DNA of 32,629 nucleotides from Candidatus Avanaerovorax faecigallinarum (lineage in GTDB: Bacteria > Bacillota > Clostridia > Peptostreptococcales > Anaerovoracaceae), in contig DXHZ01000042.1 of NCBI GenBank assembly GCA_019113145.1, positions 1 through 32,629 of the forward strand. The letters are read 5' to 3'. A program made the translations under genes and the position numbers. Shown here piece after piece: positions 1 to 32,629 of this stretch (within the stretch, counting starts at the first letter, position 1; every line of letters starts with the position of its first letter). The notes beneath the pieces are model-generated. The model did not search any database. It saw nothing but the letters and a program-made list of their open reading frames with translations, and had not been told where the DNA came from.

Positions 1-603
1 AAACAGCACGATTACCGCAGTCAGCGGAGTTATGCCTGCTATGATGAAGCATATGGTGAAGAATATGTAGAATGCGTAAAGCAGTCTCCAGCTCTTGCCG
101 TATCCGAAAAGTACCTTGTAGTTCTTGACTACGGGTATTTTTTTACTGTCTTCCAGGAAGTGATGAAGCCTGTCTATCTGCACCGGATCTATGAAGCCTC
201 CCCTGTAGAAAGGAAGCGTGAAGAAAGGCTTTTCGGTGATGGGAAAAGACACTTCTTTATCGTAGAACTTCACTCCGAACGTATCAAAGACTGCAAGCTT
301 TACCTTTGAAAAATCCAGGGTCTTCCGGCGGAAGAGCAATCTGTTGTAGAAAGTCAGCTCGTCCGGGGTGTATATGCTGTAACAGAACCTGTGAGCAAAG
401 AAGAGACAGCCGAGGACCGCAAATATTGCAGAATATACGACGGTCGAGCGGAAGAAAAGTATGCTGTCCGCGTATTCGGGAATATCGAAGACCTTTATCT
501 CCACTATGACGAGATAGTAGAGGAGAACGTAAAGAAATATGATTCCCAGCAGAAGCTGTTTAAAGGCGCTGGAATAGTTGTATTCTATCTTTCGCATTTT
601 CAT
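1..603 (-). CDS. Unknown membrane protein, 3' end cut by window edge (cassette copy 1)
   Basis: The frame is open from an ATG at 603 to the window edge, 201 codons without a stop. A GAGGTG ribosome site at 613-618 supports a start at 603 or 609. Two hydrophobic segments lie near residues 15-35 and 50-72, then a polar domain of about 90 residues, then a third hydrophobic segment near 178-201. It is a clear paralog of the protein at 5945-6583: both have the same topology, a PF(Y/F)RGG motif in the polar domain, and an almost identical end (TVIVLF/AVIVLF). By comparison with that copy only about eight residues are missing. The polar part could be a PH-like fold as in YdbS/YcxB-type proteins, but I cannot establish the family. 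It diverges from the SpmA-like operon, so it may sense or regulate it. Confidence 0.8.
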   Translation of the reverse strand, partial: MKMRKIEYNYSSAFKQLLLGIIFLYVLLYYLVIVEIKVFDIPEYADSILFFRSTVVYSAIFAVLGCLFFAHRFCYSIYTPDELTFYNRLLFRRKTLDFSKVKLAVFDTFGVKFYDKEVSFPITEKPFFTLPFYRGGFIDPVQIDRLHHFLEDSKKIPVVKNYKVLFGYGKSWRLLYAFYIFFTICFIIAGITPLTAVIVLF

Positions 604-648
604 GTGCATGATCACCTCATATAAAATATAAAAACTACTGTAGAATAT

Positions 649-657
649 ATTATAGCA
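649..657 (-). promoter_or_regulatory. Extended -10 promoter for the minus-strand membrane gene
   Basis: Read on the minus strand this is TGCTATAAT, a perfect -10 hexamer with an upstream TG extension. No good -35 box lies 17 bases upstream. It is correctly placed about 45 bases ahead of the start at 603. Confidence 0.5.
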
Positions 658-739
658 AAAACCGTGCCTTCATATAACCGTTAATTTGGTGAAAAAAGGA
701 CGGTATTGAAGGAAAAGAACGGGCAGGCAGAAGATACAG

Positions 740-774
740 TCCTGAATTTAGGAATATGGTTCCTGAAAATAGGA
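740..774. promoter_or_regulatory. Two tandem palindromes, candidate activator binding sites
   Basis: Two 14-base sites, TCCTGAATTTAGGA (740-753) and TCCTGAAAATAGGA (761-774), share TCCTGAA..TAGGA. Each is an imperfect palindrome with TCCT/AGGA arms. Their centres are 21 bases apart, two helical turns, so they face the same side of the DNA. They lie roughly 65-100 bases upstream of the -24 element, the usual place for an enhancer of a sigma-54 activator. Binding by the activator encoded at 20037-22145 is inference. Confidence 0.55.
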
Positions 775-836
775 CACTTTTTGAAAAATCCCCGCAGGCA
801 AACCCCGAAAACTACACAATTTCATCACAATAGCCC

Positions 837-853
837 TTGGCACAGTAATTGCA
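837..853 (+). promoter_or_regulatory. Sigma-54 (-24/-12) promoter of cassette copy 1
   Basis: TTGGCACAGTAATTGCA matches the sigma-54 consensus TTGGCACRNNNNTTGCW at every defined position. The GG (839-840) and GC (851-852) are exactly 12 bases apart. Transcription would start near 864, about 100 bases before the SpmA-like gene. Confidence 0.88.
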
Positions 854-961
854 ATTCCTCTGAACTGTTCCGGCAAAACCGTGTGAAGAGCGCGGCCGGA
901 GCGAGATAAAAATATCATGCAATTATGCAAAACTTCATCAAAGAAGGAGGAAATTCAAGTT

Positions 962-1675
962 ATGATGAACTATCTCTTTGCGGCATTCATGCTCATAGGC
1001 GTGGTTGCCGGCGGCATCACCGGTACTATGGATGCCGTGCTTCAGAACATTTTTGACTTCGCCCAGTCCGGCGTTAACATCGCTCTCGGACTCATCGGTA
1101 CGATGGCGTTCTTCTGCGGACTGATGAAGCTCATGGAGGAATCCGGTCTCTGCGACAAGCTGGGCAAGGCAATCTACCCTGTTATGAGACTTCTCTTCCC
1201 TGACGTTCCGGCCGATCATCCTGCAAACTCCATAATGGCTCTTTACTTTGCGGCCAACATCCTGGGAATAGGTAACGCTGCAACACCTTTCGGACTGAAG
1301 ACCATGCAGGAACTCCAGACTCTCAACAAGACCAAGAACATCGCTACCAACGCACAGTGCATGCTGATGGCTATCTCCACAACATCCATCACGCTGCTCC
1401 CATCCACTGTAATCAGCATCCGTGCTTCCATTCAGGCTGATGGCGCAGCTGAAATCGTTGTTCCGGTTATCATTGCTACCACTATCTCTACAATAACGGG
1501 TGTAACCTTCTCCCTCCTGTTCCAGAGAACCAAGAGATGGAAGCTTGAGAACGTTATCGAAAGAGAAATCGCGGCAGGCACCCTGGAAGTAAACGAGGAC
1601 TACATAGGCGATGATCCTATAGTTCTTCCTGAAGGCTATAAGCTGAAGACCGATTTCGGAAGCAAAGAAGAGTAA
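962..1675 (+). CDS. SpmA-like membrane protein (Gate/nucleoside-recognition family), copy 1
   Basis: This 237-residue, strongly hydrophobic protein carries the SpmA signature NILGIGNAATPFGLKTMQEL near residues 99-118, followed by a TLNKTKN stretch. I place the start at the MMNYLF methionine (962) because AAGGAGG at 944-950 precedes it and copy 2 begins the same way (MMNYIW); an upstream ATG at 917 would lie before the ribosome site. In Bacillus, SpmA and SpmB act with the murein carboxypeptidase DacB in spore core dehydration; their chemistry is not settled. Here the gene is first in a sigma-54-driven operon with an SpmB-like gene 17 bases on and an S66 peptidase. A sporulation role is therefore doubtful. 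A two-subunit channel or transporter for peptides or amino acids is possible but inferred. Confidence 0.85.
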   Translation: MMNYLFAAFMLIGVVAGGITGTMDAVLQNIFDFAQSGVNIALGLIGTMAFFCGLMKLMEESGLCDKLGKAIYPVMRLLFPDVPADHPANSIMALYFAANILGIGNAATPFGLKTMQELQTLNKTKNIATNAQCMLMAISTTSITLLPSTVISIRASIQADGAAEIVVPVIIATTISTITGVTFSLLFQRTKRWKLENVIEREIAAGTLEVNEDYIGDDPIVLPEGYKLKTDFGSKEE

Positions 1676-1692
1676 AGGAGGGCTAAGATAAA

Positions 1693-2241
1693 ATGTCAGT
1701 AGCAGACGTATTTAACGTAATATCCACATGGGCCATACCTGTGGTAATATTCATTGTAGTAGGTTACGCACTGGTAAAAAGAGTACCTATCTACTCCGTA
1801 TTTACTACGGGCGCAAAAGACGGTTTTTCCACCGCAGTAATGATTATCCCTTATCTGGTTGCAATGCTCTGCGCTATCGGTATGCTGAGAGCATCCGGCG
1901 CAATGGACGCATTCTGTAACCTGATAGACCCTATAACAAGCCTTATCGGATGTCCTGGAGAGGTTCTTCCTTTCGCGGTAATGAGATCCTTCTCCGGCGG
2001 CGGAGCTGAAGGTATGATGACCGAGCTGGTTACCACTTACGGAACTCAGAGCCAGATCGGACGTATCGCATCCGTTGCAATGGGCTCCACCGAGACCACA
2101 TTCTACATCCTTGCCGTATACTTCGGATCTGTAGGCGTTACAAACTCCAGACATTCCGTAGCGGCAGGCCTTCTGGGAGACCTTACTTCCCTGATTGCAT
2201 CCTGCGTAATCGTAAATCTCCTCTGGGGATATGGATTCTAG
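1693..2241 (+). CDS. SpmB-like membrane protein (Gate family), copy 1
   Basis: This 182-residue hydrophobic protein has SpmB-type motifs: PGEVLPFAVMRSFSGGGAEG in the middle and TTFYILAVYFGSVG with TNSRH near the end. A GGAGGG ribosome site sits about 10 bases ahead of the ATG. SpmA and SpmB are homologous Gate-domain halves that occur as pairs, and the pair here is intact. The S66 peptidase starts 29 bases after the stop. Compared with copy 2 (7622-8158), it contains a 38-base stretch of identical DNA (2047-2084 against 7970-8007), pointing to duplication with little divergence or later gene conversion in this part. Confidence 0.85.
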   Translation: MSVADVFNVISTWAIPVVIFIVVGYALVKRVPIYSVFTTGAKDGFSTAVMIIPYLVAMLCAIGMLRASGAMDAFCNLIDPITSLIGCPGEVLPFAVMRSFSGGGAEGMMTELVTTYGTQSQIGRIASVAMGSTETTFYILAVYFGSVGVTNSRHSVAAGLLGDLTSLIASCVIVNLLWGYGF

Positions 2242-2270
2242 GATTTTGACTTAAAAGAAGGTGAACAGAA

Positions 2271-3191
2271 ATGAGATATCCTGAGAAATTAAATAAAGGC
2301 GATACTATCGGTATCATATGCCCGAGTTCTCCTGTAGACGAGGGCAAGACCCCTGCTCTCATAAAGAAGATGGAGGAGCTTGGATATAAGGTAAAGGCTG
2401 CTGATAATCTCGAGGAAAATTACGGCGGCTTCATGGCGGGAACCGGCAAGACCAGAGGCGAATGGGTTAACAAGATGTTCGCCGACCCTGAGGTAAAGGC
2501 TGTGTTCTGCGTAAGAGGCGGCGACGGCAGCAGCAGAATCATGGAATACCTTGATTACGACGTAATCAGAAACAACCCTAAGATTTTCGTAGGTTACAGC
2601 GATGTTACCAACATCCATCTGGGAATAAACCAGAACTGCGATCTGGTAACATTCCACGGACCTATGGTTTCATCCAACATCCTTAACGATTTTGACGATG
2701 AGACGGCCGAATCACTCTTTGCGGCAATAAACGCCGAAGGAGACTTAGAATTCAAGAACCCTAAAGGCTTTGACATAAAGGTTCTTAAGGAAGGAAAGGC
2801 CGAGGGAATCCTCACAGGTGGAAACCTTTCCCTCCTTTCAGCAAGCGTGGGAACACCTTACGATCTTGAGACGGAAGGCAGAATCCTCTTCGTCGAAGAA
2901 GTGTGCGAGCCGCTGTCAAAGATTGAAAAGTGGATGTATCACCTCAGAAACTCCGGCAAGCTGGCAAAGTGCAGCGGAATTCTGCTGGGACAGTTTACAG
3001 AGGTTGAAAACGAAAAGATGGCGGAGTATGATGTATACGAAGATATGAAGGATATCCTGGAGGGTATCGACATACCTGTAATGTATAATGTCCAGTCAGG
3101 CCACAGTAAACCTATGATGACTCTTCCTTTAGGCGCAGTATGCACTATGGATACCGCTACCGGAAAAATCACCTTCAAGGTTGAAAGATAG
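2271..3191 (+). CDS. S66 family peptidase (LD-carboxypeptidase / MccF-like), copy 1
   Basis: A 306-residue cytoplasmic serine peptidase with the complete S66 triad visible: Ser110 in VGYSD, a glutamate at 209-210 in LFVEE, and His278 in QSGHSKP. The N-terminal GIICPSSP and the VRGGDGSSR and LTGGNLSLL stretches are also typical. Members either cut the LD bond of murein tetrapeptides (LdcA, in cell-wall recycling) or hydrolyse acyl-sulfamoyl or isopeptide links (MccF). No signal peptide is present, so it acts on imported peptides. It is the last gene of a three-gene operon, followed by a terminator 14 bases after the stop. Coupling to SpmAB-like membrane proteins suggests the pair and the peptidase share a substrate. 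Sequence alone does not separate the LdcA and MccF activities. Confidence 0.88.
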   Translation: MRYPEKLNKGDTIGIICPSSPVDEGKTPALIKKMEELGYKVKAADNLEENYGGFMAGTGKTRGEWVNKMFADPEVKAVFCVRGGDGSSRIMEYLDYDVIRNNPKIFVGYSDVTNIHLGINQNCDLVTFHGPMVSSNILNDFDDETAESLFAAINAEGDLEFKNPKGFDIKVLKEGKAEGILTGGNLSLLSASVGTPYDLETEGRILFVEEVCEPLSKIEKWMYHLRNSGKLAKCSGILLGQFTEVENEKMAEYDVYEDMKDILEGIDIPVMYNVQSGHSKPMMTLPLGAVCTMDTATGKITFKVER

Positions 3192-3204
3192 CTTTATTCA
3201 TGTA

Positions 3205-3233
3205 GGGGCAGTATGCGTACTGCCCCGTATTTT
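3205..3233 (+). terminator. Rho-independent terminator after S66 gene copy 1
   Basis: The 9-bp perfect stem GGGGCAGTA/TACTGCCCC (3205-3213, 3218-3226) with a TGCG tetraloop is followed by GTATTTT. It closes the first cassette operon. Confidence 0.85.
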
Positions 3234-3248
3234 AAACAGGAGACAAGT

Positions 3249-3650
3249 ATGGCAGCGGGATATGCGAGAAAAGAGAATGCCGTATACGACATATACGGGA
3301 GATTTGCCGACAGAGATATAGGCGAGTGCCCCTTCTGCAAAAATCCGGAGCCGAAGTGGCTTTACCGGGAGGAATGGAAGCTTCTCGGCAATAACAGCGT
3401 GTATTTCAAATGTCCGTGCTGCGAATCGGAGCTGATGGTTCCCAAGGACGATATTACGGGTCTGTCTTTTTCAAAAGCCAGCTCCAGCGGTAAGAAAAAG
3501 GCCAATGCGGGAAAAGTGATGAACGAGCCGTATGTAACGGTTATCAAGATTGGATTTGAATATAAGAACGCGAAGAATATGCTTCTCGTAGGCGAGGAAA
3601 TGACTCTCGCCCAGCTGAAAGAGAGAGCGGAAAAAGCGCGCAGTATATAG
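3249..3650 (+). CDS. Small zinc-ribbon protein of unknown function
   Basis: A 133-residue protein with CPFC near residue 26 and CPCC near residue 56, a four-cysteine arrangement typical of a structural zinc ribbon. The rest is basic and polar with no membrane segment. I start at 3249 (MAAGYARK) because AGGAG lies seven bases upstream; an earlier in-frame ATG at 3213 falls inside the terminator hairpin. The gene is 25 bases before dapF and probably shares its transcript. I do not recognise the family and cannot assign a function; a DNA-, RNA- or protein-binding role would be typical of such ribbons. Confidence 0.75.
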   Translation: MAAGYARKENAVYDIYGRFADRDIGECPFCKNPEPKWLYREEWKLLGNNSVYFKCPCCESELMVPKDDITGLSFSKASSSGKKKANAGKVMNEPYVTVIKIGFEYKNAKNMLLVGEEMTLAQLKERAEKARSI

Positions 3651-3675
3651 ATTACAGAACATAATAAAGAAGTAT

Positions 3676-4515
3676 ATGAAATTCTGGAAAATGAACGGAG
3701 CCGGAAACGACTTCATTATAATTAACAACATAATAGAGAAAATTCCGGTTGAAAGGCTTCCGGACGTGGCGAGAAAGCTTTGTCACAGAAGATTTTCCAT
3801 AGGAGCCGACGGCCTCATGGCGGTGGAAAAGCCGGAGGGAGACGGAGACTTCAGGATGCTCTTCTTCAATTCGGACGGTTCCATGGGGGAGATGTGCGGA
3901 AACGGCGCCCGCTGCATATGCAGGTACGGGTACGAGAACAGCCTTGCCGGAGAGACTCAGAAGGTGGAGACCACGGCGGGTATGGTTACCGGCAGCAGAC
4001 TGTCGGAGAGGGAATACAGGATAAGGCTTAACGACCCGGCGGTTTTGCGCCTGGACGAGGAGGTTTTCGCAGGCGGAACCGGGTACGTATGCTCCTATGT
4101 GGAGCTGGGCGATCCCGGAATACCTCACTGCGTCATAGAATGGAAAAACCTTAGGAATTGCCCAAAGGAAAAGCTCTACGACACGGCAAGAGCTCTCAGA
4201 AGTTACGGCGGCTATCCGAATGGAGCCAATGTGAACTTTTACGATATGGAATCGGACGGAACAATCTTTGAGAGAACTTTCGAGCGGGGCGTGGAGGATT
4301 TCACCTGCGCCTGCGGAACGGGTACGGGAGCAACGGCAGTCGTTCTCGCTCTTAAGGGCTTCGTACCGGGAAGAAATGTTGCCGTGGATATGGAGGGCGG
4401 ACGGCTTTTCATAGACGTCACTGCAGAAGGCGGAAAGGTACGGGATATTTTTCTGACGGGACCTACTAATATTGTCGCAAAAGGTGAAGTGACCGACGAG
4501 GACTTCATCCTGTAA
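3676..4515 (+). CDS. dapF: Diaminopimelate epimerase
   Basis: The enzyme interconverts LL- and meso-diaminopimelate, the last step before lysine and the source of the cross-linking residue in murein. At 279 residues it is the usual length. Both catalytic cysteines are present: Cys74 in EMCGNGARC and Cys213 in the CACGTGTGA motif. The N-terminal MNGAGNDF is also diagnostic. The ribosome site is weak (AAAGAAG), so translation may depend on the upstream zinc-ribbon gene. lysA follows 28 bases later. The dapF-lysA pair sits between the two SpmAB/S66 cassettes, so murein precursor synthesis and possible murein peptide breakdown are neighbours. Confidence 0.95.
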   Translation: MKFWKMNGAGNDFIIINNIIEKIPVERLPDVARKLCHRRFSIGADGLMAVEKPEGDGDFRMLFFNSDGSMGEMCGNGARCICRYGYENSLAGETQKVETTAGMVTGSRLSEREYRIRLNDPAVLRLDEEVFAGGTGYVCSYVELGDPGIPHCVIEWKNLRNCPKEKLYDTARALRSYGGYPNGANVNFYDMESDGTIFERTFERGVEDFTCACGTGTGATAVVLALKGFVPGRNVAVDMEGGRLFIDVTAEGGKVRDIFLTGPTNIVAKGEVTDEDFIL

Positions 4516-4543
4516 ATATAACTGATTTGAAAGGAAGAAAAAA

Positions 4544-5842
4544 ATGATCTGTGAAAACATTTCAGTATCATCTGAAGGACATCTGCTGTTTGCGGGACAG
4601 GATACGGTGGAGCTTGCGAAGAAATACGGAACGCCTCTCTATCTCATGGACGAGGACAGAATCCGCGCCAACTGCAGGCTTTACAAGAAAGCGATGAAGG
4701 AAAGCTTCGGTGATGATGCTGCTCCGCTTTACGCTTCAAAGGCCAACTGCTTCAAGAGAATCTACGAGATAATGAAGGAAGAGGACATGGGAATAGACGT
4801 AGTGTCCTCGGGAGAGATATATACTGCGGTAAAGGCCGGATACGATCTGTCAAAGGCGTTTTTCCATTCAAACAATAAGACCGACGAGGACATAGCCTAC
4901 GCCATGGATAACGGCATCGGATATTTTGTCGCAGATAACATCGAAGAAGTGAAGGCCGTAGACAAGGAAGCCGAAAAGAGAGGCTTCAGACAGAAGATTA
5001 TTTTAAGGTTAACTCCGGGAATCGACCCTCACACCTACGAGGCCATTTCCACCGGACAGGTCGACTCCAAGTTCGGAAGCGCCATAGAGACCGGTCAGGC
5101 GGAGGAGATAACCGTTGCTGCCATGGGATATCCTAACGTGGATCTGAGAGGATTCCACTGCCACGTGGGCTCTCAGGTGTTCGCAGAGGACGTGTTCGAG
5201 AGAGCCGCTGTCGTAATGCTGGAGTTCGTAGCCGAAATGAAGGAAAAGCACGGATTTGTTACGAAAGTTCTCGACCTCGGCGGAGGTTACGGCGTTCGTT
5301 ACGTGGAATCGGATCCGCACCTTGACATTGCCGAAAAGATTTCCCAGGTGGCAAAGGTCGTAAAGGACACCTGCGCAAAGCTGGGACTGGATATGCCTGA
5401 AATCCACATGGAACCGGGACGCTCCATAGTGGCAGATGCCGGTATGGTGCTTTACACCGTAGGAACGGTAAAGAAGATAGCGGGATACAAGAACTACGTG
5501 TCCATCGACGGAGGAATGACTGACAGCCCGAGATATGCACTCTACAAGGCCGCCTACACCTGCCTCACCGCGAACAAGATGAACGAAAAGGCTGACTTTA
5601 AGGCGTCTCTGGTAGGAAGATGCTGTGAATCGGGAGATATAATCCAGGAGGACGTAATGTTCCCTGAATCCATCACCAGATACGATACGGTGGCCGTATG
5701 TACCGCCGGGGCATACCACTACTCCATGGCGTCCAACTATAACCGTCTGCCAAAGCCTGCAACGGTTATGCTCAGGGGCGGCGAAAGCTACATCGCCGTT
5801 AAGAGAGAGACTTTCGAGGACGTGGCGAGAAACGACGTATAA
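4544..5842 (+). CDS. lysA: Diaminopimelate decarboxylase
   Basis: A PLP enzyme that converts meso-diaminopimelate to L-lysine and CO2. The 432-residue protein has the fold III decarboxylase signs: the PLP lysine (K66) in YASKANC, HCHVGSQV, the glycine-rich LGGGYGVRY, EPGRSIVADAG, the substrate motif GRCCESGD, and AGAYHYSMASNYN near the C-terminus. The ribosome site AAAGGAAG lies just upstream of the ATG at 4544. It is the last gene of the zinc-ribbon-dapF-lysA group and is followed by a bidirectional terminator. Confidence 0.95.
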   Translation: MICENISVSSEGHLLFAGQDTVELAKKYGTPLYLMDEDRIRANCRLYKKAMKESFGDDAAPLYASKANCFKRIYEIMKEEDMGIDVVSSGEIYTAVKAGYDLSKAFFHSNNKTDEDIAYAMDNGIGYFVADNIEEVKAVDKEAEKRGFRQKIILRLTPGIDPHTYEAISTGQVDSKFGSAIETGQAEEITVAAMGYPNVDLRGFHCHVGSQVFAEDVFERAAVVMLEFVAEMKEKHGFVTKVLDLGGGYGVRYVESDPHLDIAEKISQVAKVVKDTCAKLGLDMPEIHMEPGRSIVADAGMVLYTVGTVKKIAGYKNYVSIDGGMTDSPRYALYKAAYTCLTANKMNEKADFKASLVGRCCESGDIIQEDVMFPESITRYDTVAVCTAGAYHYSMASNYNRLPKPATVMLRGGESYIAVKRETFEDVARNDV

Positions 5843-5880
5843 GACGTATAGTCTGAAAGAAAAAGCTACATCGAAAAATA

Positions 5881-5927
5881 AGCACCGCTTTATCCGGATA
5901 TGATTTCGCCGGAAAGCGGTGCTTTTT
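5881..5927. terminator. Bidirectional terminator between lysA and the convergent membrane gene
   Basis: Perfect 11-bp arms AGCACCGCTTT (5881-5891) and AAAGCGGTGCT (5913-5923) enclose a smaller CCGG/CCGG stem. A T run follows on the plus strand and an A-rich run precedes it, so it can end transcription in both directions. Confidence 0.9.
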
Positions 5928-5944
5928 CATACTGCTCAATGCTG

Positions 5945-6583
5945 CTATATGAGGTTATTGCTGCTTGCGGTAAACAGAACGATTACCGTATAAAAATAAT
6001 TTGCAGAGGCGAGGAGGGTGCATATAGCCAGAAGTGCGTAGATTATGGAAACCCATTTCCATTTTTTCGTGTATCCCGGGAGCGTTTTGAAAGTTTTGTT
6101 TACCCGGATGTTTTCATTGGCTATGAGCATCCTGAAGAACCTGTCCGCGTCGAAAGCGTTTACAATACCGCCCCTGAAAAAAGGAATTGTAAGTGCATCG
6201 GGCTCGTTTTCGTCGGAACTCCTCTTAAGATGAATGCCTCTCCAGTCGAGAAGCGCATATCTTATCTCGTCTACCGCTACTGTGCGGGATTTCCGCAGCA
6301 GGTGGTTGGTATACGTGATGGATTTGTCGTCGTAAGTGGTGATGAAGCATTTATAGCAGAAGAACAGAATAATAACGGCAAGGAATATCAGGGCGTAGTA
6401 CACGAGAGTGGGTATGATGTACACCGTGTATCCCTCGATGCCGTAGAACTTTATCTGCAGGGTAATGATGAATCTGAGAAGAAACAGAATCATTACCGTT
6501 ATAAAGAACATAACCTTGGCCTTATTGGTGGATACGTATCTAATTCTGTCTTCAGTATTTATTCTTTCGGTATTATCGGTCAT
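5945..6583 (-). CDS. Unknown membrane protein (cassette copy 2)
   Basis: A 212-residue protein starting at 6583, fixed by an ideal AGGAGG at about 6595-6600; the frame stays open upstream but has no better start. Hydrophobic segments lie near residues 24-44, 53-77 and 178-205. The polar region between the second and third contains IPFFRGGIV, which matches PFYRGGF in the paralog at 1-603. Both genes lie divergent to the same kind of SpmA/SpmB/S66 operon, so the association is conserved across the duplication. I do not recognise the family; a PH-like domain between membrane segments is a guess. A role in sensing or controlling the neighbouring operon, or as an accessory subunit, is inference. 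Confidence 0.8.
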   Translation of the reverse strand: MTDNTERINTEDRIRYVSTNKAKVMFFITVMILFLLRFIITLQIKFYGIEGYTVYIIPTLVYYALIFLAVIILFFCYKCFITTYDDKSITYTNHLLRKSRTVAVDEIRYALLDWRGIHLKRSSDENEPDALTIPFFRGGIVNAFDADRFFRMLIANENIRVNKTFKTLPGYTKKWKWVSIIYALLAICTLLASANYFYTVIVLFTASSNNLI

Positions 6584-6602
6584 AAGTCTTAAATCCTCCT
6601 CA

Positions 6603-6615
6603 GTGTATGATACAC
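6603..6615. promoter_or_regulatory. Perfect 13-base palindrome, operator candidate
   Basis: GTGTAT-G-ATACAC lies in the leader of the minus-strand membrane gene, only a few bases upstream of its ribosome site. A repressor bound here could block that gene. No matching site was seen in cassette copy 1. Confidence 0.35.
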
Positions 6616-6799
6616 AATTACCCGTAGGTTGGCAACATAACAGTATAATATGAAATTTCCGCAAACACCCGATAAAACCCCATTTAATCATATTATCGTG
6701 CAATTTGAAGAAGCGACATGCAGGGCATGATCGGGATGAAGGACTGTGTGACACGGCGGGAGGCATGGAAAAAACAATATTATTGAAAGAAGCTGAGTA

Positions 6800-6816
6800 G
6801 TGGCACGTGAATTGCA
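6800..6816 (+). promoter_or_regulatory. Sigma-54 (-24/-12) promoter of cassette copy 2
   Basis: GTGGCACGTGAATTGCA matches the sigma-54 consensus except for the first T. The GG (6802-6803) and GC (6814-6815) are exactly 12 bases apart. Transcription would start near 6827, about 75 bases before the SpmA-like gene. Confidence 0.88.
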
Positions 6817-6900
6817 ATAAGAATAGTCTGTTTTTATAATTACTGGCGTGTATTTCCTCGAAGCGGGGAAAAATTTTATCGAACTGGAGGTAAAGTAATT

Positions 6901-7608
6901 ATGATGAACTACATTTGGGTGGCCATGGTGGTCATCGCCGTAGTTGCCGGAATCATCACCGGCAATGTGGAAGCGGTTCAGGACAGTCTGTTCACTTTTG
7001 CAGATTCGGCTGTAGAAATCGCTCTCGGACTTATCGGTACAATGGCATTCTTCTGCGGACTTATGAAGGTTATGGAAGAAGCCGGACTTTGTGAGAAGAT
7101 GAGTAAGGCATTGGCGCCTCTGCTGAGATGGATGTTCCCGGGAATACCGGAAGGTCATCCTGCAAACTCTTCTATTTCGCTCTACATCGCATCCAGCATT
7201 CTGGGTCTCGGAAATGCGTGCACTCCGCTTGGAATCAGAGCCATGCAGGACCTGCAAACTCTCAACAAGACAAAGAATGTTGCAACGGATGCCCAGACAA
7301 TGGTAATGGCTATTTCCACGGGATCTATTACTATTCTGCCTACTACAGCCATCGCAATGAGATCGGCCGTTCAGACTGAAGGCGCTGCAGAAATCGTCGG
7401 CCCTACCATTCTGACTACTCTCTGCGCTGCTGCAGTATGTGTTATCATGACCAAGCTTCTTAACAAGATTAAGATATTCACCTACGATTACAATATCGAA
7501 AAGGAAAGAGCCGCCGGAACTCTTATCATAAACGAGGAATACATCGGCGACGATCCGCTGGAGCCGGTATCGGCATCAGACGATACTGCAGGTGCAATTG
7601 AAGGTTAA
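6901..7608 (+). CDS. SpmA-like membrane protein (Gate family), copy 2
   Basis: A 235-residue paralog of the protein at 962-1675, with the same MMNY start, the shared stretch ALGLIGTMAFFCGLMK, a SILGLGNACTPLGIRAMQDL signature, and the closing INEEYIGDDP. The tails differ: this copy ends in an acidic VSASDDTAGAIEG segment, whereas copy 1 ends in a more basic one. GGAGG at 6886-6890 sets the start. It heads a sigma-54 operon with the SpmB-like gene 13 bases downstream. Retention of two complete pairs suggests different substrates or conditions rather than mere dosage, but this is inference. Confidence 0.85.
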   Translation: MMNYIWVAMVVIAVVAGIITGNVEAVQDSLFTFADSAVEIALGLIGTMAFFCGLMKVMEEAGLCEKMSKALAPLLRWMFPGIPEGHPANSSISLYIASSILGLGNACTPLGIRAMQDLQTLNKTKNVATDAQTMVMAISTGSITILPTTAIAMRSAVQTEGAAEIVGPTILTTLCAAAVCVIMTKLLNKIKIFTYDYNIEKERAAGTLIINEEYIGDDPLEPVSASDDTAGAIEG

Positions 7609-7621
7609 GGAGGTATAGAAA

Positions 7622-8158
7622 ATGACAGCAGTATTAAATGCAATATCCGTATACGCTATACCGGTAATAGTAATGCTCATAGCGTTTTATGCTATAATAA
7701 AGAGAGTTCCGGTTTATTCCTCCTTCACCGAAGGTGCGAAGGAAGGTTTTGAAACATCCGTAATGATCATACCTTATCTGGTTGCAATGCTCTGCGCCAT
7801 AGGTATGCTCAGAGCTTCGGGAGCCATGGACTGGATCGTGGCAATCCTTGATCCGATTACCAGTCTGGTAGGCCTTCCGGGAGAAGTTCTTCCGATGGGA
7901 ATCATGCGTTCCTTCTCCGGAGGCGGCGCTCAGGGACTCTGTGCGGATCTTCTGGAAACGTACGGAACACAGAGCCAGATCGGACGTATCGCATCCGTTG
8001 CAATGGGATCCACAGAGACTACGTTCTACGTACTTGCGGTATACTTTGGAGCCGTAGGAATCACCAACTCAAGACAGTCCCTGCTGGCAGGACTTTCAGG
8101 AGACCTTTTCTCCCTTATCATGTCGGCAATCATCGTAAACCTCATGTGGGGATATTAA
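7622..8158 (+). CDS. SpmB-like membrane protein (Gate family), copy 2
   Basis: A 178-residue hydrophobic protein, paralog of 1693-2241. It keeps PGEVLPMGIMRSFSGGGAQG and TTFYVLAVYFGAVG with TNSRQ. The ribosome site AAGGAGG lies about 8 bases upstream of the ATG. It pairs with the SpmA-like gene just before it, and the S66 gene follows after a short gap. The stretch encoding SQIGRIASVAMGSTETTFY is almost identical in DNA to copy 1. Confidence 0.85.
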   Translation: MTAVLNAISVYAIPVIVMLIAFYAIIKRVPVYSSFTEGAKEGFETSVMIIPYLVAMLCAIGMLRASGAMDWIVAILDPITSLVGLPGEVLPMGIMRSFSGGGAQGLCADLLETYGTQSQIGRIASVAMGSTETTFYVLAVYFGAVGITNSRQSLLAGLSGDLFSLIMSAIIVNLMWGY

Positions 8159-8176
8159 TACCGGAGGTGAATGTTC

Positions 8177-9094
8177 ATGGTATATCCTGACAAAATAAAG
8201 GAAGGCGCTACTATAGGTCTCGTAAGCACCAGCTCGCCAATCACAGCGGAAAGAGAAGAGCAGTGCGTTAAAGCCATCGAGGAGATGGGCTTCAAAGTAA
8301 AGAAAGCGCCTAACATTACCGCCTCAAAGGGCGGATACATGGCGGGAGAGGAATCTCTCCGCGGCGAGGTCCTGAATTCAATGTTTGCGGACAAAGACGT
8401 CGACGCCATATTCTGCATAAGAGGCGGAGACGGAGCCAACCGCATTATCGATTATCTGGATCTTGACGTGATCCGTGACAACAGAAAGCCTTTTGTAGGC
8501 TACAGCGACGTATCCAGCCTGCACCTTCTGTTTAATCAGAAATGCGACATGGTTACGTTCCACGGTCCGATGGTTTCTTCCAACATCGTTGACAATTTCA
8601 CACCTGAAGTGAGAGAGGCATTCTTCGCAGCCATAAACGCTGACGCTGAATACATCTATAAGGCGCCTGCCGGACATGAGCTTAAGGTGGCGAGAGAAGG
8701 AAAAGCCGAAGGCGTAATGACAGGCGGAAACCTTACGGTCATCTGTGCATCTCTGGGAACGCCTTACGATATGGATACGGACGGTAAGATTCTGTTCATC
8801 GAAGAAGTAGGCGAGCATGTAGGCAATCTGGACAGACATGTATATCAGCTCAGAAACGCCGGAAAGTTCGACAACATTAAAGGCATCGTTCTCGGCCAGT
8901 TCACGGACTGCAGAGAAGATGTGCCGGGCTACGACATGACCCGCATAATTCTCGATGCCATAGGTGATAAAGATATCCCGGTAATATATAACATTCAGTC
9001 AGGACATGACAATCCGATGATAAATATTCCTCTCGGAGCGATGACCTGCATAGACACGTCAAAGAAAGAACTCAGGTTCATGACGGGAAGATAA
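8177..9094 (+). CDS. S66 family peptidase (LD-carboxypeptidase / MccF-like), copy 2
   Basis: A 305-residue paralog of the protein at 2271-3191. The triad is intact: Ser110 in VGYSD, Glu209-210 in LFIEE and His277 in QSGHDNP. I choose the ATG at 8177 (MVYPDKIKEG), which aligns with MRYPEKLNKG of copy 1 and has GGAGG nine bases ahead; the ATG at 8171 is too close to that site. The protein has no signal peptide, so it is cytoplasmic. The polar residues just after the catalytic glutamate differ from copy 1 (VGEHVGNLDR against VCEPLSKIEK), so specificity may differ. Confidence 0.88.
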   Translation: MVYPDKIKEGATIGLVSTSSPITAEREEQCVKAIEEMGFKVKKAPNITASKGGYMAGEESLRGEVLNSMFADKDVDAIFCIRGGDGANRIIDYLDLDVIRDNRKPFVGYSDVSSLHLLFNQKCDMVTFHGPMVSSNIVDNFTPEVREAFFAAINADAEYIYKAPAGHELKVAREGKAEGVMTGGNLTVICASLGTPYDMDTDGKILFIEEVGEHVGNLDRHVYQLRNAGKFDNIKGIVLGQFTDCREDVPGYDMTRIILDAIGDKDIPVIYNIQSGHDNPMINIPLGAMTCIDTSKKELRFMTGR

Positions 9095-9099
9095 AATTC

Positions 9100-9137
9100 A
9101 GCCTGCCGGTCAGGTGCAAAACTTGACACGGCAGGCT
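9100..9137. repeat. Long hairpin after S66 copy 2, overlapping the SRP RNA promoter
   Basis: Arms AGCCTGCCG (9100-9108) and CGGCAGGCT (9129-9137) enclose a second stem GTCAGGT/ACTTGAC with a GCAAA loop. It lies six bases after the S66 stop, so it probably protects or ends that transcript, although it is followed by AAAACC rather than a T run. Its right arm contains the -35 box of the next promoter. Confidence 0.5.
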
Positions 9138-9151
9138 AAAACCAATATAAT
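9123..9151 (+). promoter_or_regulatory. Sigma-70 type promoter of the SRP RNA
   Basis: A perfect TTGACA (9123-9128) and perfect TATAAT (9146-9151) are separated by exactly 17 bases. Transcription would begin near 9158, which matches the 5' edge of the SRP RNA base stem. Confidence 0.88.
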
Positions 9152-9157
9152 TAATAC

Positions 9158-9330
9158 GTTGTAAATATGCCCTTTAACAGCTTCGCCCGGCTTGGTCTGG
9201 GTCCTGCGCAATGAGACACCGTGAACCTTGTCAGGTCCGGAAGGAAGCAGCAATAAGCGGAGGTTCTTATGTGCCGCAGATAAGCCTTTTCCATTTGTTT
9301 GGCGGAGCTGTTAAGGGGCATATTTTATTC
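9158..9330 (+). ncRNA. ffs: Signal recognition particle RNA with a long closing helix
   Basis: The apical SRP54/Ffh-binding domain is clear: GTCAGGTCCGGAAGGAAGCA at 9229-9248, with GAACC/GGTTC arms. A further stem GGCTT/AAGCC surrounds it. Outside that, 9163-9187 and 9301-9325 can pair over 25 consecutive positions with only two G-U wobbles. The whole is about 165-170 bases, longer than the roughly 100-base small bacterial form. No Alu domain precedes it, because the promoter is immediately upstream. The position just before dnaX is typical of Firmicutes. The exact ends are inferred from the helix and promoter. Confidence 0.9.
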
Positions 9331-9356
9331 AGCGGTGCAGAAAGGAGAGAAAGCTG

Positions 9357-10943
9357 ATGTATACAGCCCTGTACAGAGCGAAAAGACCCGAAGTGTTTTC
9401 TGAGATACTGGGTCAGGAGCACATCGTTAAGGTGCTTCGCAACCAGATTAAGACTGATACGGTAAGTCACGCTTATCTTTTCTGCGGCACCAGAGGAACA
9501 GGAAAGACGTCCACGGCGAGGATTCTCGCGAAAGCGGTAAACTGTCTGTCCGATGGCGACAGACCGTGCGGAATCTGCGAAAACTGCACGGCTATAAAGA
9601 ACGGAACGTTTCTGGACGTCATAGAAATAGACGCCGCTTCCAACAACGGCGTGGATAATATCAGAGAACTTCGCGAAAGCGTGAAGTATCCTCCTGCGGC
9701 GGGGAGGAAAAAAGTATACATAATAGATGAGGTTCACATGCTTTCTACGGGAGCGTCCAACGCTCTGCTGAAAACTCTGGAGGAGCCGCCTGAGAACGTC
9801 ATGTTCATACTGGCTACTACGGATCCTCAGAAGCTTCCTCAGACCATCCTTTCAAGGTGTATGAGGCTGGATTTCAGGAGAGTTCCGGAAAGGGAGCTGG
9901 CAGGCCATATGAAAGCCATATGCGATGAGCGGGGAGTGAAGATAACTGACAGCGCCCTTCACCTTTTGGCCGCCAATGCAGACGGCTCGGTAAGAGACGG
10001 CCTCAGCATTCTCGATCAGTGCCTGTCCGGAGGCGACAGAGAGATAGACAGGGATCTTATTCTCGACTTTCTCGGCACAGTGTCGGAGGAATACTTCATC
10101 GAGCTTACGGAGAAAGTGCTCCTGAAGAATGTAGGCGGCGCGCTGATGATACTCGATGAAGCTCTGAGGGAAGGCAAGGATGCAAAGCAGATTATGAAGG
10201 ACTGGATGAGTCACTACCGGTGCCTTCTCATAACGAAATACGTAAAAAACCCGGAAGACGTGCTGAACATGTCTGCGGATAACATAAAGACGTTGAGGGA
10301 ACAGAGCGGCAGAATCTCCCTCGATGAGATTAACGAAGGAATACTGACTCTTGCGAAAACCATAAATGACGCCAGATATTCATCGCAGCCGAGGGTGCTT
10401 CTGGAACTGGCTGCGGCGACTCTTGCGGACGGAGTTCGGGAGGCGGAACGTGAAACGCCAAAATCTGCCGAAATCAGGACGGAGCGGATTCACTCCGCTG
10501 AAACGAAGAAGACGGTTCCGGCGAAACCACCTGAAGCCGCGCCTGTCAAGACGGCTGAAGAAAAGCCGAAAGTCTCAGAAGCTCCGGCGGAGAAAAGCAG
10601 GGATGAAGAGGAATATAATCTGGATGAAATCTGGCACGGCATCTTCCGAAAGGCGGAGAAGGTAAGACCCAGCTTCAATCTGATAAAGACCGGTTCGACT
10701 CTTGCGGAAATCGGAAAGGATTCCTTTAAGATTCTGGTCAGGACAGAGTTTATAAAGAACATAATCGAAAAGGACAGCCGCCTCATAGCGGAGCTCATGG
10801 AAGAGGAGATCGGGAGAAAGCTGAGGCCTGTTTGCAGACTTGAGGGAGCGGAGCCGGATGAGGATGAGGCTGAGGAAAAAGCCCGGGAGATTGCGGAAGA
10901 AGTGAGAGAAAAACTTCACATAGATAATGTAACCATAGAATAG
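9357..10943 (+). CDS. dnaX: DNA polymerase III subunit gamma/tau
   Basis: The clamp-loader ATPase of the replisome. The 528-residue protein begins with the typical [20 protein letters not shown], then Walker [10 protein letters not shown] (44-52), zinc-binding cysteines C63, C71, C74 and C77, [17 protein letters not shown], and the DEVHML Walker B region with [12 protein letters not shown] charged linker around residues 365-420 rich in Lys, Glu, Pro and Ala leads to a C-terminal tau-like domain. AGGAG about ten bases upstream supports the start. ybaB follows after 20 bases. I saw no obvious slippery A-run with hairpin, so a separate gamma product by frameshifting is not evident. Confidence 0.96.
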
Positions 10944-10963
10944 AGAAACGGAGGACAGATAAT

Positions 10964-11326
10964 ATGGGAAGAGGAATGAAAGCCGGAAAGAGACCTAAAC
11001 CTCAGGGAATGGGCGGCGGAAATATGCAGAAGCAGCTCCAGCAGGTTCAGGCCATGCAACGCCAGATGGAGCAGATTCAGGCGGAGCTTGAAGAGAGAGA
11101 GTTTACTGCAACATCGGGCGGCGGCGCAGTTTCCGTAACCGCTAACGGAAAGAAGGAACTTAAGAATCTGGTTATAGATAAGGACGTTGTGGATCCGGAT
11201 GACGTGGAAATGCTTCAGGACCTTATTCTGGCGGCGGTAAACGAGGTTATGAGACAGGTGGATGAGGTTTCCGGTCAGGAAATGGGCAGGCTTACGGGCG
11301 GTCTTAACATTCCCGGACTCATGTAG
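10964..11326 (+). CDS. YbaB/EbfC family nucleoid-associated protein
   Basis: A 120-residue protein with a Gly/Lys-rich start, a Gln- and Met-rich helix ([20 protein letters not shown]) and the family core [20 protein letters not shown]. The family forms small dimers that bind DNA. It lies in its standard place between dnaX and recR, with a GGAGG site before the ATG and 14 bases to recR. Confidence 0.93.
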
Positions 11327-11340
11327 CGGGGCGTAATAAT

Positions 11341-11943
11341 ATGAGGAATTATCCCCAGCCCCTTGCACGGCTTATAAACGAGCTTTCCCACCTTCCGGGA
11401 ATAGGCGGCAAAACGGCCCAGCGCCTTGCCTTTTACATAATGTCCATGGAGGATAAGGAAGCGAAAAATCTGGCGGAGTCCATCGTGGACGCGAAGGAAA
11501 AGATGAAATACTGCTCGGTCTGCGGCAACCTGACCGATACCGACCCGTGCGCCATATGCTCCGACAGAGAGAGAAGACAGGACGTCATATGTGTGGTGGA
11601 AAGCCCTAAGGATGTTATGGCAATGGAGAGGATAAGGGAGTTCGACGGACTTTACCACGTCCTTCACGGAGCCATTTCTCCTATGGAAGGCGTTGGCCCC
11701 GAGGACATAAACCTTAAGAGTCTCATAGTCCGGCTTCAGGAGAATCCGGGCGTTAAAGAGGTAATTCTGGCCACTAATCCCAACATCGAGGGAGAGGCTA
11801 CGGCCATGTACATAGCAAGGCTCTTAAAGCCTTCAGGCATCAAAGTCAGCAGAATCGCCAACGGCATACCTGTGGGCGGAGACCTGGAATATGCCGACGA
11901 AGTTACACTTCTCAAGGCCATGGAAGGAAGAAGAGAACTGTAA
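11341..11943 (+). CDS. recR: Recombination mediator protein RecR
   Basis: RecR acts with RecF/RecO in loading RecA at gaps. The 200-residue protein has the helix-hairpin-helix [14 protein letters not shown] (18-31), a four-cysteine zinc finger (C58, C61, C70, C73) and a Toprim domain beginning [14 protein letters not shown], followed by [15 protein letters not shown]. Length and order fit the family exactly. The ribosome site is poor, suggesting translation coupled to ybaB. A bidirectional terminator follows. Confidence 0.96.
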
Positions 11944-11971
11944 TACGGGTTATAGGATAAAAGTGTTTATA

Positions 11972-12015
11972 AAAACCGCTGTATATATTGAAATTTCAAT
12001 AGGTACAGCGGTTTT
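11972..12015. terminator. Bidirectional terminator between recR and the YitT gene
   Basis: Perfect 12-bp arms AAAACCGCTGTA (11972-11983) and TACAGCGGTTTT (12004-12015), with an inner palindrome ATTGAAATTTCAAT. A and T runs at the two ends allow it to act on both strands, ending convergent transcripts. Confidence 0.88.
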
Positions 12016-12031
12016 AAGCTGATTTTAAGAC

Positions 12032-12910
12032 TTATTCCATAGGGCGCTTATAGAAGGTGCCGTCTACCTGCTCCGTGCGGACTACATTGACAAAAGCCCG
12101 GGGGTCCACTGATTTAATGGCTCTCATGACCTTTCCCAGTTCGTCGCCTGAAATTACGGAATATACCATTGAACGCTCGTGGCGTTCGTACATGCCGGTG
12201 CCCTTAAAGAGTGTGGCGTCGTGTCGGGTGATTTCCTTTATTCGGGCGTATACAGCATCAGGAAGCTCCGTGATGACGAGGAGGGTGTGTTTGGTGTATC
12301 TGCGGTACAGGTTATGAATCACCTGGGTGGATGAGAACTGGAAGATAATGGAGTACAGGGCTTTGTCGAAGCCGAACAGCAGTCCTGCAGCCACCAGAAC
12401 ACAGATGTTTCCGGCGAGGATGAAATTCCATGAATCAAGCCCTCTGCGCTCGGAAAGGTATACGGACACAAAGTCCATTCCTCCCGATGAGGCGCCTACG
12501 AAGAGGCAGAGGGTGATGGAAAAACCGTTCACCATTCCGCCGAATATACCCACTAAAAGCTCGTCGTAGGTTATCGCAATTTCCGGTATCAGGTCGGTAA
12601 GTATGCTGGTGAGCACTATCTGATACAGGGAAAAAATCGTGAAGTTCCGTCCCACGTACCTTACCCCTACGAATATTGGAATAAGGTTTAAAGGCACGTA
12701 GAGCAGTGTGTATGGTATCTGCGTACCGAAGTATTCGTCACCCACCCGCTGAAGAAGGAGGGTGAGGCCGTTTATTCCTCCGGGGAAAAGACCTCCGGTA
12801 TGGACGAAACTCTGTATATTGAATGCCATGACTATGGCGCTTAAGGATACCACTATAATACGCTTGACAAATTTTGTCCCCCTGTGGTCATCGTTTTTTA
12901 TAATTTCCAT
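12032..12910 (-). CDS. YitT family membrane protein (DUF161 plus DUF2179)
   Basis: A 292-residue protein with a short basic start, about five membrane segments within residues 15-205, and a soluble C-terminal domain of about 75 residues typical of DUF2179. Family motifs include the N-terminal HTGGLFPGGINGL and the middle GASSGGMDFVSVYLS. The function of the family is not established; the soluble domain is thought to bind a small ligand. GGAG is eight bases before the ATG. The start is three bases after the stop of the YbaK gene, so the two form an operon, but I see no obvious functional link. Confidence 0.88.
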   Translation of the reverse strand: MEIIKNDDHRGTKFVKRIIVVSLSAIVMAFNIQSFVHTGGLFPGGINGLTLLLQRVGDEYFGTQIPYTLLYVPLNLIPIFVGVRYVGRNFTIFSLYQIVLTSILTDLIPEIAITYDELLVGIFGGMVNGFSITLCLFVGASSGGMDFVSVYLSERRGLDSWNFILAGNICVLVAAGLLFGFDKALYSIIFQFSSTQVIHNLYRRYTKHTLLVITELPDAVYARIKEITRHDATLFKGTGMYERHERSMVYSVISGDELGKVMRAIKSVDPRAFVNVVRTEQVDGTFYKRPME

Positions 12911-12913
12911 TTA

Positions 12914-13396
12914 TTATTCTCCGTCGGGAAGCTTTGATACGTCTATCCATTCAAGGGCTTCGGATACTTTGAAAAGCTCATCGCAGGTCATCTCTATGGC
13001 GCTGTTATCGGAGCCGCATGCGGGGAATACGGTCTCAAAACGTTTAAGAGAAACATCGCAGTATATTCTCGCAAGGTCATGGTCGGCGCCGAAAGCGCAG
13101 ACTCCGCCGGGTTCGTGACCGGTCAGGGCTTCCACCTCGTCAAAAGGCAGCATTTTCGCCTTGAATCCGAAGAATTTTTTAAACTTGGAGTTATCTATCC
13201 TGGAGTCTCCGGCGGTCTGAATGAGAATACATCCGCCGTCGGGATCTTTAAAAGAAAGGGTTTTACATATCCGTGCGCCTTCCACTCCTACAGCTATGGC
13301 GGCAAGTTCCACTGTGGCGCTGGAGACGTCGAACTCCATTATCCTGTTTTCCATGCCGTATGCTGCAAGGTGATTTCTGGCTTTTTCAATTGACAT
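12914..13396 (-). CDS. YbaK/ProX-type aminoacyl-tRNA deacylase
   Basis: A 160-residue single-domain protein of the family that hydrolyses mischarged tRNAs in trans. Features are the conserved lysine in RICKTLSFKD, a DNSKFKKFFG segment, and the glycine-rich EPGGVCAFGAD loop. GGAGG eight bases before the ATG supports the start. YbaK-type proteins clear Cys-tRNAPro and relatives clear Ala-tRNAPro; which applies here cannot be read from the sequence. It is one of two tRNA-editing genes in the window, the other being dtd at 25072. Confidence 0.85.
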   Translation of the reverse strand: MSIEKARNHLAAYGMENRIMEFDVSSATVELAAIAVGVEGARICKTLSFKDPDGGCILIQTAGDSRIDNSKFKKFFGFKAKMLPFDEVEALTGHEPGGVCAFGADHDLARIYCDVSLKRFETVFPACGSDNSAIEMTCDELFKVSEALEWIDVSKLPDGE

Positions 13397-13574
13397 TACA
13401 ATACCTCCGGGTGATGAACTGTTTTCTTTATTTTAGCACACCGGGTTTTAAATTCAAACATTTTCCGCAGCCGGGGGACTGGCATACGTTTTAAATTCAG
13501 AGACATATTTATACACTGTAAACACTTATAACTTGTGATAAAACACAAATTTCTTACATTTCAATTTGTTGTAA

Positions 13575-13603
13575 TTGACAGAAACACTGCGGGCATATAT
13601 AAT
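13575..13603 (+). promoter_or_regulatory. Sigma-70 type promoter of the NSS transporter genes
   Basis: Perfect TTGACA (13575-13580) and TATAAT (13598-13603) with a 17-base spacer. The AGGAGG ribosome site and ATG at 13651 follow within 50 bases. This operon therefore appears to use ordinary sigma-70 rather than sigma-54. Confidence 0.88.
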
Positions 13604-13650
13604 GATATGGCACGTCAAATAATTATGCAATTATCAGGAGGTTATTATTA

Positions 13651-15051
13651 ATGGAAAACAGTAAGCAGAAGGGAAAGTTTCAGAGTAATTTCGGCTTTCT
13701 CATGGCTGCGATAGGTTCGGCCGTAGGCCTGGGAAACCTTTGGGGATTTCCGTACAAAATGGGTAACGGAGGCGGATTCGCCTTCCTGTTTCTCTACCTG
13801 ATTCTGGCCGTATGTATCGGCTACAGCTGTATGCTTGCGGAGTTTGCAATCGGCCGTAAATCGGGAAAGGGAGCGATAGGAGCCTACGAGCGCATAGGAC
13901 GCAAGTTTATGTTCAACGGATGGATCGCCACTATGGCGCCTTTCTTCCTCATGATGTTCTATCTCTGCCTGGGCGGCTACTGCATCAAGTATCTCATCGC
14001 CAACTTCGGAGACATTTTCGGAGCATCCTGGGGAGTGGGAGACGTTGCCAGCGGCGACTTCTTCAACACATTCGTTGCGGACCCCGTACAGTCTGTGGGA
14101 TTCACTCTTATCTTTGCGGTGCTGACTATCGTCATCGTAATGGGCGGAGTTGCCAACGGTCTTGAGAGATTCTCCGTAATCGCAATGCCTGCGCTCTTTG
14201 TCATGCTACTTATAACGGTTATAAGAAGCGTTACCCTTCCGGGAGCGGCAGAGGGTCTTGCATTTATGTTCAAGCCTAACTTCGAGGTATTCAAAGGATG
14301 GGGCTGGCTCAAGGTTCTGGCGTCTGCCGGAGGACAGCTTTTCTTCTCGCTGTCCCTCGCATCCAGTGCGCTCATAGCCTACAGCTCGTACCTTGACAAA
14401 AAAGAAAATCTTGAGAAGAACGCACTTATCGTACCTGCGGCAGACACTACTGTCGCCATTCTCTGCGGTCTTGCTACACTTCCTGCCGTATTTGCGGCCG
14501 GACTGGAGCCGACTCAGGGACCGGGAATGCTCTTCGTAACCCTTCAGACCGTGTTCCAGAGCATGAGCGGAGCAGGTCCGATATTCGGAACTATATTCTA
14601 CCTGCTGGTATTCCTGGCGGCTCTCACTTCATCCATATCCATGCTTGAAGGCTCCGTGTCATCATTTATGGACAGAAGGCTGGAGAAGGGCAAGAGTCAG
14701 GGAAGAACATTCCTCTGCCTCACTATAGGAGGAATATCCACCGCAGGCGCGGTACTGGTAGCTCTTGACGCTCTCGGAGCGGCAGGACTTCCGCATCTCT
14801 TCGGATTCAGCACATGGCTTGACACATTCGACCTCTTCAGCGAAGGTATCCTGATGCCTGGCGGATGTCTCATCATGACCATCATCCTCGGCTGGATCAG
14901 ACCGGGATACATCGACGACGAGATCAAGCTGAGCGGAAGCTACAGAAGCAAGCCGTTCGTGGAAATATGTCTCAAGTTCCTCGCACCTGTATTCCTGGCG
15001 TTTATCGTTGTAGTACAGATGGACGGATTCTTTAAACTGGGACTGTTCTAA
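13651..15051 (+). CDS. Na+-dependent amino-acid transporter, NSS (SNF) family, copy 1
   Basis: A 466-residue integral membrane protein of the LeuT-like neurotransmitter:sodium symporter family. The first membrane helix carries MAAIGSAVGLGNLWGFPYKM, the unwound substrate and sodium site. Repeated hydrophobic segments fit the 11-helix form common in bacteria. It would import amino acids with Na+. The AGGAGG site just before the ATG fixes the start. A close paralog follows after only 19 bases in the same transcript. Neither copy's substrate can be told from sequence; tyrosine, tryptophan and branched-chain transporters exist in this group. Confidence 0.92.
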   Translation: MENSKQKGKFQSNFGFLMAAIGSAVGLGNLWGFPYKMGNGGGFAFLFLYLILAVCIGYSCMLAEFAIGRKSGKGAIGAYERIGRKFMFNGWIATMAPFFLMMFYLCLGGYCIKYLIANFGDIFGASWGVGDVASGDFFNTFVADPVQSVGFTLIFAVLTIVIVMGGVANGLERFSVIAMPALFVMLLITVIRSVTLPGAAEGLAFMFKPNFEVFKGWGWLKVLASAGGQLFFSLSLASSALIAYSSYLDKKENLEKNALIVPAADTTVAILCGLATLPAVFAAGLEPTQGPGMLFVTLQTVFQSMSGAGPIFGTIFYLLVFLAALTSSISMLEGSVSSFMDRRLEKGKSQGRTFLCLTIGGISTAGAVLVALDALGAAGLPHLFGFSTWLDTFDLFSEGILMPGGCLIMTIILGWIRPGYIDDEIKLSGSYRSKPFVEICLKFLAPVFLAFIVVVQMDGFFKLGLF

Positions 15052-15070
15052 GACAGGAAGGATAATATAA

Positions 15071-16477
15071 ATGGAATATAGCAATCAGAAAGGCCAGTGG
15101 GGAAGCAGGTTCGGCTTCCTCATGGCGGCCATAGGCTCTGCTGTGGGACTTGGCAACCTCTGGGGCTTCCCTTACAAAATGGGAAACAACGGCGGATTCG
15201 CATTTCTCGTAGTATACCTGGCCCTCGTTATATTCGTAGGCGTTGTGGTAATGCTGGCTGAGCTGGCTCTCGGAAGAAAGAGCGGCAAAGGCGTTATCGC
15301 GGCTTACGAAACTCTGGGCAGAAAATATAAGATAATAGGCTGGTTCGGATGGATTTCGCCGGTGCTGATTCTGGGCTTTTACTGCATGCTGGGAGGCTAC
15401 TGCATCAAATACGCCATAGCCAATATCGGAGATCTTTTCAACGCCTCCTGGGGCGTTGCGGGAGCCGACAGCGCGGAATTCTTTGCGGGATTTACCGCAA
15501 ACCAGGTGGAAAGCACCATATACACACTCATATTCGTGGCTCTCACCATGATAATAGTTCAGGCGGGAGTTTCGGGAGGTATCGAAAAGTTTACGACCTT
15601 TGCAATGCCGGCCCTGTTCGTAATGCTTCTCATAGTGATAATAAGGAGCGTTACTCTTCCGGGAGCGGACGCAGGTCTTGAGTTCATATTCAAGCCTAAC
15701 TTTGAGGTGTTTAAGGGAACCGGATGGATTAACGTCCTCGCTTCGGCGGGAGGTCAGATGTTCTTCTCCCTCTCACTGGGCATGGGCATTATGGTTACAT
15801 ACGGCTCGTACATGAAGAAAGAAGAAGATCTTCAGCAGAACTCCCTCATAATTCCTCTTGCTGACACCACAGTTGCGGTAATGGCTTCCCTTGCAATCAT
15901 GCCTGCGGTATTCTCCGCCGGGCAGGACCCTGCACAGGGCCCGGGGCTTCTGTTCATAACTCTTCAGACCGTATTCCAGGCCATGGGCAGCCTTGGCCCG
16001 CTGTTCGGATTCCTGTTCTACGTTCTGGTGTTCATAGCTGCAATAACCTCGTCAATATCTCTTACGGAGGCGGTAAGTTCAGCAATAATGGACAGACACA
16101 TAGAAAAGGGCAAGCCGATAAACAGAAGAAAGATAATAACCATGGTGGGCATATTCGTTGCGCTGGAAGGAACCTTCGTGGCTCTGGACGGACTCGGCGC
16201 CAACGGATTCCCGCAGATATTCGGCCAGAGCACCTGGCTTGACTCCTTCGACCTGGTATCGGAGGGAATACTCATGCCGCTGGGCGCAATGATAATGGCC
16301 ATAGTATTCGGATGGATAAAGCCTGTGTATCTGGATGACGAGATTACCTACGGCGGCAGGGAGTATAAGATGAAGAAGTACTTCCACTACTCCATCAAAT
16401 TCATAGCTCCGCCTATTCTGCTCCTGGTTCTCCTGGGACAGATAGACACATTCTTCAAGCTGGGCTGGTTCAGCTAA
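15071..16477 (+). CDS. Na+-dependent amino-acid transporter, NSS (SNF) family, copy 2
   Basis: A 468-residue paralog of the preceding gene, with the same helix 1 motif (AAIGSAVGLGNLWGFPYKM) and parallel sequence throughout, so it arose by tandem duplication. The GGAAGG ribosome site is close to the ATG. The two differ in helix 3 and in the region around GMGIMVTYGSYMKKEEDL (copy 1: ASSALIAYSSYLDKKENL), which falls near the substrate and sodium sites, so substrate range may have diverged. NSS proteins usually work alone, although a heterodimer is not excluded. A terminator follows. Confidence 0.92.
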   Translation: MEYSNQKGQWGSRFGFLMAAIGSAVGLGNLWGFPYKMGNNGGFAFLVVYLALVIFVGVVVMLAELALGRKSGKGVIAAYETLGRKYKIIGWFGWISPVLILGFYCMLGGYCIKYAIANIGDLFNASWGVAGADSAEFFAGFTANQVESTIYTLIFVALTMIIVQAGVSGGIEKFTTFAMPALFVMLLIVIIRSVTLPGADAGLEFIFKPNFEVFKGTGWINVLASAGGQMFFSLSLGMGIMVTYGSYMKKEEDLQQNSLIIPLADTTVAVMASLAIMPAVFSAGQDPAQGPGLLFITLQTVFQAMGSLGPLFGFLFYVLVFIAAITSSISLTEAVSSAIMDRHIEKGKPINRRKIITMVGIFVALEGTFVALDGLGANGFPQIFGQSTWLDSFDLVSEGILMPLGAMIMAIVFGWIKPVYLDDEITYGGREYKMKKYFHYSIKFIAPPILLLVLLGQIDTFFKLGWFS

Positions 16478-16497
16478 AAAATTAAGAATGCACATTT

Positions 16498-16537
16498 AAG
16501 CGGCGTACTTCCGGAAACTTCCGGCGGCGCCGCTTTT
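16498..16537 (+). terminator. Terminator after the NSS transporter genes
   Basis: Arms AAGCGGCG (16498-16505) and CGCCGCTT (16528-16535) with an inner TTCCGG repeat, ending in TTTT. Confidence 0.8.
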
Positions 16538-16549
16538 GTAATAAACAGC

Positions 16550-16577
16550 TTTACATGAAGAGACTTAGTGCTATAAT
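16550..16577 (+). promoter_or_regulatory. Sigma-70 type promoter of the dipeptidase gene
   Basis: TTTACA (16550-16555) and perfect TATAAT (16572-16577) with a 16-base spacer lie 40 bases before the dipeptidase start. Confidence 0.75.
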
Positions 16578-16616
16578 GTATGTGAAAAATTGATTCGCAG
16601 CACACAGGAGGTTATT

Positions 16617-17564
16617 ATGAAGCTTATAGACATGCATTGCGACTCCATGGGAGAGGTGTTCCTTCATCCGGAGCAGAATATTTTAAACAAAGGCGGCCAT
16701 CTCGATCTTGAGATGATTGAAAAGGTCGGCGGCACTGTGCAGTTTTTTGCGCTGTTCATGTACAGGGACTGCATAGAGAAGTACGGTGCGTACGACCTGT
16801 TTCACAGAATGTACGACACTTATGTAAAGCAGATGGAGCTGAACAGGGAACATGTTCTGCCGGTGCTTAAAGCTGAAGATATAGAGAAAAACGAAAAGGC
16901 CGGAAAGATATCTTCTCTCCTGACAGTTGAGGACGGAGTATTTCTGGACGGTCACATCGAAAGAGTAGACGAGGCGTACGAAAAGGGCGTAAGACTCATA
17001 ACTCTCCTCTGGAATTTTGAGAACTCGCTGGGCTATCCGTCAAGCGACGACCCTGAGGAACACATGAGGGGACTGAAGCCTTTTGGCATCGAAGCCGTGG
17101 AGAGGATGAACGACCTTGGAATCATCGTCGATCTTTCTCATTCCTCTGAAGGAGTGTTCTACGACGTTGCGAAGTACAGCAAAAAACCTTTCATAGCCAG
17201 CCATTCCTGCGCAAGAGCTCTCTGCGGACACAGAAGGAATCTGACTGACGGTCAGCTTAAGACTCTTGGCGAAAAGGGCGGTGTAGCGGGAATAAACTTC
17301 TACGGCTGCTTCCTGGAGGATGACTGTGATTATCCTACGGTAGATCTCATCATGAAGCACATGAGATATATGATAGATAAGGCAGGCATCGAAAGCGTAG
17401 GCTTCGGCTCCGATTTTGACGGTATTGAATCCGCTGGTGAACTGGAGAATTATCTGGGATTCAAAAAGATAATCGCTGCAATGGAAAAAGAGTACACAGA
17501 CGATGAAATCGACAAAATCTGCTACAGTAACGCAATGAGAGTTATAAAAGAAGTTATAGGTTAA
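16617..17564 (+). CDS. M19 family (membrane/renal-type) dipeptidase
   Basis: A 315-residue dizinc dipeptidase. Metal ligands are visible: H7 and D9 in DMHCD, a glutamate in LLTVEDG, and histidines in VDLSHSS and ASHSCARAL. HRRNLTD and GFGSDFDGI are family signatures. M19 enzymes cut dipeptides and are unusual in accepting a D-amino acid at the C-terminal position. AGGAGG seven bases ahead sets the start at 16617. There is no signal peptide, so it works on imported dipeptides. The gene has its own promoter and a shared terminator with the convergent racemase gene. Confidence 0.92.
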   Translation: MKLIDMHCDSMGEVFLHPEQNILNKGGHLDLEMIEKVGGTVQFFALFMYRDCIEKYGAYDLFHRMYDTYVKQMELNREHVLPVLKAEDIEKNEKAGKISSLLTVEDGVFLDGHIERVDEAYEKGVRLITLLWNFENSLGYPSSDDPEEHMRGLKPFGIEAVERMNDLGIIVDLSHSSEGVFYDVAKYSKKPFIASHSCARALCGHRRNLTDGQLKTLGEKGGVAGINFYGCFLEDDCDYPTVDLIMKHMRYMIDKAGIESVGFGSDFDGIESAGELENYLGFKKIIAAMEKEYTDDEIDKICYSNAMRVIKEVIG

Positions 17565-17580
17565 TCGTCAGAATTAATAA

Positions 17581-17632
17581 GGCTGCCCGCCGGCGAAGTC
17601 AGTTGGACTCATCGCCGGCCGGGCAGCCTTTT
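17581..17632. terminator. Bidirectional terminator between dipeptidase and racemase genes
   Basis: A strong stem pairs GGCTGCCCG at 17581 with CGGGCAGCC ending at 17628, with a further CCGGCGA/TCGCCGG stem inside. TTTT follows on the plus strand and A-rich sequence precedes it. It separates convergent genes. Confidence 0.9.
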
Positions 17633-17641
17633 GCTTACGGT

Positions 17642-18754
17642 TTAGTAGTAGACTCTTACGGGACGGGCCATGATTCTGGCTATTATCTCGTTTTTATTGG
17701 TTCCCGCAAGTTCGGAAGCTTCCTGTATGTCCATGGTGTTATCCGTGCCGTCTCCGTATATCACTGCGATGTCGCCTTCGGAAACGCCCGGAACGTGCGT
17801 CACGTCTGCCATGCATTGGTCCATGCACAGGACGCCGACCAGAGGACACTTCATTCCGCGGATGGTAACGTATCCCTTGTCACGCATGTTTCTCGGATAT
17901 CCGTCCGCATATCCGAACGGCAGCGTGGCTATTACGGAGTCCTTCGGAGCCTTCCAGCAGTAGTCATAGCTCACTCCTTCTCCTTTCGGAATCCGGTGAA
18001 GCTGTGAAATTTTCGTAACCATGCCGATGGCCTGACGGATTTCAATGTGTCCCTTATGGAACCCTTTCAGACCGAATACCAGTGCGCCCGGGCGCACCAT
18101 ATCAAGACGGAATTCCGGATAGTCCACACAGGCTATGCTGTCGGCAATGTGTCTGTACCTGAATCTGAATCCGCCTTTCTCGAGCTCATCCGCAATCTTC
18201 ATGAACTTGTCGAACTGAGCCATGTCGTCTTCATAGCCTGCAAGAGCAAGGTGAGAAAAAATACCTTCAACCTCGAGGCCCGGGAGAGAGAGAATCTTTC
18301 GCAGCTCCTCCACATCGTCTGTACCCAGACGATGGAACCCCGTGTCCACCTTCAGGTGCACGCGGGCTTTAACGCCCCTGTCTTCGGCAAGGGCGCTGAG
18401 GAGCTCTGCCTGTCTGAAGCTGAAAACCGTCTGAGTTATGCGGTTTTCCACCACCCTGTCCAGCAGTCTGTCCGGAGTGTGTCCGAGTATGAAGAGAGGA
18501 TAGTCATCGCTGGCGGCTCTCAGTTCGAGAGCCTCTGTAAGAGTCGCAACTGCCAGATAAACGGCTCCTTCCTCGTATAAAACCCTGGCGATTTCCGCAG
18601 CGCCGTGGCCGTATGCGTTAGCTTTTATTACGGGCATAACGGCGGTGGTTTCGCCGCACATCTCCTTTATGTTGCGGAAGTTTTCTCTTATAGCCTGTGT
18701 ATCTACAAGCACCTGGGTATCCCTGGGCGCTTTTTCATCGAAATGTACGTTCAT
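17642..18754 (-). CDS. alr: Alanine racemase family PLP enzyme
   Basis: A 370-residue fold III PLP racemase. The PLP lysine is K44 in VIKANAYGHG, the second catalytic residue Tyr263 lies in GVSYDYCW, and GVLCMDQCMADVT carries the usual Met-Asp pair. The start at 18754 (MNVHFDEK) is set by AGGAGG five bases upstream. It interconverts L- and D-alanine, for cell-wall synthesis or for D-alanine breakdown. One oddity is HIADSIA where most alanine racemases have H.ANSAA, so the substrate could be broader or different. The gene follows the M20 amidohydrolase by 10 bases, in line with the sigma-54 activator gene, which favours a catabolic role. Confidence 0.88.
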   Translation of the reverse strand: MNVHFDEKAPRDTQVLVDTQAIRENFRNIKEMCGETTAVMPVIKANAYGHGAAEIARVLYEEGAVYLAVATLTEALELRAASDDYPLFILGHTPDRLLDRVVENRITQTVFSFRQAELLSALAEDRGVKARVHLKVDTGFHRLGTDDVEELRKILSLPGLEVEGIFSHLALAGYEDDMAQFDKFMKIADELEKGGFRFRYRHIADSIACVDYPEFRLDMVRPGALVFGLKGFHKGHIEIRQAIGMVTKISQLHRIPKGEGVSYDYCWKAPKDSVIATLPFGYADGYPRNMRDKGYVTIRGMKCPLVGVLCMDQCMADVTHVPGVSEGDIAVIYGDGTDNTMDIQEASELAGTNKNEIIARIMARPVRVYY

Positions 18755-18764
18755 GTTTCCTCCT

Positions 18765-19982
18765 CTACTTTTCAAGCAGCTTAAGTGCGGATGCTGTCTG
18801 TATTATTACGCCGTTTAACATGGCTTCCTCTGCGGGAGCGAAGTGTTCGTTATGAAGAGAGTATACGGGATCCCCTTCCTTCGTCACTCCCAGATTGAAA
18901 TAGGTACCCTTTACGCTCTGGGTGAAAAAGGCAAAGTCGTCAGCGCCGAGGCTCGGTTCCGGCATGTGTCTTACCATATCGTGACCGAGATATTCGTCGG
19001 TGGTCTCTTCTACGGCGCGGGTAACGTCGTCGTCGTTTATGAGGGCAGGGTAATAGTCGTCCGCCCACTGGACTTCTGCCGAAGCTCCGTAAGCGGATGC
19101 GGTGTTTTCCGCAATCTGTACGAACAGGCTCTTTGCTTTTGCCATGGTGTCCATGTCAAGGGCCCTTATGGTGCCGCGCATTACCACTTCTCCGGCGATT
19201 ATGTTTCCGGCCGTTCCGCCGTTTATGGAACCGATGGTCACCACTACCGGAGTAGTAGGAGCCATGAAACGGCTGGATATTGACTGTACGGCTGTAATTA
19301 CCTGAGCGGAAACCACGATTGTATCTATACCCGCATCAGGATGGGCGCCGTGGCAGCTTTTCCCTCTCACTGTAAGTGAGAAGCTTCCGGTGGCCGCATT
19401 CATTGGACCGTATTTAAGTACTATGGTTCCTGCGGGGTACTCCGGATCCACGTGAAGAGCCGTTACGGCGCTTACATCGGGATTTTTCAGGAATCCAGCT
19501 TCTATCATAGGAGAGGCTCCGCCTACCGTTTCCTCTGCCGGCTGGAAGAAGAGCTTTACGGCTCCGTTCAGCCTTCCTTCGTCGTCAAGTTTTTTCAGAA
19601 GTATTCCCGTCGAGAGAAGTATTGCCGTGTGCATATCGTGGCCGCAGGCGTGCATCACGCCGGGATTCTCCGATGCATACTCAAGGCCGGTTGCTTCGCA
19701 GACGGGAAGAGCGTCCATGTCTGCTCTGACGGCGATACATCTGCGGCCGTCCTTTACGTCTCCCACCTGTGCGACTATGCCGAATCCGGCCACGCCGGAT
19801 GTATAGCTTATTCCATGTTCGTCGAGAACAGAGCGCACGAACCGGGATGTATTCTCTTCATGCTCTGAAAGCTCGGGATGGGAATGAAGATGGCGTCTGA
19901 TTCTCACCGTCTCCGGATAGAGCTCCTTTGCCGCTTCGATGAGCTCGGCAGGGGTAACTGATGTCGTTGTGTTTGGTTCCAT
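18765..19982 (-). CDS. M20 family amidohydrolase (M20D type)
   Basis: A 405-residue metallohydrolase. It shows HPELSEHEENTS, the metal-site stretch VMHACGHDMHTA with a nearby VRADMDALPV, the catalytic glutamates in LFFQPAEETVGGA, and DDFAFF near the end. Relatives remove acyl groups from amino acids or dipeptides (hippurate hydrolase, N-acetyl-diaminopimelate deacetylase, indole-acetyl-amino-acid hydrolase); the substrate is not decidable here. AGGAGG six bases ahead fixes the start. It lies 54 bases after the sigma-54 activator and 10 bases before the racemase, all on the minus strand, so the three may be one transcript. Confidence 0.88.
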   Translation of the reverse strand: MEPNTTTSVTPAELIEAAKELYPETVRIRRHLHSHPELSEHEENTSRFVRSVLDEHGISYTSGVAGFGIVAQVGDVKDGRRCIAVRADMDALPVCEATGLEYASENPGVMHACGHDMHTAILLSTGILLKKLDDEGRLNGAVKLFFQPAEETVGGASPMIEAGFLKNPDVSAVTALHVDPEYPAGTIVLKYGPMNAATGSFSLTVRGKSCHGAHPDAGIDTIVVSAQVITAVQSISSRFMAPTTPVVVTIGSINGGTAGNIIAGEVVMRGTIRALDMDTMAKAKSLFVQIAENTASAYGASAEVQWADDYYPALINDDDVTRAVEETTDEYLGHDMVRHMPEPSLGADDFAFFTQSVKGTYFNLGVTKEGDPVYSLHNEHFAPAEEAMLNGVIIQTASALKLLEK

Positions 19983-20036
19983 TGAATGCCTCCTGATTAA
20001 ATCAGCCTGATTGTTTTTCTAAAATGTATAATAAAA

Positions 20037-22145
20037 CTATCTTTTCAATCTGTCTATACCCATTTCCGTTATTCTTGTGCCGAAGCGGCCCCTGCCAATC
20101 TGTATGAGACCGTCTGATGAAAGAGCGGAAAGTATCTCACGAAGTTTTCCGTCGCTTATATTCACGCCGGATGATTTAAGTATCTGCACCAGTACGGTAC
20201 GTCCGACGCCGTGAGCGGGAGCGGAGTTGTCATAGATGAGGGACAGAACCTTCTGCTTCAGTTCGTCCTCGGTAAAGGACAGCCGCCTGATCGTATATCT
20301 CTTCGGTTCCGGAGGATTGAAAATACCGCTGCGGACCGGTACTTCACCAGTGTATGACGGGATTTCCGCATGGGACGCCGCCTGCCCGGAATATGAATCC
20401 TGCTTCTGCGTTTCAGTCTGCTCCTGCTCGGAACGTGCGTTTTCAATGTTGACCAGATATTCAGGAAGCTCGGAGAGCGATTTGTAGTATACTGCTGTAT
20501 TTCTCAGTTCTCTCACGTTGCCCGGCCAGTCGTATTTCATCATAAGCGTCTTTTCGTGAGGACTTACGTTTTTGTAGTCCGGACCCAGAAAACTTTTCAG
20601 CAGCGCCGGAATATCTTCCTTCCTCTCACGAAGAGGAGGTACGGAGATTGGCAGTACGTTGAGCCTGAAGAAAAGGTCGCTTCTGAAACTCCCCTTTGCG
20701 ATTTCGGCTTCGAGATTTTTATTGGTGGCGGCAATGATTCTCACATCTATATTGATGACTTTGTCGCTTCCTATTCTCATAACCTGCATTTCCTGGATGG
20801 TTCTGAGCAGACGCGACTGCAGCTTCGGGGATATGTCGCCTATTTCATCGAGGAATATGGTGCCGCGATGGGCCTGTTCGAACAGACCGGCCTTGCCCTT
20901 GCTCCTGGCTCCGGTGAAGGAACCCGCTTCATATCCGAACAGTTCCGATTCCAGAAGGGTTTCGGGAAGAGCGGCGCAGTTGACGGCGACGAAGGGGAAA
21001 GTGGATCTGTCCGAATAGTTGTGTATGGACTGGGCTATCATTTCCTTTCCGGTGCCGCTTTCACCGCGTATCAGAACCGTAAGATCGGTGCCTGCTATAC
21101 GCTTGGCTGTGCTGATGACTTTCTCCATGCATGAGGCTCTGTATATGATATCGCTGAACTGATAGTTTGCTACGTACCCCTTTTCTTTAAGTGAGTGGCT
21201 GAGAGGGGCTGTATCTCTCTCGTCCTGAAGAGTCATGTAATAGCCCGCTTTTTCATCCATCAGCGTGATGGTGTACTTGTTCAGAATGTAATTGTTAAGA
21301 TTTATGGTGACCTTGGCTCCTGAGACGTCCGGGGAACTTATGATATCGGGCGGGAGATTATCGCTCAGATTAAGCTCCGTTTTGTCGGAGACGCCGAAGA
21401 TTGAGCACGCTTTGGCGTTGGCGTATACAGGCTCAAAGAGTGCATCCACCAGGATGGTGCCTATGGCGCTTCCGTCAACTATTCTTTTTATCATTTCGCT
21501 CTTGAGATAATCGTAAATGAAGTTGGAGTAGAAGCTGGTAGCCGATTCCACAACGGTGTGGAGATAGCGGAATATGTTCCTGTTGATTCTCTCCGCTTCA
21601 AGGTCCAGAAGCTGCTTGAGCTTAACGACAGTGTCGAAGCTTACAACTCTGTAGCCTATGTCTATGACTTCGCTGATGTGCTCCGGAACAAGCTCCGGCT
21701 CGTTAGGTGTAACGGCGATGGTTATGTCGTCGTAAATGCCGGTGTGGTCAAGGCTGTTGTCGAAAGGTACGAAGTTGATATGGCTGACGCCCATCTCGTA
21801 AAAAGAGTATGCGGTGGAAAGAGCGGTATCATAGCTGTCGTTGACCAGGAGAACCTTTGTCCCTGACGGAATTTCCGAAATCGATTTCAGAGCCCTGACG
21901 TTAGGGCTTCTCTCCATCTTTACTACCATGGAAAAGTTGTCTACGCGCTCTTTAAGCTGTTCGTAAAGGTCATCGCCGCTTACAAGATATGCGTCGGCGT
22001 GGAGTACGGAGTTTTCCGGATACTCCTCCAGATGTACGTTGTAAAATCTCACAAAGTCCTCAAATATGCCCTCGAGATTGGACTTTACAAAGTTCATGGC
22101 GTTCATATTGGAGGAAGTCTTATATACAATGGCTACTGTCTTCAT
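20037..22145 (-). CDS. Sigma-54-dependent transcriptional activator with winged-helix-like C-terminus
   Basis: A 702-residue enhancer-binding protein. The start at 22145 (MKTVAIVYKT) has AAGGAG seven bases upstream; a longer frame has no such site. Residues 1-195 resemble the ligand-sensing N-terminal domain of PrpR-type regulators, and 222-310 look like a PAS domain. The AAA+ domain has Walker A GESGTGKE (361-368), the sigma-54 contact loop GSFTGA (408-413), Walker B TIFLDEIGD (429-437) and WPGNVREL (540-547). After a Gln/Ser-rich linker (570-610), residues 620-702 look like a winged helix instead of the usual Fis-type helix-turn-helix. It is divergent to an operon with a sigma-54 promoter, and two more such promoters lie in the window, so it is the likely activator of all three. 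Confidence 0.93.
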   Translation of the reverse strand: MKTVAIVYKTSSNMNAMNFVKSNLEGIFEDFVRFYNVHLEEYPENSVLHADAYLVSGDDLYEQLKERVDNFSMVVKMERSPNVRALKSISEIPSGTKVLLVNDSYDTALSTAYSFYEMGVSHINFVPFDNSLDHTGIYDDITIAVTPNEPELVPEHISEVIDIGYRVVSFDTVVKLKQLLDLEAERINRNIFRYLHTVVESATSFYSNFIYDYLKSEMIKRIVDGSAIGTILVDALFEPVYANAKACSIFGVSDKTELNLSDNLPPDIISSPDVSGAKVTINLNNYILNKYTITLMDEKAGYYMTLQDERDTAPLSHSLKEKGYVANYQFSDIIYRASCMEKVISTAKRIAGTDLTVLIRGESGTGKEMIAQSIHNYSDRSTFPFVAVNCAALPETLLESELFGYEAGSFTGARSKGKAGLFEQAHRGTIFLDEIGDISPKLQSRLLRTIQEMQVMRIGSDKVINIDVRIIAATNKNLEAEIAKGSFRSDLFFRLNVLPISVPPLRERKEDIPALLKSFLGPDYKNVSPHEKTLMMKYDWPGNVRELRNTAVYYKSLSELPEYLVNIENARSEQEQTETQKQDSYSGQAASHAEIPSYTGEVPVRSGIFNPPEPKRYTIRRLSFTEDELKQKVLSLIYDNSAPAHGVGRTVLVQILKSSGVNISDGKLREILSALSSDGLIQIGRGRFGTRITEMGIDRLKR

Positions 22146-22197
22146 GTCTGCACTCCTTACAAATCTCAAAATCTGCCTGTTACCCGAATTCCCGTCC

Positions 22198-22226
22198 ATT
22201 ATAACCTCTTTCAGCGGAGCTTTCAA
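22198..22226 (-). promoter_or_regulatory. Sigma-70 type promoter of the sigma-54 activator gene
   Basis: On the minus strand, TTGAAA (22226-22221) and perfect TATAAT (22203-22198) are 17 bases apart. The start codon lies about 50 bases downstream, so the activator itself is made by the housekeeping polymerase. Confidence 0.8.
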
Positions 22227-22246
22227 GACTATAATAAGATTTAATG

Positions 22247-22259
22247 GGATTTAAAATCC
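22247..22259. promoter_or_regulatory. Palindrome between divergent promoters, activator site candidate
   Basis: GGATTTAAAATCC is a perfect 13-base palindrome about 60-75 bases upstream of the -24 box at 22320 and just upstream of the activator's own promoter. It is placed to serve as an enhancer site and for autoregulation. Its sequence is not the same as the palindromes at 740-774. Confidence 0.4.
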
Positions 22260-22319
22260 GAATACAGTAAAAAAGAAGTTCAGCTGATATAAAAAGCAAG
22301 CAAATTCAACATCCAATTC

Positions 22320-22336
22320 TTGGCATATTTTTTGCT
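22320..22336 (+). promoter_or_regulatory. Sigma-54 (-24/-12) promoter of the M55/P1 peptidase operon
   Basis: TTGGCATATTTTTTGCT matches the sigma-54 consensus apart from T for C at one position; the GG (22322-22323) and GC (22334-22335) are exactly 12 bases apart. Transcription would begin near 22347, just ahead of the M55 ribosome site. Confidence 0.86.
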
Positions 22337-22374
22337 TTTATATCTCGCAAAGACAGATATACGGGAGGCAGAAT

Positions 22375-23172
22375 ATGAGAGTTTTTATTAGTGCGGACAT
22401 AGAAGGCTGTACCGGAGTTACTACCTGGGACGAGACATTTTACGGAAAACCCGGATATGCCGAAGCGGCTGAGCAGATGAATAAAGAGGTGGCTGCGGCT
22501 GCCAGAGGCGCCCTTGCCGCAGGCGCAGACGAAGTTGTCGTAAAAGACGGCCATGAAGACGCCATGAACATACAGCCGTCTGCAATGCCGAGAGGTGTAA
22601 AGGTTCTGCGCGGATGGACTCAGGATATCGACGCCATGATGGCCGGAGTAGGCGGAGGTTTTGACTGCGCGTTCTACATCGGATATCATGCCGAAGCAGG
22701 AAGCAGCAGCAGTCCTTTGTCCCATACGACGGAGTTTCCTATTCTCCAGAAGGCTCTTCTCAATGGAAAGCCTATGGCGGAGTTCGACGTGAATGCCCTT
22801 GCCGCGGCAAGACACGGCGTTCCTTCCGCGCTTATAACGGGAGATAAGGGAATCTGTGACAAGGCGTCCGAATCGTGTCCGTGGATAAAGACCGTAGCCG
22901 TTAAGGAAGGCGTCAGCGGAGGAACTCTCAACATGCATCCTGAAGAAGCCTGTGAGCTGATAGAGGAGGCTGCAAAAGCCGCTGTTTCCGAAAAGAACTT
23001 CAGATGCGCTGAAATACCTGAGCACTTTGAGATGGAGCTCACATATAAATATCACACGAGAGCAAAGAAAGCTTCCACCTATCCCGGCGCAGTGCTGAAG
23101 GACGACTGCACTGTAACATACGAGACCGACGACGTGGCGGATCTGCTGGAAGCATATTCATTTATGGTATAG
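22375..23172 (+). CDS. M55 family D-aminopeptidase (DppA-like)
   Basis: A 265-residue zinc D-aminopeptidase. The known DppA metal and active-site pattern is visible: D8 and E10 in SADIEG, D58 and H60 in VKDGH, H105 in GYHAEAG, and a glutamate in the MAEFDVNALAA stretch. DppA of Bacillus cuts D-Ala-D-Ala and similar D-peptides. No signal peptide is present, as in DppA. GGGAGG six bases before the ATG sets the start. It is the first gene after the sigma-54 promoter and is followed 19 bases later by a P1 peptidase. This is the clearest sign that the regulon deals with D-amino-acid peptides. Confidence 0.93.
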   Translation: MRVFISADIEGCTGVTTWDETFYGKPGYAEAAEQMNKEVAAAARGALAAGADEVVVKDGHEDAMNIQPSAMPRGVKVLRGWTQDIDAMMAGVGGGFDCAFYIGYHAEAGSSSSPLSHTTEFPILQKALLNGKPMAEFDVNALAAARHGVPSALITGDKGICDKASESCPWIKTVAVKEGVSGGTLNMHPEEACELIEEAAKAAVSEKNFRCAEIPEHFEMELTYKYHTRAKKASTYPGAVLKDDCTVTYETDDVADLLEAYSFMV

Positions 23173-23191
23173 ATACGGAGGAACTTTTAAG

Positions 23192-24235
23192 ATGGGATTA
23201 CCTAAAGACAGCGGCCTGGAGCTGCATTCCAAATGGCAGAGAGGAAAGCTGAACCTTATCACCGATGTTCCGGGAGTGAAGGTCGCTAACGTGACAATTC
23301 AGGACGGAGCGGAGATAAATACCGGCGTTACGGCTATTCTGCCTCATACGGGAGATATTTTTCACGACAAGGTCATGGCAGGCGTATCCGTTATAAACGG
23401 ATTCGGCAAGAGTCTCGGACTGGTTCAGGTTGAAGAGCTGGGAACCATAGAGACGCCGATTATAATGACCAATACTTTAAGTGTGGGAACGGCAGCTGAG
23501 GCGCTGACCGAATACATGCTGGAGAGAAACGATGATATCGGAGTAAAGACCGGAACTGTAAACTGCCTCGTAACCGAGTGCAACGACGGCAGACTTAACG
23601 ATATAAGAGGACTTCACGTAAAGAAGGAACACGTTCGTGAAGCTTTGTCAAAGGCTGAAGCAGACGGCGATACTTTCGAAGAGGGTGCTGTCGGAGGAGG
23701 AACCGGAATGTGCTGCCTGGGCCTTAAGGGCGGCATAGGCTCTTCATCCAGGATAGTGAAGGTTGACGACAGAGACTATACCGTGGGCGCCATAGTGATG
23801 TCCAACTTCGGCGGATCCGGAAACCTCGTTATAGGCGGAGACCACATCGGAAAGCGCATCAGGGAGAGAATGGCTGCAGAGGATAAGAAGGATCTGGGGT
23901 CGATTATAATGATCATCGCAACGGATATTCCTCTTTCCGACCGTCAGCTGAAGAGAGTGGCAAAACGTTCATCCATAGCTCTGGGAAGGTGCGGATCGTA
24001 TTTAGGCAATGGAAGCGGAGACATAGCCGTAGCCTTCAGCACCGGAAACAGAGTGCCTCACTACAGCGATAAGTCCCTCATCGATATTAAGATGTACGAT
24101 GACGAGAAGATAGACAGAGTGTTCGAAGCGGCTGTTGAGGCCGTAGAGGAATCGGTCATCAGCTCCATGTACCATGCAGAAACGACAAAGGGCGTTCGCG
24201 GAAATATCTATTACGGACTCAGGGAGTTTTTATAG
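23192..24235 (+). CDS. P1 family (DmpA-type) self-processing aminopeptidase
   Basis: A 347-residue protein of the N-terminal-nucleophile P1 family. Characteristic stretches are ITDVPGVKVANVT near the start, EGAVGGGTGMCCLGLKGGIG (164-183), VGAIVMSNFG with the probable nucleophile Ser204, and GNGSGDIAVAFSTGNR (272-287). Family members cleave themselves before the serine and act as D- or L-aminopeptidases or beta-peptidyl aminopeptidases; DmpA itself is an L-aminopeptidase/D-esterase/amidase. The gene shares the M55 transcript. GGAGG before the ATG supports the start. The exact specificity cannot be read from the sequence. Confidence 0.9.
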   Translation: MGLPKDSGLELHSKWQRGKLNLITDVPGVKVANVTIQDGAEINTGVTAILPHTGDIFHDKVMAGVSVINGFGKSLGLVQVEELGTIETPIIMTNTLSVGTAAEALTEYMLERNDDIGVKTGTVNCLVTECNDGRLNDIRGLHVKKEHVREALSKAEADGDTFEEGAVGGGTGMCCLGLKGGIGSSSRIVKVDDRDYTVGAIVMSNFGGSGNLVIGGDHIGKRIRERMAAEDKKDLGSIIMIIATDIPLSDRQLKRVAKRSSIALGRCGSYLGNGSGDIAVAFSTGNRVPHYSDKSLIDIKMYDDEKIDRVFEAAVEAVEESVISSMYHAETTKGVRGNIYYGLREFL

Positions 24236-24248
24236 AGCAAATTCCTAT

Positions 24249-24335
24249 GATCCGGCATTCCCCCTCCCTAACTGACGCCGGATCTTAAAAATAAACGGGC
24301 GCCGCCGAAGCATCGGATTCCGCTACGGCGGCGTC
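24249..24335. repeat. Two adjacent hairpins between the P1 peptidase and racemase genes
   Basis: First arms GATCCGGC (24249-24256) and GCCGGATC (24277-24284); second arms GGCGCCGCCG (24298-24307) and CGGCGGCGTC (24326-24335), with one G-U pair. Neither is followed by a true T run, so they may reduce read-through or stabilise RNA ends rather than act as plain terminators. Confidence 0.45.
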
Positions 24336-24367
24336 TTCACATTCTGACGAAAAGGAGATATAATACT

Positions 24368-25072
24368 ATGTTAGGAGTAATCGGAGGAATGGGGCCGCTG
24401 GCTTCATCGCTTTTTTACGATATGATAATCGACAAGACCGACGCAGGCTGCGATCAGGAAAATCTGAATATGATAATATACAGCGATTCCGGCATGCCTG
24501 ACAGAACCGGCGCAATCCTTTCGGGAGACGAGGAGAAGGTTGCCGAAGTGCGCGACCGAATCCTTAAAGACGCGAAGGTTCTGGAAAACGCAGGGTGCAG
24601 CGCCATTGCCGTAACCTGCAACACCGCTCACTATTTTGTCAACATGGTGAGAGGCGAAGTGGGAATTCCTTTTATCCACATGATAGAAGAGACGGCAAAG
24701 GAACTTGCCAAAACCTGCAAGGGAAAGCCGGTCGCCATTCTCGCCACCGACGGAACCGTTAAGACGAGGCTCTATCAGAACGAGTTCGAAAAGCACGGAA
24801 TCGTGCCTTACACCCCGACGGAAGAGGGCCAGAAGAAGGTAATGAGCACCATTTACGACCTTATCAAGCAGAACAAGCCGGTAGATGCGGATCTCTGGGC
24901 GGAAATAGAAAAAGAAATTAAGGATGCCGGATGTGAAGCCGCAATCCTTGCATGCACCGAGCTTTCCGTGGTGAAGAAGGAGCTTGACCTTCCGGAATAC
25001 TACCGCGACCCTATGGAGATCATGGCCGACAGGTGCATAGAATATTACAGAGCGATAGGAGAAATTAAATAA
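24368..25072 (+). CDS. Aspartate/glutamate racemase family protein
   Basis: A 234-residue cofactor-independent racemase. Both catalytic cysteines are present: C84 in VTCNTAHYF and C196 in ILACTELS; the N-terminus IGGMGPLAS is typical of the aspartate racemase branch. It would interconvert L- and D-aspartate (or glutamate). AAGGAG lies shortly before the ATG. The stop overlaps the start of dtd by one base (TAATG), so racemase and D-aminoacyl-tRNA deacylase are translationally coupled. That coupling suggests the cell protects protein synthesis when D-amino acids rise. Confidence 0.92.
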
Positions 25073-25518
25073 TGAGATTTGTTATTCAGAGAGTTCTCGA
25101 AAGCAGCGTCAGCGTAGACGGAAAGGTTGTCGGACAGATCGGCAAAGGTTTCATGGTCTTAATAGGCGTCGGATCGGGCGATACCCGAGAAATCGCAGAC
25201 AAGATGATAAAGAAACTCATAGGTATGCGCATTTTTGAAGACGAAAACGGCAAAACCAACCTGAATTTGGAGTCCGTGGGAGGAAGCCTTCTTCTCATAT
25301 CCCAGTTCACCCTTTACGCCGACTGCAAAAGGGGCAACCGTCCGGGATTCACGGACGCCGGCGCGCCCGACCTTGCGGAAGAGCTCTATGAGTACATCAT
25401 TTCAGAATGCAGAAAATCCGTTCCCGTAGTGGAGCGGGGAGTTTTCGGCGCCGACATGAAAGTGAGCCTTGTAAACGACGGGCCGTTTACGGTTATTCTG
25501 GATTCGGAAAAACTTTAG
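25072..25518 (+). CDS. dtd: D-aminoacyl-tRNA deacylase
   Basis: A 148-residue enzyme that removes D-amino acids wrongly loaded on tRNA. It starts MRFVIQRV, contains SQFTLYAD, the RGNRPGF segment and the cross-subunit Gly-Pro motif in NDGPFTV. Length and motifs are standard. In many Firmicutes dtd sits next to relA; here it overlaps an Asp/Glu racemase gene instead and lies in a region full of D-amino-acid enzymes. Confidence 0.95.
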
Positions 25519-25529
25519 ATTTAAACTGA

Positions 25530-25560
25530 GGGTGCGGGCGTATCTGTCCGCACCCGATTT
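25530..25560 (+). terminator. Probable terminator after dtd
   Basis: Arms GGGTGCGG (25530-25537) and CCGCACCC (25548-25555) around a 10-base loop, followed by GATTTAT. The T run is short, so some read-through into the deacetylase gene is likely. Confidence 0.6.
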
Positions 25561-25579
25561 ATATACGGAGGAACAGAGA

Positions 25580-26428
25580 ATGCAGTACACGGGAAAAGTA
25601 AAACTGAGCGAGGGAAAAAATCTTGCGGTAAATCTGGGATTCGATTTTGACGCGGCTTCCGTGTGGATGGGAGCCTACGGAAAAACCTCGCCCGTCTATA
25701 TGTCCAGAGGAGAGTTCGGCGCGGAGGTAGCCGTTCCGAGGATTCTCGATCTTCTGGACGACTACGGAATAAAATCCACATTCTGCGTGCCGGGACATAC
25801 GGCAGATACCCATCCCGACACGGTAAAGGAAATAATAAAGAGAGGACACGAGATTTGCCATCACAGCTACGACCACCTGGACCCTTCCGAACAGAACTAT
25901 GACGATGAGATCCGCGAGATAGAAAAAGGCTTTGAAGCTCTCGATAGAGTGGGCGCAAAGCCCGTCGGATACCGTTCGCCGGGCTGGGATTTCAGCGAAA
26001 ACACTTTGTCCATTCTGGAAAAGTACGGCTTTAAATACGACTCCAGCCTGATGGGAAACGACTTTCATCCTTATATGATACGTCCGTGCACGGTGAATAT
26101 GGAGTGCGGCAACTCCTTCGGCGAGCCGTCAAAGATAATGGAGCTTCCGGTTTCGTGGTACCTTGACGACTTCCCTCATTCTGAGTTCGTCATGACGCGG
26201 ACGGGCATGAAGGCGCCGAGCCAGTACTACGAGATATGGAAAAACCACTTTGATTACGGAACCTCCCATATCAAAGGCGGCATGATGGCTCTCACTATGC
26301 ACCCACAGGTGACGGGCCGGGCCCACAACATCATAGTCCTGGAGAGTTTCATCGCCTACATGGCCGAAAACGGAGCGGAGTTCCTGACACTGGGTCAGAT
26401 AGCGGACAGGACAGAAATGGACAGGTAG
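25580..26428 (+). CDS. CE4 family polysaccharide deacetylase-like protein
   Basis: A 282-residue NodB-homology protein. Visible motifs are NLGFDFDAAS (catalytic and metal aspartates), STFCVPGHTADTHPD, the zinc pair H95/H99 in HHSYDHLDP, YRSPGWDFS and MHPQVTGR. There is no signal peptide or membrane anchor, so it is cytoplasmic, unlike most murein deacetylases. The pattern fits the subgroup of Helicobacter PgdA and allantoinase-like PuuE, so the substrate may be a small amide or imide rather than a polymer. I start at 25580 (MQYTGKVK) where GGAGG is eight bases upstream; the upstream extension runs through the hairpin. Confidence 0.85.
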   Translation: MQYTGKVKLSEGKNLAVNLGFDFDAASVWMGAYGKTSPVYMSRGEFGAEVAVPRILDLLDDYGIKSTFCVPGHTADTHPDTVKEIIKRGHEICHHSYDHLDPSEQNYDDEIREIEKGFEALDRVGAKPVGYRSPGWDFSENTLSILEKYGFKYDSSLMGNDFHPYMIRPCTVNMECGNSFGEPSKIMELPVSWYLDDFPHSEFVMTRTGMKAPSQYYEIWKNHFDYGTSHIKGGMMALTMHPQVTGRAHNIIVLESFIAYMAENGAEFLTLGQIADRTEMDR

Positions 26429-26802
26429 TCTCAGGGCCGCGATGACTTGCGCTGAGGATATAAGTTCAACCTTTTCCGGGCAAAATCGTCATTCGGTTTA
26501 ATGGTCGTTCGACCAAAACCTGCCGGCGCGGTGTTCGTTGAAAAAGAGATTGGTCATTCTGTAATATCTCTGTTAAAAAGCCAATTTTTCTTGGTTTTTT
26601 AAGGGAATCGAATGTGAAAAACCAACATTCATGCCATAATTTATACCAATAATGGTTATAAATGTAAATTATTTGCGCTGTCTCGGCTGTTTTTCTTGGC
26701 TTTTCCCTTCAAACTTTCGCTTTTAACCAAGATTTATTGCTTTTTCTCACTCGTATATGCAATTTAGCCAAACTATTATTGGTCAACGTATAGTCTTTTG
26801 CT
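26429..26802. other. AT-rich non-coding stretch with clustered CCAA/TTGG words
   Basis: No credible gene is seen in 374 bases. The composition is much more AT-rich than the neighbours. CCAA or TTGG occurs about ten times (for example 26513, 26550, 26581, 26591, 26622, 26646, 26696, 26727, 26768, 26779), some as facing pairs such as 26581-26594 and 26768-26782. It may be a regulatory region or a decayed element. Confidence 0.5.
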
Positions 26803-27165
26803 TTAGTTTGGAGGTCTGTGATCTTCAAGGGGAGGATAAACCACATCCCTCAACAGGAAGACCACGTGCCCGTCAGGAAGCTGCGGTGTGCAGCGCATGG
26901 AATATGGCGGGGAATAGGTGTAGACATAGATGTTCTTCGGGTCGCTTTTATACGTGACGGTTATCTCATACACATCCCTTTTAGCATCGCGCATGATTTC
27001 CTTTGTTGCAATGTCATCCTCCGGAACGTTCTGCTCTGCAATATAGCTTTCGAATCTCATTTCCGCCAGCGACTTCTGGATGGGATGAAACCAGAGCCAT
27101 AGCCAGAGCGGAGAAAGTACGACAATGATAATCAGCACTTTCTTGAATTTCTTTTTCTTAGTCAT
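26803..27165 (-). CDS. Small membrane-anchored protein, DUF3139-like
   Basis: A 120-residue protein with a lysine-rich start and one hydrophobic segment (residues 10-26), so it is probably anchored in the membrane with the rest outside. The outer part contains YIAEQNVPEDDIATKEIM and an EITVTYKSDPKNIYVYTY stretch that resembles DUF3139 proteins of Firmicutes. The function of that family is unknown, and my assignment is from memory of its pattern. AAGGAG is about nine bases before the ATG. The gene stands alone, facing away from the pst operon. Confidence 0.7.
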   Translation of the reverse strand: MTKKKKFKKVLIIIVVLSPLWLWLWFHPIQKSLAEMRFESYIAEQNVPEDDIATKEIMRDAKRDVYEITVTYKSDPKNIYVYTYSPPYSMRCTPQLPDGHVVFLLRDVVYPPLEDHRPPN

Positions 27166-27284
27166 ATCTTTAATCTCCTTACCTCTTTGTCAATCCCTGT
27201 GAATTAAAGTATACAATAAATAATATGCGAAGTCAACGCGGAGGGCAAGGCAGCTGATTCTTACGTTCACCCCTCATTCCGGAT

Positions 27285-27339
27285 TTTACATACATTTAAC
27301 ATAACTGCGATTACACACTTAACATTTCTCCTTTATATT
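27285..27339 (+). promoter_or_regulatory. Pho-box-like repeats and promoter of the pst operon
   Basis: TTTACA (27285), TTAACA (27296) and TTAACA (27319), with ATTACA at 27310, resemble the TTAACA-type repeats bound by PhoP/PhoB in Firmicutes; the first two are 11 bases apart. TATATT (27334-27339) lies 17 bases after TTACAC (27311-27316) and could be the -10 box. Induction under phosphate limitation is inferred. Confidence 0.6.
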
Positions 27340-27395
27340 GGTACCTGTAATCAAGTTGATAAAAAATAAATCTGATAAAAGGAGAGTAAAGAATT

Positions 27396-28289
27396 ATGAA
27401 ACTTAAGAAGCTTTTAGCTGCAGGAATGATCGCAGTTCTCGCAATGGGCGCACTTACCGCATGCGGCGGCAACGACGAGCCGGCTGAAGAGGAAGGCGGC
27501 GATACCGCAGCAGCCATGACCGGCGACATCAGTGTACTGACCAGAGAAGACGGTTCCGGAACGAGAGGCGCATTCATAGAGCTGTTCGGAATTGAAGGAG
27601 AGGACGGCACGGATAACACTATCGCAGAGGCAGAGGTAACCAACAGCACCTCCGTAATGATGCAGACCGTAAGCGGCAACAAGCAGGCTATCGGATACGT
27701 ATCCCTCGGCTCCCTCGATGAAAGCCTTGTAAAGGCTCTGAAGGTTGACGGTGTAGAGGCGACCGCAGACAACGTAAAGAGCGGCGACTACAAAGTGTCC
27801 AGACCGTTCAACATCGTAACAAAGGGTGACGTAAGCGCTGAGGCTCAGGATTTCATTAACTTCATCATGAGTGAAGAGGGACAGGCAGTAGCTGAAGAAG
27901 AAGGCTACATCAGTGAAGGAAACCAGGGCGCTTTTGAAGGCGGAGACGTAAGCGGAACTATCACCGTATCAGGTTCTTCCTCCGTAACCCCGCTTATGGA
28001 AAAGCTGAAAGAAGCATACAACGCTGTAAACCCTGACCTTGAGATTGAGATTCAGCAGTCCGACTCCACTACCGGAGTAACCGACGCAATCAACGGAATC
28101 AGCGACATCGGAATGGCTTCCAGAGAACTTAAGGACGATGAAACTTCCCAGGGAATCACCGGAACAGTAATCGCCCTTGACGGAATCGCAGTAATCGTAA
28201 ATTCCGAGAATCCGATTGATGACATCGCAAGCGACATGATCACCAAGATTTACACCGGCGAAGTTACCGCATGGGACGACGTTAAATAA
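27396..28289 (+). CDS. pstS: Phosphate-binding lipoprotein PstS with swapped halves
   Basis: The phosphate receptor of the Pst transporter. A signal peptide ends in a lipobox (ALTAC, Cys23). The order of the mature protein is unusual. Residues 43-178 match what is normally the second half of PstS (TREDGSGTRGAF, IGYVSLGSL, SRPFNIVTKG, INFIMSEEGQ), and residues 185-297 match the normal first half (TITVSGSSSVTPLMEKL, DIGMASRELKD, ALDGIAVIVN, IYTGEVTAWDDV), after which the protein ends. Both phosphate-contact loops (SGSSS 192-196, REDGSGTR 50-57) are kept, so a circularly permuted but working fold is likely. AGGAG precedes the ATG. pstC follows after a hairpin. Confidence 0.92.
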   Translation: MKLKKLLAAGMIAVLAMGALTACGGNDEPAEEEGGDTAAAMTGDISVLTREDGSGTRGAFIELFGIEGEDGTDNTIAEAEVTNSTSVMMQTVSGNKQAIGYVSLGSLDESLVKALKVDGVEATADNVKSGDYKVSRPFNIVTKGDVSAEAQDFINFIMSEEGQAVAEEEGYISEGNQGAFEGGDVSGTITVSGSSSVTPLMEKLKEAYNAVNPDLEIEIQQSDSTTGVTDAINGISDIGMASRELKDDETSQGITGTVIALDGIAVIVNSENPIDDIASDMITKIYTGEVTAWDDVK

Positions 28290-28318
28290 GATATTGACAT
28301 CAGAGACAGAGCGCAGGA

Positions 28319-28344
28319 AGCAGGGGACGGCGATTCCCTGCTTT
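28319..28344 (+). repeat. Intercistronic hairpin between pstS and pstC
   Basis: Arms AAGCAGGG (28319-28326) and CCCTGCTT (28337-28344) with a ten-base loop, followed by only three T. It probably stabilises the pstS message or partly ends transcription, giving more PstS than membrane subunits. Confidence 0.6.
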
Positions 28345-28395
28345 CGCCCTGTCGACAGGTGATAAGATTCAGTGAGAGGAGAGTAAAAGCGCTGT

Positions 28396-29253
28396 ATGAA
28401 AGGTAGCTTTAAGGAAAAGGCCATGCAGCTTGTGTTTCTCATAGCGGCATGCGCATCCATAGTAGCCGTAATACTCATCTGCGTCTACATGTTCGGAAAC
28501 GGAATTCCGGCGATGCAGAAGATAGGCTTTAAGGAGTTCCTCACGGGAACGGAGTGGAAGCCTAACAACGAGATATTCGGAATCCTTCCTATGATAATAG
28601 GAAGCATATACGTTACAATCGGCGCAATAATAATCGGCGTGCCTATAGGCATACTTTGCGCCACATACATGGCGAAGTTCTGTCCGCCAAAAATCCACAG
28701 AATACTCAAGCCTGCAATCGATCTTCTGGCAGGCATTCCGTCCATAGTATACGGATTCTTCGGCCTTATGGTCATAGTTCCGATCATACAGGACGTCTTC
28801 GGCACGGGAGGAAAGGGAATCCTCACCGCATCCATAATGCTGGGAATAATGATTCTCCCTACCATTATAAGCGTGTCCGAATCAAACATAAGAGCGGTGC
28901 CCGACGCATATTACGAAGGCGCTCTGGCTCTTGGGGCGACTCACGAGCGCAGCGTGTTCTTCACCGTAATACCTGCGGCAAAGTCGGGAATTACTGCGGC
29001 AGTAATACTGGGCGTGGGAAGAGCCATAGGAGAAACCCTTGCGGTTTCCGTAATAGTGGGAAACTCGCCGGTAATACCGGAAAGCGTTCTCGATATGGCG
29101 AGAACCATGACTACCAACATAGTCCTCGAAATGGGCTATGCGGAGGGACTTCACAGGGAAGCCCTCATCGCGACGGCAGTAGTGCTGTTCGTGTTCATAC
29201 TCATAATCAACCTGTTGTTCTCACTGCTTAAACGAAAGGGAGGGAAGGCATAA
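28396..29253 (+). CDS. pstC: Phosphate ABC transporter permease PstC
   Basis: A 285-residue permease with about six membrane helices. The EAA loop that contacts the ATPase reads EGALALGATHERSVFFTVIP, and AGIPSIVYGFFGL is the usual Pst motif. The GAGGAG site is about 13 bases before the ATG, a slightly long spacing. The stop overlaps the pstA start by one base. Confidence 0.93.
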   Translation: MKGSFKEKAMQLVFLIAACASIVAVILICVYMFGNGIPAMQKIGFKEFLTGTEWKPNNEIFGILPMIIGSIYVTIGAIIIGVPIGILCATYMAKFCPPKIHRILKPAIDLLAGIPSIVYGFFGLMVIVPIIQDVFGTGGKGILTASIMLGIMILPTIISVSESNIRAVPDAYYEGALALGATHERSVFFTVIPAAKSGITAAVILGVGRAIGETLAVSVIVGNSPVIPESVLDMARTMTTNIVLEMGYAEGLHREALIATAVVLFVFILIINLLFSLLKRKGGKA

Positions 29254-30086
29254 TGCAGAAATTCAAAGGACATCCCCTTTCCCTGTTCCTGAACATACTG
29301 GTAAAGCTGGCGACCCTGCTTACCGTAGGCGTGCTGGTTGCGGTAGTGGGATACATACTGATAATGGGAATACCTAACCTTAAACCTTCACTCTTTGAGT
29401 GGGAATACACCACCGACAACGTTTCCATGATGCCCGCCATCATAAACACCCTGACCATGACGGCTCTCGCTCTTCTCATAGCAGTGCCTTTCGGAGTGTT
29501 CTCGGCAATCTATCTCGTGGAGTACGCGGGCCGCGGGAACAAAATCGTCGGCGTGGTGAGAATCACAACGGAAACCCTTTCGGGAATACCTTCCATAGTG
29601 TACGGACTGTTCGGCTACCTCATGTTCGTAACTGCCTTTAAGTCCTACAACATTCTGGCAGGTATACTGACCCTTGCAATAATGATTCTTCCTCTCATAA
29701 TGAGAACTACGGAAGAAGCCTTAAAAGGCGTTCCGGACAGCTACAGAGAAGGCAGTCTGGGACTTGGAGCGGGAAAGCTGCGCACTGTTTTCAGGGTAGT
29801 ACTCCCTTCCGCAATCCCCGGCATCCTGGCGGGAGTCATCTTAGGTATAGGAAGGATTGTGGGAGAAACAGCGGCTTTACTATACACGGCAGGAACGGTT
29901 ACAGGTGTTGCTACGAGCCTGTTCTCGTCTGGAAGGACCTTATCTGTACACATGTACGCTCTCCTCTCAGAGGGACTCTATACGGATCAGGCGTACGCAA
30001 CAGCTGTAGTCCTGCTGGTAATGGTAATCATCATAAACGCTCTTTCCGGACTGGTTGCAAGAGCGGTCGGAAGAAATAAGGAATAA
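29253..30086 (+). CDS. pstA: Phosphate ABC transporter permease PstA
   Basis: A 277-residue permease, partner of PstC. It has about six membrane helices, SGIPSIVYGLFGYL, and the EAA loop EGSLGLGAGKLRTVFRVVLP. Its ATG overlaps the pstC stop (TAATG), so the two subunits are translationally coupled. pstB begins 18 bases after the stop. Confidence 0.93.
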   Translation: MQKFKGHPLSLFLNILVKLATLLTVGVLVAVVGYILIMGIPNLKPSLFEWEYTTDNVSMMPAIINTLTMTALALLIAVPFGVFSAIYLVEYAGRGNKIVGVVRITTETLSGIPSIVYGLFGYLMFVTAFKSYNILAGILTLAIMILPLIMRTTEEALKGVPDSYREGSLGLGAGKLRTVFRVVLPSAIPGILAGVILGIGRIVGETAALLYTAGTVTGVATSLFSSGRTLSVHMYALLSEGLYTDQAYATAVVLLVMVIIINALSGLVARAVGRNKE

Positions 30087-30104
30087 CAGGAGAGGAGTAT
30101 TCAA

Positions 30105-30860
30105 ATGGCGACAAAATATGAAATAAAGGACCTGAATCTCTACTACGGTAATTTTCACGGCCTGAAGGATATAAACTTAAGCATTCCGGAAAAGGAGATA
30201 ACAGCCCTCATAGGTCCGTCGGGCTGCGGAAAATCCACCCTTTTAAAGACTTTGAACAGGATGAACGACCTGGTCGAAGGGTGTAAGATTGACGGCCTCG
30301 TGGCTCTTGACGGCATGGACATCTACGCAAAGGGTGTAGACGTTAACAACCTGAGAAAGCGTGTAGGCATGGTATTTCAGAAGCCGAATCCTTTTCCTAT
30401 GAGCGTCTACGACAACGTGGCCTACGGCCCGAGAACCCACGGCATTAAGAACAAGACCGAGCTTGACGAGATAGTCGAAAATTCCCTTAAGGCGGCCGCA
30501 ATCTGGGACGAGCTGAAGGACAGACTGAAAAAGAGTGCTCTGGGACTTTCAGGAGGTCAACAGCAGAGACTCTGCATCGCAAGAGCCCTTGCCGTAGAGC
30601 CTGAGGTTCTCCTCATGGACGAGTCCACCTCGGCCCTCGACCCGATTTCCACGTCGAAAATCGAGGATCTTGCCATAGAGCTGAAGGAGAAGTACACCAT
30701 AATAATGGTTACCCACAACATGCAGCAGGCAGTGAGAGTATCCGACAACACCGCATTCTTCCTCCTGGGAGAAATGATAGAATACGACAAGACGGAAAAG
30801 CTCTTCTCGGTACCGTCAAACAAGAAAACCGAGGATTACATTACAGGGAGGTTCGGTTGA
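30105..30860 (+). CDS. pstB: Phosphate ABC transporter ATP-binding protein PstB
   Basis: A 251-residue ATPase driving phosphate uptake. It has Walker [10 protein letters not shown] (37-45), the [15 protein letters not shown]-loop region, signature [15 protein letters not shown], Walker [14 protein letters not shown] and the H-loop in [13 protein letters not shown] stands before the ATG. The stop overlaps the phoU start by one base (TGATG). Confidence 0.96.
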
Positions 30861-31525
30861 TGAGAAACAGATTCGACGAGCAGCTTGCGCTGCTTAACGT
30901 AGAGCTTATAAAAATGGGAAGCCTTTGTGAGCTGGCGGTTTCAAACGCCATGAAAGGCCTCTTTGACGGCAGCGAGGAAATGCTGAATATCGCGGTGGAC
31001 ACCGACCACGAAATAGACGAGAAGGAAAAGGAGATAGAAAACCTCTGCCTCAAGCTCCTTCTCCAGCAGCAGCCGGTGGCAAGAGACCTGAGAGTGATAT
31101 CCTCCGCCCTCAAGATGATTTCCGACATGGAAAGAATCGGCGACCAGGCCTCCGATATATCTGAGATAGCGGGCATTATCAAGGGCACCGACGCCCAGAC
31201 CCATACCCATCTCAAGAAGATGGCCGACGCCGCAACGAAGATGGTGGCCGATGCGGTGAGATCCTTCGTGGACAAAGACCTTAAACTTGCCCATCAGGTT
31301 ATGCGCGACGACGACGTCGTGGACGAAGTATTCAACAAGATGAGGCAGGACATAATAGCCTTCATCCGCGGCGGCGAGGCTTCGGCGGAGCTCTGCCTCG
31401 ACCTTATGATGATAGCGAAATACCTGGAGAGAATCGGCGACCACGCCGTAAACATCGCCGAGTGGGTGGAGTTTTCCATTCTTGGCGAACATCTCTCCCG
31501 CGAGGAACGCTACGCAGACAAATAG
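30860..31525 (+). CDS. phoU: Phosphate transport regulator PhoU
   Basis: A 221-residue helical protein of two PhoU repeats, each with the metal-binding E/DR.GD type motif: DMERIGDQASDI in the first and YLERIGDHAVNIAEW in the second. PhoU restrains Pst uptake and Pho signalling when phosphate is ample. I place the start at the ATG 30860, which overlaps the pstB stop and has GGGAGG eight bases ahead; a TTG three bases earlier is less likely. No phoP/phoR pair lies in the window. Confidence 0.94.
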   Translation: MRNRFDEQLALLNVELIKMGSLCELAVSNAMKGLFDGSEEMLNIAVDTDHEIDEKEKEIENLCLKLLLQQQPVARDLRVISSALKMISDMERIGDQASDISEIAGIIKGTDAQTHTHLKKMADAATKMVADAVRSFVDKDLKLAHQVMRDDDVVDEVFNKMRQDIIAFIRGGEASAELCLDLMMIAKYLERIGDHAVNIAEWVEFSILGEHLSREERYADK

Positions 31526-31582
31526 CGCAGCGCGGCGGCCATGCACGGCAAAACAGAAATAAGAAAGTGTGTTAAATATATA

Positions 31583-31642
31583 AAAACACCCGAAACCTTT
31601 CGGCTTCATCGCGGAGCCGGATACAGGTTCCGGGCGTTTTTC
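31583..31642 (+). terminator. Terminator after phoU
   Basis: A 16-bp stem with two mismatches pairs AAAACACCCGAAACCT with AGGTTCCGGGCGTTTT, enclosing a second CGGCT/AGCCG stem, and runs into TTTTT. It ends the pst-phoU operon. Confidence 0.82.
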
Positions 31643-31665
31643 TGTTTCAGGAAAAAGAAAAACAA

Positions 31666-31694
31666 TTGCGAAAATTATATAAATGTGTTACAAT
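31666..31694 (+). promoter_or_regulatory. Sigma-70 type promoter of the sigma factor gene
   Basis: TTGCGA (31666-31671) and TACAAT (31689-31694) have a 17-base spacer and lie about 50 bases before the start codon. Confidence 0.6.
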
Positions 31695-31741
31695 TTCCTC
31701 GGAGAAAGTTTTAGATATTACTCAGGATACGGGGCGAAGAC

Positions 31742-32293
31742 ATGTTTATACTCACGGCAGCACGTATTGTGAAAAAAAGCATAGAGGAAATTTATGCGAG
31801 ATATGGGGCCATGATGAAAAATCTGGCATATTCGATTATAAGAGATTACCAGTACGCTGAAGACAGTGTACAGGAATCTCTCTTAGCGCTTTCTAAGAAT
31901 CTGGACAAGCTTGACGATGTAGATTCAGCAAAGTCTAAGAACTATATTTACACAGTTACCAAAAACGATGCTCTGACTATGCGTGAAAAAATAAATAAAA
32001 ATTTTCAGCGAGATGTCCAATTTTACGATGATGAAGAGGTTAATAACATAAAGGGAGATTTAGATATAGAAGCGTTTTGTGATGAGAGAGGTCTGGGAGA
32101 GGACGTCCTGGAGCTGTTGTCCTCTCTCGATGAGCTCGATAAGGACATCCTGGTCTACAGATTTGCTGACGGATACAGCGTGAAAGAAATAGCGGAAATG
32201 ATGGAAAAAAATCCGGACTTCGTTTATAAACGCATACAGCGTGCACTAGTAAAACTGAGAACGTGTCTGAGGGGTGAAAGCGATGGGCGATAG
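31742..32293 (+). CDS. Sigma-70 family RNA polymerase sigma factor (ECF-like)
   Basis: A 183-residue two-domain sigma factor. Residues 13-85 form region 2, with DYQYAEDSVQESLLAL as the core-binding helix. Residues 120-172 form region 4, with LDELDKDILVYRFADGYSVKEIAEMM as the helix-turn-helix. The ATG at 31742 has only a weak GGGGCG site; an internal GTG near 31769 is an alternative. The base composition is more AT-rich than upstream genes, so it may come from a different source. The next gene overlaps its end by 11 bases and is a membrane protein, the usual arrangement of an ECF sigma factor and its antagonist. Confidence 0.9.
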   Translation: MFILTAARIVKKSIEEIYARYGAMMKNLAYSIIRDYQYAEDSVQESLLALSKNLDKLDDVDSAKSKNYIYTVTKNDALTMREKINKNFQRDVQFYDDEEVNNIKGDLDIEAFCDERGLGEDVLELLSSLDELDKDILVYRFADGYSVKEIAEMMEKNPDFVYKRIQRALVKLRTCLRGESDGR

Positions 32294-32629
32294 ACGACGT
32301 GCAGGGAAGATACTAAAAGAGTACGCGCTTGCAGTAAGAGAGGCCAGAATTGGTTATATAAATACTTTTACCAACGAAAATCAATACTCGGAAGTCAGTC
32401 ACGGCAGCTGTAGACGGCGGTTTAAGACGATTATGGTATGTATTATACTACTTACAGTGGTGATATCAGGATTTGTCGTATTAGCTGTGATGGGAACAAA
32501 GAGTTCGTTAGGATTGGAATTCGATATAGGAGATGAATACGTCAAAATAGCGCCTGACGCGGAAACGGAAAATTTAGAGGGAATTCCAGTAAAGTTTTTC
32601 AAAGTTATATATATTCCAGAGGATTACAG
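32283..32629 (+). CDS. Probable anti-sigma or DUF4367-type membrane protein, cut by window end
   Basis: An open frame runs from the ATG at 32283 to the window end, 115 codons. A GGGG ribosome site lies about eight bases upstream, and the start overlaps the sigma gene by 11 bases. Residues 1-48 are charged and cytoplasmic, 49-71 form one membrane segment, and the rest would be outside. The last visible residues, FFKVIYIPEDY, resemble the opening of DUF4367 domains (YIPEGY), which often occur in membrane partners of sigma factors. It probably holds the sigma factor inactive until a signal arrives; this is inferred from order and topology. Confidence 0.75.
   Translation, partial: MGDRRRAGKILKEYALAVREARIGYINTFTNENQYSEVSHGSCRRRFKTIMVCIILLTVVISGFVVLAVMGTKSSLGLEFDIGDEYVKIAPDAETENLEGIPVKFFKVIYIPEDY

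Follow-up and report, generated by a model that had tools for sequence, protein, structure and literature searches.

In Bacillus subtilis the ykfABCD-dpp system breaks down peptides for nutrients (PMC2954226), and in Escherichia coli ddpXABCDF allows the use of D-Ala-D-Ala under RpoN (PMC8743547). The sigma-54 amino-acid-fermentation regulons of Clostridiales (those of OrdR, PrdR, LeuR and others) have the activator encoded beside the catabolic operon (PMC6615313), and in marine Pseudomonadota LysA turns diaminopimelate (DAP) into a nutrient via lysine (PMC9602339). The permease for murein peptides was called 'unidentified' in the YkfC structure paper (PMC2954226).

It is instructive to compare these systems with a stretch of 32,629 nt, here called the window, from Candidatus Avanaerovorax faecigallinarum (GCA_019113145.1, contig DXHZ01000042.1, positions 1 to 32,629, forward strand). 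Like ykfABCD-dpp, it encodes the S66 LD-carboxypeptidase family (YkfA) and an M55 D-aminopeptidase (DppA), and its relatives have Opp/Dpp transporters and, in some cases, the epimerase family as well. Unlike ykfABCD-dpp, it combines sigma-54 promoters and apparently dedicated activators with a Gate protein pair, DapF-LysA and lysine fermentation, and YkfC and YkfB are missing from the window. A VanX/DdpX-type dipeptidase, as in the ddp system, is encoded near the activator EBP617 in 6 of 52 neighbourhoods in relatives; the window itself is without DdpX, and in E. coli control is by NtrC, the global nitrogen regulator, and uptake by an ABC importer, whereas specific activators are predicted here. 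The OrdR/PrdR/LeuR-type regulons share the combination of an activator binding motif and a sigma-54 promoter, but lysA, dapF, S66 and M55 are targets in none of their 39 listed groups (PMC6615313). The marine system is aerobic and uses free DAP, and no sigma-54 switch or peptide-degrading operon was described for it. Gate proteins also come in pairs in SpmA/SpmB and YjiG/YjiH, in some cases with a gene for a wall peptidase in the vicinity; the pairs described here differ in their linkage to S66 and their predicted sigma-54 control. We found no sigma-54 DAP or muropeptide regulon of clostridia in the open-access literature, nor this target class in two sigma-54 surveys (PMC6615313, PMC12316311).

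Gene content and promoters of the window

Profile searches recovered in the window every gene family named in an earlier note on this DNA: two S66 genes (2271-3191 and 8171-9094), two pairs of Gate or 'nucleoside recognition' proteins, two NSS genes (13651-16477), M19, Alr, M20, M55, S58/P1, an Asp/Glu-type racemase and Dtd, with DapF and LysA scoring above the NCBIfam equivalog cut-offs. The three operons with sigma-54 promoters claimed in that note were also found. Exact sites (TGGCACNNNNNTTGCW) stand at 838 and 6801, one ahead of each Gate operon, and a site with one mismatch (TGGCATATTTTTTGCT, 22321-22336, plus strand) lies 38 bp ahead of M55. A scan of the window allowing two mismatches gave 10 matches versus 12.0 expected by chance, thus no excess, and for this reason the analysis was restricted to sites that are exact or conserved. 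The exact form occurs 10 times in 1.82 Mb, compared with 3 for the reversed control, and two of the ten genomic sites are those ahead of the Gate-S66 operons. The genome has a single rpoN and about 16 full sigma-54 activators.

The -24/-12 promoters ahead of the operons are retained in relatives, where 20 of the 27 Gate pairs that have an S66 gene beside them show a sigma-54 site, versus 1 of 27 that lack S66. Together with the recurrence of the enzyme set and of the S66-Gate-activator association described below, the neighbourhood comparison agrees with the earlier proposal that wall or D-peptides are salvaged as fermentation substrate under sigma-54. Membership was narrower than proposed: promoters of the sigma-70 type precede the NSS operon (TTGACA-17-TATAAT at 13575) and M19 (TTTACA-16-TATAAT at 16550), and YitT and YbaK are without a sigma-54 link in the window; the Asp/Glu-type racemase and Dtd are possible members.

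Two operon groups with different predicted activators

Operon 1 (GateA1-GateB1-S66-g5-DapF-LysA, 962-5842, plus strand) is preceded by the sigma-54 promoter TGGCACAGTAATTGCA (838-853, plus strand), which is kept in relatives, and by a tandem palindromic enhancer on the same strand. Its box 1 (TCCTGAATTTAGGA, 740-753) and box 2 (TCCTGAAAATAGGA, 761-774, 21 bp from box 1) are the proposed targets of EBP617. GateA1 (962-1675; the ORF opens at 917, the ribosome-binding site favours 962) and GateB1 (1693-2241) are each a possible CNT-like half. They are followed by S66-1 (2271-3191), a member of the LD-carboxypeptidase family in which the Ser/Glu/His motif regions were found, and by g5 (3213-3650), a small zinc-ribbon-like protein (CPFC...CPCC) without family match whose position is conserved. 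The last two genes encode the diaminopimelate epimerase DapF (3676-4515; equivalog, catalytic Cys motifs found) and LysA (4544-5842), a meso-diaminopimelate decarboxylase equivalog. A minus-strand ORF at 3652-4560 was rejected as spurious, the opposite strand carrying dapF.

A pair of divergent minus-strand membrane-protein genes had been overlooked in the earlier note. One of them, memb_g1 (1-615, truncated by the contig end), encodes a small membrane protein without Pfam or NCBIfam match and is preceded by a weak sigma-54-like site with one mismatch (AGGCACGGTTTTTGCT, 654-669, minus strand); its paralogue (27% identity, approximately 5945-6607) is divergent to operon 2 and lies opposite a plus-strand ORF (5900-6592) that was discarded as spurious. 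The memb_g1 gene is divergent to the Gate operon in G002, G087, G090, G047, G014, L111 and L112, and is preceded by exact-type sigma-54 sites in the relatives' loci L102 and L104.

The earlier note had placed an activator in the window. This holds for EBP729, but operon 1 is linked to a different activator just outside the window: EBP617 (PAS, AAA and Fis-type HTH domains, GAFTGA loop) is encoded about 0.9 kb to the left, on an overlapping contig, and a 131-bp overlap of contigs C44 and C56 places it beside operon 1. Judging from motif and gene linkage, EBP617 is the likely activator of operon 1. Tandem boxes with a core score of at least 11/12 occur at 24 of 83 sigma-54 sites, mostly with a spacing of 21 bp, versus 1 of 915 random positions. 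The box pattern has three further matches in the whole genome, all single and none tandem, and no EBP617 boxes were found ahead of operon 2 or M55. EBP729 was rejected as the activator of operon 1 because no common motif emerged (best 15/24 letters, equalled by 36 of 40 shuffles) and the EBP617 boxes were found there instead.

Of 297 genomes sampled from the order, 92 encode a homologue of EBP617. Across the order such homologues have LysA, DapF, S66, Gate pairs, M20, alanine racemase and D-Ala-D-Ala dipeptidase as neighbours, and the same enzyme set returns around this one activator in many families. With the set defined as LysA, DapF, S66, Gate, M20, Alr, VanX, M55, M19, beta-lactamase-like and epimerase, EBP617 adjoins at least one set gene in 47 of 52 neighbourhoods (4 of 11 for other activators) and, order-wide, at least two in 35 of 52 (none of 11); five of the 52 homologues have no set neighbour, and the epimerase family (PF02746/PF13378), seen in relatives only, is represented close to EBP617 in no more than 3 of the 52. 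EBP617 was found in 12 of 80 genomes of the family, including all eight that have the close GateB type (p = 1.7e-8); lysine 5,6-aminomutase is encoded in 12/12 EBP617 genomes versus 39/80 overall (p = 6e-5), these p values over the 80 family genomes being uncorrected for kinship.

Operon 2 (6901-9094, plus strand) comprises GateA2 (6901-7608), GateB2 (7622-8158) and S66-2 (8171-9094), the latter also of the LD-carboxypeptidase family, behind the promoter TGGCACGTGAATTGCA (6801-6816, plus strand). The M55-P1 operon (22375-24235, plus strand) encodes an M55 D-aminopeptidase of the DppA family (22375-23172) and a P1/S58 peptidase of the DmpA family (23192-24235). One element is common to both operons (GATTAAATGGGGTT, 6676-6689, minus strand; GATTTAATGGGATT, 22238-22251, plus strand), and the genome holds it at those two places only. 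The window's own activator, EBP729 (20037-22226, minus strand; with a GSFTGA loop, a long sensor region at the N-terminus and a C-terminus that is not of the Fis type), adjoins M55 and heads the minus-strand genes EBP729-M20-Alr, with an M20 peptidase of the amidohydrolase/carboxypeptidase subfamily (18765-19982) and, as the final gene, an alanine racemase equivalog (17642-18775). The element is present in exactly two copies in each of three genomes and in zero copies in a sister genome without a close EBP729, its motif having been built from four of the six sites where it is reported, a smaller data set than that of EBP617. We propose that EBP729 acts on this element. Because operon 1 differs from M55-P1 and operon 2 in its enhancer motif and its likely activator, the single combined regulon of the earlier note was not supported: the window's three sigma-54 operons are assigned to two different activators and do not form one regulon.

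Predicted substrate, transport and rival explanations

LysA scored 409 bits with TIGR01048 (cut-off 298), and in the PDB comparison it scored 300 bits with true DAP decarboxylases versus 111 bits with D-ornithine/D-lysine decarboxylases; the latter activity is thus disfavoured, and LysA is predicted to be a true DAP decarboxylase. DapB (PF05173) had no match in the organism's genome, which is 99.3% complete, so DAP or lysine has to be external or recycled. DapB is missing from 7/12 EBP617 genomes versus 24/80 overall (p = 0.03, uncorrected for kinship); in the five that have it, LysA and DapF could also be biosynthetic. The kam cluster comprises KamA-E and Kdd equivalogs and is equipped with a sigma-54 site and an activator of its own, and the lysine-fermentation set looks complete. 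The organism's MurE has EENNR in place of the classical DNPR motif, and neither a gamma-D-Glu-DAP endopeptidase nor an L-Ala-D/L-Glu epimerase was found among the window's genes. The earlier emphasis on D-amino acids was right as regards D-peptide salvage, but the most constant partners of the activator include LysA and DapF, and the genome is without DapB; for these reasons the conserved core more specifically indicates murein peptides and diaminopimelate.

Both S66 proteins fit LD-carboxypeptidases at the family and motif level. The best PDB sequence matches of S66-1 were MccF first and LdcA-type enzymes next, and LD-carboxypeptidase activity is likely. GateA1 and GateB1 had CNTs as best Foldseek matches (probability up to 0.99-1.0, yet E > 0.1 and TM ~0.4-0.55); a fold like that of nucleoside transporters is possible for the Gate pairs, which may be importers. 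They are encoded as pairs, as in the SpmAB type.

We consider it probable that two sigma-54 regulons import and dismantle bacterial cell-wall peptides for fermentation, with DAP, an amino acid specific to the wall, passing via lysine into the kam pathway. EBP617, bound to the two palindromes 21 bp apart, would turn on operon 1; the Gate pair would bring in murein peptides or DAP, S66 would take off the terminal D-Ala and other peptidases would release DAP. DapF would convert LL-DAP to meso-DAP, from which LysA would form L-lysine by decarboxylation, and the lysine would enter the kam fermentation pathway with its own sigma-54 site and activator. EBP729 would do the same for operon 2, the other Gate-Gate-S66 operon, and for the D-peptidase genes M55-P1; M20 and alanine racemase are encoded behind EBP729.

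The lack of DapB would also suit a role in recycling of the cell's own wall or in lysine supply, with turnover peptides and DAP recovered for wall or protein synthesis and not for energy, and S66 is a recycling enzyme in B. subtilis (PMC2954226) and in E. coli. Decarboxylation, however, removes DAP from wall use, the full kam cluster is present and sigma-54-flanked, with its marker gene in every EBP617 genome, and an activator of its own, several redundant peptidases and the symporters speak for catabolism, which makes this explanation unlikely. It is quite improbable that EBP729 governs general D-amino-acid and D-peptide catabolism as one regulon including NSS, M19, dtd and the racemases: the genes concerned occupy a stretch of 26 kb, their synteny is retained in the closest relative (G002), the gap between P1 and the Asp/Glu-type racemase gene is just 19 bp in G001, and operon 2 and M55-P1 share the EBP729 element, but operon 1 has another enhancer and activator, NSS and M19 have sigma-70-type promoters, and outside the genus the synteny with NSS, M19, dtd and the racemases is lost, whereas the LysA-S66-Gate-EBP617 association holds.

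The Gate pairs could instead serve the physiology of the envelope together with a partner peptidase, as SpmA/SpmB do, with S66 in wall remodelling and the lysA linkage incidental. In the dacB-spmAB operon of B. subtilis, too, a Gate pair is encoded together with a wall peptidase. Gate pairs, as relatives of SpmAB, occur across many phyla and in most cases lack a neighbouring S66 gene (adjacent in only 6 of 77, which contradicts S66 linkage as a general trait of SpmB-like proteins). We give this explanation very little credence, as sigma-54 sites mark the S66-linked pairs and not the others, catabolic enzymes recur nearby and the fold may be transporter-like.

Significance of the proposed wall catabolism in clostridia

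Fermentation of wall peptides bears on the use of dead bacteria as a resource by anaerobes and on the murein-peptide permease of Gram-positive bacteria, for which the locus supplies a candidate importer, a regulator with a defined putative DNA site and a predicted route from diaminopimelate to lysine fermentation. More tentatively, the Gate pair might be a two-part CNT-like importer of murein peptides or DAP and EBP617 a dedicated DAP- or muropeptide-responsive activator, in a wall-fermenting system widespread in clostridia. The DapB-lacking genomes offer a clean test, as DAP processed by LysA there would come from outside or from salvage. In this bacterium and many of its relatives, a dedicated switch appears to turn on the catabolism of other bacteria's wall peptides.

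Two proposed regulons and their sigma-54 promoters

Every gene family named in the earlier note was recovered by profile searches. The source genome (1.82 Mb, 99 percent complete, 99 contigs, the window being contig C56) has 10 exact sigma-54 sites vs 3 for the reversed pattern. Two of the 10 stand 5' of the Gate-Gate-S66 operons, operon 1 (GateA1-GateB1-S66-g5-DapF-LysA, 962-5842) and operon 2 (GateA2-GateB2-S66, 6901-9094), and M55 (M55-P1, 22375-24235) is preceded by a site with one mismatch. It was proposed that NSS and M19 belong to the sigma-54 set, but consensus sigma-70-type promoters precede NSS1 and M19, which are therefore not evidently members. The genome contains a single rpoN and about 16 full sigma-54 activators. 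Other activators' loci (L035, L036, L037 and L032 on contigs C73, C64, C30 and C47), mostly with sigma-54 sites, hold an oligopeptide transporter, Na/alanine symporters, amidohydrolases, an amino-acid permease and a class A beta-lactamase-like protein; much of the nutrient uptake in this genome seems to be under sigma-54 control. A small SRP RNA of bacterial type (Rfam RF00169) lies at 9195-9294, upstream of dnaX.

The single combined regulon suggested earlier has to be replaced by two probable ones, as the boxes of operon 1 differ from the block shared by operon 2 and M55. Operon 1 carries the palindromes TCCTGAATTTAGGA and TCCTGAAAATAGGA, spaced 21 bp and starting 98 and 77 bp upstream of its sigma-54 site. 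Several relatives, among them G087, G090, G011, G047, L112 and Tissierella pigra, also have these tandem palindromes, with diverged letters, 5' of Gate, DapF, LysA, Opp or S66 operons. When only the TCC/GGA core was considered, a score of at least 11/12 was found at 24 of 83 sigma-54 sites vs 1 of 915 random positions, which came from the same loci and were unmatched in promoter composition. The spacing is exactly 21 bp in 27 of the 33 sites with a core score of 10 or more. Both the sister genome G002 and locus L111 have a second activator, EBP617 (617 residues), the likely activator of operon 1, just past the window-opening divergent membrane gene. In the genome studied here the EBP617 gene occupies the end of contig C44, whose last 131 bases are the first 131 of C56, and it thus lies roughly 0.9-2.7 kb beyond the left end of the window.

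The promoters of operon 2 and M55 are without the operon 1 boxes and have a common block matching in 16 of 18 letters, which none of 40 shuffles equalled. G000, G001 and G002 each contain exactly two copies of the element GATTWAATRGGDTT, one upstream of operon 2 and one upstream of M55 or P1; because it was derived from four of these six sites, what makes it informative is that no further sites occur. A pattern search did not find it in the sister genome G003, where the best match of EBP729 (20037-22226, minus strand), the activator beside M55, is only 47 percent identical. The C-terminus of EBP729 resembles a winged-helix domain instead of the usual Fis-type HTH, and its similarity to paralogues mostly ends near residue 600. 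AspRace-Dtd may be transcribed by read-through from M55-P1; the gap after P1 is 19 bp in G001 and 133 bp, with a possible hairpin, in the window. The D-aminopeptidase/activator module is duplicated: a further EBP729-type activator, 44% identical, is flanked at L029 (contig C28 of this genome, 3-8939) by two more M55 genes, by a gene for an old-yellow-enzyme reductase and by one for a DcuC-type transporter that follows a sigma-54 site. In G003 a similar pair adjoins an Opp operon (L218).

Gate pairs and the neighbours of EBP617

EBP617 homologues were found in 92 of 297 genomes of the order. Among 80 genomes of the family EBP617 is present in 12 and the close GateB type in 8, all within the 12 (hypergeometric p 1.7e-8, kinship ignored). 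We read 52 neighbourhoods, 48 reached through EBP617 searches and four through GateB (L101, L105, L109, L148). Genes were labelled by similarity to a reference set built in this analysis, and the counts, uncorrected for phylogeny, were LysA 31, S66 24, DapF, GateB and M20 16 each, Alr 12, M19 9, Opp 9-11, SDF symporter 8, D-Ala-D-Ala dipeptidase 6 and L-Ala-D/L-Glu-epimerase-like enzyme 3. Two or more members of the enzyme set were present in 35 of the 52, kinship ignored, and in 0 of 11 neighbourhoods of other activators. EBP617, a sigma-54 site, LysA, GateB and S66 directly follow one another in Geosporobacter subterraneus, and M55, M20, Alr, GateA, GateB and S66 are grouped in Romboutsia weinsteinii, without an exact sigma-54 site. 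Five EBP617 homologues have no enzyme-set neighbours, four of them sharing similar surroundings, and these may be paralogues with a different job. Class A beta-lactamase-like serine hydrolases (PF13354) occur in 9 of the 52 (e.g. L258, L263, L266, L284); they may be wall-peptide hydrolases, not resistance enzymes. Two families of small membrane proteins, memb_g1 (window 1-615 and 5945-6607, minus strand) and a 160-residue HFS protein (L039, 9822-10304), are repeatedly encoded next to EBP617 and Gate operons; neither has a Pfam match.

A sigma-54 site was found at 20 of 27 Gate pairs with adjacent S66 vs 1 of 27 without, and this sole exception adjoins LysA and EBP617. GateB is 97 percent identical in L111, an uncultured Firmicutes bin. 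For the predicted structures of GateA1 (mean pLDDT 85) and GateB1 (mean pLDDT 88) the best solved matches are concentrative nucleoside transporters (CNT), with probability up to 0.99-1.0, TM about 0.4-0.55 and E above 0.1, and the pair could plausibly be a two-part CNT-like importer. In relatives that lack the Gate pair or encode it at another place, Opp, SDF, NhaC or DcuC transporters adjoin EBP617, which favours a transport role. In Neomarinimicrobiota and other marine bacteria (L117, L138, L143, L170) an S66-like gene stands directly 5' of the Gate pair and no sigma-54 site is present, thus the Gate-S66 link extends beyond Clostridia.

Diaminopimelate as a possible source of lysine

DapF and LysA scored above equivalog cut-offs in profile searches, and LysA is far closer to solved diaminopimelate (DAP) decarboxylases than to D-ornithine/D-lysine decarboxylases. 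Every known bacterial route to DAP includes DapB. It had no match in this genome or in 7 of the 12 genomes with EBP617, thus LysA and DapF cannot complete a known biosynthetic pathway here. Lysine 5,6-aminomutase is present in 12 of 12 EBP617 genomes vs 27 of 68 others. A complete-looking lysine-fermentation cluster, KamE-KamD-KamC-KamB-KamA-Kdd-Kdd, with its own activator and a sigma-54 site at 9857 (minus strand), lies in this genome at L033 (contig C63, 1-12089). The simplest joint reading of these genes is that murein peptides would yield DAP, DAP would be converted to lysine, and lysine would be fermented to acetate, butyrate and ammonia. A use of DAP that depends on LysA is known from aerobic marine bacteria (PMC9602339). 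Among the window genes no enzyme was identified for cleavage of the gamma-D-Glu-DAP bond. The organism's own MurE (L225, contig C96) has EENNRDSDP, in which EENNR replaces the classical DNPR usual in diaminopimelate-adding enzymes.

Judged from sequence, the window quite probably encodes a real, conserved variant of the known catabolism of murein peptides, controlled by sigma-54 activators dedicated to it. Our confidence is higher for the two regulons than for the substrate.

Follow-up and report, generated by a model that had tools for sequence, protein, structure and literature searches.

Two spmA-spmB-S66 gene trios behind sigma-54 promoters in Candidatus Avanaerovorax faecigallinarum suggest a role of SpmAB-type proteins in murein peptide catabolism

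Results

Gene content of the locus

The window analyzed here is the whole stretch of 32,629 nucleotides from contig DXHZ01000042.1 of Candidatus Avanaerovorax faecigallinarum. It contains two trios of genes coding for a SpmA-like protein, a SpmB-like protein and an S66-family peptidase, at positions 962-3191 (copy 1) and 6901-9094 (copy 2), with the following genes and sites.

1..615, - strand: small membrane protein, divergent, next to copy 1, truncated at the contig start
740..774, + strand: tandem dyads TCCTGAATTTAGGA and TCCTGAAAATAGGA, at a distance of 21 bp, both perfect to TCC-N8-GGA
838..853, + strand: sigma-54 promoter 1, TGGCACAGTAATTGCA, perfect -24/-12 box 108 bp before spmA1
962..1675, + strand: SpmA-like Gate membrane protein, copy 1 (PF07670, 48 bits)
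1693..2241, + strand: SpmB-like Gate membrane protein, copy 1 (PF07670, 53 bits; AlphaFold2 pLDDT 83.6)
2271..3191, + strand: S66-family peptidase, copy 1, candidate LD-carboxypeptidase (PF02016 and PF17676)
3213..3650, + strand: orf145, conserved small protein with Cys pairs, no Pfam match
3676..4515, + strand: dapF, diaminopimelate epimerase (TIGR00652, 211 bits, cut-off 115)
4544..5842, + strand: lysA, diaminopimelate decarboxylase (TIGR01048, 409 bits, cut-off 298)
5945..6583, - strand: small membrane protein, divergent, beside copy 2, no Pfam match, clustering with the family of the 1-615 protein
6801..6816, + strand: sigma-54 promoter 2, TGGCACGTGAATTGCA, perfect box 84 bp before spmA2
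6901..7608, + strand: SpmA-like protein, copy 2 (PF07670, 35 bits)
7622..8158, + strand: SpmB-like protein, copy 2 (PF07670, 55 bits)
8171..9094, + strand: S66-family peptidase, copy 2 (PF02016 and PF17676)

All four membrane proteins matched the Gate family PF07670 (35-55 bits, Pfam cut-off 29.6), each trio thus containing two adjacent membrane proteins with this domain, and both enzymes matched the Pfam families Peptidase_S66 and S66C (112-130 bits). The two copies, which share 56% identity in SpmA, 71% in SpmB and 51% in S66, are paralogues as judged by these identities. The coordinates, the Pfam matches and the promoter boxes bear out the original prediction of a SpmAB pair that occurs twice with an S66 peptidase under sigma-54. 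An RBS (AAGGAGG) precedes the ATG at 962, and the copy 1 trio runs on via orf145 into dapF-lysA, forming a run of six genes with gaps of 17-29 bp (21, 25 and 28 bp from S66 through orf145 and dapF to lysA) that is kept in three sister genomes. This continuation, the dyads at 740-774 and a third sigma-54 box at 22321-22336 had not figured in the original prediction.

The S66 proteins have the N- and C-terminal domains of the peptidase family and a putative Ser-Glu-His triad (S110-E209-H278), Ser110, Glu209 and His278 being invariant in 43 S66 proteins of the cluster. With 149 and 138 bits, they stay below the cut-off of the LdcA equivalog NF008424 (NCBIfam), which is 378, and, of the solved relatives, which are MccF-like proteins and muramoyltetrapeptide carboxypeptidase, the MccF-like ones are the nearest. 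We consider the S66 protein a candidate LD-carboxypeptidase.

Further peptidase and racemase genes lie downstream in the window.

16620..17564, + strand: M19 dipeptidase (PF01244, 273 bits)
17642..18775, - strand: alanine racemase (PF01168/PF00842)
18765..19982, - strand: M20 amidohydrolase/carboxypeptidase-like protein (TIGR01891, 366 bits)
20037..22199, - strand: sigma-54-dependent activator (PF00158, 232 bits)
22321..22336, + strand: sigma-54 promoter 3, TGGCATATTTTTTGCT, fitting TGGCAY-N5-TTGCW
22375..23172, + strand: M55 D-aminopeptidase, DppA family (PF04951, 284 bits)
23192..24235, + strand: S58 aminopeptidase, DmpA family (PF03576, 396 bits)
24368..25072, + strand: aspartate/glutamate-type racemase (PF01177; TIGR00035, 205 bits, cut-off 93)

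Neighbors of the pair in other genomes

We compared the genes within ~7 kb of the pair between 39 catabolic-type loci, spanning at least four families, and 78 other SpmAB loci. Counted over loci that share ancestry, and thus overstated as independent cases, an S66 gene lies next to the pair in 38/39 catabolic-type loci (the sole exception is cut by a contig end), as opposed to 2/78 comparison loci, where it stands upstream. Under the same proviso, the catabolic-type loci contain near the pair a relative of the 1-615 gene, adjoining it (34/39), a DAP decarboxylase (23/39), an M19 peptidase (20/39), an M20 peptidase (19/39), a VanX-like M15 D-Ala-D-Ala dipeptidase (18/39), an alanine racemase (16/39), a relative of orf145 (15/39), DapF (11/39) and an M55 peptidase (5/39), each of which was found in 0/78 of the other loci. 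Two neighboring DAP decarboxylases that were tested exceed the lysA cut-off. At locus L137, a gene resembling the L-Ala-D/L-Glu epimerase directly follows S66 and is itself followed by an oligopeptide-binding protein; this relative occurs in 1/39 loci and scores 265 bits where the equivalog model asks for 500. No gamma-D-Glu-DAP (YkfC-type) endopeptidase was recognized among the neighbors of the catabolic-type loci, and their recurrent neighbor list holds no wall-synthesis genes. As annotated from their sequences, the neighbors amount to an enzyme set for catabolizing murein peptides. The pair or its fusion was also found in Bacteroidota, Proteobacteria and Ignavibacteria, there without murein-peptide neighbors.

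The neighbor survey that had been proposed with the original prediction found the SpmAB-S66 linkage in genomes without Spo0A and SpoIVA, and the pattern is not peculiar to one genome.

Sigma-54 promoters and upstream dyads

The pattern TGGCACN5TTGCW has no perfect match in the window other than promoters 1 and 2. Promoter 3, with one mismatch to this pattern, precedes the M55 D-aminopeptidase gene and lies beside the sigma-54 activator gene; a related activator adjoins the copy-2-type SpmAB in loci L048, L049, L051, L052 and L054. Genome-wide, TGGCACN5TTGCW was found at 10 sites and its reversed control pattern at 3, so one lone site could be due to chance. The -24/-12 boxes at the trios hold a position that is conserved among relatives: a sigma-54 box lies upstream of spmA in 33/38 catabolic-type loci and in 0/75 sporulation-type or distant (non-S66) SpmAB loci. 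In L139 and L140, the box stands before the first gene of the operon, a lysA homologue. The M19 dipeptidase, alanine racemase and M20 genes of the window probably belong to the same regulon as SpmAB-S66.

A sigma-54 activator may bind at the tandem dyads, which precede the -24 box of promoter 1 by 98 bp. An equivalent pair (0-2 mismatches) was found upstream of spmA in ~20/33 scannable relatives, recurring at copy-1-type promoters, a statistic that carries the selection made when the dyads were spotted by eye and tested afterwards. An inverted-repeat search did not pick up the promoter-1 dyads, and promoter 2 has no TCC-N8-GGA tandem dyads.

Lineage and predicted fold of SpmA and SpmB

To our knowledge, SpmA and SpmB are known only from spore formation, and the phenotypes of spmAB concern spore core dehydration. 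Both Spo0A (Spo0A_C) and SpoIVA went undetected in the host genome, which is 99.3% complete, and likewise in the sister genomes G391-G393. In the tree, the S66-linked SpmAB pairs form two well-supported lineages apart from the sporulation SpmAB, one being a 38-member clade (support 1.0) outside the sporulation clade. The pair of L138, which had been a candidate for a sporulation-type pair, groups in the second catabolic-type clade, without S66, and was rejected as such. Since the S66-linked pairs are separate SpmAB lineages, the proposal that they recast the function of the whole family amounts to an extrapolation for the sporulation proteins. The bridge to sporulation SpmAB via DacB also failed as a general argument, as a motif scan found an S11-like ORF beside 0/33 sporulation-type clostridial loci, whose recurrent neighbors look like abrB, rsmI, metS and tatD. 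SpmA and SpmB occur in all reliable spore-former genomes and were without an activity or structure as of 2012 (Galperin et al., PMC3533761). Our literature search on SpmA and transport, DAP fermentation and yjiGH function found no functional paper.

Natural SpmA-SpmB fusions occur in 38 loci, and the fusion L089 was modelled as a proxy for the two-chain A-B complex of the window (pLDDT 86.7, pTM 0.81). Its best fold matches (Foldseek) were TRAP, AbgT, DASS and CNT transporters and a plant dicarboxylate carrier, with probabilities reaching 1.0, yet with every E-value above 0.001 and a TM of ~0.4. The best matches of window SpmB copy 1 were CNTnw/vcCNT (probability 0.72-0.97 but E > 0.4); a sequence search of SpmB against the PDB matched nothing. 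The modelled SpmA-SpmB fold thus weakly resembles elevator-type secondary transporters. For the original idea of SpmAB as a mover of a peptide or amino acid from murein, there remain the conserved pairing, the murein/DAP neighbors and this weak fold resemblance; the DacB bridge is lost as a general argument.

DapB and lysine fermentation

DapB was undetected in the host genome and the three sister genomes and was found in 20/29 genomes searched; without it, dapF-lysA cannot complete de novo lysine synthesis. A full-length second lysA copy was not found in the host genome. The host genome contains a lysine-fermentation-like cluster with sigma-54 boxes before kdd and kal. The presence of dapF-lysA in the same run, the lack of DapB and the sigma-54-controlled lysine fermentation, which the original prediction had missed, are in our view the most telling evidence. 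The MurE motif of the host genome is a non-canonical ENNR, with the Arg kept. Since EEDPR is present in DapB-plus and DapB-minus relatives alike, the motif was rejected as an indicator of the diamino acid in the wall.

Discussion

Proposed mechanism and alternative explanations

We consider it probable, with some reservation, that both SpmA-SpmB-S66 units belong to a sigma-54 regulon for taking up and fermenting murein peptides, in which SpmAB would be a two-chain Gate transporter. In the mechanism that we infer, SpmA and SpmB would each give half of one elevator-type secondary transporter with a Gate/CNT-like fold, which would carry a murein-derived small molecule (a stem peptide, DAP or a D-amino-acid dipeptide) across the membrane. 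The cytoplasmic S66 enzyme would trim D-Ala off DAP-containing peptides, the M15, M19, M20 and M55 peptidases together with alanine racemase would dispose of D-Ala and dipeptides, and DapF would adjust the DAP stereochemistry. LysA would then decarboxylate meso-DAP to lysine, which would enter the sigma-54-controlled Kam/Kdd/Kal fermentation. That SpoVV, another Gate protein, transports DPA and that E. coli yjiH-yjiG accompany a dipeptidase gene speak for this reading. Weighing against it are the weak fold matches, the MccF-like nearest structures and the missed LdcA cut-off of S66, the lack of a recognized gamma-D-Glu-DAP endopeptidase, and the pairs or fusions of Bacteroidota, Proteobacteria and Ignavibacteria without murein-peptide neighbors. 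The oligopeptide ABC transporter parts of L047, L136 and L137 may also offer peptides another way in, which would leave SpmAB with a different task.

A DAP/lysine auxotroph without DapB might instead scavenge murein peptides to obtain lysine and possibly to build its own wall, with lysine fermentation being unrelated. The retention of dapF and lysA where DapB is undetected would fit such salvage, as would the ENNR motif of MurE, which leaves the wall diamino acid ambiguous, but the locus is not bound to auxotrophy, as DapB is present in several relatives that have the same SpmAB-S66 locus, and the sigma-54 control common to kdd and kal points to fermentation; we regard salvage as unlikely.

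We see little chance that SpmAB is an exchanger that takes DAP or a small peptide in and lets lysine or another decarboxylation product out, as a LysA-coupled proton-motive antiport like AdiC/AdiA, the import of peptides as such being left to the oligopeptide ABC transporter. The oligopeptide ABC genes nearby in L047, L136 and L137 would agree with it, as would the LysA-type decarboxylases near SpmAB-S66 (23/39 loci), with a lysA homologue opening the operon in L139 and L140. However, the fermentation genes would use up the lysine, and ~40% of the loci, some of them cut by contig ends, have no decarboxylase close to the pair.

The MccF-like nearest structures of S66 and the E. coli yjiH-yjiG-iadA arrangement would be compatible with a MccF/isopeptide-type enzyme, the trio importing and cleaving a non-murein conjugate or isopeptide, as yjiHG-iadA may do. 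This seems improbable, as the window proteins lack the ~21-residue insertion of the MccF-like chain 3sr3 and a DAP decarboxylase, a D-Ala-D-Ala dipeptidase and an alanine racemase among the neighbors speak for murein. That SpmAB is a non-transporting accessory complex of wall turnover or remodelling, with S66 recycling only the cell's own wall, agrees with the spore core dehydration phenotypes and the lack of an activity or structure as of 2012, but is very improbable given the elevator-transporter-like predicted fold, the transporter function of the Gate relative SpoVV, the catabolic type of sigma-54 control and the recurrent neighbors without wall-synthesis genes.

Returning to the uptake and fermentation of murein peptides, the trio found twice with a nutrient-type promoter and DAP-to-lysine enzymes, in a gut-type anaerobe that shows no sporulation genes, suggests that the 'spore' proteins SpmA and SpmB transport fragments of cell wall that serve as food. 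Where sporulation genes are absent, the conserved and tightly regulated link of a SpmAB-type pair with enzymes for murein peptides names a concrete class of substrates that can be tested. If true, gut anaerobes would ferment the walls of other bacteria, from DAP via lysine to butyrate, and the retention of dapF-lysA in genomes without dapB would be accounted for. A tentative extension, which we think rather unlikely, is that SpmA-SpmB pairs form a family of transporters split into two chains that ancestrally carried DAP or a murein peptide containing it. In clostridia, the catabolic branch would pass DAP from the wall to a sigma-54-controlled fermentation of lysine to butyrate, and the sporulation branch would move a related wall or DAP-pathway metabolite in spore maturation.

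Comparison with known systems

DppA of B. subtilis is an M55 D-aminopeptidase, of the same family as the window gene at 22375-23172. The ykfABCD operon, of which YkfA is the S66 enzyme, and the adjacent dpp operon serve murein peptide catabolism in B. subtilis and share with the catabolic-type loci S66, the L-Ala-D/L-Glu epimerase (relative in L137) and the link to oligopeptide uptake (PMC2954226; PMC3305447); the S66, epimerase-like and oligopeptide-binding proteins of L137 are the same parts as in ykfABCD. Unlike ykfABCD/dpp, the catabolic-type loci add the SpmAB-like Gate pair, a DAP decarboxylase, a VanX-like dipeptidase and sigma-54 control, and no YkfC-type endopeptidase was found in them.

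In E. coli, yjiH-yjiG stand in one gene run with the isoaspartyl dipeptidase iadA, so that a Gate pair and a peptide-cutting enzyme are combined as in the window trios. The relationship is very remote (75 bits for YjiG against the SpmB profile, with YjiH under the threshold), isoaspartyl dipeptidase takes the place of S66, and no sigma-54 or DAP context was seen.

The window SpmA and SpmB are 37-42% and ~40-52% identical, respectively, to the sporulation-type proteins and have the paired Gate architecture in common with them, but differ from spore maturation SpmA/SpmB by their sigma-54 promoter, S66/DAP neighbors and separate lineages. The elevator transporters of the CNT, TRAP, AbgT and DASS types, which gave the SpmA-SpmB fusion or the window SpmB their best fold matches in the PDB (fold E > 0.001), are set apart by the separate chains of the SpmAB halves and by the lack of a significant sequence match. 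SpoVV (YlbJ) is a CNT-like Gate protein that in B. subtilis transports dipicolinic acid (DPA), which the DAP branch produces (PMC5629000). It differs from SpmAB in being a single chain with eight predicted TM segments, specific to sporulation and the mother cell.

Two SpmAB-S66 gene groups

Two trios, each of an spmA-like, an spmB-like and an S66 peptidase gene, are present in the window as the original prediction had proposed. Identity between the copies is 56% for SpmA, 71% for SpmB and 51% for S66, and their sequences indicate that they are diverged paralogues. The copy 1 trio continues into orf145, dapF and lysA with no intergenic gap above 29 bp; dapF and lysA score above equivalog cut-offs, while the family search with orf145 gave no match. 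The main features are:

1-615 (-): divergent small membrane protein, no Pfam match
962-3191: copy 1 trio
3213-3650: orf145, small protein gene
5945-6583 (-): divergent small membrane protein, no Pfam match
6901-9094: copy 2 trio
13651-16477: two tandem SNF (sodium:neurotransmitter-symporter-type) amino acid transporter genes, upstream of the M19 dipeptidase gene
farther along the window: M19 dipeptidase, alanine racemase, M20 hydrolase, sigma-54 activator, M55 and S58 peptidases, Asp/Glu-type racemase

Comparative survey of SpmAB loci

We surveyed 80 loci from GTDB genomes and 40 more from Clostridia, annotated with the window proteins. S66 adjoins the SpmAB pair in 38 of 39 catabolic-type loci (S66-linked SpmAB lineages) and lies nearby in 2 of the 78 others (sporulation-type or distant); the single exception, L050, stops inside SpmB at a contig edge. 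Eight further neighbours occur in the catabolic loci and in 0/78 others, namely LysA-type decarboxylase (23/39), M19 (20/39), sigma-54 activators (20/39), M20 (19/39), VanX-like M15 (18/39), alanine racemase (16/39), orf145 (15/39) and DapF (11/39). These names are backed by Pfam and NCBIfam on representatives, the VanX-like and epimerase-like proteins falling below equivalog cut-offs, and p-values for enrichment are descriptive because related loci are not independent. The divergent small membrane protein, found beside 34/39 catabolic SpmAB loci and 0/78 others, is possibly a third component or a regulator.

The catabolic pattern is seen again in three other families, in a second SpmAB lineage (L137, L139, L140), and in genome G211 a catabolic pair (L140) and a sporulation-type pair (L141) coexist. 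The catabolic locus occurs in genomes with and without SpoIVA, so that the original prediction withstands the refuting condition it had set, absence of the SpmAB-S66 linkage from non-sporulating relatives. In f27, a clostridial family, sporulation-type spmAB has an S66 gene on its upstream side; this gene is intact in L158 (1713-2714) and seems to be broken or frameshifted in L160 (4339-5191). In Ignavibacteria/Bacteroidota, a protein of ~450-470 aa without Pfam match directly follows SpmB (L055, 7525-8934; L060, 5871-7229) and could be the partner of another SpmAB branch.

Sigma-54 promoters and activators

The window holds exactly two perfect TGGCACN5TTGCW boxes, 108 and 84 bp before the spmA genes, and a third sigma-54 box at 22321. 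Such a box lies upstream of spmA in 33/38 catabolic, 0/33 sporulation-type and 0/42 distant loci. Upstream of promoter 1 are two perfect TCC-N8-GGA dyads spaced 21 bp (740-774), a pair that recurs with 0-2 mismatches in ~20 of 33 scannable relatives. The pair was not found at copy-2-type promoters, which lie near another activator type (20037-22199 in the window; also L048, L049, L051, L052 and L054), and the two copies are therefore probably under different activators. Behind the box at 22321 come genes for M55 and S58 peptidases, an Asp/Glu-type racemase and a D-aminoacyl-tRNA deacylase (22321-25518), likely a D-amino-acid peptide operon with its own activator gene adjoining.

Lysine metabolism of the host

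The host genome (1.82 Mb, 99.3% complete), whose closest named relatives are Emergencia, Hornefia and [Eubacterium] infirmum, gave no match to Spo0A_C or SpoIVA, with B. subtilis positive as control. Outside the window, some perfect sigma-54 sites precede kdd-like (3,5-diaminohexanoate dehydrogenase) and kal-like (3-aminobutyryl-CoA ammonia lyase) genes, named from translated sequences with no profile hits behind the names, on a contig with kamA/D/E-like genes; the host is therefore probably a lysine fermenter using sigma-54 for this purpose. Between kdd and kal, a 689-aa protein (L100, 10020-12089 (-)), probably a sigma-54 activator, has an N-terminal stretch resembling Kdd, possibly an enzyme-derived sensor domain on a lysine-fermentation regulator.

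The DapB C-terminal domain, present in 20 of 29 genomes searched, was not detected in the host, three sister genomes, Hornefia or [E.] infirmum, and these three sisters keep the same six-gene run as copy 1. Without dapB, dapF and lysA cannot complete the de novo lysine pathway, and their simplest use is on DAP from outside, as supplied by murein peptides. MurE of the host, grouped with sisters G391-G393 as DapB-undetected, has ENNR in place of DNPR, the canonical motif for meso-DAP; the wall diamino acid of these genomes may be unusual.

SpmAB as a candidate transporter

SpmA and SpmB have one Gate domain each and are fused in one polypeptide in 38 loci, and they very probably act together. 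The confident model of a natural fusion (L089; pLDDT 86.7, pTM 0.81) matched TRAP SiaQM, AbgT YdaH, DASS VcINDY, CNTnw and a plant dicarboxylate carrier best in the PDB, and the best matches of window SpmB alone were CNTs. With poor E-values and TM about 0.4-0.5, these matches are support, not proof, of a transporter fold. The cargo would be a peptide, DAP or a D-amino acid. Two alternatives are live, that SpmAB exchanges DAP for lysine and that the locus serves pure salvage.

The S66 proteins are nearer MccF-like structures than LdcA by profile score, though they are without the ~21-residue insertion of the MccF-like chain 3sr3. The DacB link, originally proposed as a bridge to sporulation SpmAB, is not usable to extend the murein reading to sporulation.

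The trio enzyme belongs to the same S66 family as YkfA of B. subtilis, where murein catabolism involves YkfA, the epimerase YkfB and the endopeptidase YkfC, and peptides enter via an unidentified permease (PMC2954226, PMC3305447). SpoVV is a Gate protein able to move a DAP-branch product (PMC5629000). Taken together, the findings make the SpmAB-like pair the best candidate for a dedicated transporter that would serve a regulon of murein-peptide/DAP catabolism.

Follow-up and report, generated by a model that had tools for sequence, protein, structure and literature searches.

The stretch of DNA analysed here (the window; 32,629 nucleotides from Candidatus Avanaerovorax faecigallinarum) carries a pstS gene followed by the genes for the other parts of a Pst phosphate transporter. 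The preliminary description of its product had claimed a circular permutation, with the usual second half of PstS standing first and the usual first half last. This raises the questions of whether the order is genuine, whether such a protein could still serve as the binding protein of the transporter, how widely the form occurs, and by which route it may have arisen.

Segment order, ligand residues, and chain path

The window protein is a PstS with a circularly permuted segment order. Segment models detect a single C-type segment in it, followed by a single N-type segment, and their per-segment identity to 17 canonical relatives is 37-51%. The Pfam family PF12849 matches with 124.5 bits (cutoff 27) in two stretches, and the NCBIfam model TIGR02136 also matches in two stretches (E 1.4e-56), with a score of 191.9 bits that lies below its curated cutoff of 206.6. 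After rotation of the protein to canonical order, TIGR02136 aligns in one stretch and reaches 205.6 bits, about 1 bit below the cutoff; the shortfall is therefore mostly due to segment order. The preliminary description would fail if a canonical first half were hidden within residues 25-45; none is there, and each segment occurs once.

Comparison with solved structures leads to the same result. The canonical PDB chains 4q8r, 4gd5, and 1twy align with the window protein as two swapped pieces, in which the stretch from residue 177 or 187 to 296 corresponds to the first half of the canonical chain and residues 44-175 to the second. Chain 4h1x, by contrast, is colinear with the window protein over residues 39-297 (E 3.7e-60 in the PDB chain search). 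Among the ten other PDB chains listed at E ≤ 0.001, nine match the unrotated protein in two stretches and 9l8j matches one half only. Rotation was used as a control: it brings all ten of these chains to a single stretch and breaks the 4h1x match into two. Because rotation splits the match to 4H1X and unifies the canonical ones, 4H1X has the same permuted order as the window protein.

The pstS reading frame is unbroken up to its TAA stop, and AGGAGAG is found 5' of the ATG. The lipobox cysteine, Cys23, is invariant across a 41-row alignment of permuted PstS proteins. A search of the window's own genome returned a single PstS match at E ≤ 0.001, which is the permuted protein. The features of the locus are collected in Table 1, together with two tandem genes from other genomes. 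For phoU, the listed start codon is TTG, and the beginning of the gene overlaps the end of pstB; a gene for a sigma-70-type factor (31742-32293) lies directly after the operon.

Table 1. Coordinates of the permuted pstS gene, its parts, its operon, and two fused tandem genes (positions in the window unless a locus is named)
Feature	Coordinates	Strand	Basis or remark
permuted pstS	27396..28289	+	whole gene with stop; 297-aa lipoprotein
signal peptide and lipobox (LTAC, Cys23)	27396..27464	+	taken from translation
acidic tether, residues 24-41	27465..27518	+	translation; low confidence in AlphaFold2 model
C-type segment, residues 42-171 (usual second half of PstS)	27519..27908	+	segment models, PDB alignments
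linker, residues 172-186, connecting the old C and N ends	27909..27953	+	translation, PDB alignments
N-type segment, residues 187-296 (usual first half of PstS)	27954..28283	+	segment models, PDB alignments
pstC	28396..29253	+	TIGR02138, E 6.7e-87, above NCBI cutoff
pstA	29253..30086	+	TIGR00974, E 1.1e-80, above NCBI cutoff
pstB	30105..30860	+	TIGR00972, E 1.9e-125, above NCBI cutoff
phoU	30857..31525	+	TIGR02135, E 9.2e-59, above NCBI cutoff
fused tandem PstS N-C-N-C, genome G363	L128:1105-2697	-	segment models; 531-codon frame
fused tandem PstS N-C-N-C, genome G343	L129:1102-2688	-	544-codon frame; 529 residues from likely start

The C-type segment carries R50 and the S54-G55-T56 phosphate loop, and the N-type segment carries the G193-S196 loop, S224, S242, and R243. 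The choice of ligand residues was guided by the residue numbering of E. coli PstS. Eight positions (G193, S194, S196, S224, G227, S242, R243, and R136) are identical in 112/112 permuted units, and R50, S54, G55, and T56 are identical in 111 of them, with a gap in the remaining unit. The 31 canonical and tandem units all have the same letters at R50, S54, G55, T56, S194, S196, S224, S242, R243, and R136; G193 and G227 are each matched in 30/31, with an alanine in the odd one, and G53 in 27/31. Position 195 is serine in 106/112 permuted units, including the window, versus threonine in 30/31 canonical and tandem units. Positions 83-85 and 245 are variable among units. By homology, the conserved loop residues are predicted to bind phosphate. 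The claim that both phosphate loops are kept in the permuted protein is thus right.

An AlphaFold2 model built with 41 permuted sequences has a mean pLDDT of 89.8 and two lobes, and its low-confidence blocks are the first 40 residues, that is, the signal and tether. Foldseek places 4h1x at the top (E 6.8e-34), with the next match at 6.9e-6. VIA-align likewise ranks 4h1x first (Z 35.5; 1.4 Å over 253 residues; 45% identity), and the canonical PstS chains that it lists cover only one half, the best being 1twy_A with a Z of 12.1 over 134 residues. For PhoX of X. citri, according to the available portion of the published description, residues 101-251 form an uninterrupted domain II, the hinge strand of 16 residues spans 93-108, and S34, S62, D80, and R159 are among the ligands (PMC5439949). 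A strand of the model at residues 254-269, also of 16 residues, begins 12 residues past S242, and the PhoX hinge strand begins 13 past D80. By these binding-residue offsets, the new ends (297 and 42) would map within PhoX domain II, with both crossing strands left whole. The cut thus seems to fall in a loop of lobe II, away from the hinge, and by the same offsets the joined old ends would both be in lobe I. The preliminary description had proposed that the two-lobe fold tolerates the permutation through a rejoining of the hinge strands. Its account of the order, of the retained loops, and of the occurrence in related Clostridia stands, but the hinge proposal does not agree with the offsets, which would put the cut in lobe II.

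Distribution of the permuted form

The first 139 loci contain 112 reading frames of order C-N (a number that contains repeats of one record, L003 = L031), 27 of order N-C, two of order N-C-N-C, and one fragment each with only a C or only an N segment. Every one of the 112 permuted frames has one C and one N segment, and no duplicate remnant is present. Most of the named carriers belong to Lachnospiraceae or other Clostridia; Acidaminococcaceae (Negativicutes) and Streptococcaceae are represented as well. One further carrier (L065) is a metagenome bin labelled Bacteroides, which may be a mislabelled Bacillota bin. Three congeneric genomes share the order at 92-98% identity. It is also found in 80/80 loci from named records, including the isolates Aminicella lysinilytica DSM 28287 and Dorea sp. 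D27; these loci are the best 80 of at least 588 relatives, a choice that is biased to permuted forms and gives no frequency estimate. The expectation that the form is common to related Clostridia was therefore borne out, and the range is wider than was supposed, as it extends to Negativicutes and Streptococcus, and the PDB has had an example from 2012 onward.

When genomes of the phylum that are at least 90% complete were drawn evenly, at least 296 of the 398 drawn had a match; at least 18 are permuted, including the window's own, and at least two are tandem. Here, matches down to about E 1.5e-23 and at most five candidates per genome were scored, and a protein was counted as permuted when the match ran across both segments in the permuted order. 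In a sample of 61 genomes, the permuted form was present in 13, and 11 of these were among the 37 genomes of the window's own family. At least seven of the 37 have the canonical form, so both forms are interspersed within the family. Two streptococcal genomes were searched, those of Streptococcus mitis and S. hillyeri, and both hold the permuted PstS plus, on another contig, a canonical-order PstS (two pieces), whereas the window's genome has the permuted form only. Viral contigs gave 26 pattern matches for permuted PstS, and none of these is a relative.

The gene after pstS is normally pstC. Among 40 wide loci (14 permuted, 24 canonical, and two tandem), pstC is the next gene downstream of pstS in 14/14, 23/24, and 2/2, respectively; the one canonical exception, L182, has pstS listed behind phoU.

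Origin of the permutation and competing explanations

A PstS tree was calculated from rotated sequences with 95 of 143 units, after removal of permuted rows with at least 75% and others with at least 90% identity to a kept row. Of its 65 permuted rows, 64 fall under one starred branch (support 96), among them the window row L001 and the Streptococcus mitis row L079, which stands in for 4H1X. With L083 left out, a single permuted clade scores better than the free tree (p-AU 0.992). The free tree was a quick one, and a tree that is 106 log units better exists. Because this better tree was missed and more than half of the inner branches in the first tree (50 of 92) are open, the inner branching is weak. 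The trees were built without a distant outgroup, and L028 and L083 are on very long branches. The canonical order is regarded as ancestral on account of its occurrence in the other PDB chains.

The permease genes follow the same division. A PstC-PstA tree was made from 45 of 112 operons, selected with identity limits of 70% and 95%. In it, one starred branch (support 100) unites 20 of 21 permuted rows, and a single permuted clade is not rejected (p-AU 0.378). The window's genus and Streptococcus are outside the kept rows of this tree, and their PstC proteins were compared directly: that of the window's genus (L200) is 79% and those of the streptococci (L079, L110) are 72-73% identical to kept permuted rows, versus 55-56% to the best canonical row for all three. 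When all 112 operons that have both genes are considered, the closest PstC comes from a permuted operon for 87/88 permuted rows and for 0/24 canonical or tandem rows, a pattern that holds for both streptococci. As the permuted PstS proteins and their PstC-PstA partners each form a supported clade, with the exception of one long-branched genome, the permuted form probably originated once, within a single lineage of the operon. The simplest reading would be one permutation in one operon lineage, which was later moved between classes together with its permease.

The exception in both trees is a very divergent permuted PstS of genome G059 (L028:1501-2481, minus strand; also L199), whose PstC and PstA are long-branched as well. 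Beyond its own genus, this PstS is matched best by the permuted protein of genome G002, over residues 7-326 of 327, and the PstC of its genome is closest to that of a canonical operon, at 37% identity. A 197-codon fragment in the congener G570 is 83% identical to this PstS. A second, independent permutation is not claimed here, since one clade is not rejected and the best outside match is permuted.

A possible intermediate arrangement was found in two genomes of one genus, G343 and G363. Their pstS genes encode fused tandem proteins of about 530 residues that resemble lipoproteins and are followed by pstC, pstA, pstB, and phoU. Within each protein, the two copies are 73-75% identical, and in the G363 protein the central stretch C1-N2 is colinear with the window protein from one end to the other (41% identity, 1e-56). 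Since the tandem proteins branch among canonical rows, apart from the permuted clade, they are analogues and not ancestors of the permuted form; they show that the tandem step expected for duplication followed by trimming can occur. Outside the genus g259, no tandem PstS was detected at E ≤ 1e-30 among 15 genomes of the class, two of which are tandem. By eye, a histidine-kinase-like frame lies upstream of the tandem pstS in both loci. Neighboring copies of other kinds also occur. Locus L042 has adjoining permuted pstS copies as separate genes (394-1263 and 1464-2327), L048 has the end of an N segment upstream of the permuted gene, cut at the locus edge, and L083 has a second, divergent permuted pstS (approximately 77-1030) upstream of the main copy, with an in-frame stop, which is possibly decayed.

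The best explanation as a whole, to which we assign a probability of roughly 0.88, is a Pst phosphate-binding lipoprotein that is circularly permuted, has its ends in lobe II, and arose once by duplication and trimming. According to this scheme, the chain would start in lobe II, cross to lobe I, form all of lobe I, and return to complete lobe II, with the old C and N ends bridged in lobe I by the short linker. Lobe I would then be unbroken and lobe II split, whereas in canonical PstS lobe II is unbroken and lobe I is split, and the lipid tether would exit from lobe II. Phosphate would be held between the two lobes, in the manner of canonical PstS, before being passed to PstC-PstA. The permuted protein most likely functions as the ordinary binding protein of a Pst transporter, in an old form that many relatives share. 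Its gene would have arisen through an in-frame tandem duplication of pstS, after which the first N and the last C segments were lost, once, and it would since have been transmitted together with its own permease genes.

The route could also have been a different one, in which pstS was split into two genes and re-fused, or its segments were shuffled. The lack of a duplicated remnant in 112/112 permuted frames is what such a route would leave, but the fused tandem genes of two genomes, with a middle part that matches the permuted protein, and the separate tandem copies in L042 favor duplication. Moreover, no pair of half-genes is listed in the loci, and the two half-segment frames (L048 and L083) adjoin permuted genes. 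We therefore consider split and re-fusion, or shuffling, unlikely.

Doubtful to a similar degree is the proposal that the permutation is adaptive, such that a lipid tether attached to lobe II, instead of lobe I, alters the contact with PstC-PstA. The fidelity of permuted PstS to one PstC-PstA lineage (20/21 rows; nearest PstC permuted in 87/88) is in line with it, and the authors of work on TpMglB-2, a permuted lipoprotein discussed below, suggest a tethering idea for their own protein in the available part of their paper (PMC4990184). However, co-inheritance is expected anyway for genes of one operon. A lipobox was detected by pattern in all 17 canonical relatives examined, so anchoring alone is no explanation, and at least one permuted PstS, that of L105, seems by eye to carry a signal peptide of the ordinary, non-lipid kind. 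This signal peptide appears to have no lipobox cysteine, and the protein may be secreted and not lipid-anchored.

A broader hypothesis is also rather improbable: an ancient permutation became fixed in one pstSCAB-phoU lineage and spread between Bacillota classes only as a whole operon. The move of the tether and the splitting of the lobe would have co-adapted with PstC-PstA, permuted and canonical PstS would not be interchangeable, and the tandem would be a half-way form that is still used.

It is very improbable that the permuted protein binds or senses a ligand other than phosphate. The TIGR02136 score of 191.9 bits, below the cutoff of 206.6, could be read in this way, but rotation alone brings it to one bit short, the ligand-loop residues are those of canonical relatives, and the operon is pstCAB-phoU. 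An assembly or sequencing error that joined the halves in the wrong order, the other ground on which the preliminary description might have fallen, is refuted: although the assembly is a draft in 99 contigs, the order is common to the three congeners, the 80/80 named-record loci, isolates, and the structure 4h1x.

Significance and relation to known systems

The importer to which the permuted form belongs is central to the nutrition of common gut bacteria and of streptococci. The permutation can be traced through a large clade, and relatives without it, a solved structure, and a tandem half-way form are available, so that it is a useful case for studying the origins of permutations. It also matters for annotation, as a permuted PstS drops below a curated cutoff largely through its order, and order-bound structure comparison pairs it with only half of its canonical relatives. 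Among the matches listed from open-licence PMC papers, neither a description of PstS as permuted nor the term 4H1X was found.

Neither a natural permutation of a binding protein nor a permuted PstS structure is new, as the former is known from TpMglB-2 and the latter is in the PDB as 4H1X. TpMglB-2 (Tp0684), the glucose-binding lipoprotein of Treponema pallidum, is classed as "Type Ic" and described, in the accessible text of the report, as a natural circular permutation that has kept ligand binding; the Type Ic group includes Gram-positive gut bacteria (PMC4990184). TpMglB-2 differs from permuted PstS in fold class and ligand. By the same text, it has a Type I sugar-binding fold and an added fourth crossover, and its permuted part is poorly conserved, with 13% identity to E. 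coli MglB in the authors' own attempt (PMC4990184), whereas the value for each PstS segment is 37-51%. TpMglB-2 is not among the matches listed for the window protein in the Pfam, PDB-chain, and VIA-align searches.

The closest known counterpart is 4H1X (SP_2084, chain "pstS 2", from Streptococcus pneumoniae TIGR4, released in 2012), which has the same order as the window protein from end to end. We take SP_2084 to be the PstS encoded by pst1 of the pneumococcus. A histidine-kinase-like frame, seen by eye upstream of the permuted gene of S. mitis, fits this placement, since the genes for PnpRS precede pst1. In S. pneumoniae D39, both Pst transporters take up phosphate and Pst1 is primary at low phosphate, according to the portion of the study available (PMC4913102). 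If SP_2084 belongs to pst1, functional support for a permuted PstS already exists. In canonical PstS, as represented by 4Q8R and 4GD5 of Clostridium perfringens and 1TWY of Vibrio cholerae, both halves are homologous to those of the permuted protein, but the N segment comes first; the ligand-loop residues and the operon partners are shared by the two forms.
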